Shown one piece after another: positions 1-64,000 of a DNA stretch of 64,000 bases. The position numbers and the translations under genes were made by a program. Where the stretch lies: assembly GCF_018320785.1 (NCBI RefSeq), contig NC_054886.1, forward strand, positions 10,849,207 through 10,913,206, written 5' to 3'. The DNA is from Cheilinus undulatus (lineage: Eukaryota; Chordata; Actinopteri; Labriformes; Labridae). The notes below the pieces were generated by a model. That model made no database searches. It saw nothing but the letters and a program-made list of their open reading frames with translations, and had not been told where the DNA came from. The number at the start of each line of letters is the position of its first letter. Position 1 is the first letter of the stretch.

Positions 1-229
1 TATTTGCTTGTTTTAAAGTTGATAGTCTAAAGTTTAACCTAAAAATTTAAATATGTAATTATGTCTGCGTTCATGCTTTTTCTGTTTGGACTCTGTTTTA
101 CTTCACTCTTCAGAGCCTCAGTTATTTCTTTCCACTTTCATCAAATCTTGTCTGTAAATACACGTTACTCTGCATGGAATCTAGCTCCTGCCAGTAAAAG
201 AGAGTGCATGAAAACTAGACATTTGTTTT

Positions 230-620
230 GTTAAAGTAAGTTATGAACCATAATCATGAGATAAAAAAGGGACTTTACGTAGAAAGAAGTCATTATCTGA
301 TGCAAAGTTGTAATTGTGAGGTTAAAACCTCCAAATTGGAGGTTATGATGTTGAAAGTATGACAGAAGTCAAAGGTTGAGATAACATTTCTTAATTATAA
401 AGAAAAAAAATAGAATTAAGAGAATCAATAATAAACATTAAGATTAAAAAGTAAATCTTGTGAGAAAAAAAAACTTAGTTAAAAAAGTCAAAATTATGAG
501 ATAAAATGTAAATTTGGGGCAGTATCATAATTTGTGAGGTAAAAAGTTGCAATGAGAAAATAAAAAAGTTGAAATTGTGACATAAAGTCAACTTACAGTC
601 ATGAGTTTTGACTCATAACT
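230..620. repeat. Degenerate AT-rich tandem repeat (AAGTCAAAATTATGAGATAA-like)
   Basis: Imperfect units of about 20-22 bases with the words aaagtc, aattatgag and gataaaa recur across this stretch. A similar motif in the opposite orientation (ctcatattttgac) is found near 48960-49200, so this is a dispersed low-complexity family rather than something specific to sox19. Confidence 0.5.
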
Positions 621-839
621 ATTTTTAAATGTTCTTTTATCAGAAATATTAAGCTTTTAATTTCTTTATTTTTATCTTTGCATGAATTTGCTTTGACACT
701 TCTAACCTGTGCATTCATATTAAAGTTTCTCACCTAAATCCACCTAAAATCTTCCATAAATAGTTTTTCTTTTCCTCTTATTTCATTGCTTTTCCCTCGT
801 TACTCTTCAGTCCCTCTAAAATAAAATCCTCTCCGTCCT

Positions 840-1075
840 CTTCCTGCTTGTTATGCGTGCGGCGCTCTGCTCCGCTCGCCCCGGTCAGGAATGTTGATCA
901 GTGTGACTCGACGGCAGCAGGACGGCTCTGTGTGTGGTCTCCTACCCACAATCCTCTGCTGCTGCTAAACCATTGTCCCCATTAACACTTGTGGGTCCCT
1001 GCCTGCTGCCATAGACCGCCACAGACCCCCTTAAGACCACCTCAGACCCCTTCAGACCTCCATCGCCATGAGCTC
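840..1075. promoter_or_regulatory. Candidate intronic regulatory element with SOX-like sites
   Basis: This block is clearly richer in G+C and CpG than the AT-rich intron around it. It contains a CATTGTCC word, which resembles the SOX core, next to TTAACACTTGTGG and a CTGCTGCTG tract. Enhancers near SoxB1 genes often carry SOX and POU sites. Conservation cannot be tested here, so the regulatory role is inference. Confidence 0.25.
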
Positions 1076-2451
1076 CGAGATAAATGAACCAATGATTTTA
1101 AAACAGTCAGACATGATTAGTTTCTGACAAATCTTCAGTCTGATCTTTTCTGTGACTTGTTTTGAGCTGTGAGTCACGGCAAGGATGGACCTGTTGAAGC
1201 CCGTCCTCTAATAAAGCCTTCGAAAACAATATTAGTGAGTTTAATGCAAAAACAAGTCTCTGCTGATGACCTGAAAGCCCTAAAAATCCTTTCATATTTC
1301 CTATCAGCCCAAAGCATTTTATATTCTACCATAGATAATAAAAGTATGCAACAAAAACCTGCTTTTAAGATGCTATAACAAGAAATTATTCAACTTTTAT
1401 GCATATAAACAATGATCCAATTAGGTTGTGTTTGCATTGAAAAATTTAAAAAAGTTTTAGCTTTTTAAAGGAAACCTCAATAATTATAAATAATGACCTT
1501 TTTTTGTTGTATTTTAAGTAAATTCTATGAAAGCTGAACTCGACTGGCATTGTTACTCTCCTTACTGTGAGCTTTATTCTATAATTTTTGCCAAAATGAA
1601 CTTTTAAAACTTCCATTTTCAGCCCTGAATCAGCATTTTTTAAAAGGGATTACATCTTTGTTTTTAATATGACAAATACAAATTAGAAGATTGGCCTAAA
1701 TGTTGTCTTTCCTTTCTTCTCTACTGTGAATGATCAAATGTGAGCATTTAAAGTAAAAATAAAATGAAATAAATATCAGTGGGGCACAGACTTGAAGAAA
1801 ACAATAATGCAATGTTTGGAAAACTTCAGTAACTTAAAAGAAAGCCGAGGTCATACGGTACAAAAGATTTAACTATATCTTACAAAAGAGTTCTGACTTA
1901 AATGTTCATCTTTATCAAGCATTAAACGTCTTTACTGACACTTTTATGTACTGCTAGAGAGTGAAATAGACTGCTTGTTGGAGGATAATCCTCAATGATA
2001 TGTGGGATTATTTGAGTTAATCTGAGGAGTTAATTCTTTAATATCCTGCAGGTTAAATGTTTGAGAATTTAAACTCTGAAGTTTCAGTCAGCACTTTAAC
2101 ACGCATGAAGCTGAGCTACGGTCAGAGCTTGGATAAAGATTTTAACCCTTAATTGGTATAAAATAAATTGTTGCATCAAGGATGTTGGCAACCCAGAAAT
2201 GGACACCATACAGAAATGCCAATTAATTTTTTAAAATCAAGGTCAGACCTGAGCATTAGTTTAAATTTTTTTAGGAATTTAAACCTTTAAATGTCATTCT
2301 AAGTGTTAAACCTTGATGTTTGTTAAGTAAAAAAAAAACAACATACAAAAAGACTTTTATGCTGTTCAACCTCTGGTCAAAGCCTGGTATGGAGGCTGTG
2401 GAGCATGCTCAAAGAGCCTAATGCCTCTCAGTGTAAAGGTTCCTGCAAAAG

Positions 2452-3027
2452 TATCTGACAGAGTTAACAGGAATGTGACAGGGTTGACGGGTATCTCATG
2501 GGGTTGTGAGTATCTGACAGAGTTGAAGAGTAACTGAGGAAGTTAACTAGTATTTGACGGGGGTTGACAGGAATCTGACAGAGTTGACAAGTAAGTTAGG
2601 GGGTTGGCGAGTGTCCAACAACAGTAATGAGTATCTGACGGAGTGGAGGAGTAACTGACAGATTTAATAGGTATCTGATGAAGTTTATGAGCATTTGATG
2701 GGAGTTGATGAGTATCTGATGGAGTTGACCAGCGTCTAATGGAGTTGACGAGAGTCTGACAGAGTTGAAGATGTCTGACGGAGTTGACGAGTATCTCACG
2801 CAGTTCAGGATCAACTGAATAAGTACACGAGTATCTGACGGAGTTGAGGAGCAACTGAAAAATTAAACAAGTAACTGATGGAGTTGAAGACTAATTGACA
2901 GAGTTGACGAGTGTCTGACAGAGTTGCCGAGTATCTGACGGAGTTAAGGATCAACTGACAAAGTTGATGAGTATCTGACAGACATCAGGAGTACCCGATG
3001 GAGTTGATGAGTGTCAGACAGTCATAA
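2452..3027. repeat. sox19: Minisatellite, about 20-bp unit, in sox19 intron
   Basis: Roughly 28 imperfect copies of a unit like gagtatctgacggagttga run head to tail and stop about 290 bases before the sox19 acceptor. Copies vary by substitution and 1-2 base indels. Several unrelated open frames on the minus strand are by-products of the repeat. Confidence 0.85.
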
Positions 3028-3315
3028 ATACCAAACATGTTTGATCTCTGAGTCCAGGCTCTGACTGAATCAAGCCATGCCCTCCTGATTGTTTTAGCAT
3101 TTATCCCTCACATGTGGAAGATAAAGTCTGGTTCTGGCACTCAGTACTGCATAATTGAAGTAATACAGGTTAAAGATAGAGATCAGTGAATTAATGATAA
3201 AATGTTTTGATTATGAAAGTTTAAAGGTGTGTGTTGCCTCTGATCATTCGGACCTACAGTATTTTTGGTGTTTTCTCTTCTCTGGTGTCTAACGTTTCCT
3301 CTCTCTTTCTCACAG

Positions 3316-3577
3316 CCCGATGTCGTACAGCAGCAGCCCCCAGCAGCCCAGCCCCGTCACCATGTCCATGGTTAAAGCAGAACCGGTTTCTCACTCGCCT
3401 CCCACTCCCACCCCAAACCACCACCGGGGCCCTCTGCAGGGGGACCTGAGGGACATGATCAGCATGTACATCCCTGGACCTGGCGGGGACGCCGGGGATC
3501 CCTCTGCTGCACAGAGGGGGTACACCAGCGTGCAGCAGCACTACCTCACTGGGACCGTCCCCCTTACTCATATCTAA
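3316..3577 (+). CDS. sox19: SoxB1-family transcription factor, last coding exon (Sox19/SOX15 type)
   Basis: The exon begins after a strong acceptor (pyrimidine tract then cacag) with one base completing a split codon, and reads through to a TAA at 3575-3577. It encodes the C-terminal transactivation region of a SoxB1 protein, not the HMG box. Visible landmarks are a VKAE motif (psi-K-x-E, the position of the known SoxB1 sumoylation site), a proline/histidine-rich linker ([12 protein letters not shown]), the conserved [10 protein letters not shown] block and the terminus [11 protein letters not shown]1, SOX2 and SOX3 are classically intronless, whereas SOX15 and its fish counterpart sox19 are split, and the mpdu1 neighbour also points to the SOX15/sox19 locus. 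Family membership is secure. The exact paralog (sox19, sox19a or sox19b) rests on the intron, synteny and terminus. SoxB1 proteins act in the nucleus in early embryonic and neural development. Confidence 0.9.
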
Positions 3578-4769
3578 GACTCTAACAGGAAGAGGCGGGG
3601 CTAGAGGAGCTCATAACGCACAGCTGGATTGACGGAAGGTGGGCTCAGATGTTAGGGGGCACAAAGGAGACTTTGGGGAGTCTAACAGCTCCAGGTGTTC
3701 CTGTAACGTCATGAATTAATGTTTGACATCTTTAAAAACCGCCACGTTTACAGAGCTGAGGCGCCGCCCCCTTCGCCATCCTGCAGACTTCTCTACATGA
3801 AGGACGGCGCTGAAAACTCGTCTTTCTGTATATAGTAGTACTTTTTGTTTTCATATTTTAGAGATTATCCATATTAAGTCAAAGACTCATTAAGTCCACC
3901 TCAGATACTCGACACACCGCTCTGAGGAGCCAGTCTGAGCCTGGTGGAACCAGACGGAGACGGTCTGCAGTCTGACGTTTCGGTCTCTGAGGAAAAGCAC
4001 AAGTAAAATTGAACATTTGGTGCCTTGGCTTTGGCTCAGTCGTCTGTATTTTTCCATTTTTCCTGCTGGACAAGATGCCAGTCGGACAATCAGCTGCATC
4101 CATCAGGCGCTGACAGAACTCACGGCCTCTTTTATTCACTATTAGTAGTTTTAGATTCGACCTTTGTTGTACATGTTTTGCTTTTTGGATTTTAATATCA
4201 TTTCAGACGAGATCCAGGAAGTCTTCCACACGGTAACCACTTCTGTTTTAACGTCTGTTTGTTTGTCGCCAGTAAACAGGAAGTTAACACATCAAATCTC
4301 CATCCTTTTTAACCTTTTAAAACTAACTTTACATGCTGGAAATCACAAAATTGACCCTTAAGCCGTATCTTAGGTTTCTGTCGGTGTTAGACAAATTTTC
4401 CTCAAACTCACATTTTAACCATAACGAAGAAAACAAAATTCAGGTCAATATTTCACCCAAGAATGGCTGAGGAGAGTTTGTCTAACAGGAAGTAGCCTAG
4501 CAATGGTTACCAAGAGAAGGGGCTCTCTGACTGGTGGGTTAGTGGTCCAATCAGAGGGCTAACAAAAAGGGTCAGTTCTGTAGTTCTTTACGGATCTGTT
4601 GTTGATCTGGTTTTAGTGCTGCTATGGACCTACAAACACTGAATAATGAACCTCTACAGACTTACTCTAAATGGAGGATTCTAGTATTTCAAACCTGGGC
4701 CCTTCTTTTAACATCTGATGCTGCTGAAGTTTTGATAACTTTTGGATTCACTCAAGTTGATCACTTCAT

Positions 4770-5960
4770 TTTGCACAGGTGGTAATGGCTGCAATTTTAT
4801 TTAAACCCATCCACGGCAATTCTTGTTTCTATAAACCTGACATGTCAACATTTTGGGGGGAGGGGGGTCTAAATGATGAAAGGAGACCAAAAGTTCCTGT
4901 ATTTCTCCTACAGATTAATAAAGTTGCAGCCATTTCTGCCCATTTCACTGCTGCAGGATGAACTGAAGTCAACCAGTCTGAGTTCTTGTTTCCATAAATC
5001 TATGATTCTTCTGGTCAAATTCACAAGTAATGGTGACCAAAGGTTTTGCAATGTCCTTTGATACTTTCCTGATCCTACAGCAGTGACACAGGCCGTAATG
5101 GCTGCAATGCAAACAGTAGTGTATTCACAGAAGTGTCTTTTTCCATCCATCTAACATATTGTCATACTTTGGGGTCATAATGACAGATAAGTATTGAAAC
5201 ATTTTAGTTTGTTAGATTTCATCAGCAGCAGCCCTGCAGTAGCTGCAAAGCTAATCGAGTCTTCCCACTTAAGCTCTTGTTTCCACAAACCTGACAGATT
5301 TTGTGGTATGAAAACAGATGGATATCAAAAATTTTGCAACATTTCCGTTAGATGTCTTCATCTTGTGGCAGTAAAACAGGCTTCATTGGCTGCAACATCA
5401 TTAGAATCCGACCAATAAAGTTCTTATTTTTGTAAACCCCACATGTCGTCATATTTTCAGGTCTAAATGACTGAATTTTTTTTGGATATCTCTGGTAAAT
5501 TTCTTCAGCCTGCAGCCCTGAAATTGGTTGTAATGGCTCTAGTAAGATCAGAGTCCATCTGGTCAAGTTGTTTCAAAACCCTGATCTATCAACTTTTATG
5601 GGTCTAAAGGACATAGAATAGAGAACCAAATGTTTCTGAATGACTAGGTTACCTCATTTTATAAACAGGCGATAATTGGTACAGTGCCTACTAAGTCTTC
5701 TCATTCAAGATTTTGTACTCATAGTCCCTGTATTTTTATTTATTTTGGGATCCAAATAAGAAAAGGGTACTAAATATTTAAGATTGGACCTAGGCGATAT
5801 TTTCAGTCGGCAGCAGTATAACAGGCTGAAACAGCAGTGAAGCGAATCCACAGAAGTTATTGTTTTACAGGCTTGCATATGAACTTAAAAACATTTTTCA
5901 GTGCTCAGACGTTGGAATTCCCTAACAGCCATTATAGCCTTTCCACTGCTGCAGGATCAG
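4770..5960. repeat. Diverged tandem repeat, about 165-220 bp unit, within presumed 3' UTR
   Basis: Five or six diverged copies share an ordered set of words: taatggctgcaat, then ttcttgtttccataaacctgac, then ggtctaaatgac, then accaaaagtt with tttgcaatg, then ctgcagcagtg. The copies differ a lot, so the array is old. No protein-coding sense is apparent in any frame. Confidence 0.6.
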
Positions 5961-6345
5961 CTGATCTGCTGGTGTAATCCAGAAGCATCTCTTCATCATT
6001 TAGACCCCAAACTATCTGATAGGCCCCAGGTTTGAAAACCCAGAGTTCTCTTTTAACCTCCTTTTTGAAGCATTTGTACTAACCAAACATGCACTGCACA
6101 GTCTTATTTTGAAAAAGGGAGTATTTTTTTATTTTAAAGTAACGTGTGAATGTTTACATGAACTAAACTTTTCTACTGACTTTTGTATCTCTATTTTTAG
6201 ATGAATTGTTGGATGTAAATGCTGCCGTGTACTAGAGTTACTGTATGTAGCCTCCATGTAAATAATGTACACAGTTTCAGGCTCTTATACTAAGAGTCTC
6301 TTTTTTTGATTAAAAAAATCTTTGTTATGGTATCATGACAATATT

Positions 6346-6351
6346 AATAAA
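6346..6351 (+). terminator. sox19: Polyadenylation signal AATAAA (candidate, sox19)
   Basis: Canonical hexamer in an AT-rich context about 2.8 kb after the sox19 stop, followed by T- and GT-containing sequence. It is the best candidate for the distal end of the sox19 transcript. Confidence 0.45.
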
Positions 6352-6661
6352 AAGTACAAATCCTTTTTCATTATTCATGATCTCATGTCCATATTTGGGG
6401 GCTTTGGGGCATTTTTATTTCACAATAAAATTAGATTTAGGGTAGATGTGAGTATTGTAGATGTTTTTTATATTACTCACCATTTATTGAAGCATTAAAC
6501 TAAATTGTACTGTTTAAAAACATGATTTTGCAGTGATCTGATTCAAAATATGATTATATAATAGAAAAATGAATGATCTGATATGAAAGAATAATATAAT
6601 ACAACACACTGGACAATAAATATCCATAACTGTTGGATAAAATATATGATACAATGTAAAG

Positions 6662-6950
6662 CAGTGGTTCTCAACTGGTGGATCGGGACCCAAAAGTGGG
6701 TCGCAAGCCATTTTTTAGTGGATCACGGATTAGTACCTGCAGGAAATTGTCTATGGGACTCTATAAAAAATGCATGTTTTGTTGTTTTGTGACACCTTTT
6801 GTACTGTCTTAGGCCCAAGCACCACTATTTTTTATTAAATACATCTGACTGATCAAAAAAAAAAACAAAAAAAAATCACCAAACTTTGTGTCGCAATTCT
6901 TCTTGAGGAGTTGATGTGGGTCCCATGACTCAATCAGTTGAAAACTACTG
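6662..6950. mobile_element. hAT-type MITE, 289 bp, with 8-bp target duplication
   Basis: The ends are inverted repeats: CAGTGGTTCTCAACTGG at the left, and CAGTAGTTTTCAACTGA when the right end is reverse-complemented. The element is flanked on both sides by a perfect 8-bp direct repeat, atgtaaag (6654-6661 and 6951-6958). CAGTGG-type ends with an 8-bp duplication are diagnostic of the hAT superfamily. It has no coding capacity and sits inside a GATAC-like low-complexity tract. Confidence 0.85.
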
Positions 6951-6959
6951 ATGTAAAGG

Positions 6960-7515
6960 ATGTTTTGATACTGTATGGTTGATGCTATGTGATTAAATGT
7001 TGTGACACAATAACACACAACAGACTACGATATAACAGGATACCATGAAATGTAATAGGATATGATCTGAAATTATACAAAATGAAAGTAGATGATTTAT
7101 ACAATATCAGAAAATGGTATGTCCAAATGCAACACGATAGAATAGAATATGACAGGATACTACGACATAGTAAAAATAGGATATCATACCTTACTATAGG
7201 AAATCCCATAAAAGAATAGAATATGCACAATAGGATTCATTATTATACAAAATGATGCGAAACAAATAATGATACAGTTATGATACATATAATACAGTTC
7301 TATAGAATCTGATTCTCAGCATGATATAATACAATAGGATACATAATGAAATGATATATGAAATATATGATACAAAGTGATGCAATACGATAGTTTTGAT
7401 ACGATACAATATATAAGGATACAATAAGAGGTTAAGAGGTTTTGCTATGAGACAGTATTGTATGATACGATATGATACATGATATGATATGATATGATAC
7501 AATACGATATGATAC
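6960..7515. repeat. GATAC/ACAAT low-complexity satellite tract
   Basis: Dense runs of gatac, gatatgat, acaat and aatacgat words with no fixed period. On the minus strand they translate as a meaningless Tyr/Ile/Ser/Cys-rich string. A weaker patch follows at 8040-8165. The same motif is hugely expanded at 27040-28800 and present near 52430-52780. Confidence 0.8.
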
Positions 7516-8299
7516 CAAGTGGCTCTACCAGCCTGTTCCACTCTGCTGTTGTGGGGACAAGTAAGGCAGAGTGAGCGCAGTGAGCAGTTACAAACAAGTG
7601 GAAAAAAAGAGACCAAAACTTCAGTAGATCATCTGTTCTACTGCACTCATGAAGTGCGTGAACAACACTGCAGACTGCAGTCTCTGTTAACAGACGGATG
7701 ATCTCCACAAACCTCTCAGTCCTCCTCGCCTTTGTTGTAAATAAACCGCCGGCACCTGCTCATTTGTTATAACTCCTGCTTGCCCAAAATAAAGGATTGT
7801 TCTACTACCTTACACTATCTGACCAACAATTCTGAGCTCTTTTAAAGCTTTAAGTAAAAACATATTACCTTGGCAACAGATCAGTCGATTACAAGCGATC
7901 CATGTAAACATAGCAAGTGATGTCTGCACGTCTGCTGCTCATCCTTCCTGTTCTAAGTATCATAAACAACAAAAACAACCATCTCCATGTGGACTGGCCC
8001 TGAGTATTTAACATGTAGGTGGCATACTCTAAAACAAGAGACGATATGAGGTATGATATGACCTGTTACAATACGTTAAGATACAATACAATGTGATACC
8101 AATCAATAAAATATGATACAATGCAACAAGATAAGACCAAACTTTATAGGATTTTATGATACATTAGTGAAAGTTGTCTCTGAATCCAGTTTTCACTCAT
8201 GTAGCTTCCTTACTGGTTAATCAGCTGTTTATGATGATGTCATCCATACTGATGAAACCAGTCATCTTCATCCTGTGAGCTCTGTTCCCGGGTTCTTGC

Positions 8300-8760
8300 C
8301 CAGGACATTATTGGGGGTGGGGGGGGGGGGGGGGGGTGTTATTTAAAGCTCGATTATTTACTTTCTTATCTCTCCCCTCTTTAAAAATTCACTTTCTCCT
8401 CTCCCCCTCCTCCCCCCCTCGGGTGGATGGTCGCTCGGCTCTGTAATTGGCCGTGTCGGAGGCTTCATTGTCCGCTTCTTTTCAGGCCGCAGGTGCAGAT
8501 AGTAAAGCCGGAGTCTCCGCTCCTCCCCCGGCCGCCTTTGTTCCCTCTCCCCACTTCCCCCTCCCCCCCGCCGGGCAGAAAATTAGGGCTGCTTTCTGGG
8601 GGCTTCGTCCCCGAGCTTAACCCTTTCACCGACCGCCCGCTTTCTCATGGAAATGTGAAAGAGCCTGCACCGGCTAATCGGTCACTGAGAGGAGGGGGAG
8701 ACGCGGGGGAGGAGGGGGGAGGAGAACAGATGCATGTGGGGAAAGTGGGAGCTCCTTAGG
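8300..8760. promoter_or_regulatory. GC- and CpG-rich island with poly-G tract; candidate regulatory element
   Basis: A run of about two dozen G (8313-8336) precedes a C/T-rich then CpG-rich block of some 350 bases. It includes GTAATTGGCCG, a SOX-like CATTGTCC word and TTTCTCATGGAAATGTGAAA, which is close to a palindrome. It stands out sharply from its AT-rich surroundings. An open frame of 110 codons crosses it but has proline-rich, low-complexity sense only. No promoter or exon can be assigned, so this is an inferred regulatory candidate. Confidence 0.3.
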
Positions 8761-8939
8761 GTAAATTTAATTTAATTTAAGGAAGTGTGCATCATTTTAA
8801 ACTTGTCTAAAGTTTGTAGTGATGATCATAATGTTGAACTTTCTCTGGTAGACTACGAAATCTTTCCTAACACTTTAAGAGGATTTCAGTAAATTTGGTA
8901 CTTCTGCAGAAAAGTTTGGAGGGAAATAAACTTTATATG

Positions 8940-10045
8940 ATGGCAAATTTTACATACTGCCTAATCTGTCGATATTTAATGTTTTGGCTTTGACTCGCCA
9001 ATCCAGAACATTCCCCTTGTTGTCTCTCTGTGGTGTTGGGTTGTCTTACTTGAAACTAAATCTACCAAGCCACAGTTTTCTTGCAAACTGAATAAGATTT
9101 TCCTCCAGGATTTTCCTATATTTTAATTACTTTTTACCTTTACAAGTCTTCCAGTGCCGGCTGCTGAAAAGCAACCCCACAGCATGATGCTGCCACCATC
9201 CTGTGTTTCGAGTCTTTGAGTCTCTGATGGCCAAAAAGCTCCATTTTGGTCTCATCAGACCAAAGAACTTCCTTCCACTTGAGCATGGAGTTTCCAACAT
9301 GCCTTTTGGTGAACTCTAGTCCAGATTTAATCTGAGTTTTCTCCAACAGTGGCGTTCTCTCTGCCACTCTCCCACAGAAGCTTGGATGGTGAAGAACCAG
9401 CCAACAGTTGTTGTATTGAGAGTCTCTCCTATCTCAGCTGCTGAAGCTTGTAACTCCTTCAAAGTAGTCATAGGTGTCTTGGTGGCCTCTCTCACTAGTC
9501 TCCTTGCACGCTCACTCAGTCTGTGAGGACGGCCTGATCCAGGCAGAATTACACATGTGCCATATTCCTTCCATTTCTTGACGATGGAATTGACTGAACC
9601 CTGTAGGATGTTCAGAGCCTTGGAAATGTTTTTGTATCCATCTCCTGACTTTTCAATCATCTTTTCTCTGAGCTGCTTGGAGTGTTCTGTTGTCATCATG
9701 GTGTAATGGTAGCCAGGAATACTGACAAACCAGTTGAGACACATTGACTGCACTCAGGTGATCCCAATTTCACTGATTGTGAGACTACTAGGACCAGTTG
9801 GATGGACCTCTGTTGAATTAGGTCAGTCACTTTAAAGGGGGTGAATATTTAGACAGTCACTTATTTTACATTACAGATTTTTATTTAAATTACATTACTT
9901 TGTAGAAATCTGTTTTGACTTTGGCATTAAGGACTTTTTTTGTGTGTAATTTTTGGTCAAGAAAGTCAAATTATATCGACCATGATTGATTTATAAAATG
10001 AATAAAGGGAAAAACATCCAAGGGATTCAGTACTGATTACAAGAA
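8940..10045 (-). pseudogene. Tc1-like transposon, decayed and truncated copy
   Basis: Reading leftwards, the right-hand terminal region (with the Tc1-like word gaatatttagacagtcactta near 9843) is followed by a transposase relic. Its helix-turn-helix part (9753 down to about 9370: LREKMIEKSGDGYKNISKAL, then GSGRPHRLSERARRLVREAT) resembles the Tc1 paired-like DNA-binding domain. After a frameshift near 9370 comes the start of the DDE domain (VLWSDETKMELFG, where the D of SDE is the first catalytic residue), then the GGSIMLWGCFSAAGTG equivalent in another frame. The second half of the catalytic domain is degraded beyond about 9140, and no clean left inverted repeat is seen. It is a dead copy of a different Tc1 family from the one at 46364-47945. 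Confidence 0.8.
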
Positions 10046-11299
10046 CCGTATTTGTATTTAGCTGGGCCTTTTTCAAACATTGTTTTTATTGTTTTTAACC
10101 ATCTTTGTGTTTTTCTTCTCTGTCTTCATCTTAACCCCTCATGAGGGAAGGTGGGATACTTTATAAATAAAGAATAAATAAAATAAAGCTATAAATATTA
10201 ATAATTATAATTAGGACTTGTTTAAAGCTAAATAGTCTGACTTCCTTTTAACCCGTCTCTGTTTTTCTGGCAGAGAACCAAACAAAGTGTCTCTCGTGTT
10301 CACGACTGCAGAAGTTTCAGCATGTATGAGGGTTGTTTTGGCTGCTGTCCGAGGGCGGGGGGGCAGGGGGAGGAGGAAGGGAGAGGAGGGGGGAGATGGG
10401 AGGTGAAGGGGGAGGAGAGGGGGGGAGGAGGGGGGGAGTGTCAATGAAAGGATTTTCTGGTCCAATACATCCTGTCACTTAGCAACGAGCAGCGAGGCTT
10501 CAACAAGTGGTTTCCATGGAAGTGAGGAGTGACTTAAAGTCGCTCACAAAGACCGGGTCTGTGTGGATCAGGTGCTGCTGCTGGGCTCAGTTTAAATGTT
10601 TTTTTTTTTCATTTTTTTAATGTGATGTTTAATTAAAATCATAACCTCTGTGGTTTGTTTATGCAGTCTGATTCTGGTCTCTGTTGATCTGATTTCATTC
10701 TCTCTCTCCCGGTAAGGGTCAGACTCTCATTCAGACGGCGTTTTTGTCTCTTTTCTTCAATGAACATTCCTACAACCAAGAGGAGGAATCAGGAATGAAA
10801 TCAACACAAAAAGACAGGAACAAGTTCAGACAGCGGCTCTTCAAACGCTGTGGGTACGATTTTATGTTGAAAATAAAAACTCTAGTCCTATCAGCTAAAA
10901 GGCCTTCAAATATGGACACTTTATTTTTTACTATAAACCCTCATGGATGAGCTCAGGTTTTGATGTTTGTAGTGCAGTTACTGTACATTTTAGAGAATGG
11001 CACCAGAGAATTTTTTTGTCATCTTATCATGATACATGTGTGTATCAATTTTCCTGCACACAGCTCTTACCCAGTGCCCTATCTCACCTTTGGCACCCCC
11101 CAGGGGCCAATGAGTGATGGATTTGCACAGCTCCACCACTGGATGGCTATTTCCACAGGGGAACAATTTTTTAAAAAACGATTCCTTTACTTTTTATATA
11201 TGTTAAGGACCCCAAAACAAGCCACAAACAGTTGGAAAAGATAATTCCTGCAATTTCAATAGGGTCCTCGCTGACCAAGGTTGGTGCTCGGGCCCTAAA
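10046..11299. other. Intergenic; purine-rich tract and possible dispersed repeat
   Basis: No gene is recognised. A GGA/GGG-rich run occupies 10355-10439 and is followed by TTAGCAACGAG and GTTTCCATGGAA, which resemble RFX X-box half sites (speculative). The stretch 10960-11290 (ending near cctcgctgaccaagg) has the look of a dispersed fish repeat, but its class cannot be assigned from this window. Confidence 0.35.
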
Positions 11300-12130
11300 A
11301 AGTCAAGTCAAGATTAACGCTTAGCCTGAACCTCCAATGTTAGTCGCGATTAACAGTCGAATTTAACACTGAATGTAAGTCAAGATTAATGCCTAACCCT
11401 AACCTCCAATGTTAGTCAAGATTAATGCTTAACCCTAACCTACATTTGTCAAGATTAATGCCTAACCCTAACATCCAATGTAAGTAAAGATAAACCCCTA
11501 ACCCTAACCTCCAATGTTAGTCAAGATTAATGCTTAACCCTAACCTCCGTTTGTCAAGATTAATGCCTAATCCTAACCTCCAACATTAGTCAAGATTAAT
11601 GCCTAACCCTAACATCCAATGTAAGTAAAGATAAACCCCTAACCCTAACCTCCAATGTTAGTCAAGATTAATGCTTAACCCTAACCTCCGTTTGTCAAGA
11701 TTAATGCCTAATCCTAACCTCCAACATTAGTCAAGATTAATGCCTAACCCTAACCTCCGTTTGTCAAGATTAATGTCTAATCCTAACATCCAACATTAGT
11801 CAAGATTAATGCCTAACCCTAACATCCAACGTTTGTCAAGATTAATGCCTAACCCTAACATCCAACGTTAGTCAAAATTAATGCCTAACCTCCAACGTAA
11901 GTCAAGATTAATGCCTAACCCTAACCTCCGTTTGTCAAGATTAATGTCTAATCCTAACATCCAACATTAGTCAAGATTAATGCCTAACCCTAACATCCAA
12001 CGTTTGTCAAGATTAATGCCTAACCCTAACCTCCAACGTTAGTCAAGATTAACGCCTGACCCTAACCTCTGTTAGTCAAGATTAATACCTAACCCTAACC
12101 TCAAATATAAGTCAAGGTTAACACTTAACT
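11300..12130. repeat. Minisatellite with embedded telomere-like CCCTAA units
   Basis: About 20 units of roughly 33-40 bases run head to tail. Each is built from gtcaagattaatgc, then ctaaccctaac, then ctccaatgtta or ctccgttt. Nearly every unit carries one to two copies of CCCTAA, the vertebrate telomere hexamer on the C-rich strand. A short purer patch, ctaaccctaaccccctaacc, follows at 12223-12247. Longer sub-blocks of about 160 bp recur, for example around 11470 and 11600, indicating higher-order duplication. Confidence 0.9.
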
Positions 12131-12249
12131 GCCTCACCATTCTCCTTGTCTCCTTTATCACCTTCCTTCAGCCTTTATAGAACTACAGTGTTGCTGGGCA
12201 CCGTGGTGAGGCCAATGGGAGACTAACCCTAACCCCCTAACCCTAACCT

Positions 12250-14765
12250 GCACTCGTGGTCCCAAAATGATGCCTAAAACCACCTAGTGTGTCTCCAGTC
12301 TACACAAAGAACTTGTCAGTCTTTATATCTCTCATTGAAAACAACCCTCCCTCCTCAACAGGTGAGTGTGTTTGTTGGCGTGCAGGTGAACGTGGGCGGC
12401 TGCTGTTCTGCCTGTTTGCCTCTTCAGTTGTACTGAACGCCACACTGAACATGAGATGGACTCTGGGTGTTTGTGAGAGAGTGAGTCAGCGTCATGGCGT
12501 GCGGCCGCTGGCATGCAAAGCCAGGGTGGAACCGAGCGGCCACACACGCTCAGAGCCAGGTAGACTGGTTCTAAAAGTGAGATAAAGATCCATGTTTAGT
12601 CTGAGACGAGAACAAAACACCACTGATGACACACGGAGGAGGAAATGTCCGAAAACAAACTTTAAATTAACCATGGTGTTATTTTGGGAGAAGGTTTTAA
12701 ATTCTGCCTGAATCACCTGAAGCTGCTGTGGTTTTTATTTTTAAGTTTAAATTTGCAGAAGAATTAAAAAAACCTGGTGAGATTTAAAGGTGAATCAGTG
12801 CACATTCAGACCACCATGACGGGTGAGGAGTGAAGTGTTTGCTCAGCCCTGAAAGATGTCTGACAGGTGAGGCTAATGAGGTGAAGAAGGCGAGGTTTCA
12901 CATGTGTGGAGGGGAGCGGCAAGGCTCTCTCCCAGGTGAAAAGGTGTATTTAAGGGTGGAGCATCAAGGTGTGGGCCGCTTTTGTTTTTAACAATCAACA
13001 CATGAACACACTTAGACTTTACGTGTTGTTTGTGGACTAACATGTTTAAGTTTAAGTAGGCCACTTTTTAAAAGGCATTTAAAGCAGGAGTTACTCACGT
13101 CTATCCTCAGGATCCACTACGACCTCTTTAATGAGCAATCACAGCCCAAATTTACTAAAATATTCAACCAATTAAATTGCATGTAAAATAAATTATTACA
13201 ACAAGGATATTCAGGTCAAAAACGAAATAAAAATAATAAACATTCATATTTTTTCCCAATTTATTTTACAGAGATCTTTTAATTAAGATCAGATCTGATC
13301 ATAAATATAAAAATTTGTTAAGTTTTAGGAATTTAATCCTTGAAATGCTCCTTTGAATGCAAAACTTTGAAAAACCCCAAAATTTAAATATTGTTTACAT
13401 ACTACACGCAAATTGGATTTCCTTGAAGGGGGTTACCACAGCCTTGAATAGGTTAATAATGAGCTACAACTTTTCTTTCTTTCTGCTTTTTTTTTTTTTT
13501 TTTTTTTTTTTGCATTTTAAAATTTCTTTTTAAATTGTTAAAACAGCACCCTCATAGGAAGCCAGGAAAAAGGCATGTAAGGATTAAACATGTGATCAAT
13601 CAGGATTAACTTTGGGGATCCAGGAATCATTCAGGATTACATTTAATAATAATACTGCATTAAATCAAAGTTGCTGCTCATTTTTAACATATTCAAATTT
13701 GCATATAGAATATGAAAAATATTTCATTTTTTGTCTGTTCATCACAAACATAACACTTGTGTGGTTAAATTCCTAAAAATCATTTGTATTTGATATTTAT
13801 GATCTGGTCTGATCTTGGTAAGTTTCATTAGTGTTTTTTAATGATTTTGTTGGACCACAATTCAGAAATAATGTCTGATTTTTATTAGTTAATTTTTCAG
13901 TATATTTTTATTTATTATTGGTTTAATCATTCTAAATTATTTCAGTGACCATTGAGGGTTTTTCTTTCTATTTTGTCCACATGTGTATGTTAACTGAGAT
14001 GTACCATGTGTCACACATCCTTAATGTTCCTCAAAAATGGAAAAAACAAACCAAAATAAAGCGGTAGATTTTAGACTGAATCAGATTTATGTGAAACTAA
14101 ACAACAAAATCATTTTTTCAGTCTCAAAGGACAAAAATCTTCTCAGACATTTAGAAAAAATCATCAGAATCAAAATAATAAACCTGGATGTGAAACTACA
14201 CATATCAGTGCAAAATAACAGCTTCAAGATATTCAGCGTTTTCTGTGAGGCCTGAGGTTGTCGCAATCTTTGATGTGGTTTTAAAAACCACGTCTTTTAA
14301 TTGTATAATCTGTTATTTACATGATCAGGCAATAAAAACAGACCAAAGCATGAAGATAGAAAGGAGAAGAATGAAGATGTCAAAAACAGCAAGAAAACTC
14401 CTCAACTCTGCTTAAATAGCACAAAAACATTGGCAAGATCTTTACTTTCTCAAAATCTTTTGTGAAGGAAATGGAAAATGTAAACTTTTTTAGACAAATG
14501 TTCTTAACAATCTGGAGACAACACTTCCAAAAAATTTTAAGGAAAGTTTAAGAGAATTTGAACAAGTTTTGAAGAAATGTTTGGAAGGTTTTTTGACTGT
14601 TCCTGTTGGAAAAAAAGTGATTTTTTTTCAACAGAAGTTTTTTGGATGAAATGTTTCACAAAATTTTGATTTAATGTTTCAAATTTTAGACAAATGTTTG
14701 GCTCTTCCTTAAAACTGCAAACAACAACAACAAAAAAAATCACCAAAGATTAGAATTTTTCTTGG

Positions 14766-14797
<32 letters not shown>

Positions 14798-15580
14798 TAA
14801 ATATATATATATATATTTTTTTTTTTAAGCAAAATGACATTTGGATGGCAGTTTCTAAAAGTTTAGCAGAAATTTGAAAAAAAGAAAAATATTTATATTT
14901 TCAAGCTGTTCAAATAAATTTGTGACAATGGCTTCAACAGTTTAAAGGACAGTTTTTTTTTAAATCTTAGACAGAATTTTGGGATCTTATTACAAAACTT
15001 GTCAAAAAATTTGAACAGAATTTTTAACATTTTATGGCAAAATTTCAAGTAAACGATTACTATAACTTTGAAAATCCTCATCAACCTTTTCAAAATTTCC
15101 AAATGAGAATAGTGCCAATGTTTCTGAACAATTCTAAAAGTGCATAGGAGTTTTCCAGTGTTTTTTGATGACTCACATTAATAAATTGCCCATCATTGTG
15201 TGTCTGGGACTTCTATTTTTGCTGCTGTGGAATCAGTCATCATCATCATCATTCATCCTTTACCAGAATCATATTGAATTTCTGAATGATGTTATCATAA
15301 CAACCTCAGATTAAACACAGCCTGACTGGAATGAGACAACTTTCACTAAGAGGAATGTAAAAACAGAAATCTGGACCCAGCAGAGACAGAAACCAGCAGA
15401 CTGTCTGTGTTTTATCTGCATGTTTGTGTTCACATCGTGTTAGTCCACTAGGTTCACCGTCCCCCTCGGTGGCCCTCGCCATGATTCCATTTTCAGCCGT
15501 CTCTATGACGGTCTGAAGTTTGATAAGGAGAGATAAAGTGTTGCTCTATGGTTCAAGTTTAGCCTCAGTCTGTCGTTTCT
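12250..15580. other. Intergenic AT-rich spacer before mpdu1 3' end
   Basis: Nothing gene-like is recognised. It contains a poly-T run (13487-13511), an A-then-(AT)n tract (14766-14825) and long T/A-rich stretches. The part nearest 15580 must include the mpdu1 3' UTR, but I could not single out its polyadenylation signal. Open frames at 12289-12716 and 14037-14255 have no recognisable sense. Confidence 0.5.
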
Positions 15581-18500
15581 TTACTCCTTCTTCTTTTTCT
15601 TCTTCTTCTTACGTTCTGGAGAACTGTTCCAGTAGTAGAGGACCTGCAGAGCGATGATGCCATTACAGGCCGATGATATGACGTAGGTGAGCGCCATCAG
15701 AGAGTCTCCTGTTTCCTGTAGAAACACCAGAGAGCGCAAGGTGAACAAGAGCTGATGAGAGTTTTGGAGCAGGATGGAATGCTTTATAAGCTTTAAAGGA
15801 TAACATCATTTAAGCAGTGGATGGAAGGTTTCATAAACCTCAAACAAACACATCATTAAAGGAAGAGGATGGAATGTTTCATAAACTTTAAAGGATAACA
15901 TCATTAAAGGAAGAGGATGGAATGTTTCATAAACTTTAAAGGATAACATCATTAAAGGAAGAGGATGGAAGGTTTCATAAACCTCAAACAAACACATCAT
16001 TAAAGGAAGAGGATGGAATGTTTCATAAACTTTAAAGGATAACATCATTAAAGGAAGAGGATGGAATGTTTCATAAACTTTAAAGGATAACATCATTAAA
16101 GGAAGAGGATGGAATGTTTCATAAACTTTTAAGGATAAAATCATTAAAGGAAGAGGATGGAATGTTTCATAAACTTTTAAGGATAAAATCATTTAAGGAA
16201 AAGGATTGAATATTTTAATGCTTTAAAGTATGACGTTATCTTCAGACCCAGGTATGGAATACTTTATACTCTTTGCAGGTTGATATCATTAAATGCAAGG
16301 ATGGAATGTTTTACAAACTTCAAAGGATTTTATCATTAAAAGCAAATTTCAAGGGCTTGAGAGGATGAAATCAACTTCAGAGGCAGGGATAGAATGTTTT
16401 ATACACTTCAAAGGTTTACATCAACAAAGATAAGAATGGAATGTTTTAAAGGCTTTAAAGGATGACATCATCCTTACAGGAAAAGAATGAGATGTGACGT
16501 AGTAGCACACATGTGCAGCTCTGCAACAAACCTACTGGCGACGCTACCGTGGTTGAGGAACTGTGGTTTACAATGTGGATTAAACGCCAAGGCCGATCAG
16601 AGGAGAGAACGTCTACTTCGCCAAGAAGAACTTACTGTGTGGCTCTTTGCTCTTGTTTAAATAAAGAAATGTGGTCTAGTTCTGATTACACTGCTGCTTT
16701 ACCAATGCTACAGCCGAGCTAACCGCTCCAACAGCTCCCATTGTATATACAGACCCACACTTAACACCCTGGCCCCGTAACTCGTTCAAACTCAGACCAA
16801 AGCGGGTTGGCAGAAGGGGGGAAACATCTTTTCTTTTCAGCTTTGTTTCTTGCCCATAACTGTATAAAGACATGTGGTCCAGAAGTGACAAAATTACCAC
16901 ATGGAAGTTGTTGTCGGCTCACAGTACAAATAAACCTGGCCCATAGCTACCGCCTTGTTCTCCTCAAATGAAGCTGATTGGTCTGAACAGTGTCTGGTTC
17001 ACCACAAATGTTGCAGACAAGAGCTTTGCCTGGATTTGCCTGACGACAGACATGGAGTCTGGCCAATCCATAAGCTTAGCAAGGTTAGTGATTGTGTTGC
17101 TTATTATCACGTAAACAAAGAGGATTTTTATTTTAATTTCCTGATCAAGATGAGTAAATAGTTTCCAAGAAAAAACTGAAGTAAGAAACAACAAAAAGGA
17201 AAAATCTGATCTCTAAAATGACACACATATGTTCCACCCAGTCTCACCTGCAGTGAGGTGAAGATGCGAGCGAGGGATCCAGCAAACAGCAGGAAGACGG
17301 AGATGGCCGACAGCTGACCGGTGTGTCCGTTACGGAAGTTAGCAGCCGCCTGAATCAGCTGAGACAAAAACATGCGCTCACATTTTTACAAATATTAGAA
17401 AGGCAGTTTCTTCTCAATCATGATTTTATCTTAAAGCAGGTAAAGGGGTGGACTCATCATCATTTTTCACAAAAAGGCACAAAAATCATAATCAGTGACT
17501 CATTTTTACTAGAATCATATCAGTCAGTAATCCTGGTGTCACATTAGCCCTTATATTGATCCATCATGTATGTATTAGAGTCCGTAGCATTCTTTACCCT
17601 GCCGATGATGATGGCTGGCATGTTGGAGGCCTGCATGGAGGTGACTACGGACATGGGAGTGACAGGAGAGAGGAGGATGAGCAGCAGAACGAAATACACG
17701 ACCAGGAACAGCAGACCTGGAGACAGGGGAGACACCATGATGTTTTATGTTTATGTCTGAACCAAAAGAGGAGGCAGTTCACATTATCCTAGATTATATT
17801 AGTCAAGATAAAACAGTTATGATCAATTTTCATTTTTTATTTTCTTCAGAAACTTTTTCAAACAACAGTGCTGCAGCAAAAGCTTAAGAGTAAAACAAGT
17901 CAAATTTAAAATAAGAGTTAAAGACTGATTAGAGGTGGTGTGTATGAACAGAAATCTTGTTCAAAAATGTCTGCTGCTCACAGGTTTTAGTGACATGCCT
18001 GCTTTATGTTGAACCAGCCACCAGATAGCGCTGTGTGTCTATTTTTGAAGGTCTGATGCTTCAGCTCTTTTAAAATGAAAGAAAAGTGAAACCATCTTCT
18101 AACCATCACAATCTTAAAATCTTTGAATGTTTTATGATTTTTTTGTATTTTAATGTTTCATTTAACATTTGATGGACAAATTGAGTAATTAATCTTTGAA
18201 TAAGTAATTCTCATACCTGCAATAAATCAGTAAATAAAAAGTAAAAGTTGTTCCCAATTTGATTTTTAAATTGCTGATTAATTCTGTTGATTTTTTTCTT
18301 TTTTTTTTCTTCTTTAATTGTTTCTTAAATCTGATGAATTGCTGCTCTTTTTTGTTTGTTAGTAAAAGTTTTAATCTTAAATGTTTATTGGATAAGAAAA
18401 GTAAATTGACTAAAATTTTTGGGTTTAAAAATGGTGTAAAAGAGGGATGGTCCTCTTTACTTTAAAGCCTGGTTACATTTAGCATCAATAACTGGCATTG

Positions 18501-21500
18501 GAATACTAAGTGACTGCATGTTAGTACACTATCAGAAATCTCTTTTCCTAACACACATCATCTCAGGAGCCTGACAGGTGCTGATAAGAATGACTGGGGC
18601 CAATTATCCACCAGCTAACTGGCTAGTGGTGCCGTTTGAACAGCTTCCTCATGTTGTCATAAACATGCTTTTAAAGGACAGCCTGACATCCCATTTAGAC
18701 AGTAAATCTAGAGGAGCACTGGCTAGACTGGAATGAAAAATGGGGGCACCTGCATGTAAAAGGCAAGGATGGAATATGCTACAGGCTTCAAAGGATGACA
18801 TCATCTTCAAAGACATGGATGGAATGTCTTTTAGGCTTTAAGGGCCTGTGTCCATAGCAGGCTTTTTTAACACTGATAGTACTTATTTTTAATCTTAAGC
18901 CAGGGTAGTCCAGAGGTCTGAGCGCTCAGCTCAGCGTCATCTGTTTTTGTCCCAGTGCCAGTCAAAATCAAGAAGGGGCGGGACTTCTGACAACAGTGAA
19001 AGGGAAGCTAATAAATCTCATTTTTTCCTCATCTTTTTTCAAGGGTAGTTTTCAGGTCTGCGGTTGCTGCCTGTGTGAGGACAGGATTACTTTACATTGT
19101 CTGCATGTCTGCTGTGTGATATTTCCTGGAAGTATGTAAATATGAAGCACATAAGAGTTATTTCAAAACAATGTTAGAGAGTCTACCAAGGAAAGCAGGG
19201 TTCAGTTTTTGTAATGTAGCAACAATAAGCACTCTGGAAATGTGGTCCTGAGCATTGCTAGGCTACTAAAAAAACGGTTATTGACACGCAGCCTTACAGA
19301 TGACTTTATCTTCAAAGGCAAGGATGGAATGTTTTATGAGCTCCACGGGTTGACTACCTTAAAGGCATGGAATACACATTTTATAAGCTTAAAGGATTGA
19401 GGTCGTATGCAAATTCAAATTTACAAAGGAATGTTTAATGCACTTAGAAGGCTGACACCATCCTCAAAGGCAAGGACGGAATATTCAAAGGCTTAAAAGG
19501 TTGACATCATACTCAAAGGCAGGGATGGAATGTTTCATAACCTTAGAAGATTGACTTAATTCTCAAAGGCAAAGAAGGAATGTTCTATATGGTTAAAAAG
19601 TTTGACATCTTCAAAGGCAAGGATGAATTGTTTAAAGGCTTAAAAGGTTTACATCATCCTCGAAGGCAAGAATGGAATATTTATAGACTCGAAAAGGTAT
19701 CATCCTCAAAAGCAAGGATGCAATGTTCTGTATGTTGAAAAAGGGTTGAAATCTTAAAAGGCAAGGATGGAATATTTTGTAACCTTAAAAGGTTGACTTC
19801 ATTCTCAAAGGCAAGGATGGGATGTTCTATTGGATTAAAAAGTTTGACATCACTCTCAAAGGCAAGGATGGAATGTATATAACCTTTAAAGGATGACTTT
19901 ATCAAAGACAGTGGACAGAATGTTCCCTTCCATTTTCGCCAAATAGTAGGCTATAGATGGCAACTAGGTGTCCTTTGTTAGGTTTTCAGTGTTGTCTTTT
20001 TTTTGTGAAATCCTGCTGTTAAAATAATTTCCTCATGTGGAACAATAAAAATCATCTCAATCTGAGCCTTTTCCAAACCCTCTGAATTTTAGATACTCCA
20101 CTTTAAAATAATCATAATCATAATCATACACAGATTAATCAGTCGTTTCAGTTATTGTGGTTGCAGTCCAACAGTATTATCTTTAATGTGAGCACTCTCT
20201 CACCTCCCTTCGTTCGCCCTCCATAGTGCTGGATGAGGAAGCCGATGGCGACAGTCTGCAACATGAGGAAGAGCGCTTCGCCCCACGCGCTGAGGAAACA
20301 AACGGCACACATTACACAACAAGTCACTCAACATTTAACAGAAGAGAAACTCCAGGATGACCAGACCCACCGCACTGACAGACCTGAAGGGGAACTTGTT
20401 GGCAATGCTGTAAGCCATCGTTCCTGTGATGGCGAGAAGCTCCAGCAGCACTGACTTGAAGCTCAAACCTTCAGCACTCTTTGCTCCAATCAGCTTCAAG
20501 ATCTGAGGAAGCTTCACTGTAAACAAACAGATGTTATAATTTTAATCAAAATTACATCTTTATTATCAGAAGTTCAGGCTTTTCAAATTATTAAACATTC
20601 AAACACAGGTATTATTGTGCAGTCTGGTGCAGCAGTAGTATGTATTCAAGAACTGTATTGGTGGAGCTGACAGTCCCCTGGGGAGGACCACATGGAAGAG
20701 GTCAACAACTGCAAGCAGCTCAAGTACAAGTAGGCAGAGTAGGGGCTGGAAAGCTTGCTATGAGTAGATACAGGTGGGATGTAGAGGCTTTGCTGCCTGC
20801 TTCCTTTGCAAACTCTACTCCCTTCTTGGCATTATGGGAGCTGCAAACAGCAGAGCCATCAAGTCCACCACAGAGTCTGCAAAAACAGCCTCTGTACCCG
20901 ACCCGATCTGAAACACCCGATAACCTCAGGATACATCAGTGATCCATACTACTTTTAGAGACTGAAGGTGTAAAACCTTTTCACTTATCCTGATGTGATC
21001 ACTGAATTTTCAAAACAAAATGAAACATTTTTGAAGAGCAGGGTTATGTCATGAAGATCTCCATGTACCAGGCTTTTCTCTGAGTAAGCTTCTTGACAAA
21101 CCTTTAAGCTACAGTTAAGATATGGTTTATCTCGAATCTAGTATGAACTTTGTTAAGTTTCTGTTTCAGACTTTGAGCACGCTGATATACAGGGGACGTT
21201 TAGTCTCATTCGAAGCTTCCTCTGTTTTAAGACAGCTGTTTGATTGTTGGACTAAAAATAACAAATGCATTTTTAATTTTATTTATTTAACCTTTATTTA
21301 ATCAGATAAAAACCCATTGAAATCAAGATCTCTTTTACAAGGGTGACCTGGCCAAGAGGTCAGCAGCACACGTCATAATAAATAATCATATTCAAGAGAC
21401 AAATAATAAACAACATGTTAGAACACACAATAACAATTAGAGGTAACATAGCATACTCTGAAGGACAGAGGACTAGAGAAAATGATGATGCTTATTTATG

Positions 21501-23749
21501 CTGATGTTAATTGATAAGCTGATTTTGCCATTTGATGAACTTTTAGTGTTTATTACATTTTTCTAATGTGAAAATTTCTCACTGTACAACTCCTCAAGCT
21601 AATTGTGACACTCAATTTCAGCAGAATCATCAGAGACTAATATCAGGTCTGATAGCACTTCATGCCATGCAAAATACTAACGGTACTAATGAATTGATTG
21701 GATTTAAAAGGCAGCATGATGATGTAACAAGGCTACCTAAATAAAAGTTAATAGTATCATATAAGTTTGGTTTTAAAATCAGTCATGTTAAATAGACTAT
21801 TAAGGATATTATGACAAAAGATTTGAACGCTGCTTTCTTAAAATGCTTCATCCTGGTCAAACTTTTACTGCAACTGAAGATTGTTAATGTCCCCTGAGAA
21901 CACTGAAGACCTTTCCAGGTAATCACTCAAAAATGCTGATGCTTTAGAATCAGAGTGGAAGAGTTTGTTTTTACCCATCACTGATCCCAGGATGATGCCG
22001 ATCCCCAGACCTTTGCTCAGCACGATCTTCAGACATGGTACTGAAATTATAGATTAAAAAATTAGTTAAAAAACAAAAATGATCATTAAAAACATATAAA
22101 TATTTCATGACTTCAAAAATATTTAAATGATCACAAAATGCATTTAATTGAGTGTGAAAAACATTAATAATTTATGCAAAAAAAAAATCCCTAACATTTC
22201 ATGGACACAATAATATTTCAGAAAAAACAAAAACAATGTGAAAAATTTCACATTTTACATAGAGTGACCAGACATCCCCAATGTCCAGGGACAGTTCCCA
22301 TTTGAAAGACCCGTCCTCGGCTTGTGCTGTCCTGGAAAATGTCCCTGATTTTAACCTTGAATTAAAAAAAAACTTCAAAGCTAAGTCGACGCTGAAACTC
22401 TGATTGTGTCTGCACACAGGCTAACAACTTCTTCTTCTCTAACTACAGACTGAATAAAACTTCCCCCTGGTGCATTTCAAACTAATCAGGTGCCCCAAAA
22501 AATCAGAAAAGTTCAGCTTTGTCCGTAGCCTTACGTTACAATAAATTCAAACATTTCCTGTAAGGAGTCTGTCTCTTCTTCCAAATAAAAGTCCATTTGC
22601 GTTTTACCAGTTAAATGCATCCAGTGGGATGCTGCAACATAACACAGCACCAAGAAGCTCCTCGTTAATAAATAATAAATACAATAAATAAAATAGGATA
22701 TGATAACAATTCCTGGACCTAGACCAAAAAATGACGCAGGTCACTTCCAGAATTTCTTAACATGGGATTGGTGCTCCTGGGGACCTCTGGTAAATCATCA
22801 CAGAAGACATCTTTTAATACAGTTAGGCCTATGAAAATTAACAAAATCAATAATTAAATTTAAGAATTTAATGCAAATACTATGTTTAGGTTCATGCATT
22901 ACTGCATGTACTAGTAATCTCATTTTACAGTTTCGTGTATTCTTACTCTTTTTTGTTTTCTTGTGGTCTGTGCAGCTTTTTCAGCACCTTTTCCCCGACA
23001 AATAAAATAATAATAAGAATATTAAAATAATGGAACATTGTAAACTAAGATACTGACATTTTTAGCCTATTCTTAGTACTACTATAGCTTAACCAAACAT
23101 ACCCTAGTAACACAAGTTATGTACCAGTGTTAATAATCTACTTTGTTGTTTAAAAAAATTAAATATGTTAAACTGAAAGTGTCATGACTATATTTCTCGG
23201 CCACTGAACTTGAAATGTTCTGTTTTCACTTCAGAGATTTGGTCACCTTCGTTTTATATCAAGTCTTTTTTTGTCCATAGAAATGTTATTTTTTTCATTC
23301 ATGAATCTGTTTTAGTGTTTTTACCTTCAGGGCTACCGTAGAAGTGAAGTAGAGCTGATGTGTGTCTACTTCTGTTTAATATGAGGAGGAAGGACACGGT
23401 TTCTCTGTTTTTAAAAAAATTAACGCTTCAGCTTTTTAATTTAGCTTTACAACTAACTCTTTGTCTACACCTACAGTAAACACCGGATTAAACAGATAAA
23501 TCTGTCTTTATATATACCTTTAGGTGAACATTACATTGACACAACATTCATTTATGAAGCTAACAGTTAGCTGATTTAGACTTAATCAAGCCGTTTTTAT
23601 ATTAAATAAATATTTGTCCTACCATCCAGGAAGTTAAAGTTCAGGAAGAATTCATCGTAACATGATTCTGGCATAAAATAAGAGATTAAAAGTCCTTTAA
23701 AAGGGTCCATAAATGATGACCCTTCATCTACTACAGCTTTCTCCGCCAT
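15581..23749 (-). CDS. mpdu1: Mannose-P-dolichol utilization defect 1 protein, complete gene, 7 exons
   Basis: Coding exons from 5' to 3' on the minus strand: 23623-23749, 21975-22040, 20384-20516, 20204-20289, 17598-17716, 17248-17358, 15581-15715. All junctions are GT-AG and in frame, giving 258 aa plus TAA, close to the 247 aa of human MPDU1. The product is a multi-pass ER membrane protein of the PQ-loop family needed for use of dolichol-phosphate-mannose and -glucose in N-glycosylation and GPI-anchor assembly. Visible family signatures are VPCLKI (43-48), the first PQ loop KLPQ (66-69) followed by [27 protein letters not shown], the second loop NMPAIIIGR (169-177, without a literal PQ, as in mammals), and [19 protein letters not shown]. 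The C-terminus is a run of eight lysines and a glutamate, a possible ER-retention tail. The ATG at 23747-23749 is the first in frame, in the context gccATGgcg. Introns 4 and 6 hold large minisatellites. Confidence 0.96.
15790..16490. repeat. mpdu1: Minisatellite, 48-bp unit, in mpdu1 intron 6
   Basis: Eight nearly identical 48-bp units (core ggaatgtttcataaac, then aaggataacatcattaaag, then gaagaggat) lie at about 15806-16192. More diverged units of about 55-60 bp continue to 16490. Because 48 is divisible by three, the minus strand keeps an open frame of 16-residue repeats, which is an artefact of the period. The same unit family occupies intron 4. Confidence 0.92.
16491..17247. other. mpdu1: mpdu1 intron 6, remaining sequence
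   Basis: Non-coding sequence between the minisatellite and exon 6. Short open frames on both strands (16513-16722, 16676-16900, 16955-17194) overlap one another and show no recognisable domain. No RNA gene is seen. Confidence 0.5.
18735..19925. repeat. mpdu1: Minisatellite, about 55-60 bp diverged unit, in mpdu1 intron 4
   Basis: Units of the form aaggcaaggatggaatgttt, then a variable part, then ggttgacatcatcctcaa recur from about 18750 to 18840 and from 19300 to 19925. They are clearly related to the 48-bp array in intron 6 but are longer and more diverged. A MITE interrupts the array at 18841-19293. A small patch in the opposite orientation lies outside the gene at about 24440-24540. Confidence 0.85.
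18841..19293. mobile_element. MITE with imperfect inverted ends and TTA target repeat
   Basis: The left end AGGGCCTGTGTCCATAG pairs imperfectly with the reverse complement of the right end, GGCTGCGTGTCAATAA. TTA flanks both ends (18838-18840 and 19294-19296), a 3-bp TWA duplication of the PIF/Harbinger type. It breaks a minisatellite unit, which resumes on the other side, so insertion followed the array's expansion. It has no coding capacity. Superfamily assignment is tentative. Confidence 0.55.
20517..21974. other. mpdu1: mpdu1 intron 2 with a dispersed repeat
   Basis: Intronic sequence. The part at about 21270-21470 (tttatttaacctttatttaa, then catcaagatctcttttacaa-like words, then gacctggccaagaggtcagc) matches the look of a very common dispersed fish repeat. 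Its class cannot be decided from one copy. The open frame at 20640-20942 has no recognisable domain. Confidence 0.45.
22041..23622. other. mpdu1: mpdu1 intron 1
   Basis: Non-coding. The part at 22262-22350 (gagtgaccagacatccccaa, then a gtccctgatttt word) resembles a dispersed repeat seen in many vertebrate genomes. The remainder is AT-rich with no gene-like content. Confidence 0.45.
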
Positions 23750-25284
23750 GGTGGACAAGAGGACTGACGTAGCACTAAGACGTGTAACACATAAAGAGTC
23801 CCACCTTCATTTCGTATTCCAGCGCAAAGGTTCCGCTCCAATTATTGATTGAACAAAGATAATTGTATAACTAAAATAACATAAATGAAATGAAATAAAT
23901 AAATTAGGTAAATTAAAAATAAATACAAATAAAGTAAAAAAAAGTAAATAAACAAAAACAAACAAATAAATAATAGAACAATAAGAAATAAATTGATAAA
24001 AGAAAATAGTAATTAGAAATAGAAAAAAGGAAGAATTTATAAAATAAATTTCATAAAAATATATTATTTATATGAATAATAAATTAAACAAAAAATTAAA
24101 AAAGACACTAAAATACATACTCTTGAAAAATATTAATAAACCACATAGTTGCATAATCATAATCAACTATTTATAATTAGATTAACTTAAGGGCCATCAT
24201 TTCCTTTATTTGAATAGCATAACGGATAAGTTCATAAACACATTTTTTTTTAAATATTAAATACAATACTATTAAAAATGTATTTAGAACTGCACACTTA
24301 GCAGTCTATGGCATGCATATTGCATGAGCAAGGAAATCCTTTTTCCCCCCAAAAGTTGCCAACTTTGACCTACTATTTAGCAAAGATGGAGGGAAAGAGG
24401 TCACCAACATCCCCAGCTTCACCAGCATTCCATACCCTGCCTTTATTGATGTCAACCTTAAAAGTTTATACATTCTTTCCTTGCCTTTGAAGATGATGTC
24501 ATCCTTTGAAGGGTATCAAACATTCCATCCTTGCTAACATTGCAATTGTATGTTGGATTTGAATGCAAATGAACACCGTTCTAAACCATACTTTCCTTTA
24601 AGCAGCAAAAATAATCTGTATTATTGCACATTGTCCCCAATAAATAATATCAATACAAATACATATCAATTGTATGGATCATTAGATAAATACATACATG
24701 TAATTTATAATTTTATCAAGACATACTGTACCTTTGGGGAAAATGTACAGTAAACATATTCAAAAAGATGCACAACAGTGTTTTCATATAAAAATGCCTC
24801 TTAATGTCTTATTTTCAAATCTATTATTGTCATATTTTGAAATTCTATTTTAGAGTATAGCATTAACTAGAGAAATAATTTTACTGAAATAATGACACAG
24901 GTAACACAAGGATTTTAAAAAGTGATTATTTTTTAATATAAACAAGTGTAATTCACATCTACATTATTTGTCTGTACATTTATGTCAAAACATTTCTTGG
25001 AGATACCAGTTTATCTATATGACACATATTGGTTAACTTCAAATATGTTTTTTTCATTTTTATTTGCTTTATTTTCTTCTCCTGTTTTCTGTTTGACCAC
25101 GACCCAAAACCAGCTCAGTGATTAAAAAAAAAAAAAAAACGAAAGATCAGGACAAAACTCTTAGAAAAAAATCATTAAAAAAAATTATGGAATACATCTG
25201 TACTTTCATACGTACATCCATCATCTAGTCACCCTGTGGGTTGGCTCTTTTTGGTTGGGAATGTTGTCTCCTCTTTGGTTGGGA
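23750..25284. other. mpdu1 upstream region and AT-rich spacer
   Basis: The first about 100 bases should contain the mpdu1 promoter and 5' UTR, though no TATA box or CpG island stands out. From 23880 to 24140 the sequence is nearly pure A/T with aaataaat runs. At 24440-24540 an inverted patch of the mpdu1-intron minisatellite appears. From 25081 to 25125 comes the first copy of the spacer sequence (gttttctgtttgaccacgac) that marks the 3' flank of every unit of the SPRY gene array. Confidence 0.5.
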
Positions 25285-25835
25285 ATGAGCTAGAGCTGGT
25301 GCGGAGGTGGAGCTGGACATACACACACAGCATCGGCTCTGGTACTAAACTCCTGAGGAGGGCATGGAAGTTCTTTTACTCTGGGAAACTTAGAAACCCT
25401 GGCTAAGCGCTCAGTGTTGGAGTTTTCCCAGGAGACGAACAGCAGCACAGGGTAGATAGCCCTCTTAGAGTATCTGTGGGGAATGGACAGGGAACTGATC
25501 ACAACCTGGTGTTGTGTTGGATCAGATGGTGGGGGAAGCTGCCAGACAGACCTGGTAAACCCAAACAGGTAGTGCGGGTGAACTGTGATCTTCAACTCCC
25601 ACTTCTGAAAGAACTTTGTGTACGTCCCGGGGGGGGGGGGGGGGGGGGGCAGATGGAGTCTGAGTGGGACATGTTCAAGGACTCCATTGTGAAAGCCTTG
25701 GCTAGTAATTGTGGCCAGGTGGTCATTGGCGCCTTGTGTGGCAGCAACCCCAGAACCTTGGGGTTTCTCATCCAGTCTACATGTTTTTTGTGGACTTGAA
25801 GAAGGCCTAGGATCGTGTCCCTCAGGGGCCATATT
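25285..25835 (+). mobile_element. LINE fragment, internally deleted, beside gene A 3' end
   Basis: The plus strand encodes the end of a LINE endonuclease/linker region (GTDHNLVLCWIRWWGK, then RPGKPKQVVRV) that parallels [16 protein letters not shown] in the larger element at 58.8-61.4 kb. After a run of G (25629-25649) it continues in the linker and then jumps to the reverse-transcriptase core (FLVDLKKA, stop, DRVPQG, equivalent to FVDLEKAFDCVPRG). About 0.8 kb of the parental element is missing at the jump. It lies where the 3' end of gene A should be. Confidence 0.8.
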
Positions 25836-25927
25836 GGCCTTATTTAGTTATCTTGAGATATGAAGCTGGTTTTCCTGTCAAAAGAAAATACGATACAATA
25901 TAATGGGATCTCAACATCTCTGTCCAG

Positions 25928-28900
25928 CTACCTGAAAATAGGGATCAAACCATGTTCAAAAGTATCAGAGAAGGTGTAGATGTGAACCCTTCGATCTGCA
26001 TCATAAAACGACACCTGACCCTCCTCCACATCCACGTACACCCCGATCCGTGCAGGCACGGTCACCTTCTGCAGGTTAACAAGTGTGTCGTTGCACGCCC
26101 AGAATTTGGAAGCCATCCACAGAGTGTAGAAGCCTCCACGAGGGGACATGTTGTAACATTTCATCTTCAGAGCGGACTGGGACATCACACCAATCCTCCA
26201 GTAGCCTTCAGACGACACCTCCACCTCCCAGTAATGTCTCCCTGAAGAGATGATGGTGTCTCCCAGCACAAAGGGCTGCTCGGGGCTCTGACTCTGTGAG
26301 GGAGATGAGGAGGAAGGCCCAGACTCAGAGAGCTGCAGATGGTCTGAAGACATAGCGAGCCAAGGGTGACATGTGGAGATGTCGAACTTTACAGAAACTG
26401 GGTTAGAGAAACGGATAGAGAAATACTGCATCAGAAGTAGTAGTGATTAAAAACTCTGCTGGTCAAGGTTTAAACTCAGCCTGATACATTGTTTAGTGTG
26501 GCCCCTGAGCGTTTCAAAAGAAAATCACTTTTACCACTTTTAAAGGAGCATATTGTGGATAAAATATGTTTTAAACTTAAATTGTACAGCAGTTGTACAC
26601 TTGGTCTGTTTTTCATCATAGCATGTTTTTGGTTGTCAGTACTGATTACCTGTTGCACTCTGAATCCACTGCCACACTGAAACAGACACAAACAGATAAA
26701 AACATGATGAAAGCTATTTAGTAAAAGCAAATATTAAACACTTGTAAAAAAAAAATAGAATAAGCTCTAGTACAAACATGTACTCCATGAGGAGGCCTAA
26801 ATGAGAAATAAAGGATTTAAACCAGTAAAGGATATTAGCTGACTTACCAGAGTTCGGGATGTATTTGGTGTTCCCACTCGCTGTCTTCCACGCTTTCTGT
26901 TTGCTTTGCAGCCACATCTTTGAGACAGCTTCCTGTAGGGTCAGATTCATCATACTATATTACTGTCTGTTGCTGGAATTAAACCGATATTTTTCCTTTC
27001 CTTCTGCTCTTACGCTACTAATTTGGTGAAAACATGCTCTATATTAGTTGTACAGTGACACGATACAATACAGTATGGTAAACGATAATATAAAATACAA
27101 TATGACATGATACCCCATTATACAATAGATAAAACAGGATGCAACACAATAAAAAATGATACATAGCTGGGCTATGATACAGTACGATATGATACGATAC
27201 AAAACAATACGATAGGATATGAAACAATGTGATGCGATACAATACGATAAAATACAATATGATGCAATATGATAGAATACAAACAATATGATACAATAGA
27301 ATAGGATACAATATGATAAACGATATAATGGGATGCAAAACAATACAAAAGGATATGATACAATGGAATAGAATGAAACATGAAACAATAGAATAGTATA
27401 CAATAGGATACAATATGATATGCTAAAATAGGATACAATACAAAACAATATGATACAATAGAATGGGATACAGTATAATAGGATTCAATATGATACGATA
27501 TGACCCGATAAGATACAATACAATTTGATAGAATAGGGTACAATACATTATGATACAATTCTATACGATAGAATAGGATACAATACGATACAATATGATA
27601 CTATACAAGAGGATACGATACAATACAACACAATACTATAGAAAGGAATACGATATGATACGATACTATAGAACAGAATAAGATCTGATAGAATACAATA
27701 CAGTACAATACAATACAATACAATACGATACAATATAATACAAAAGGATACAATATATGATAGAGAAGAAAACAATACAATTCGCTACAATATGAGACAA
27801 CACGATACAACACAATACCATATGATACCATACAATACCATAGAATGGGATACAATATGATAAAAAGAATAGGATGCAATACAATATGACAGGATACTAT
27901 ACCATACGATACGAAACATTACGATACATGACGATATGATACGATGCAATCATACAATAGAATATGATACAATACGATTTGCTAGAATAGGATCAATACA
28001 TTACGATACAATTTGATACGACAGAATAGGATACAATACCTTATGAGGTGATACGATACAATACGATACAATACAATAGAGTATACAATATGTTACAATA
28101 CAAGACGATACAATACCATACGACATGATACAATATGATACGATAGAAGAGGATACAATACGGTACAATACGATAGAATACAATATGATACTATAGAGGA
28201 ATACGATAGGATACAATACTATACTATACTACAATACTATAGAATAGAATACAATATGATAGGATAGGATAGGATACGGTCAGATATGATAGGATACGAT
28301 ATAATAGGAAAGGATATGATATGATAAAAAAGGATGCTGTTGAATGGGATATGATAGGATAGGATACAATACAATACAATACAATACAATACGATACCAT
28401 AGAATAGAACATGATAGGATAGGATAGGATATGATAGAACAGGATACAATATGATACATTACTATACAATATAACAATACAAAATGGTTCAGTACAATAG
28501 GATACAACAAAATACAATATGATACAATACGCTGCGATACGATACAACATGATATGATACAATAGGGCAGGACATGATACAATGCAGTATGATATGATAC
28601 AATATGATATGATTCAACATGATACAATACAATACGAAATGTTTGGATGTTATGACATGTTACAAAATGATAAAATACAATAAGTTATGATACGATGTGA
28701 TACGATACAATAATATTTGATAAGATCTGATACAATATCATTTAAAATGATACAATGTGATTTAATGGTAACAATACAATATGATAGGACATGATACGAG
28801 AGTTGACATTAGAAAAAATTAGATCAGATGAGATAGAGAAGATGGCATAATCTGATAAAATAAGATCCAGAACTATCTGTTCCGATCTGATTTGATATGA

Positions 28901-31064
28901 TGTGAAAAAGCAACAGTTAAGCAGGACACCAGAGGGTTTTAAAAACAGAAGTCTACAACCAAAAGCCAACATTACCATGTCCATGTCCACTTCTGATATA
29001 TAGTCCATGTTTGTTTCTAAATAAACTCATGGTGATAAAGGTGCTAATATCATGATCAAACCAATCCATAAATGTTAATCATAAAAAACCCACCTCAGTA
29101 TCCTCAGCCAGCAGAGACCAGGCCACAAACTCCAGCAGAGGAAGAATGGCTGACATCCTGGACTTGTTGGATCCTTGAGCATACAGCAGCTTCTTCAGCT
29201 CATCATCAGACACACCATGAGCCTGGAGGGACAATTTGAGATTTATGACAGGATATATGACACATCCTGACATGTATTTATATCCCCAAACATGAGAACT
29301 TGTCTCCTAAACAGACCTCTTTAATATCCCTCAGCTCTACAGCCCACTGCTGCAGTCTGTCGTTGAGTTTCTCCTCCTCTGGTCTCTCTTTCTCTCTTCT
29401 TCTGCTCTTTACATCTGTGACCCTGGTTTTCATGTTGGCCTGGAGATAAAACACGGAGCCTCAGAGTTACTACTTTACTGTAAAAACAGACACATTCGGG
29501 TATTTCAGTGTTTAGATAGGATGAAGAAATTAAATAAGCATCACTGACCATGTTCATCTCCAGCTCTGAGGCCCAGCTCAGGATCAGACTCTTGTTGATC
29601 TCCAGGCTCTCTGGCTCTCTGCTGCCCTCTGCTGTTGTCTCCCTCTTTTTACTGCTACATTTCCCCTGGAGAAAGAGAACTTTGTATCTGAAATGCACTT
29701 TTTTTTTTACACAAAATCCTCCACACAGTTGCTTAGATTACAAGAGTAAAACAAAGTCAGAAATGTGGATCTTGGTTTCTCATTAAGGATTTATTGATCC
29801 ATCTGGAGGAGAGAAATACTGGGAACTGCTGATTGACACACAACCCTTCCAAAAACATGCTTTATTTAAAGCTTTGGTCCTTAGTCCATCACCCATCAAT
29901 ATAAGAGAAAAAATATGTTGAAAACTATGAACACATGGAGCATGCTGAGATCTGTTACCTGGCTGATGTTGTTGACCTCCTCTGACAGTTTCTGCAGCAG
30001 CTCCAAGCACTCAGATAAACTCTGGAGTGTCTTAAAATTGTGCTAAAAAAATGAAGAAACAGTAAATTTATTATCCTCTTTCACACAACCAACTCCTGTT
30101 TAGTTTTTTGTTTTATGATTCCAACTTTTTGTGACCTTGGCTTCAGATGAGGGGTTCCAGGCAGATAAGGTGCTTGACAAATTCTGAGAATCTTTTATCT
30201 GCAAGAGCAAAATTAATTAAAATATACGTTAAAAGCTAAAAATCTTTAGTTTATGAATGCTGAGAAACAGCTGACCTGGAGCTCACTGAGGTGAGGTTTC
30301 AGCCAGGGTTCAGAGCTCACGAGACTGACTTTCTCCAAAGATTTGGCCTGAGGATGGAAGAAGAACAACTCAGAATTCAGGGATCTAAGACAGAGTTCTC
30401 AAGTTAAAGTCAAGAACCCCAAGAACCAGATGTAGAAGAGTAGGAATCCTGATTCCCAAGGAGAAGGAGTCCTCTGATCTGAGCCTGTTCTGTATCATGT
30501 CACAAATAAACTGAAAAATGAGTAATAGAAATAAAAATCAAAACAAAAAGAGTTTGTTTTTAGTTTTCTGTTCCCCAATATGATATAAAGTGCCTGAAAG
30601 TGCCCTGGGCAGTCTTCATTCATTTAAACAGGACGACTTCATTCTGGATATTCTGTCTCTATATTCAAAATGCCAAATAAAAATCTTCTTGTTCTAGTTT
30701 TAAACACGTCTCCAAAGCTGAACTTTTGACTCAACTCTCTTGATTGTACTGCAATCTTGACATACCAGCTTTATATCTCACATGTGGACTTTATCCTTGT
30801 TATTTAAACAAGATTATTAAAATTCAGAGTAAATACACTACTTTCATCGGATAAATCAGTGTTCCTCTATTTACCCCTTTTAAGTTTGACTTTGTCATAT
30901 TGGCTTTACTCTAAACAGAATGACTTCACATATCAATGGTTGACCCTTTCACCAACTTTTTAACATTCCTTTCATTAGAAAATAAAGAGAAAAAAACCTA
31001 CCCATTTCTTTGTGATTACAATTTTACTTTGGGTCTCTGACACAGTTGTCATATTTGCGGCCAT
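25928..31064 (-). CDS. Gene A: coiled-coil PRY-SPRY (B30.2) protein, unrecognised family, 10 coding exons
   Basis: Exons 5' to 3': 31002-31064, 30276-30347, 30136-30198, 29959-30042, 29549-29665, 29317-29439, 29094-29222, 26848-26932, 26650-26676, 25928-26397. All junctions are GT-AG and in frame (410 aa). The first ATG (31062-31064, acaATGg) is in good context; a second follows four codons later. Residues 1-217 come from short phase-0 exons and look helical and charged (LLQKLSEEVNNISQ 81-94; LILSWASELEMNM 121-133; EEEKLNDRLQQWAVELRDI 154-172). A 27-nt exon encodes VWQWIQSAT. Residues 255-410 are PRY (STCHPWL) plus SPRY (GRHYWEVEVSSEGYWRIGV, then VSFYDADRRVHIYTF). PRY-SPRY domains bind proteins, often in innate immunity; the role here is unknown. 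A TAG replaces the tryptophan codon that gene B uses at this point, removing the last about 28 residues, and sequence beyond is disrupted. No RING, B-box, signal peptide or membrane segment is seen. Confidence 0.82.
26933..29093. repeat. Large GATAC-type satellite expansion in gene A intron (core 27040-28800)
   Basis: About 1.75 kb of near-continuous gatac, gatatgat, acaatac and aatagaat words without strict period, one of the largest low-complexity tracts in the window. It fills the intron between the 43-residue exon and the next exon of gene A. The homologous intron of gene B (52204-53623) carries a shorter version. Overlapping Tyr/Ile/Ser-rich frames on the minus strand arise because the words avoid TAA/TAG/TGA in those frames; they are not genes. 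Confidence 0.9.
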
Positions 31065-31400
31065 TGTCCATCCAGAGTCAGTTGACGGTCTCACCTATAA
31101 AACCCACACGAAGAACAAAATATGAACTTATAGACACAAAAACAAAGTAAATCTGATCTATTATTCCAAATGAAGTTTCCTTCAACCACAAACATAAAAC
31201 CAAAGAAATAATCCCAGAAGTTACTTTCCGTCTTTGATGTTTCTGTGAATCAGTGATCAGGTTTTTGGAGTCTGAACTTTGGATGATTTTATGATCTCAT
31301 AATAAATGTCATAAAACTGTTTACTGGATGTAACCTTAAACTTCTGAATGAAGGACTTTGATCAGATCAGATCATATTGAAACTGGTCTAACCATCTTGG
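31065..31400 (-). promoter_or_regulatory. Gene A 5' region: likely non-coding first exon, intron and promoter
   Basis: The coding exon appears to start at an acceptor (tttatag) at 31095, so an upstream non-coding exon is expected. A candidate donor after position 31225 (ggaaa|gtaact) is conserved at the matching place of gene B (about 57916) and as a better site (agaaa|gtaagt) in unit C (about 46207). About 300 bases here are conserved between the three units, which supports a shared promoter and 5' UTR. The transcription start is not identified. Confidence 0.4.
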
Positions 31401-31469
31401 CCTATTAAAAAACAAAAGGCGAAGCAAAGTAATACTAAAAAAACAGGTATTCATTTCTTCCCCTTTTCT

Positions 31470-31995
31470 CTCCTGTTTTCTGTTTACGACTAAGATTCAA
31501 AATCAGCAGTCATGAAAAAAACAACAACAAAGAAATATTTTTCAAAAGGTCACGTGAAATCCCTTAGCTATTCTTTCCATTTTCTCATTCCTTCTTTTGT
31601 TTGCCTGTGCTTTTTAATCTAATCTAATCTACTCCATCCTGATTGATTCAGTGTGTTGCTTCTGTAATTATAGCAGGAATAAAACAAGAAAATACACAGA
31701 TGAACAGTGATTTATACCATTTATTGTCAAGGTGGCAAAGTGCAATCATTAAGAAGTGATTAAAAATAATAATTAATGACATTAACTCATTGATTGACAT
31801 GAACATGCTTTTCATCAGAGAGAACACAGACAACCTCCATCAGATCAAACAGAACAAATCTGTTTTTACTGAGCACAGAAACCGTCCAGTTGCCATCATT
31901 TTTAAATATTTTTCCTCCAAGATAACAGATCAGTATCAGTTTGTTCCCTGATCTCTGGGTGTGAGTTTCCTCTCCATAAAAATGATTCACTGATA
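31470..31995 (-). other. Unit C 3' end: spacer, polyadenylation signal and 3'-UTR-like sequence
   Basis: The spacer word pair ctgttttctgtttacgac and aaaatcagcagtcatgaaaa (31472-31520) is the second of four copies. An AATAAA on the minus strand (31720-31725) and the following sequence match 58.42-58.64 kb (unit D) closely and 50.81-51.0 kb (gene B 3' UTR) more loosely. This therefore appears to be the 3' terminus of an upstream duplicate whose terminal SPRY exon is no longer present. Confidence 0.55.
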
Positions 31996-32809
31996 TGTTT
32001 TTTTTTTTTTTTTTTAAATCAAGGTTAAAGTTTTTATAAAGTATGAAAAATAACAGAAAGAGAGAGACAACAGAGGATCAGTTTAGGTTTACAAAGGGGA
32101 ATATAACTTTATTTGAATTAATGAATAGCTAAGAGATTATAAAGGGATTTTTTAGTTTACCTGGAGTTTTGAGGATCTTAATGTATATGTTTAAAGTTTA
32201 CAATAATGACAAGCAGCTGGAGTTTGTTGTAGGACGTTTATTACATCATGACCCCAATTAAATGTGTATCGCGATTAAATAGTTATCTGTATGTCCTGCA
32301 TCATGGCCTCTGTTATTGTTATACGTATTGAACAGAAGCCTCTGTATTGTGATATGTATCCTATTGTGGCCTCTGTATTATGATGAGTATTGTATTTTCA
32401 GTCACTGTTAAAAGCAGATGAATGATTCCAGAAGAGTTTGAAATGATGGATATAACCCAGTTTTAATAAACAGCAGAGTCATTGTAGGCAGGCACGGAAC
32501 TGCAGGGTCTGCTAAAATGACCACTGAATATCTGACAAAAGAGTAAGGGTGTTTGCTGCAGTTTATGGGGTCATGGGAGAACAGCTTCCTGTTGAAGGCA
32601 GAGCCAAAGGTAGAGGAGCCTGGGATGATTTCAGGAGGGATGAAGGGTTTGCTAATAACGGGACATGGCAGTGGTGGTGACGTGAGGAAAGGAACGGATA
32701 CACATGCACAGTGAAAACACTATTCTTTGAGAGTAACTAATGTTTTGGTGGTTGTTGATTCTTTTTCTTTTATTTCTAAGCACAGACTGAGACGAGACTG
32801 AAGGCAGTC

Positions 32810-32925
32810 CCAGCATTCATCCGAGCCCAGGGCGCATACTCCTGCAGAGGAAGAATGGATGGCATCATGGACTTTCTGGGTTCTCGGGGATCCAGCAGAT
32901 TCAGGTCAGATATTCTGTGAGCCTG
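32810..32925 (-). pseudogene. Decayed copy of the 43-residue (AHGVSDDE) exon, unit C
   Basis: After an acceptor-like ccttccag the minus strand reads AHRISDLNLLDPREPRKS, then ILPLQEYAPWAR. This aligns with AHGVSDDELKKLLY, then SAILPLLEFVAWSLL of genes A and B. It is open but strongly diverged, and no GT donor is seen at the matching end. A sister copy in unit D at 62015-62132 carries stops. This shows that unit C once had the distal exons. Confidence 0.6.
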
Positions 32926-32973
32926 GAAGGACAATTTAGAGTTATTGATAAACAAACAGACCTCTTTAAGATG

Positions 32974-32974
<1 letters not shown>

Positions 32975-33008
<34 letters not shown>

Positions 33009-33032
33009 AGATAAGATAAGATAAGATAAGAT
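32975..33032. repeat. (GATAA)n microsatellite
   Basis: About eleven clean units of gataa. Unit D has only a short gataagattag at the matching place (62243 on), so the expansion is specific to unit C. It adjoins a dispersed repeat shared by both units (33033-33120 and 62270-62400). Confidence 0.9.
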
Positions 33033-33134
33033 TTTCCAAAGCACACAAGAGAGTAAAAGGAGGATTCAACTGGTACAATGAATAAATACAAATAGGAAAT
33101 ATAAAAATGTAACTTACAAATGATAAACTTAACT

Positions 33135-34075
33135 TAATCATGATTAATCACATTTTTTTTAAAGTTTACATATATTTTTAGATTTTTAAAGGCTGTTATT
33201 GTCAAGTGTTTTATTTGTATTCTTTTAATTCTATGTACAGCACCTTGAAAATGCTGATCTGAGTCCTTATCGATACTTTCTATGGTTTGGTGAAAAGACA
33301 AAATAAGGGCCAATATTTAAACTACTAGTATTCTTATCTGAGTAGTGCTTGAGTTAAAAAGCTTTGATTCAGTCTGTAACATCTATTGTATGTTCCTCAA
33401 ATATAAACACATTCACAACTGTATTTATTGAAGTTTCTCATCAAAAACTAAATTTTCCCATTTTTCATCAGTATATATAGAATATAATCATCTAATTTAC
33501 TGAGGTTACCTGGATGCGTCATATTTTCAGTTTTCAGCTCGTAAAGTTCGTTAATTAACTTCAGTTTTGGCAATTCCACTGCAGATTTCTACACTGGATT
33601 AATATAGTTAACAAACAGGACTTGCTCAAAGTTTTGGAACTCTTTTCAGCATTTCTCTGAGCAGCTGAAGAGACTGGTATGACCATGGTGATCCTGTCTT
33701 ATTGTTAGCATCTTTGCTAACATTAGCAAAGATGTGCTTTGCCCGAAGGTGGAACTTAAGACTCGTTGTGCTTCGGTGTAAAGACAGTCCATCACTGCAG
33801 TACGTACCCACAATTTAGGTTTTATCTTAACTGATATTCACCAGCTTTTAAAAAAGAAAATTGCCATTAAGCAGACCTGAGTCTGTCTCACTCATCACTG
33901 CTGGCTGTGTCTGACCCTCTCACCTCTTCACCCCCAGCCACGTAAACATCCGCACTGAAGGACTACGGGAGCAAGTTGTGGTCAAACTTAGTCATATGAT
34001 TAAATTGCATTATCAAGATTAATCACAAGCGTTAACGCATTAATGTTAACAGCCCTAGTGTATATACACATATAT
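33135..34075 (-). mobile_element. hAT transposon remnant with BED zinc-finger piece
   Basis: The right end reads taacagccctag, the reverse complement of a hAT-like terminus CTAGGGCTGTTAAC, preceded by the hAT-like words gattaatcac and ttaacgcattaatg. Inside, the minus strand at 33626-33811 encodes YCSDGLSLHRSTTSLKFHLR then AKH, the Cys/His portion of a BED zinc finger of hAT transposases. Catalytic regions are absent. Unit D is uninterrupted at the corresponding point (about 62400), so the insertion is specific to unit C. Confidence 0.6.
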
Positions 34076-34139
34076 ACATAAACAAATATATGTAAGCAGA
34101 TGTGTACGGATTACACACATAAATATTAGTTATTGATCA

Positions 34140-35215
34140 ATAGTTAATACTTGGTGCAGTTCTTATTGTGGAGTCTAACAGCTGCAGGAAGGAATGGCCT
34201 GGGATACCTCTCCTTCACACACTTTGGGTGTAACATCCTGAATATTCCTGGTGCTTCCTCTAAAATACCCTACTTGACATTCTAGTGTATCTACAGCCTG
34301 TGTCTACTTTAAATGTTACATTTTTCCCATTTACTTTTAGCTCTTTTCTGATTGTTTCTTCTCTAGGGATGACTATCTCCAGTGTGGAAATTTAGGATGA
34401 ACATCTCACAATGTGACTGCTGCTACGAACAACGTCGACTAACCAACCCATAGGAATGCAGGACGAAATGATGCAACTTTAAATGTGACACTAGTGCCAA
34501 CATACAAGTTAGATTTAGAAAAAAGACAATGCCAAAATGCAGAAGTTTGTGGGATTCCAACAAAGAGGAAAATCATGATCCAGATGTTTTTCTCAGCATA
34601 TATATGCTACATTTAAATCAGGTTTGTTGTTGCTGTGCTCTATGATTTACCGAGGCACTGGTGGAGTAGATGGATGATGCACACTGATGTGGTGCACACT
34701 GATGACGTTTATTTCTTTACACATCAGTGTACATCATAGCCTGCAATTCAGTGGCATTCGGCGGGAGTTGTAATCATTCAGTCTGCACACATCAAACTTG
34801 ATGTATAAGATTCATGTCTCACAGCGTAGCATGGCAGAGATCGCTAAAACTGCAAAATCTGCAGGAGGCCTAACAGAGACAGGATGAAAAGTTTTCTCCA
34901 ACTTGGCTCAGCGCTATGATGCATGAGTGTATGCTGGTTGGACGGTTCCAGTGTGATTTTAAAGGTGTGACAGAGTCACAGGCTTGCAGTACAAAACAAT
35001 TTGCCATATTCTATACATTTTGTCCCCAAAAAGTTACATTTTTTCATATTATAGATCTGGAAAAGATGCAGCAGAAAAAATAGACCCAGTATGTGAAGAC
35101 CTTAATATGATACATGGTGAAAAGTTCCTCATCCTTTACCCCGTTTTGTTTCTGTGGGCTCTTTTTCTATAAGTCACTTTTTTACAGTAGTGACATTTTT
35201 TATTGGTGAACCTGT
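34140..35215. other. Segment duplicated in unit D (62520-63935), origin unknown
   Basis: This stretch is collinear with 62520-63935: shared words include gcaggaaggaatg, ccctacttgacattctagtg, tttacacatca and tggcagagatcgctaaaa. It includes a broken coding-looking piece (QCDFKGVTESQACSTKQFA at about 34950-35010) that is open over 81 codons in unit D. I do not recognise it; a decayed transposase is possible. Confidence 0.45.
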
Positions 35216-36790
35216 AGTCTTTGCCAGGCGGTTTTCTCCACCGCATCTGTAGCATTTTCTAATGTCTGGCTAGAGCTTTGGTCGTGTGTTGCCGACCTTT
35301 TTCGCCAACCTAGCTGCTCCTTTCCATTTACCAGGTTCCTTCATGCCATGTCAATCCATAAAGTCTCTGTTTGTCACCCTCATTGCTTATATAAACTTGA
35401 GTGCAAGTCTCCTGACCGGCCTTGGCATCAATTATATCCACTGAGAAACGTCATTTTGTCTTGTCTAGTCTAAACTTTTCTCCAATTACCCTTCGAGAAT
35501 TTTAGAAATGTCCTGCCCTTCCCAAACGCTTTCTCAGGGAGCTTTCCCAGATGAATATGAAATATATATATATTCATGCAATGGAGATATCAAACAGTCT
35601 ATGTGTCCTGTCAAGTTAGCTGTTTATTATCCACAGGGCTTTATGTTGTAAACTTTTGGAATCCATCAATTCTCAACCCACAGACCTAGGGACAGAACAA
35701 TTACACACCCCAAACTAATCACTCTGCCAAAGCACACAATTCAGTCTAGCACTTCAACTGGCATCTCAGACAGTTGTGGTCAGCCATATTAGCGTTAAAC
35801 CTAGTCTTGTTCAAAAGTCAGTCTCTTTGAGCTTAATCTAGAGAATTTTTAGACATTTCTGTCGTTGTTTTAGGTTGTTGCTATGAACAAACATTTGTAT
35901 AAAGAAATCATTTTTGTCTACTCATGTTGATAAAGGGATTTCAGTCTTGATATATTCCTGTATGGTACATTTAGACCAAATAAAAATAGTGTGATTAATT
36001 TGGGATTAATCACATGTTAAGTATGAAAGTTGTGACATCAATTAAAAATCAAGATTAAAAATTCTAATCTCTTAACAGCCCTAATAAAAATGCAGGTGAA
36101 AACCTGAAAACGTTTAGTTTATGAATGTTATGAGAAACAGCTGACCTGGTGCGTTCTGAAGTTCGGTGTGATCCACAATCCAGACTGACTAACAGACCAC
36201 CGAGGCTGAAAGAAAAACAACATGTAGTCAGTCTTTATTAATCTTGACTGGCCTTGGCATCAATTAAATCCAAAGAGGAACTTGGTCATTAACAATCTAT
36301 GGTGACAGTGGACTGTCAGCTCAAGAGTTGCGCATGTGCATAACATCTTTCTGTCTTGTTCAGACTCTTCATTTGTGCCACTGATCACTAGATCTCTCAT
36401 CACTGTCAATGAGAATTCATAGTCCTGCTCCAGATTTCTCAGTTCTGCCACATAATCACCCACACTTTGCTTTTTTTCTAGAGCCCCCTGTTGGCACAAA
36501 GATGCAACAACATTCCACAGTCACTTCATGACACAGGGGAAGGGCACAAATTTTAGACATTTTAGAATATATCCAAAATCTGTACATATTAATGATTATT
36601 TTCAAGGCTCCAGTTTCAAACCAGGACACCCAAGAAGTTTTCTGAGAGGTATCAAGGATGATTGGAGCAACAGTGTGGCATCAATTTTGACACAGACAGA
36701 CAGACAGACAGACGGACGTTGCAATTATAGTAGTAGGACATTTGTCTGTTATGTGTCTGATGTTACTGACCCCCTCTGACAGTTTCTGAA

Positions 36791-36846
36791 CCACAAGCGA
36801 GCCCTTGTGGTCCGTTATGAGCGACTCTGCGGCCGCTCATAACGGA
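36791..36846. repeat. Two adjacent perfect hairpins inside a ruined exon
   Basis: ccacaag (36791-36797) pairs with cttgtgg (36804-36810), and immediately afterwards tccgttatgagcg (36811-36823) pairs with cgctcataacgga (36834-36846), with a 10-base loop. The sister exons at 39318 and 41240 have only the right-hand arm (ataacgg). The left arm is therefore a secondary inverted copy. Confidence 0.85.
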
Positions 36847-37129
36847 CCTGAAAGGAGAAGAAACTGCAAATTTTGTTTCCTCTTTGACACAACCAACTAC
36901 TTTATTTGACTTTGATTCAGACTTTTTTGTGACCTTGGCTTCAGATGAGGAGTTTTAGACCATTGTACTGATGAAAATATTCTACCAGATATACTTAGAA
37001 AAACCTAGGCCACTTTTTTTGCATAACATTTCCATTCTTCACACTAGAGGAATTGATAAGATACATGCATGTGAAGTACTTAATGTGCTTTTTAATTTCT
37101 AGAAGACCTCAGGATGGAGCTCTGAAATA

Positions 37130-38200
37130 AGATAAGCCAGTTGTAATTACTGATAACTGTTCACCTCCAAGCCCACACTGACCACGTATATATAAGAATA
37201 CCAGCAAGCCCTCAATTCTGCCTGGTCCACCTACTACTCCCAAATTATCCTTTCCAGCTCCTCCAACCCTAAAGCTCTTATCGCCACTGTCAATAAACTC
37301 CTTAAACCCTATAACAATAGCCCCTCAATCTTCCCCATTGACAAATGCAACACATCCCTATCAAATTTCCAATCTAAAATTTACAACATTTACAGCGGAT
37401 TAAGCAACCTCCCGTCCACCCCTGACCCCATCCAATCAAACCTCCTTAAAAAATGTCTCTTAGCCATCTCTACTGTCATTACCACCATCATCAACTCCTT
37501 CCTTTGCATGCACTGGTTCTGTTCCCCTATCCCTAAAACTTGCAGCTGTTACCCCATCCTCAAAAACCTGAATCTAACCCTGATCACATGACTAACTCCC
37601 AGCCCATCTCCAACCTCCCCTTTCTGTCAAAAATTCTGGAATGCGCCATCGCCACACAACTCAAGTCCCACTTCTCCCATAACAAACTTTATGAACCATT
37701 CCAATCCCACCTCTGACCCCAACACAGCACTGAAACAGCACTAGTGAAAGTCACCAACAACCTCCTCTTCTTACTTCCTCTGACTCCGGCCACATCAACA
37801 TCCCCATCGTCCTGGACCTCTCAGCTGCATTTGATACCATCAACCACTCCATCCTGCTCTCCCATCTGGAACATTCACTTAACATCACTGATACAACACT
37901 TTCCTGGATTAAATCACGCACAGACAACAATTCATTCACATCAACAACTGCTCCTCCTCCACCACTCCCCTGACACTAGGCATCCCCCAAGGTTCGGTGC
38001 TTGGTCATTATCTAACTGCTCCCTCTTGGTAATATCATTCGCCACCATGGACTTCACTTCACTGTTACACTGACGACATCCAGCTTTACATCTCCACCAC
38101 CTCCATCACCACAAACACACACTACACCTTAAACAACTGCCTCTCTGAAAAAAACCCCCCTGATGAACAACAATTTCCTTTCACTAAAATACAATTAAAA
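37130..38200 (+). mobile_element. Decayed LINE reverse-transcriptase relic
   Basis: Frame-shifting plus-strand sequence keeps the order of a non-LTR reverse transcriptase: ISNLPFLSKILECAIATQLK (about 37600-37670), HSTETALVKVTNNLL (about 37730), VLDLSAAFDTINHSILL (about 37810-37860), LGIPQGSVLG (about 37975) and a YTDDIQLYIS form of the YADD active site (about 38065). At least three frameshifts and several stops are present, so it is inactive. It separates two of the tandem exon blocks of unit C and belongs to a different LINE lineage from the 58.8-kb element. Confidence 0.8.
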
Positions 38201-41171
38201 ATCAAGATTAAGGATTCTAATCTCTTTACAGACCTAATAAAAATGTAGGTGAAAACCTCAAAAACATTTAGTTTATGAATGTTATGAGAAACAGCTCACC
38301 TGGTGCTGGAAGGTAGGTGTGATCTGACGTTCAGGTTGTCGAAAACACCACTGAGGCTGAAAGAAAAACAGGATTTTTCAAAAAAATGTATTTGATTAGG
38401 ACAGTGCATGTCAATCAACATTTCTGCAATATACATCAATGTAAATATGCTGGTAATAGCACAACTTTATCAATCCTGACCAGCCTTGGCACCAATTATA
38501 TACACGAGAAACTCTGTCGTTAACAATCTACGGTGGCAGTGGCTCGTTAGCTCAAAGGTTGCACATGTGCACAATGTCATTTTGTCTTGTCTAGACTAAA
38601 ATTTCCTTCAATTACCTTTCCAAACGCTTTCTCAGGGAGCTTTCCCAGATGAAAACGGAATATATTCATGCAATGAGTTTACAAAACAGTCTATCTGGTG
38701 TGTCAGGTTAGCTGTTTACTGCTGACAGGGCGTTATGTTTTAAACTTAAGAGATCCGTCAAATTTTCAACCCACTGGCATAAAGGACAGCACGATTACAC
38801 AAACCAAAATCTAATCACTCTGCCAAAACACACAATTCAGTCAGGCACTTCAACAGGCATTTCAGATAGTTGCGGTCAGCCATATACTAGGCTTTAAACC
38901 TATTTTTGTTCATAAGTCAGTTTGTCCTCCTACAGCAGCCTCCACTGCCAATGATCACTCAATCTCTCATCATTGTCAATGAAAATTCACAGTCCTGCTC
39001 CAGATCTCTCAGTTCTGCCACATAATCCCCCCACACTTTTGCTTTTTACTCTGCCCCCTGTTGGCCCAAACATGCAATTGATTTCCACAGTCACTTCATG
39101 ACACAGGGGAAGGTCCCAAATTCTGACATTTTAGAATTATATTGAAAATCTGTTCATATCTGTAATTTTTTCAAGGCACCAGTTTCAAACCAGTACACCC
39201 AAGAAGTTTTCTGAGCGGTATCAAGGACAATTAGAGCAACGGTGTGGTGTCAAATTGAGACAGACGGACTGACAGACAGACAGGTGGCCAAATAATAGTA
39301 GGATGTATGGCTGTTACCTGTCTGATGTTTTTGACCTCATCTGCCAATCTCTGACACACATGCAAGCTCTCCAACAGACTCTGTGGCTGCTTATAACGGA
39401 TCTGAAAGGAGAAGAAACTGTAAATTTGATTTCCTCTTTGACACAACCAACTACTTTATTTGACTTTGATTCAGACTTTTTTGTGACCTTGGCTTCAGAT
39501 GAGGAGTTCCAGACCAGTTCACTGATAAAAATATCCTACCAGATCTTCTTAGAAAAACATATGCCACCTGTTTGCATAACTTTTTTTCTATTCTTCACAC
39601 TAGAGGAAGTGATAAGATACATGCATCTGAGGTACTTTATACATTTCTTTATCATTTCTAAAAGGTTTCAGGACGTGGCTGTTGAAAAATGTTCAGGCAG
39701 TCATAGTTATTGTCAGGAAGGAGTCTCTTCACTCGTGATGCAAAACTGTTGAACATCAAAAACAACAATAATCCATCAGAAACATCAGAAAAGGAATCCC
39801 TGCAGTGATCTCTGGACAACATCCAACATCTAAATGCACCTGAGCACATTTAAACACATCTAAACACATAGAAACCCTCTGCCTTAGGGCAACATGGGAA
39901 AACTCTGCCTATAGAAAAATGAGGGCTGTCAAAGTTAGCCCATTAATGACTCTGTTACTTGGAGTTTGTAGAGTCTAAAATACCCCTCACTACTTGCTGG
40001 CTAAGTACACTGCCAATGCAGAGAGGAGCATTCAGTCTCTTTGAGCTTAATCTAGAGAACTTTTTGGACATTATCTGTTGTTTTGGGTTTTTGCCATGAA
40101 CAACCATTTGCATAAAGAAAGCATTTTTGTCTACTCATGTTGATAAGGGGATTTCAATCTTGATATATTCCTGTATGGTACATTTAGACCAAATAAAAAT
40201 AGTGTGATTAATTTGGGATTAATCACAAGTTAACTATGAATGTTTATGAATGTTATGAGAAACAGTTCACCTGGTGCTCTCTGAAGATAGGTGTGATCCG
40301 ATATTCAGATTGTCCAACAAATGACAGAGGCAGAAAGAAAAACAACATGTAATTGGTCTTTATTAAATCCTGACTGGCCTTGGCTTCAATTATATCCAAG
40401 AAACTCTGTCATTAACTATCTTTATTGGCAGCAGCCTGTCAGCTCAAAGGGTGTGTATGTACACCACATCATTTTGTCTTGTCTAGGCTAAACTGTCCTC
40501 CAACTACCTGTTGAGATGACCAGGGAATGCCCTGCCCTTCCCAAACGCTTTCTCTGGGAGCTTTCCCAGATGAAAATGGAATATATTCATGCAATGGGTA
40601 TAAAAAACACCCTGTCATGTCAAGTTAGCTGTTTACTGTTGACAGGGCTTTATGTTTTAAACTATCAAATCTAGGGGGACAGCACAAATACACACCCCAA
40701 AAACTAATCACTCTGCCAAAACACACAATTCAGTCAGGCACTTCAACAGGCATTTCAGATAGTTGCGGTCAGCCATATATTAGACTTTAAACCTAGTCTT
40801 GTTCATAAGTCAGTTTGTCCTCCTACAGCAGCCTCCGCTGCATTCTTCCTCATTTGTGCCAATGACCACTCATTCTCTTATTATTGTCAATGAAAATTCA
40901 CAGTCCTGCTCCAGATCCCTCAGTTCTGCCACATAATCACCCGCCCACTTTGCTTTTTACTCTGCAGCCCCCTGTTGGCACAAAGATGCAATAGACTTCC
41001 ACAGTCACTTTATGACAAAGGAGAGGGTCCCAAATTATGGTATTTTAGGATTTTATTAAAAATCTGTATATATTCATGATTTTTTCAAGGCACCAGTTTC
41101 AAACCAGTACACCCAAGAAGTTTTCTGAGAGGTATCAAGGACAATCAGAACAACTGTGGCGTGTTAAATCC

Positions 41172-41203
<32 letters not shown>

Positions 41204-43060
41204 GTCACCAATTACAGTAGTAGGACATTTGCCTGTTATCTGTGTGATGTTGCTGACCTTCTCTGACAGTCTCTGAAGAATATTCCTGCTCTCCAACAGA
41301 CTCTGCGGCCGATCATAACGGAACTGAAAGGAGAAGAAAGTTTTATTTCCTCTTTGACACAACCAACTACTTTATTTTACTTTTTTGTGACCTTGGCTTC
41401 AGATGAGGAGTTCCAGACAATTATACTGATAAAAATATCCTACCAGATCTACTCAGAAAAACCTAAGCCACCTGTTTGCATGACTTTTTCTTTTTTTCCA
41501 AACAACAACCATAATTTATCAGCTCCTTTAAAAGCATCTCAGAGCTCTAACTCAGCACATTCAATTTTTCATGATTGTAATTTGTTTTTACAAATCAGTG
41601 CTATTGGTCACCCTTTACATCTGTCAGTGGGTTTTTAACTAATTCTAAATGAATAAAATATGTAAAAAGATGTATTTTTTATTCCCTAAAAACCTCGGAT
41701 TTTGAAGTCTTGAAAGAATGAATCATTTTTACAAGCTGAAAATAATTGAAATTACATGTATCTCAAAGAAAAAACAAGTTAAACAAAGGTAAGTCTCATT
41801 GAATCTACTTGAAAATGTAAGTAAATTTCACTTCAACTTTTTTGTTCTTGAACTTTAACAGAGTAGCAGTTTTTTTTAAAGATTAATTTGGCTTATCTAC
41901 AAAAATAATGTATGCAAAAAGTTGCCTAGGTTTTGTGGGTTGGGCTGAATATTTTTTATCAGTGCACAGCTCGATAAATCCTCAGATTCTTTTTTTCTAC
42001 AGGAAAAAAATCCAATGAAAATGGAGACTGTCAAAGTTAACCCATTAATGCCAAAGGCAGGCCATGCTGGACTGTTTACAATGGAGATGCTCAGACAACT
42101 CTGCAAGAAACAAACTTTTAACAGTCTTTGTTCTCATTGGACTGTATCATTCTGTTTTGAGCCCACTTGGTGTAACGGGATTTTTCTGTTAGCCTTTATT
42201 TCCCCATGTGAGGCTGAAATTCTCTGTTTTCAGGGTAAAGGACCCAGGAATGATCTTAAAGAGATTTAAAATTGAACTGACCATGTACTTTATGAATATG
42301 TGTGATGATGAGATTTGTTGTTATGTGTTAGGCTGCTGAGAACAACAGAGGAGTAACTTCTAGAAGTCTGAAGTTGGACACTGCATTATGGTGTTATTCA
42401 GTATTGTAACATTAAGGTCAGTATCCATTACCATGCTATGTAGCATTCAGTCTCTTTGAGCTTAATCTAGATATATTTTTAACATTTCTGTTGTTGTTTT
42501 GGATTGTTTCCATGAACAAACATTTGCATAAAGAAAGCATTTTTGTCCACTCATGTTGATAAGGGGATATTCATCTTGATTTATTCCTGTATGGTACATT
42601 TAGACCAGATAGAAATGGAAAAAAAAATTTGGGATGAATCAAAAGTTAACTCTGAAAGTTGTGACATCAATTGAAAATCAAGATTCAAAAATTTAATTTC
42701 TTGACAGCCCTAATAAAAATGTAGGTGAAAACCTGAAAACATTTAGTTTATGATTATTATGAGAAATAGCTGACCTGGTACTCATTGAAGGTAGGTCTGC
42801 CACCAGTCTTGTAAGAGTGTACAGCACGCCGGCGAAGCTGAAGAAAACCAACATTTAATCAGTTTAAATCAATCCTGGTGTTCAGAATCAACTGCATAGA
42901 AGATTCAACCCCAAATTGAAATAAAACACTGAAACAGCTACCTGACAAACATTTAGTTTATGAATGTTACGAGAAATAGCTGACCTGGTACTCATTGAAG
43001 GTAGGTCTGTTGCCAGTCTTGTAAGAGTGTACAGCACGCCGGGGAGGCTGAAGAAAACCA

Positions 43061-43326
43061 ACATTTAATCAGTATAAATTAATTATTAGTTGTAACAATA
43101 AGGCTTAGTGCATCTGCACTCTCTCCTGCTCATTTGATAATTTTACTGAAAAAGAAAAAACTGCAAAATACTGAAAATCACTGCAAAAAATTCATTGAGA
43201 AAAAGGAAATGTCATAGTGCTACTGACATGATTAAACCGAATTTTTAAATTACTTTTCCTTTTAATTACTTGAGCCTCTAAAAACCAAGGAACAGAATAC
43301 AGAATTTCCATAATATATTAATGATC

Positions 43327-43373
<47 letters not shown>

Positions 43374-46000
43374 CCTCTCCACACAGGTACATACTTACTG
43401 ATGGTGACATGATCTTAGTTTCAGTGTACCTTTCACATTTTAAGGAGGGCTGTCTGTCTGTATCAGGTATTGATAAACTAGTAGAACGAATATTAATTAG
43501 ATGAGGATTAGATTGGGTTATTTATTTAAAGAAAAAAAATGCACTAATAAAAGGGCACTTACTTTCAAGGAAGAAAAAAGGCAGGTGCTCAAGCCCCCTT
43601 TGACGTCTATGTATGCGCGTGCCTGGCGCAATGGTCAGTAATATCAGTGTGTCATCGTCCTCCGTTTCATCATCTTCATCAAATAAATATTTCCTTACTG
43701 CTCTGTTCATTGTAATTATAGACCACGCCTGTGTAAACGTATGTCTGTAGTTGTTTCAGTTTTGGCTGCTGTTCATTCATGGTAAAAGAAATCCTGAATG
43801 TATAAATTAATTGATAAAATATCAATTTATAAAGCAGGAAGTTAAACACCATCAAGGATGATTTCTCTGAACTATTAATGGCCAATGACTGATTTCCAGA
43901 CCTACTAGTTCGTCTGATAATAGTGTGTTTTATGTAATTTAATAAAAACAGCAGGGATACAGATGTGTGTTTTTTTTTTTTCCTTTTTCCAGCCTCTGAG
44001 TCACACATATCCAATCATCATCTAATGGGCCAACAGGTGTGCGTTTTGCTGCATGTCTCTGCAGGAATGTGATCTCGGATTGAAAATGGTATTTTATCTT
44101 TTTTTCTGTCTCACTGGCATTGTGGTGTTGGTGATCTAAGTGCATAGCCACTGATGTGCCACATGGCCTGTGGCAAAACAAGCGTGTCCATCTTGTTGGG
44201 GAGGGAGTGGGCAGGTGCAGAGATGCCTGGTATGGCAGGTTTGTGTGGGGCTGCTCTTAGCTTGCAGCCTCGCTCGTTTTCCCCACTTCCGCTTTCTCGC
44301 ACAACGCCATCTATGCCTCCCCCCCATCTGGCTGTAGGTGTTGTGCTGCTTTCAGGTCCTCCTCCTTTCAGTCTCCGAGTGCCCCATTCTCCGGATAATC
44401 TCCATTGGGACAGATGCTAACTCTGCAGGCACGCTTCCTTTGCAGTAGTCAAAGACATAGTCTCTTATACACAGAAGTTGAGTGTAGGGATTTGTTTTGC
44501 TGCTAGTGATGGGGCGCCAGGCCACTGTGTTCATACGCACCACCATGCTACCTCAGTAGGTAGCATTCAGTAGTCTCCTGTTGATCAGGCAGTGTTCTGT
44601 GGCAGTTACTTCCATTTGTTGTAAGCCTTTAAGCTAACCAAGAGTTGTAATTGAGACTGAGATCTTCCCTTTCGTCTTTTTTGTGTTTTTCTTGATGGAA
44701 ATTTCCCGTTCTTTCTCTCAAAGGTGTCCTGGACCATCCATCTTGTTTGTTGTCATAGGTTTCAACACATGTTGATTTAATGTAAAATAACACTACAATT
44801 CCAAGATATAACTAAAGAGTTCATCTGAAATTGTGGGCGGTTTGACATCTGCATCCCATCAGAGCTACTTCTTTAGTGGAGTAGTTGCAAAAGAGTATCT
44901 ACGTATATGCACAACTGGCACAATTGTTTGTGCTAAAGTCCACGCTATTAGAATGGTGCAACAAAATCTTAGTGGATCTCTCCCAAAAAGTGTCTGCTTG
45001 ATCTCAAATCTTTATTTGATCAAACTTCCTGCACCCATGCTTCTACCTTGCACCATTGCAGTCGACTTCTTTTTGGCTGTTAGATTTTTAACATGTGTGT
45101 GTATGTGATAGTATGTTGGGACTTCTTAGTGAGATCAAAGCAAATTTCTCCTGGAGAACAGCACAGCAACAACAGGCAGAGCAAACATGATTAGTCCATC
45201 TTCTACCTGTTTCTCATTGGTTGGGTAAACAAAGAATTAAAGAGCAAGAATAGGTTTAGAGTGCACAGAGAAAGTTTGTACACCACAGAACGTCAGTAAG
45301 TCATAATCTTAAAATGCTAGAATGCGCTCCTGAGTTTTGCAACAATATTGACTCCGTAAACCAAAGCTCAAAATGACAGCAGCAATTCCTGCATGACCTT
45401 GTCTATGTCAGACCTAATTTAAAACATCTTAAAATATTCCCTGCTACATTTCCAAGCTCATAGGTCTGCTGTTTTCATGATGACCCATTATTCACCATGA
45501 CGCAGGAAGTTGTTCTTTGAAGGGCAACATTGCTCTAAACTAGGACTGGGTTAAAAAAAAAAATCGATTTTCCGATTTAGATCGATTCGTTAAAAAAATT
45601 ATGATATCAATTCATATAATCCAAGGAATGATCTTTAATATCTGCCTTTTCCTTCTCCTGTCGGCTCCTCATGCTACCAGTCTCAGACTTACATCACTTA
45701 TGACCAGCACTTGCCTTAAAAGAGTTTAGACTGATTCAAGGTTTAAATCTTACATCCAATCATCTTATTTTGGATATCTAGACGCGTTATTAATACGAGC
45801 TGGACATCTCTTCCTCAAACGTAAACCTCAGCTGATGCAGTGAGAGCAACTGAGCTATGTGGGTGACTCAGTGGAGAGCGCTTAAGCTGCTGCTGCAGAC
45901 TCATACACACAATAGTGATTGTCTGGGGTGCTACGTTCGAGAGAAGCAAACCCTGACTGTTTTGTGAAACCCCTCTACATCAAAAGGGTTAGAATGAAAA
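43061..46000. other. Unit C intron 1, no gene recognised
   Basis: This is the long first intron of unit C. It contains a (TAT)n microsatellite at 43327-43372 and a block at about 45550-45620 with cgattttccgatttagatcg and atcgattcgtt words, which looks like a dispersed repeat. Overlapping open frames at 44111-44546 and 44833-45108 are unassigned: they read on both strands and show no domain I can name. Confidence 0.45.
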
Positions 46001-46363
46001 AACTTGCCTTTTTCCTCATGATTTTAATTTCAGTCTGGTTCTCTTCAGGTGTTGTATTCTCCGCCATTATTTATCCAGAGTCTGCTAAAGGTTACACCAA
46101 TAAAACACACATGCAGGGCAGAATATGAAGTAAATCTGATCCATTGTTCCAAACAAAGTTTCCTTAAACTATAAAAACGAAATTGAATAAATAATCCCAT
46201 GACTTACTTTCTGTGTGTGATGTTTCTGTATAGATGTCGTCGTGTTTGTGAAGTCTGAACTTTGGATAGTTTTATGTTCTCATAATAAATGTTATAAAAC
46301 CACCCCCTGGATGTAACTTTAAACCCCTGAATGAGGACTTTGATCAGATTTAATCTGGTCATA

Positions 46364-47945
46364 CAGTTACAAGAAAAAGTATGTGAACCCTTTGGGATTT
46401 CTTGGATTTCTGCATAAATTGGTCTTAAAATGTGTTCTGATCTTCATCTAAGTCACAACAATAGACAAACACAGTCTGCTTAAACTAATACCACACAAAA
46501 ATGATGTGTTTTCATGTTTTTATTGAACAAAACATGTAAACATTCACAGTGCAGGGTGGAAAAAGTATGTGAACCCCTAGGCTAATGACTGGTTGACCCT
46601 CCTTTGGCAGCAATAACCTCAACCAAACGTTTCCTGTAGTTGCAGATCAGACCAGATTTTGGACCAATCCTCTTTACAAAACTGTTTCAGTTCAGCAATA
46701 TTATTGGGATCTCTCTTGACGCCATGCTGCAGCATCTCAATCCGGTTGAGGTCAGGACTCTGACTGGGCCACTCCAGAAGGCGTATTTTCTTCTGTTGAA
46801 GGCATTCTGTTGTTGATTTACTTCTATGCTTTGGGTCATTGTCTTGTTGCATCACCCATCCTCTGTTGAGCTTCAGTTGGTGGACAGGTGGTCTTAAGTT
46901 TTCCTGCAAAATGTCTTGATAAACTTGGGAATTCATTTTTCCATCAATGACAGCAATCCGTCCAGGCCCTGAGGCAGCAAAGCAGCCCCCAACCATGATG
47001 GCCCCTCCATCATATTTCACAGTTGGGATGAGGTTTTGATGTTGGTGTGCTGTGCCTTTTTTTCTCCACACAAAGCGTTGTGTGTTCCTTCCAAACAACT
47101 CAATTTTGGTTTCATCTGTGCACAGAATATTTTGCCAGTAGTGCTGTGGAACATCCAGGTGCTCTTTCGTAGACTTCAAACGTGCAGCAATGTTTTTTTT
47201 TGGACAGCAGTGGCTTCCTCTGTGGTTTCCCTCCATGAACTCCATTCTTGTTTAATGTTTTACTTATTGTAGATTTGTCAACACAAATGTTAGCATGTGC
47301 CAGAGATTTCTGTCAGTCTTTAGCTGACACTCTAGGATTCTTCTTCACCTCATTGAGCATTCTGCGCTGTGCTCTTGCAGTCATCTTTACAAGACAACCA
47401 CGCCTAGGGAGAGTAGCAACAGTGCTGATCTTTCTCCATTTGTAGACAGTCTGTCTTCCCATGGACACATGAACATCAAGACTTTTAGAGATACTTTTGT
47501 AATCCTTTCCAGCTTCATGCAGGTCAACAATTCTTGATCGAAGGTCTTCTGAGAGCTCTTTTGTGCCAGGCATGGGTCACATCAGGCAATGCTTCTTGAG
47601 AACAGCAAATTCAAAACTGATGTGTGTTTTTATAGAGCAGGGCAGCTTTAACCAACACATCCAATCTCATCACATTGATTGGACTACAGGTTGGCTGACT
47701 CCTGGCTCCAATTAGCTCTTAGAGATGTCATTAGCCTAGGGGTTCACATACTTTTTCCACCCTGCACTGTGAATGTTTACATGTTTTGTTCAATAAAAAC
47801 ATGAAAACATATCATTTTTTGTGTGGTATTAGTTTAAGCAGACTGTGTTTGTCTATTGTTGTGACTTCGATGAACACATTTTAAGACCAATTTATGCAGA
47901 AATCCAAGAAATCCCAAAAGGTTCACATACTTTTTCTTGCAACTG
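46364..47945 (-). mobile_element. Tc1-like transposon of IR/DR type, structurally complete, transposase broken
   Basis: The ends CAGTTACAAGAAAAAGTATG and CAGTTGCAAGAAAAAGTATG (reverse-complemented) are flanked by TA. The inverted repeats are about 220 bases long and differ at few positions. Each carries the direct repeat aaaaagtatgtgaaccc at its outer and inner end, the IR/DR layout. The transposase starts at 47573 with an N-terminal helix-turn-helix ([20 protein letters not shown], then RQTVYKWRK). The DDE domain has the motifs CTDETK, QQDNDPKH and SPDLNRIE, with R where Tc1 enzymes usually have P. A TGA at about 47311 (after VSAKD) and a frameshift at the poly-A run near 47193-47200 separate the halves. 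It is non-autonomous, but could be mobilised in trans if a relative is active. It sits about 300 bases upstream of unit C exon 1. Confidence 0.92.
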
Positions 47946-49860
47946 TATGTCCCTCCTTCTCATTGGTGAATTAGGTTTCTTCCACAAATAGTCGGGTCAA
48001 ATTCCTGTTATGGTCTACCACAGCTGTTTAATAAGTGAGTTGCGACATTCCCATGAACTGCAATTAAGGAATAATAATAATGAAATCAAATGAGAGTTCC
48101 AAACATTAGCTGTTTCTCAAAGTCCAGGGTGAAGGGTCCTCCCAAGTCAGGTCCCTGATCTGCGAGGCTAGAGTCCTTCCTGGCAACTATTGAACACAAA
48201 TTTGGAACAGTGTGTGATTACATCATAGGAATGCCCATGCCCATATATGCAGCGATGGCACAACAACTTTTACTCAGGGTCATTTAATATCATCATAATA
48301 TAAATAATAACATGGTTGTATACTCATACTCATCATTCAGTTTAACAAATTATGTACATAATAAATAATTTTTACCATCTCACATTAGACAACTGTACCA
48401 ATGAGAGGTATCTTGTGGCAACTAAGAGCAATGAGACAGACTCAGAGGTAGATCATGCCCTGAGCTGAAAGGCTGCATTCTCTCTATCATAATAAACCAG
48501 CTACATACCACAGTCAGCAAGTGAGCAACTTAGTAGACAACTTCATTCATGTGTAGAGGTTTTTCAACATCTAAAACAGCAATAATTCAAAAAACACGTG
48601 CAAGTGAATCCCAGCAGGGATCACTGTAAAACAAGCAACATCTTAACACAGCTAAACATCTAAAACAGATCTAAATACCCTGCACTCATGCATGATGGGA
48701 AAACTCTGCCTCCCAGATCTGAGATGGCAGTAGGCGGAGCTTAGATCAATTGACTCTCTATATCAGGGGTATCATGGTACAGTTAAACCTGGTCTGCAAG
48801 ATCATATCATATTTTTATTCTAACTGGCCCACGGGTATAAGGTCTGCAGATTTCCTCTAGTAAAACCTTGATGATCGAAATTATCCTTAAGTTATAAAAA
48901 TGTGTAAAAGTAAAAAGGAAAAGTAATTGGATCAAATGTCAGGAATGTAGGAAAAAAAATAGTTTGTGTTATATCATATTTTCAATTTCACAGCTCATAT
49001 TTATGACTTAAACTTGTGATTTTGACATTTTATTTCATATTTTGACATTTTGAACTCAAGATTTCAGATTGAATCTCATATTTTGTCCTTTAAAATGCAA
49101 GATTTCGAATTTTATCTCATTTGCCTTTTAAAGTCATTATCTTGACTTTAAATTTCATGTTTTGATCCCAAAAACTTATCTTGTCATTTATTAAGTAAGT
49201 ATTAAGTATTATCCTGTTTTGTAAAACTGCAATAATGCAATTACACAATGCATTAAGAATAATAAGCACAAAATTAAGGCACAGTCAAAAACTATAATTA
49301 GCAAACTCAAATGCTTAGTCATGCTGCCAACTTACAGCTCTGCTAGCTAAAATTCTAACTACAAATATAGAGCCAAAAATATGAAGCGCAAACTTAAACA
49401 TCACACTCTGTCTCTATCATAAAGCATAAAAATATCATACTCACTGACAAATAGTGTCCAAGACCAAAAATCCCCCCCCCAAAAAAAAAAAGAATTCTGC
49501 AGGAGGTGAATCAATGCCATCTGCACTCCAAGGTACTCACATGACAATTAACTAGCACATAGCCACTGGTCTCTTTTCAACCAGGAGGGGGCAGTGTAAA
49601 AACAAAACTTAACTCAGACTGTATACAGACTTTACAGGCAGTGTAACAATCAAACTGAACTGACTTAAAGGACAGAATAAGAAGTATGTAGAAAAGTAAA
49701 GTTAGAGATTTTTAAGACTAGTCAAAAAGTAAAATTACACAAAAACTACTCAATAACATTATGGGTAAATGTAATTAGTTACTTTACATCCCTAAAATGT
49801 TAAATCCCCTCCCTATATCATAAAAAAGGCTGGTATACTTGTGGTCAAAGTTGTAATTAG
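47946..49860. other. Intergenic spacer between Tc1 and gene B 3' flank
   Basis: No gene is recognised. A caggggtatca word at 48765 followed by ggcccacgggtat looks like the edge of a dispersed DNA transposon, but no matching second end was found. At 48960-49200 there are inverted-orientation copies of the AT-rich unit seen at 230-620 (ctcatattttgac). A C-run followed by an A-run lies at about 49472-49490. Confidence 0.45.
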
Positions 49861-49861
49861 T

Positions 49862-50310
49862 ATGCATCCATTCATCCATCTTCTTCCACTTATCCAGGGT
49901 CGGGTGGCAGCAGGTGAGCAAGTCCACCCGGACGTCCCTCTTCCCAGCAACATTTTCCAGTTCTTCCTGAGTTTTTCTGAGGCGCTCCCAGGCCAGATGG
50001 GATATATAATCCCTCTGGCGAGTTCTGAGTCTGCCCAGGGTCTCCTACCAGTTGGATGAAGACCTCCACAGGAAGGCACCCAGGAGGCATCCTGATCAGA
50101 TGCTCGAACCACCTCAACTAGCTCCTTTCAGTGTGAGGAGCAGCTGCTCCACCTCGAGATCCTTCCAGATGTCTGAGTTCCTCACTCTATCTATAAGGCT
50201 GAGCCAGGCCGCCCTCCTGGGGAATCTCAATCATGAGGTTCAGGTGCAATGGAGACCAGGCAGCAAGGGTGGAGGCCCAGGAGAACCGACCCCTAGCCGT
50301 GTAGACTGAA
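49862..50310 (-). mobile_element. 5'-truncated LINE fragment (3' end of ORF2)
   Basis: On the minus strand the broken frames read GCLLGAFLWRSSSNW, then YISHLAWERLRKTQEELENV, then a tail near cttcttccacttatccag and catccattcatccat. This matches the C-terminal end and the GATG-type 3' repeat of the element at 58.8-61.4 kb (DYVARLAWERLGIPWEELDE). It is therefore a dead-on-arrival copy of the same or a sister family, in the opposite orientation, about 0.3 kb beyond the spacer of gene B. Confidence 0.78.
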
Positions 50311-50569
50311 ATTAGACATTATGCATTAGTATTTACTGGAAATTGCAGCGAATATATATTTTCTACTGTTGATATAAGTTATGACTCGTCAAGTAGAAGT
50401 GGGATGTAGAGGGTTTGTAGCAAGGTCAGTGGTTTCATTACTCAGAGAGCTGGGGATGCAGGGACAGAATTTACAAAAGACAGTTAAGGAGATGTCAGAC
50501 GACGCAGTTCAGGCCAGTCAGTTGATTTGGATGAGGAGTCATAACGCTCTACCTCCCCCTACTCCCTTG

Positions 50570-51243
50570 TATTCTGTTTAATCATGACTAGAACCCAAAA
50601 CCAGCCGAGTCATGAAACAAACCATCAAAGAATAGCAAAAAACAACAAAAAAGAAACATTAAAAGTCACGTGGTATTTTATAATGTGTGTATTTTTTTCC
50701 ATTTAATCTATCTAATCTTAATCTCTTCCTCCTTTAAACTGATGGAGTATTTTCTTCTGTAAATAAAGGAAGAATAAAACACAAAGAAATGAATTCAGGA
50801 TTTCCATCTTTTATTGTGTTAAAGGTGGCCAAGTGCAGACATTGGAAGGTGTAGTGATAAGAAAAATATAATGGAAGTAACTGATAAGAACAAGATCTTC
50901 ACGGGGGACACATGAAACTTTCTTCAGATGAAGCAGAACATTTGAATCTCGATAATTCCCGATATGAATGCAGAGCACAGAAACCTTGAGTTGATTCTGA
51001 GGGAGGATTCCCTCACTCCTCGCCAGTTCAGCACACTTTTCCTGAAGTTGCCAACAAAGACAGTTAGCATGAGATGGACAGTAAAGTTGTGGTTGTTACT
51101 CCAATACAGTCTAAACTAAAAGATACAGAATTAATGTCAAACAGAACCCAGGAGACCTTCTGAAGATCTTCATGAAGCAACAGATAAATACTCATTATTG
51201 CAGGAAATCAGAGTAAAGTGAACTTTGAAGAAGCATGTTCCCT
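50570..51243 (-). other. Gene B 3' UTR, polyadenylation signal and 3' spacer
   Basis: A minus-strand AATAAA at 50810-50815 lies about 430 bases after the gene B stop. Sequence beyond it contains the array spacer (attctgtttaatcatgacta, then ccaaaaccagccgagtcatg; 50570-50620), the third of four copies. Parts of the UTR (ggtggccaagtgcagacatt) align with the 3' ends of units C and D. Confidence 0.65.
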
Positions 51244-54200
51244 TCAAGCATCCATCACTGTTACATGTTTTCCCTGAGCATGGACTAGCAGGTCAGCTTG
51301 TCTGATTTTCAGCTGTGTGCCTTTCTCCAGCCACCCAAACACAGGGATCAGACCGTGTTTGAAGGTATCAGAGAAGGTGTAGATGTGAACCCTTCGATCT
51401 GCATCATAAAATGACACCTGACCCTCCCCCATGTCCACGTACACCCCAACCCGTGCAGGCATGGTCGCCTTCTGCAGGTTAACAGGCGTGTTGTCACATG
51501 CCCAGAATCTAGACGCCCTTAACAGGGTGTAGAAACCTCCATGAGGGAACAGGGTGGGGCTTTTCTTCTTCAGAGTGGACTGGGACATCACTCCAAACCT
51601 CCAGTAGCCTTCAGACGACACCTCCACCTCCCAGTAGTGTCTCCCAGCAGAGATGATGGTGTCTCCCAGCACAAAGGGCTGCTCGAGGTCCCTCTGACTC
51701 TGAGAATGAGATGAGGAAGGCTCAGTCTCAGAGAGATGCAGGTCTGAGGTGAGCCAGGGGTGACATGTGGAGACGTCAAACCGTACAGACACTGGATTAG
51801 AGAAAGAGACAGAGAAACATCAGGAGTAGAAGTGATAATAGCACATATGTCAAAGTCAAAGTTAGGTTCAACAGTTCAACGGTCTGTTTTCTATCTTAAT
51901 ATGTCCGTCGTTGATTGTGAGTGTTAATTACCTGCAGCGCTCTGAATCCACTGCCACACTGAAACACAAACAGATAAAAACATAACAGCAAGTTATTAAA
52001 AACAAAAATCAAACACTCAGAAAGAAAATAAGCTCCATATAGTACGAACAGGCACTCCACAAAGCAATCTAAATGAGAAATATAGATATAGACCAGTAAA
52101 GGATGTCAGCTGACTCACCAGAGTTCGGGATGTATTTGGGGTTTCCGCTCGTCGTCTTCCACGCTTTCTGTTTGCTTGGCAGCCACATCTTTGAGACAGC
52201 TTCCTGCAGGTTTAAATTCATCTCACATTACTGTCTGCTGTTGTCAATTTGAACATGTTTTTTTCTGGTCTTTCTCCTCTTTACCTCATGTCTGGTTTAA
52301 ACATGTTCCACATCATGTGTACACTCATCAGTAATCAGATTATTCCTTATTTATCAGCAGTAATGTCACAGCAGAAACAAAAATGGAAAGACACATTTTT
52401 GGACACAACGGGAAATGATCTGACACAATCTGATCTGATCCAGTACAATAATATATGCTAAGATATTAAATAATACAGTATGAAAATCTAACAGGATATG
52501 ATATGATGGGTAATGATGAGGTGAAATGACACAATATATGATATGATATGGAAAAATACAATGTGATGGAAGATGAGAAAAGACAAGAAAATACCAGATA
52601 AGATTATTTGATATCTAAATCGATTAGAAAATTTGTGGTACAATTTTTTTTGAAGACATGATACAGTATAAAATATGATTAGATATGAGAGAGATGGAAC
52701 ATGGCCAAACAAGATGATAGAACACAATCTGGTACAGTACTCTATGATACGATACAGTATAATATGTTACGATAAGATTGTATAGTCACTTACTGCTAAG
52801 CTATGACAACATACCCAAACATAATGTTTGCGTAACACAAACATTACATTATGATAAAGAAACATTAACTTTAATGTTTTCCCTAATGTATAATTTGTTA
52901 CTTAAACATGAAGTTCATGTGACATTAACATTACGCAAACATAACATTAACGCAGTGTTTACATAATGTAAACATTAAATTATGAGAGTGTATCATTTAC
53001 GCTTGCAATAACGTAACATGTATGTCATGTAATGTGACATGTGATAATGTGATTTAACATTTACATTAACCTTGCGTTTGTGTTACATAAACATTGAGTT
53101 ATTGTGACGTTAACATTAATGTAAGTTTTATGTGATGTAATGTTGAGGTTAATGTAATGTTATGTTAATGTAAAATAATGTTCAGTTAACTTTTGTGTTA
53201 TGTAAACATTACATTACTGTGATGTTTATGCTAAGGTAATGTTTACGTTAAGGTTATGAAACAATACAATGTGAAACGATACAATACATCGGATAAAAGA
53301 AGGCATGTTATGTTTAAGTTACAATAATGTAATGTTTTTGTTTCATTATAATTGAATATATGTGAGATAAAGTAGGTTACAATTCAGTATGTTACATTAT
53401 GTTATGTTACAAGAGCACATGATGCCACAAAAAAGGTGCAAAACAGTATGACATGCTATGAGCTACGCTGAGTTGATACGATATGAGCTAAATTTAGATT
53501 AGATGAGACGAGACAAGACGGGATGATCTGATAAAATATGCCATCAAGTCTAAGAAGTTTGGTAATAAAATCTATGACATCCCTATTAAAACGTATTATA
53601 AATAATAACCAACAGAAACTCACCTCAGTATCCTCAGCCAGCAGAGACCAGGCCACAAACTCCAGCAGAGGAAGAATGGCTGACATCCTGGACTTGTTGG
53701 ATCCTTTGGGATACAGCAGCTTCTTCAGCTCATCATCAGACACACCGTGAGCCTGGGGGTACAATTTGAGATATAGGACAGGATATATGACACATCCTGA
53801 CATGTATTTATATCCCCAAACATGAGAACTCATCTCCTAAACAGACCTCTTTAATATCCCTCAGCTCTACAGCCCACTGTAGCAGTCTGTCATTGAGCTT
53901 CTCCTCATCTGGTCTCTCTTTCTCTCTTCTTCTGCTCTTCACATTTGTTCCTCTAGTTTTCATGTTGGCCTGGAGATAAAACACAGAACCTCGGGTTTGT
54001 GGATTTACTGTGAAATATGTTAATATGATTCACATATTTCTCATGTTTAAGTCAAAGTATGACTAAATGAAGGAGTACTGACCATGTTCATCTCCAGCTC
54101 TGAGGCCCAGCTCAGGATCAGACTCTTGCCGATCTCCAGACTCTCTGGCTCTCTGCTGCCCCCTGCTGGTGCCTCCTTCTTCTTTCTGCTATGTTTCCCC

Positions 54201-57200
54201 TGGACAAAAAAAAAACCCATCTGACATAAATCTTAAATACACTTTGAACCTGTGTTAGCTGTAGATATCACTCTGAATTTTTTTTTTCTAGTGGATTTAT
54301 TTGTCTCCTACATCACTGGTTCTTTATTATTTTCAGTCTCCTTTTAACCCCAGTCTTAATGAAGCCAAACATGATGTAGCTTTATTCCACGTTTTGGGAC
54401 TTTTCTGCACCATTGACCATGATATATCAGACAATATAAGCAGGTTAAAACATGTAGATTTGGAACTATGAAAGTATGGAGGATGCTGATATCTTTCTGT
54501 TACCTGGCTGATGTTGTTGACCTCCTCTGAGAGTTTTTGCAGTAGCTCCATACACCCAGACAGACTCTGCATGGACATCAGATCAGACTGAAAGGAGGAG
54601 AAACTGATTTCAACACACTATCCTTTATTTATTTGACTCTGATTTGGACTTTCAGCTACCTTTGCTACAGACGAGGACATCCAGGCTGGAACAGTGCACG
54701 ATAAATCATTAGATTCTTTAATCTGCAGGAAATATCACATGAAAAATGCACCTTAAAACCGAAGAATCTTTCAGAAATAATGAATGAATGTCATGAGATT
54801 GAACAGCCGACCTGGAGCTCACTGATGTCAGGTCTCAGCCAGGATGCAGAGCTCACTTGAGTGATTTTCTCCACAGCTTTGGTCTAAGGAAAAAAAAAAA
54901 AAAGTTTGGTGTACACAAGCCCGAAGTGGACATACATCCATAGTCTTTATTCTACTTAGTTTTCCTGTTATAACAATTAAAACTTCAGCCAATTATTCAA
55001 GATTTCACTGTAATTCATAATCATTCTGGGCATAACAAGGCTGGTTTCCCCAGTACAAAGAGGTAATTTCTAAGAAATTACCAAAATTTCATTCTAAGCA
55101 AAATTCACAAACTTAATTTGTGTGGTCAAAATGTTTTCAGGTGTGGGTGTTCATTAGTCATGAGTGGGTGGAAATGAATCCTTATGTCTGACTAGTTTAG
55201 AACCACTGCTGTTGAATTCTGATTAAATGAAGAGACCATGAAGACTGACACCATTGATAACATGGTGACAAATTCAAGTTTTTAACTGTGTAATAAAGCT
55301 GTTTAAAATTAACTTAACAAGATGTCTGCAGCATTTTTATGTTTTTAATAAATCAGGTTCCTTCAGGCCCTGTTTACTTCATTTATTCATTTATTTATTC
55401 TCATCTTTGAGTTGAATACAAAAACCCAGAACGATTGAATTTGCATGTTAAATGAATTTATCAGATCATGCTGATATTTTGTTTTTATGATGCATTTTCA
55501 GAATAAAGTAAAAATTGAACATTCGATGTCTTTGATACCTGCAAAAGTATTCATCCCCTTGGATAAATCTTTAGTTTATGAATGCTGAGACACAGCTGAC
55601 CTGGAGCTCACTGAGGTGAGGTTTCAGCCAGGGTTCAGAGCTCACAAGACTGACTTTCTCCAAAGATTTGGCCTGAGGATGGAAGATGTGCAGAAGTGTC
55701 CAATGTAGAAGATTGAATGCCAAATTGAAAATAAACATTGGAATAACTGCTTTATGAATGATTTATTTTTATTTTACTATTTATTTATTTTTAAAGCTTA
55801 AAAGTTAAGAGAGGTATATTTTTGTTGTTTGAGACACAAACATTTTTTCTTAAATTCTGTGTTTTAAGTCGGGATTCGGAAATTTAACTCAGAATTCAGG
55901 GATCTAAGTCAGAATTCTCAAAAAGGTCAGGCCTCAGGGTTTAGGGTCAGCATTCTGAAATAAAATGAATTAAGAATAATGAATCTCATGATATACAGCC
56001 GACCTGTAGCTCACTGAGTTCAGGTCTCAGCCAGGGTTCAGAGTTTGAAAGACTGAATTTCTCCACAGCTTTGCCCTGAAGATAAACATTAAAAACATTT
56101 AATCAGCCTTAATTAAATCTTGATGTAAAGAGAGTGGACTATATTGAAGCTCCAACAGCAAAATGGAACTCAAAATTGGAATAGCTGCATGTTAAACACT
56201 ATCAGGTTTATAAAAGTATGCTTGATGTTCTTAGTTTCTATGTGGCTACTCAGGTTACTGTGGGAGAAACAGCCTATCCCAAGAACCAGATGTAGATGAG
56301 TGGGAATCCTGATTCCCAAGAAGAAGGAGTCCTCTGATCTAATCCAGTTCTGTATCATGTCACTCTTGAATGTTGAAGGGAAGATTTTCTTTAGTTTCAG
56401 ACACAGAGGTTAAATAGTTATTTAGAAATGAACAGGTTAAGAGACACAACAGCGCAGAAAGAAAATGTCAAAAAAGAATGTCACAGCCCCAGTGTTCTAT
56501 TGTTCTATTCAGTTTCTTTGAAACTGATAAATGAGTAACAGAAATAAAAATCAAAACAAAAAGAGTTTGTTTTTAGTTTTCTGTTCCCCAGTATAATATA
56601 AAGTGTCTGAAAGTGCCCTGGGTGGCTGGTCCCCCTTGTTTTGCTTTTATGTTTTTAAGAGTAAATTGGTGAACAGCTTGTTTCTTGATTATCAACATAA
56701 AAATCTGTTTGCTATAATGTACACTGACCCGCCCTGACTGACCTGTCCAATCAGATTGGTGAGATTTGTTCTGCAGTCCATCAATCTTTGCACCTTATTT
56801 TTGTCAACCATTATATGTGTTTTGATTCAAAATAGATGAATAATGCTATGTCAATGTTTGTCTTCTAGACTTGGAATAAGGATTTGATTTGTTATTTTTT
56901 CAGTCATTTAGGCTATCTTGTGGTTATCGTTTATAATACAAAGGGTTAATAGCTTATAGTCAAAGGAAACCAGAGTAGCCCACAAAGGTGCAAACTTTGA
57001 TTTCCTGATCATTGTGTCACAGTGAAACAGGTACATGTACTACAACTGTAAAATAAAGGTTTGAATAACAAGCCGGCTTAAACATGCCCTGGATTTGAAT
57101 ATCTCTGGATTACTGTAAATCCCTTCATGCAATAAATCAAATAAAAAGTGGAGTAATCTTTGAGCTGAAGTATTTTTTCATATCAACATAAAGCCAACCT

Positions 57201-57745
57201 TTTTATGTGTTGATATTCAGAGGAAGAGCAACACAAAAATCAACATGGAATGTTTGATTATTTAAAAATCAGACCAAACTTCTAAAAGTAACTGCAAGAA
57301 GACATCATGAGTTTATTTAGTTAGTTGATGTGGTGTATCTAGTATGTAGCAGCGAGAAGCATGAGATGTCATGAGAAGTACAGTATTAGTGGATTTCAAA
57401 ACTACAGATTTGGTTATTAGTGCCCCATGATAGTTTTCAAAGTTTAAGTCACCTTTTTCGAATTATGCCAAACAGTTATGAAATTTACAAGACAAAATAA
57501 ACAAGATTATCAAATTCAGAGTAAATACACTACTTTCACCGATAAATGAATGTTCCTCTAATATTCTCTTTAAGTTTGACTTTGTCATATTGGCTTTACT
57601 CTAAACAGAATGACTTCACATAACAAAGGTTGACCCTTTCGCCGACTTTTTAACATTCTTTTCATTAGAAATAATAATTTAAAAAAAAACCTACCCATTT
57701 CTTTGTTTTTACAAATTTACTTTGGGTCTCTGACACAGGTGTCAT
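51244..57745 (-). CDS. Gene B: coiled-coil PRY-SPRY (B30.2) protein, unrecognised family, 12 coding exons
   Basis: Exons 5' to 3': 57695-57745, 56004-56075, 55601-55672, 54812-54883, 54660-54722, 54504-54587, 54083-54199, 53847-53969, 53624-53752, 52119-52203, 51932-51958, 51244-51791. All junctions are GT-AG and in frame, giving 480 aa plus stop. The start is the ATG at 57743-57745: gene A's upstream ATG is ATA here, with stops beyond it. Residues 18-89 are three tandem copies of a 24-residue module (EKVSLVSSEPWLKPHLSELQ type), one per exon; gene A has one. Then come helical exons (90-261), VWQWIQSA from the 27-nt exon, and PRY-SPRY (299-480: STCHPWL, GRHYWEVEVSSEGYWRFGV, FYDADRRVHIYTF, and an end GWLEKGTQLKI that gene A lacks). 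No RING, B-box, NACHT, signal peptide or membrane segment is seen, so an intracellular protein is likely. Function is unknown; PRY-SPRY suggests a protein-binding, possibly immune, role. Confidence 0.86.
52204..53623. repeat. Gene B intron: GATAC-like tract and AACATTA/TAATGTT-rich tract
   Basis: The intron homologous to the satellite-filled intron of gene A. The first part (52430-52780) has gatac/gatatg words. The second (about 52800-53330) is dense in aacatta, taatgtt, tgtttacataatgtaaaca and similar words. These are largely self-complementary, so the region is full of short palindromes. Confidence 0.8.
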
Positions 57746-58090
57746 ATTCACTGCTATTGTCCATCTAGAGTCAGTTGACAGTCTCACCTATAAAACCCAC
57801 ATGAAGAACAAAATATGAACTTATAGACACAAAAACGAAGTAAATCTGATCTATTATTTCAAATGAAGTTTCCTTCAACCACAAACACAAAACCAAAGAA
57901 ATAATCCCAGAAGTTACTTTCCGTCTTCGATGTTTCTCTGAATCAGTGGTCAGGTTTGTGGAGTCTGAACTTTGAATGTTTTTATGATCTCATAATAAAT
58001 GTTATAAAACTGTTTACTGGATGTAACCTTTACTTCTGAATGAAGGACTTTGATCAGATCAGATCATGATTAAAACTGGTCTAACCATCT
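57746..58090 (-). promoter_or_regulatory. Gene B 5' region conserved with genes A and C
   Basis: This stretch aligns with 31065-31400 and 46085-46360. It includes the acceptor-like tttatag before the first coding exon, a candidate donor of a non-coding exon at about 57916 (ggaaa|gtaact), and the words gagtctgaactttg and ctcataataaatgt. The spacing to the 3' end of unit D (polyadenylation signal at 58426-58431) is only about 0.7 kb, so the promoter should lie within it. Confidence 0.4.
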
Positions 58091-58789
58091 TGGATTATGA
58101 AAAAAACACAAAGCAAAATAATACTAAATAAATCAGGTAATCAATTCTTCCCTTTTTCTCTGCTGTTTTCTGTTTAATCACGACTAAGATTCAAAATCAG
58201 CAGTCATGAAAAAAACAATAAAGAAATGTTCTTTAAAAAAAAAATCACATGATAATTAGCTATTCTTTCCGTTTTCTCATTCCTTCTGTTATTTGCCTGT
58301 TTATTTTGCCTTTGCTTTTTAATCTAATCTACTCCATCCTAATTAATTCAGTGTGTTGCTTCTGTAATTAAAGGAATTAAAGGAATAAAACGAGAAAATA
58401 CAGAGATGAACAGTGATTTATACCATTTATTGTCAAGGTGGCAAAGTGAAATCATTAAGATGTGCAGTGATTAAAAATAATAATTAATGACATGAAATCA
58501 TTGATTGACATGAACATGCTTTTCATCAGAGAGAACACAGACAACCTCCATCAGATCAAACAGAACAAATCTGTTTTTCCAGAGCACAGAAACCATCCAG
58601 TTGCCATCATCAGTTTCAGTTTGTTCCCTGATCACTAGGTGTAAGTTTCCTCTACATAAAAATGATTCACTGATATGTGTTTTTTAAACAAAAATCAAGG
58701 TTAAAAGTTTTAATGACAACTTTCATATAAAGTATGAAAAATAACAGCAAGAGAGACAACAAAGGTAAATATAACTTTATTCAAAGGTA

Positions 58790-61360
58790 CTAGATCTCCC
58801 TTGCCCGGACGTGGGTCACAGGGGCCCCCTCCTGGAGCCAGGCCTGGGAGTGGGGCTCGATGGCGAGCGCCTGGTGGCTGGGCCTGCACCCATGGGGCCC
58901 AGCCGGGCACAGCCCAAAGAGACAACGTGGGTCCCCCCTCCCATGGACTCACCACCCGTAGGAGGGGACATAGAGGTTGGATGGGCGGCGGCCGAAGATG
59001 GGGACCTTGGCGGTCCAATCCTCGGCTGCAGAGGCTGGTGCTGGGGACATGGAATGTCACCTCTCTGGTGGGGGAGGAGCCTGAGCTTGTGAGTGAGGTT
59101 GAGCGGTACCGGCTAGATATAGTTGGTCTCACCTCGACGCACAGCTTGGGCTCTGGAACCAGTCCTCTTGAGAGGGGTTGGACTCTTTTCCACTCTGGAG
59201 TTGCACCTGGTGAGAGGTGCCGAGCAGGTGTAGGCATACTGATTGCCTCCTGGCTGGCAGCCTGTACATTGGGGTTTACCCCGGTGGACGAGAGGGTAGC
59301 CTCCCCTCCACCTTCGGGTGAGGGGACGAGAGGGTAGCCTTCCTCCACCTTCGGGTGGGGGGACGGGTCCTGACTGTTGTTTGTGCGTATGCACCGAACA
59401 GCAGCTCAGAATACCCACCCTTTTGGAGTCGCTGGAGGGGGTGCTGGAGAGTGCTCCTTCCGGGGACTCCATCATCCTGCTGGGAGACCTCAGTGCTCAT
59501 GTGGACAATGACAGTGAGACCTGGAAGGGGGTGATTGGGAGGAACGGCCCCCCTGATCTGAACCCGAGTGGTGTTCTGTTGCTGGAATTCTGTGCTCGTC
59601 ATGGGATGTCTATAACAAACACCATGTTCAGGCATAAGGGTGTCCATATGTGCACTTGGCACCAGGACACCCTAGGTTGCGGTTTGATGATCGACTTTGT
59701 AGTCGTATCATTGGACTTGCGGCCACATTTCCTGGACACTCAGGTAAAGAGAGGGGTGGAGCTGTCAACTGATCACCACCTGGTTGTGAGTTGGCTCCGC
59801 TGGTGGGGGAGGAAGCCGGTCAGACCTGGCAGGCCCAAATGTATGGTGAGGGTCTGCTGGGAACGCCTGGCAGAGTCCCCTGTCAGAAGGTACTTCAACT
59901 CTCACCTCCGAAAGAGCTTCAACCACGTTCCAGGGGAGGCAGGGGACATTGAGTCCAAGTGGGCCGTGTTCCGTGCCTCTATTGTCGAGGCGGCTGATAG
60001 GAGCTGCGGCCGTAAGGTGGTCGGTGCCTGTCGTGGCAGCAGCCCCTGAACCCGCTTGTGGACACCGGCGGTGAGAGGCACCATCAAGCTGAAGAATGAG
60101 TCTTATCAGGCCTTTTTGGCCTGTGGGACTCCAGAGGCAGCTGACAGGTACTGGCAGGCCAAGCAGTTTGCAGCTTCAGAGGTTGCCAAGGCAAAAAATT
60201 GGACATGGGAGAAGTTTGGAGAGGCCATGGAGAATGACTTCCGTACGGCTTCAAGAAGATTCTGGACCACCATCCGGTGTCTCATGAGGGTGATGCAGTG
60301 CGTTTTCAACACCTTGTACGGTGGAAATGGCGTGCTGTTGACCTTGACTCAGGACGTTGTGGGTCGGTGGAAGGAATACTTTGAAGACCTCCTCAATCCC
60401 ATTGACACACCTTCCGATGAGGAAGCAGAGTCTGGGGACATGGGTGTGGGCTCTTCTGTCTCTGGGGCTGAGGTTGCCAAGGTGGTCAGAAAGCTCCTTG
60501 GTGGCAGGGCCCCGGGGGTGGATGAGATCCGCCCTGAGTTCCTCAAGACTCTGGATGTTGTAGGGCTGTCTTGGCTGACACGCCTTTGCAACATCACCTG
60601 GGCATCAGAAACAGTGCCCCTGGACTGGCAGACTGGGGTGGTGGCCCTCTTTAAGAAGGGGGACTGGAGGGTGTGTTCCCATTATAGAGGGATCACACTC
60701 CTCAGCCTCCCCGGTAAGGTCTATTCGGGGGTCCTGGAGAGAAAGGTCCGTCGGATAGTCGATCCTCAGATTCAGGAGGAGCAATGTGGTTTTCGTCCTG
60801 GCCGTGGAACAGTGGACCAACTCTACACTCGGTAGGGTCCCACAGGGTGCATGGGAGTTTGTCCAACCAATCTACATGTGTTTTGTGGATCTGGAGAAGG
60901 CATTCGACTGTGTCCCACGAGGAATCCTGTGGAGGGTGCTCTGGGAGTATGGGGTGCTGGACCCCCTGATAAGGGCAATTCGGCCCCTGCACGACCGGTG
61001 CCAGAGCTTGGTCCGTATTGCCGGAAGCAAGTTGGACTCGTTCCCGGTGCGTGTTGGACTCCGCCAGAGCTGCCCTTTGTCACTGGTTCTGTTTATAACT
61101 TTTATGGACAGAATTTCTAGGCGCAGCCAGGGCGTTGAGGGTGTCCGGTTTGGTGGCCTCAGGATTAGGGCTCAGGACACGCTGGAGAGACTATGTCGCT
61201 CGGCTGGCCTGGGAACGCCTCGGGATCCCCTGGGAAGAGCTGGACGAATAGGCCGGGAAAGTTCCTCCGAAGAGAGGAAAGTCTGGGCTTCCCTGCTTGG
61301 GCTGCTGCCCCCGTGACCCGATCTCAGATAAGCAGAAGAAGATGGATGGATGGATGGAGT
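58790..61360 (+). mobile_element. Non-LTR retrotransposon (endonuclease + RT), internally deleted
   Basis: An APE-type endonuclease (VLGTWNVTSL at about 59038, then DIVGLTSTHSLGSGT, then [22 protein letters not shown] and [10 protein letters not shown]) is followed by a linker and a reverse transcriptase (APGVDEIRPEFLK, YRGITLLSLPGKVYSGVLER, QEEQCGFRPGRGT, FVDLEKAFDCVPRG, VRVGLRQSCPLS, FITFMDRISRRSQG). Right after the last motif (about 61160) the sequence jumps to the extreme C-terminus (DYVARLAWERLG, then WASLL) and a GATG-type 3' tail, so the FADD-bearing catalytic core and much of the thumb are lost. Frameshifts or stops at about 59335, 60048 and 60834 also break it. The tail and protein resemble fish LINEs of the L2/Rex1 kind; the clade is not settled. 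It interrupts unit D, while unit C has no insertion at the equivalent point (about 32110-32190). Confidence 0.9.
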
Positions 61361-62234
61361 TTAAAAACCTTTAAAGGTCACCTCTTCTGTTGTCCACTAC
61401 AATAATGACAGGCTGCCGGAGTTTGTTGTAAGACATGTTTATAACATCATGTTTATGAAATTAAATTAAATGTGTACAGTGATTAAATAGTTATCTGTAT
61501 GTATCACATCATGGCCTCTGTTATTGTTATACGTATTGAATCGGAGCCTGTGTATTGCGATATATATCCTGTTGTGGCCTCTGTATCATGATGAGTATTG
61601 TATTGTCAGTCACTGTTAAAAGCAGATGAATGATTGCAGAAGAGATTGAAATGATCAATATAACCCAGTTTTAATAAACAGCAGAGTCATTGCAGCCAGG
61701 CGTGGAGCTGCAGGGTCTACTAAAATGACTGCTGAATATCTGACAAAAGAGTAAGGGTGTTTGAGTCCCGACTACAGTTTTACAGGGTCATGGGAGCACA
61801 GCTTCCTGTGTCAAGCAGAGCCAAAGGCAGAGGAGTGTGAAATGATTTCAGGAGGGATGAAGGGTTTTACTATCAATGGGACATAGCAGTGGTGGTAAGG
61901 TGAGGAAAGGAATGCAGTGAATAGATTATTCTTTGAGAGTAACTAATGTTTTGGTGATTATTGATTCTTTTTCTTATATTTCTAAACACAGACTCAGATG
62001 AGACTTAAGGCAGTCTCAGTATTCACCCGAGCCTAGGGTGCATTCTCCTGCAGAAGAAGAATAGATGCCATCTTGGACTTTCTGGGTTCTTCAGGATCCA
62101 GCAGATTCAGCTCAGTGAGCTCTGTGAGCCTGGATGACAATATATAATTATTGATAGGATATATGATACATCCTGACAATGTGAGTGTTTCAACGCATGT
62201 GTATCTTCAAACATAAGAACTCTTTTCCCAAACA

Positions 62235-62770
62235 GACCTCTTAGATAAGATTAGAAGAGATATCCCTTTATTAGTCCCAGAAAGGGAAATTCCAAATTCA
62301 CAGCAGCAAGAGTGGTGTAAACAAAGCACACAAGAGAGTAAAAAGAGCATTCGACAAGTACAATGAATAAATACTAATAGGACATATAAAAATGTAATTT
62401 ACAAATTAAAAATGTATAAATAGTATTTACAGGAGACATTTATACGTACACCTATATACACAAATATACATGCACAAATATATATAAACAAACTTGTAGG
62501 GATTATACATATAAATATTAGTTATTGCACAATAGTTTTTATTTGGAACACTTTTTGTTGTGGAGCCTAACAGCCGCAGGAAGGAATGACCTGCGATTCC
62601 TCTCCTTCACATACTTCGGGTGTAGCATCCTGAATATCCCTGGTGCTCCTTCTAAAATACCCTACTTGACATTCTAGTGTATCTACAGCCTGTGTCTACT
62701 TTAGATTTTGCATTTTTCCCATTTACCTTTAGCTCTTTTCTGATTGTTTCTTCTCTAGGAATGACTATCA
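62235..62770. repeat. Dispersed repeat shared with unit C
   Basis: ttattagtcccagaaaggga, then aattcacagcagcaag, and later gccgcaggaaggaatgacct are characteristic of a common interspersed fish repeat. The same element lies in unit C (33033-34300), split there by the hAT insertion, so it predates the duplication of the two units. Confidence 0.55.
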
Positions 62771-64000
62771 CCTCATCCAGACTCTACATCGTCACCTTCT
62801 TTAGGCCTTTGCACACAGAGTCCGTTTCTTTCATCTGAATTTTTGCACGTTTATGTTGAGAAATAAAATGGAGCTCATGGTGTGCTAATGATTTTTACAC
62901 ATTGATGATTTGGATTGGAGTCTGCTGCCCCACTTTAAACATTGTAATTTGTCTGTGTATTATGTGGATATCAACTTTGGAATTATAACAGATAAAGGCA
63001 GAAGTTTGTACTCAAAGCCATCTAACACCTAGTCTACACTGTGTGATTCTGGGCTGTCCCAGACCAAAGATGACCAGTCGTGGTGATATCTTTGGTTGTG
63101 GCTCTAAAACGATGGTCCTCACTGGGACAGACGGCTGTTGTCATGGTCTTACGACCCAAGATATCCTGGGATAAAATTCTGACAGTGTCAGAAATGTAGG
63201 ATGAATATCTCACGACATGACTGCAGCTAAGACCTACGTTGACGAACCAACGAGTAGAAATGCAGGATGAAATGATGTCACTATAAATACGACACTAGTC
63301 CCAACAAACAAGTTTGCATTAGAATGGAGACAATGCCAAAATGCAGAAGTTTGTGGGATTCCAACAAGAGGAAAATCATGATCCAGATGTTTTTCTAAGC
63401 CTATGAATGCTATATTTACATTGGGTTTGTAACTGCTGTGCTCTATGATTTACCATGGCACTGTCAGCATAGATGGATGATGCACACTGATATGGCACAC
63501 TGATGACATTTATTACTTTACACATCACTGTACATCGTAGCCTGCAATTCAGCCTGCTGTTTAGTGGGAGTTGTAATCATTCAGTCTGCACACATCAAAC
63601 TTGATGTTGTGTAAGATTCATGTCTCACAGTGTAGCATGGCAGAGATCGCTAAAAATGCAAAGTCTGCAGGAGGACCAAGAGAGACAGGATGAAAAAGTT
63701 CTCTCCAACTTGGCTCAGCGCTATTATGCATGAGTGTGTGCACGCTGGGTGGATCCAGTGTGATTTTAAAGGTGTGATGGAGTCACAGGCTTGCAGTACA
63801 AAACAATTTGCCACATTGTATGAATTTGGCCCAAAGAAAGGTGACGTTTTCTCAGATTATAGAGCTGAAAAAAAGCAGCAGAAAATAATAGACCCTGTGT
63901 GTGATGACCTTAAGGACAGAACAAGAAGTATGTAGAAAAGTAAAATTAGAGATTTTTAAGACTACTCATAAAGTGAAAGTATGCGAAAACTACTCAATGA

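Follow-up and report, generated by a model that had tools for sequence, protein, structure and literature searches.

The window, as we call the whole 64-kb stretch of ray-finned fish DNA analyzed, contains a tandem array of four related units (A to D) on the minus strand. The array is located close to mpdu1. Two genes were rebuilt from the DNA: gene B, with 12 coding exons encoding 480 amino acids, and gene A, with 10 exons encoding 410. Their exons sum to 481 and 411 codons, respectively, including the stop, consistent with the gene models of the earlier note on this DNA. The features of both genes are as follows.

57695..57745, minus strand, B exon 1 (51 bp, MTPVSETQSKFVKTKKW; donor GTAGGT)
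56004..56075, minus strand, B rep exon 1 (72 bp)
55601..55672, minus strand, B rep exon 2 (72 bp; identical to A at 71 of 72 bases)
54812..54883, minus strand, B rep exon 3 (72 bp)
54660..54722, minus strand, B exon e2 (63 bp)
54504..54587, minus strand, B exon e3 (84 bp)
54083..54199, minus strand, B exon e4 (117 bp)
53847..53969, minus strand, B exon e5 (123 bp)
53624..53752, minus strand, B exon e6 (129 bp)
52119..52203, minus strand, B exon e7 (85 bp)
51932..51958, minus strand, B exon e8 (27 bp)
51244..51791, minus strand, B exon e9, PRY/SPRY, intact (548 bp with stop; Pfam SPRY E-value 5.5e-15 for the whole protein)
50810..50815, minus strand, AATAAA 3′ of gene B, conserved in C and D
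31002..31064, minus strand, A exon 1 (63 bp, MAANMTTVSETQSKIVITKKW)
30276..30347, minus strand, A rep exon (72 bp)
30136..30198, minus strand, A exon e2
29959..30042, minus strand, A exon e3
29549..29665, minus strand, A exon e4
29317..29439, minus strand, A exon e5
29094..29222, minus strand, A exon e6
26848..26932, minus strand, A exon e7
26650..26676, minus strand, A exon e8
25928..26397, minus strand, A exon e9, PRY/SPRY shortened by TAG (Pfam SPRY E-value 1.3e-15)

Gene models and constraint

All 20 introns (9 in A and 11 in B) have GT..AG boundaries, which alone are partly circular support because exon ends were picked at GT and AG sites. Independent support comes from comparing A with B: exons e2 to e8 contain no indels, whereas five of six aligned introns contain 4 to 17 gaps (the sixth, e5-e6, has none; the comparison omitted the introns 5′ of e2 and the long one between e6 and e7), and synonymous change is in excess. 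Synonymous differences were counted at 64 of 255 sites, versus nonsynonymous differences at 88 of 906 (Fisher p = 1.7e-9, counts rounded), with dN/dS values of 0.30 for rep2 and e2 to e6 and 0.37 for e7 to e9. On sequence comparison, this shows constraint since the split of the copies and cannot date a recent loss. Exon e4 taken alone shows no constraint (dN 0.103, dS 0.091), and in the rep exons of B differences are more frequent at nonsynonymous (10 to 12.5 of 56) than at synonymous (0.5 to 2.5 of 16) sites. Near the end of the SPRY domain, a TAG in A corresponds to TGG in B, so that A stops within the domain. The first ATG of A is ATA in B, which makes the start of B less certain; out-of-frame ATGs lie upstream of the proposed starts in both genes (at 57764 in B).

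Synonymous divergence between A and B differs about tenfold between adjacent exons. It amounts to 17 of 31 sites in e2 and e3 and 5 of 72 in rep2, e4, and e6 (p = 2.6e-7, with e5, at 7 of 24, left out and the exon grouping set after the data were seen). This unevenness suggests gene conversion.

Domain content and comparison with known families

PRY/SPRY is a recognition module frequent in fish immune genes. Pfam identifies the last exon as this domain (B30.2), with SPRY scores of 56 bits in B and 58 bits in A against a cutoff of 26.3. PRY scored 14.6 and 16 bits in A against a cutoff of 27.5 and was not reported in B by the Pfam scan; PDB alignments span part of the PRY subdomain. PDB matches are limited mainly to the B30.2 region, where the closest solved relatives by sequence are the B30.2 domains of butyrophilins, pyrin, and TRIM proteins. 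A structure predicted from the single sequence of the stop-to-stop frame of the B SPRY exon (191 residues, starting with a few derived from the intron) had a mean pLDDT of 41.6 and a pTM of 0.44, too poor for a fold search. At low confidence, the model places a strand at LKIRQA, past the stop of A.

The 280 residues preceding the SPRY domain of B, excluding exon 1, gave no match in Pfam or the PDB at E values up to 10, in agreement with the novel N-terminal architecture that had been proposed. The reported absence of RING, B-box, and NACHT modules also held: a pattern scan of both strands of the 64 kb, run without a positive control, found no RING or B-box, and Pfam scans of proteins A and B matched neither these families nor, at E values up to 10, NACHT, FISNA, LRR, or Ig families; PYD was likewise unmatched in Pfam. 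No stop-to-stop frame in the window exceeds 261 codons, the length of the longest. The proposed coiled coil was not borne out, as the best 28-residue window had an a/d hydrophobic fraction of 0.75, equaled by 588 of 1,000 shuffles in a home-made heptad measure lacking a positive control. Most of the short exons 5′ of the B30.2 exon contain a tryptophan. As a structured RNA, the locus was rejected (0 of 4,227 Rfam families at the gathering score). Viral capture was also rejected: of 83 pattern matches to viral contigs, not one was confirmed.

The teleost finTRIM, bloodthirsty, and trim35-like genes carry B30.2 on a single last exon of ~545 coding bp and lie in tandem same-strand copies that include likely pseudogenes (PMC2657112, PMC3137616). 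The A/B array resembles them in its single B30.2 last exon and its tandem same-strand copies, some decayed. The finTRIM exon series runs 555 to 594, 96, 234, 154, 60, and ~545 bp (PMC2657112), whereas A and B have exons of 72, 63, 84, 117, 123, 129, 85, and 27 bp and no RING or B-box pattern. The two exons before SPRY are thus 85 and 27 bp here versus 154 and 60 bp in finTRIM, and gene B agrees with that series at the last exon only (548 versus ~545 bp). Zebrafish NLR-C/NLR-B30.2 genes have repeated short N-terminal exons of ~30 amino acids, a single-exon B30.2, and exchange between copies (PMC4852459, PMC11192531). The array is alike in the first two features (the repeated exon encodes 24 amino acids) and probably in the third, but A and B have no NACHT, FISNA, or LRR family, and the exon before B30.2 is 27 bp, whereas most NLR-B30.2 genes of zebrafish have one of 47 bp (PMC11192531). 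The domain is also among the closest by sequence to those of butyrophilins and pyrin, but A and B lack their Ig, PYD, or B-box families in Pfam.

The genes could be known TRIM or NLR-B30.2 genes, with e2 to e7 forming a diverged coiled coil and a RING or NACHT exon that escaped detection or is situated beyond the window. The TRIM/butyrophilin class of the B30.2 domain and the length of the final coding exon agree with this reading, which is nevertheless improbable: besides the empty scan of the window and the dissimilar exon sizes, a conserved exon 1 with an ATG immediately precedes rep, the N-terminal part is unmatched in the PDB although TRIM chains are included there, and heptad periodicity does not exceed that of shuffles.

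Array layout and decayed units

Neither C nor D has a SPRY exon, and both units are relics. In C, exon 1, rep, e2, e3, and e6 survive in degraded form; D, which extends to the end of the window, retains a remnant of e6 that is interrupted by an in-frame stop.

46008..46067, minus strand, C exon 1 remnant (GC replaces the GT donor)
36745..41433, minus strand, C e2-e3 remnants (n = 3) and rep-like remnants (e3 at 41233-41333, 39311-39411, and 36745-36857)
32809..32932, minus strand, C e6 remnant (nhmmer E 6.3e-19)
31461..31856, minus strand, C 3′ spacer
62015..62134, minus strand, D e6 remnant with in-frame stop (nhmmer E 2.5e-15)
58147..58567, minus strand, D 3′ spacer

The matching 3′ spacers that the earlier note had described were recovered: B 50553-50940 aligns with the spacers of C and D, which share one AATAAA with it, and A keeps a short piece (25078-25180), most of its 3′ region being gone. 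The matching 5′ regions, including exon 1, were found in A, B, and C; for D, none was seen up to the window end. About 400 bases separate exon 1 of A from the 3′ spacer of C and exon 1 of B from that of D, which leaves little space for another exon between units. The units vary in module number: A has one rep exon and B three, and C contains several remnants of rep, e2, and e3. The tandem array itself is real, yet its units are not four equal genes: the SPRY exon occurs at only two places in the window, in A and B, and one intact gene (B), one truncated gene (A), and two relics give no support to the expanding family first proposed.

With three of the four units damaged (A by the stop in SPRY, C and D by the lack of SPRY) and the first ATG lost in B, the whole cluster might be dead or dying and B unexpressed or recently silenced. 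We consider this quite unlikely, because the reading frame of B stays open across 12 exons, all 11 of its introns are GT..AG, and its AATAAA is conserved, and because A and B have been under constraint since their split, although a recent loss is not datable in this way.

Interpretation

We favor, with a probability of about 0.5, a small tandem protein-coding family of RING-less B30.2 recognition or adaptor proteins, predicted to belong most likely to innate immunity. Observed directly are the exon structure, the B30.2 domain, the synonymous excess, the duplication, the uneven exon divergence, and the decay of two units. The reading as genes is favored by the exon models and their constraint, the Pfam SPRY domain, the presence of exon 1 in three units, and the conserved AATAAA. 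It is weakened by B being the sole intact copy, by its changed first ATG and the upstream out-of-frame ATGs, and by the lack of constraint seen in e4 alone and the excess nonsynonymous change in the rep exons of B.

In this family, roughly 230 to 300 residues from short exons would precede a C-terminal B30.2 domain in a protein that is probably intracellular. The B30.2 loops may bind a protein ligand, and the N-terminal segments, putatively helical, may self-associate or dock a partner. Lacking a RING, the protein would have no ubiquitin ligase activity of its own; its role, most likely in innate immunity, could be that of an adaptor, blocker, or decoy. Gene conversion or unequal crossing over would move sequence between the copies.

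The immune part is weakened by the 5′ regions of A, B, and C, in which no listed interferon-type motif was present in all three; those of A and B share a TTCNNNGAA site and a AANNGAAA site, counted without a chance control. The same result, and an N-terminal part unrelated to immune domains in Pfam, would suit a helical structural, germline, or ciliary gene that gained a B30.2 exon and duplicated locally, with a nonimmune function. A possible likeness to AXDND1 was considered and rejected: Pfam gave no axonemal family match, and searches of open-licence papers for a link between SPRY or B30.2 and AXDND1 or axonemal dynein light chain yielded nothing related. Immune families more usually show tandem duplication, decay, and exchange, and a nonimmune function is unlikely.

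A more specific and tentative reading is that of an undescribed fish recognition family in which a B30.2 sensor sits on tiny exon modules that vary in number between copies and are swapped by conversion, with the relics as donors. A family of such architecture was not found in titles or abstract openings of the open-licence literature under a few word combinations, a search that does not prove absence, and the family is a candidate for a new one. If swapping of modules occurs, the scaffold would vary as well as the sensor. The array is probably one more fast-changing recognition gene family of fish, as predicted from its DNA. If B is expressed, it would extend the fish B30.2 genes by an architecture that has neither RING nor NACHT and would provide a compact example of intact and decayed neighbors exchanging sequence exon by exon.

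Gene B, within a tandem array of four copies (units A to D), has a frame that is open throughout, is under constraint, and carries a B30.2 module. Exons of genes A and B were placed where an open frame common to both is flanked by AG and GT, giving the following models (rep, a repeated 72-bp exon; e9, the PRY/SPRY or B30.2 exon):

Gene B: exon 1, 51 bp; rep, 72 bp, three times (rep1 to rep3); e2, 63 bp; e3, 84 bp; e4, 117 bp; e5, 123 bp; e6, 129 bp; e7, 85 bp; e8, 27 bp; e9, 548 bp
Gene A: exon 1, 63 bp; rep, once; e2 to e8, sized as in B; e9, 470 bp

All 20 introns of A and B start with GT and end with AG, exons are entered in phase 0 through e7 and in phase 1 at e8 and e9, and the codon sums match the protein lengths first reported, 410 aa (A) and 480 aa (B). 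Exon 1 is discernible in A, B, and C, reading MAANMTTVSETQSKIVITKKW in gene A and MAENTTPEENQTEIKIMRKK, then GC where GT is expected, in unit C; the matching 5′ regions described in the earlier note stand for these three, and D runs out at the window end. Gene B has ATA at the position of the first ATG of A, and its start must lie four codons downstream. Out-of-frame ATGs just upstream of the starts, at 31071 (A) and 57764 (B), each open a 15-codon frame. Because of the ATA and these preceding ATGs, the B start is less certain than the remainder of the model. An AATAAA lies about 430 bases past the B stop, within a sequence block that C and D also retain. The e6-e7 intron of A carries a long degenerate array based on 5 bp, of the ATACA/ATACGAT type (27177 to 28637), which a shorter stretch in the same intron of B weakly resembles.

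Substitution patterns support A and B as genes: between the two, dS and dN were 0.273 and 0.082 for rep2 plus e2 to e6 and 0.341 and 0.127 for e7 to e9; pooled, 64 of 255 synonymous and 88 of 906 nonsynonymous sites differ (Fisher p = 1.7e-9; counts rounded). There are no A/B indels in e2 to e8, and those in the SPRY exon are whole codons in the protein alignment; of six aligned introns, e5-e6 is free of gaps, and in each of the other five there are 4 to 17. Pointing the other way, e4 by itself has a dN of 0.103 and a dS of 0.091, and when the rep exons within B are compared with one another, nonsynonymous differences affect 10 to 12.5 of 56 sites and synonymous ones 0.5 to 2.5 of 16; the e4 and rep parts are therefore weakly constrained or diversifying.

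The last exon encodes a B30.2 domain (Pfam SPRY, 56 bits in B and 58 bits in A). Among the best 60 of 95 PDB matches, butyrophilin 3 and pyrin rank first as its solved relatives, and TRIM58, TRIM7, and TRIM21 come lower. PRY is under the Pfam cut-off in A, and no PRY match was reported for B. Newness was judged against Pfam, PDB, NCBIfam, and literature searches only. Without exon 1, the N-terminal part of B (280 aa) matched no Pfam family and no PDB chain (E up to 10 each); a two-row profile of this part had no PDB match, and NCBIfam (E up to 1) gave none, which is weak evidence since that library is prokaryotic. The Pfam scan of gene A returned TMEM247 (E 0.39) and PCRF (E 7.9), both scoring far under the cut-off and taken as chance matches. 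With exon 1, the N-terminal part of B spans 297 aa, of which 12 are tryptophan; it shows no unusual heptad periodicity, so the coiled coil of the earlier note is not upheld. The N-terminal segments are probably helical. A model built on e5 picks up e4 (nhmmer E 0.002), and these exons may therefore be old duplicates.

As the earlier note stated, RING and B-box patterns are absent (no match in the window, both strands), as is NACHT (no Pfam match in proteins A and B). Published descriptions give finTRIM exons of 555 to 594, 96, 234, 154, 60, and about 545 bp (PMC2657112) and, in zebrafish NLR-B30.2 genes, repeated N-terminal exons of ~30 aa and a large FISNA-NACHT exon (PMC4852459), with a 47-bp exon preceding B30.2 in most (PMC11192531). 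The exon series of A and B differs from both and, since RING/B-box and NACHT are also absent, we place the family in neither group.

The 64,000 bases of the window contain zero N. Self-comparison revealed collinear duplicates at 25.9 to 35.1 kb and 51.3 to 63.9 kb, with blocks of at least 200 bases that are 80 to 89% identical (longest three, 1128, 773, and 738 columns) and weaker pieces extending the duplication to 25.08 and 50.56 kb. Genes and relics of all four units lie on the minus strand, in agreement with the single strand first proposed, so their transcription order is D, B, C, A. They are not four comparable units, as C and D hold remnants only, the SPRY signature occurs in two places only (26.2 and 51.6 kb), and gene A has TAG near the SPRY end, where B has TGG. 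A tblastn search with the SPRY of B found no further convincing site in the window, and the e4, e5, e7, and e8 models had no match in C or D (nhmmer, E up to 0.1). Unit C retains remnants of exon 1, rep, e2, e6 (one copy), and e3 (three copies); the GT donor is missing from two of the e3 copies, one of which also has an 11-base insertion. Three repeats of ~1 kb or more, roughly 81 to 84% alike and each with one e2-e3 remnant, occupy 35440 to 41500 in unit C and are modules multiplied before or during decay. Unit D, which reaches the window end, comprises an e6 remnant interrupted by a stop codon, the 3′ spacer, and a LINE:

58710 to 61316: non-LTR retrotransposon in unit D (RVT_1 matches; Exo_endo_phos_2 sub-threshold)

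A-B similarity ends at 25.92 kb, and pieces of a LINE relic, resembling the unit D element in sequence, lie past gene A at 25.28 to 25.82 kb. The layout would fit an old duplication yielding a C-like and an A-like unit, a pair then duplicated to give D and B.

A and B diverge unevenly at synonymous sites, with values of 0.94 in e2 and 1.03 in e3, 0.07 in rep2, 0.09 in e4, 0.06 in e6, and an intermediate 0.37 in e5. Differences occupy 17 of 31 synonymous sites in e2 plus e3 versus 5 of 72 in rep2, e4, and e6 (p = 2.6e-7; e5 omitted, grouping post hoc). A 122-base stretch about rep2 is 98.4% identical between A and B, and the e2-e3 segment of A is 72.5, 73.0, and 70.4% identical to the three C modules versus 65.9% to B. 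The simplest account would be gene conversion or unequal crossing over among neighbors, with C-type sequence as donor. Short repeated exons in front, B30.2 last, and copies apparently exchanging sequence are features in which this family resembles NLR-C genes.

Other elements in the window are as follows:

3293 to 3574, plus strand: presumably the C terminus of a Sox19-type protein, likely the end of a sox19-type gene (no Pfam match)
9319 to 9753: second Tc1-like transposase, fragment (HTH_SB, E 8.6e-13)
11306 to 12121: minisatellite, 36-bp unit, 23 copies
15771 to 16340: minisatellite, 48-bp unit, 12 copies; the minus strand has an open frame here (128 codons of 16-residue repeats)
20154 to 20541, minus strand: likely mpdu1 exons (PQ-loop match)
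46360 to 47949: Tc1/mariner-like element (inverted ends 46360 to 46589 and 47727 to 47949, 94%; DDE_3 transposase frame 46622 to 47251)

The frame at 20341 to 20541 matches the PQ-loop family (Pfam, E 3.8e-12) and, we assume, resembles MPDU1. The mpdu1 exons and the sox19-type gene end place the locus; sox15/sox19 is reported between mpdu1 and eif4a1 in 9 of 10 teleosts (PMC8244163), so the window most probably comes from a ray-finned fish.

Nonsynonymous A/B differences are concentrated in two 20-codon stretches picked post hoc (28 of 92 versus 19 of 260 sites, p = 1.6e-7). Because synonymous differences, too, are more frequent in these stretches (about 11 of 28 versus 19 of 79) and the first stretch aligns poorly, this clustering does not demonstrate positive selection. 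In grass carp, the SPRY domain of Trim47 is reported to act without ubiquitin (PMC12286827). By family association, an immune function is likely. The B30.2 loops would bind a ligand and the N-terminal part may act as a scaffold or in oligomerization, in a protein presumably without ligase activity.
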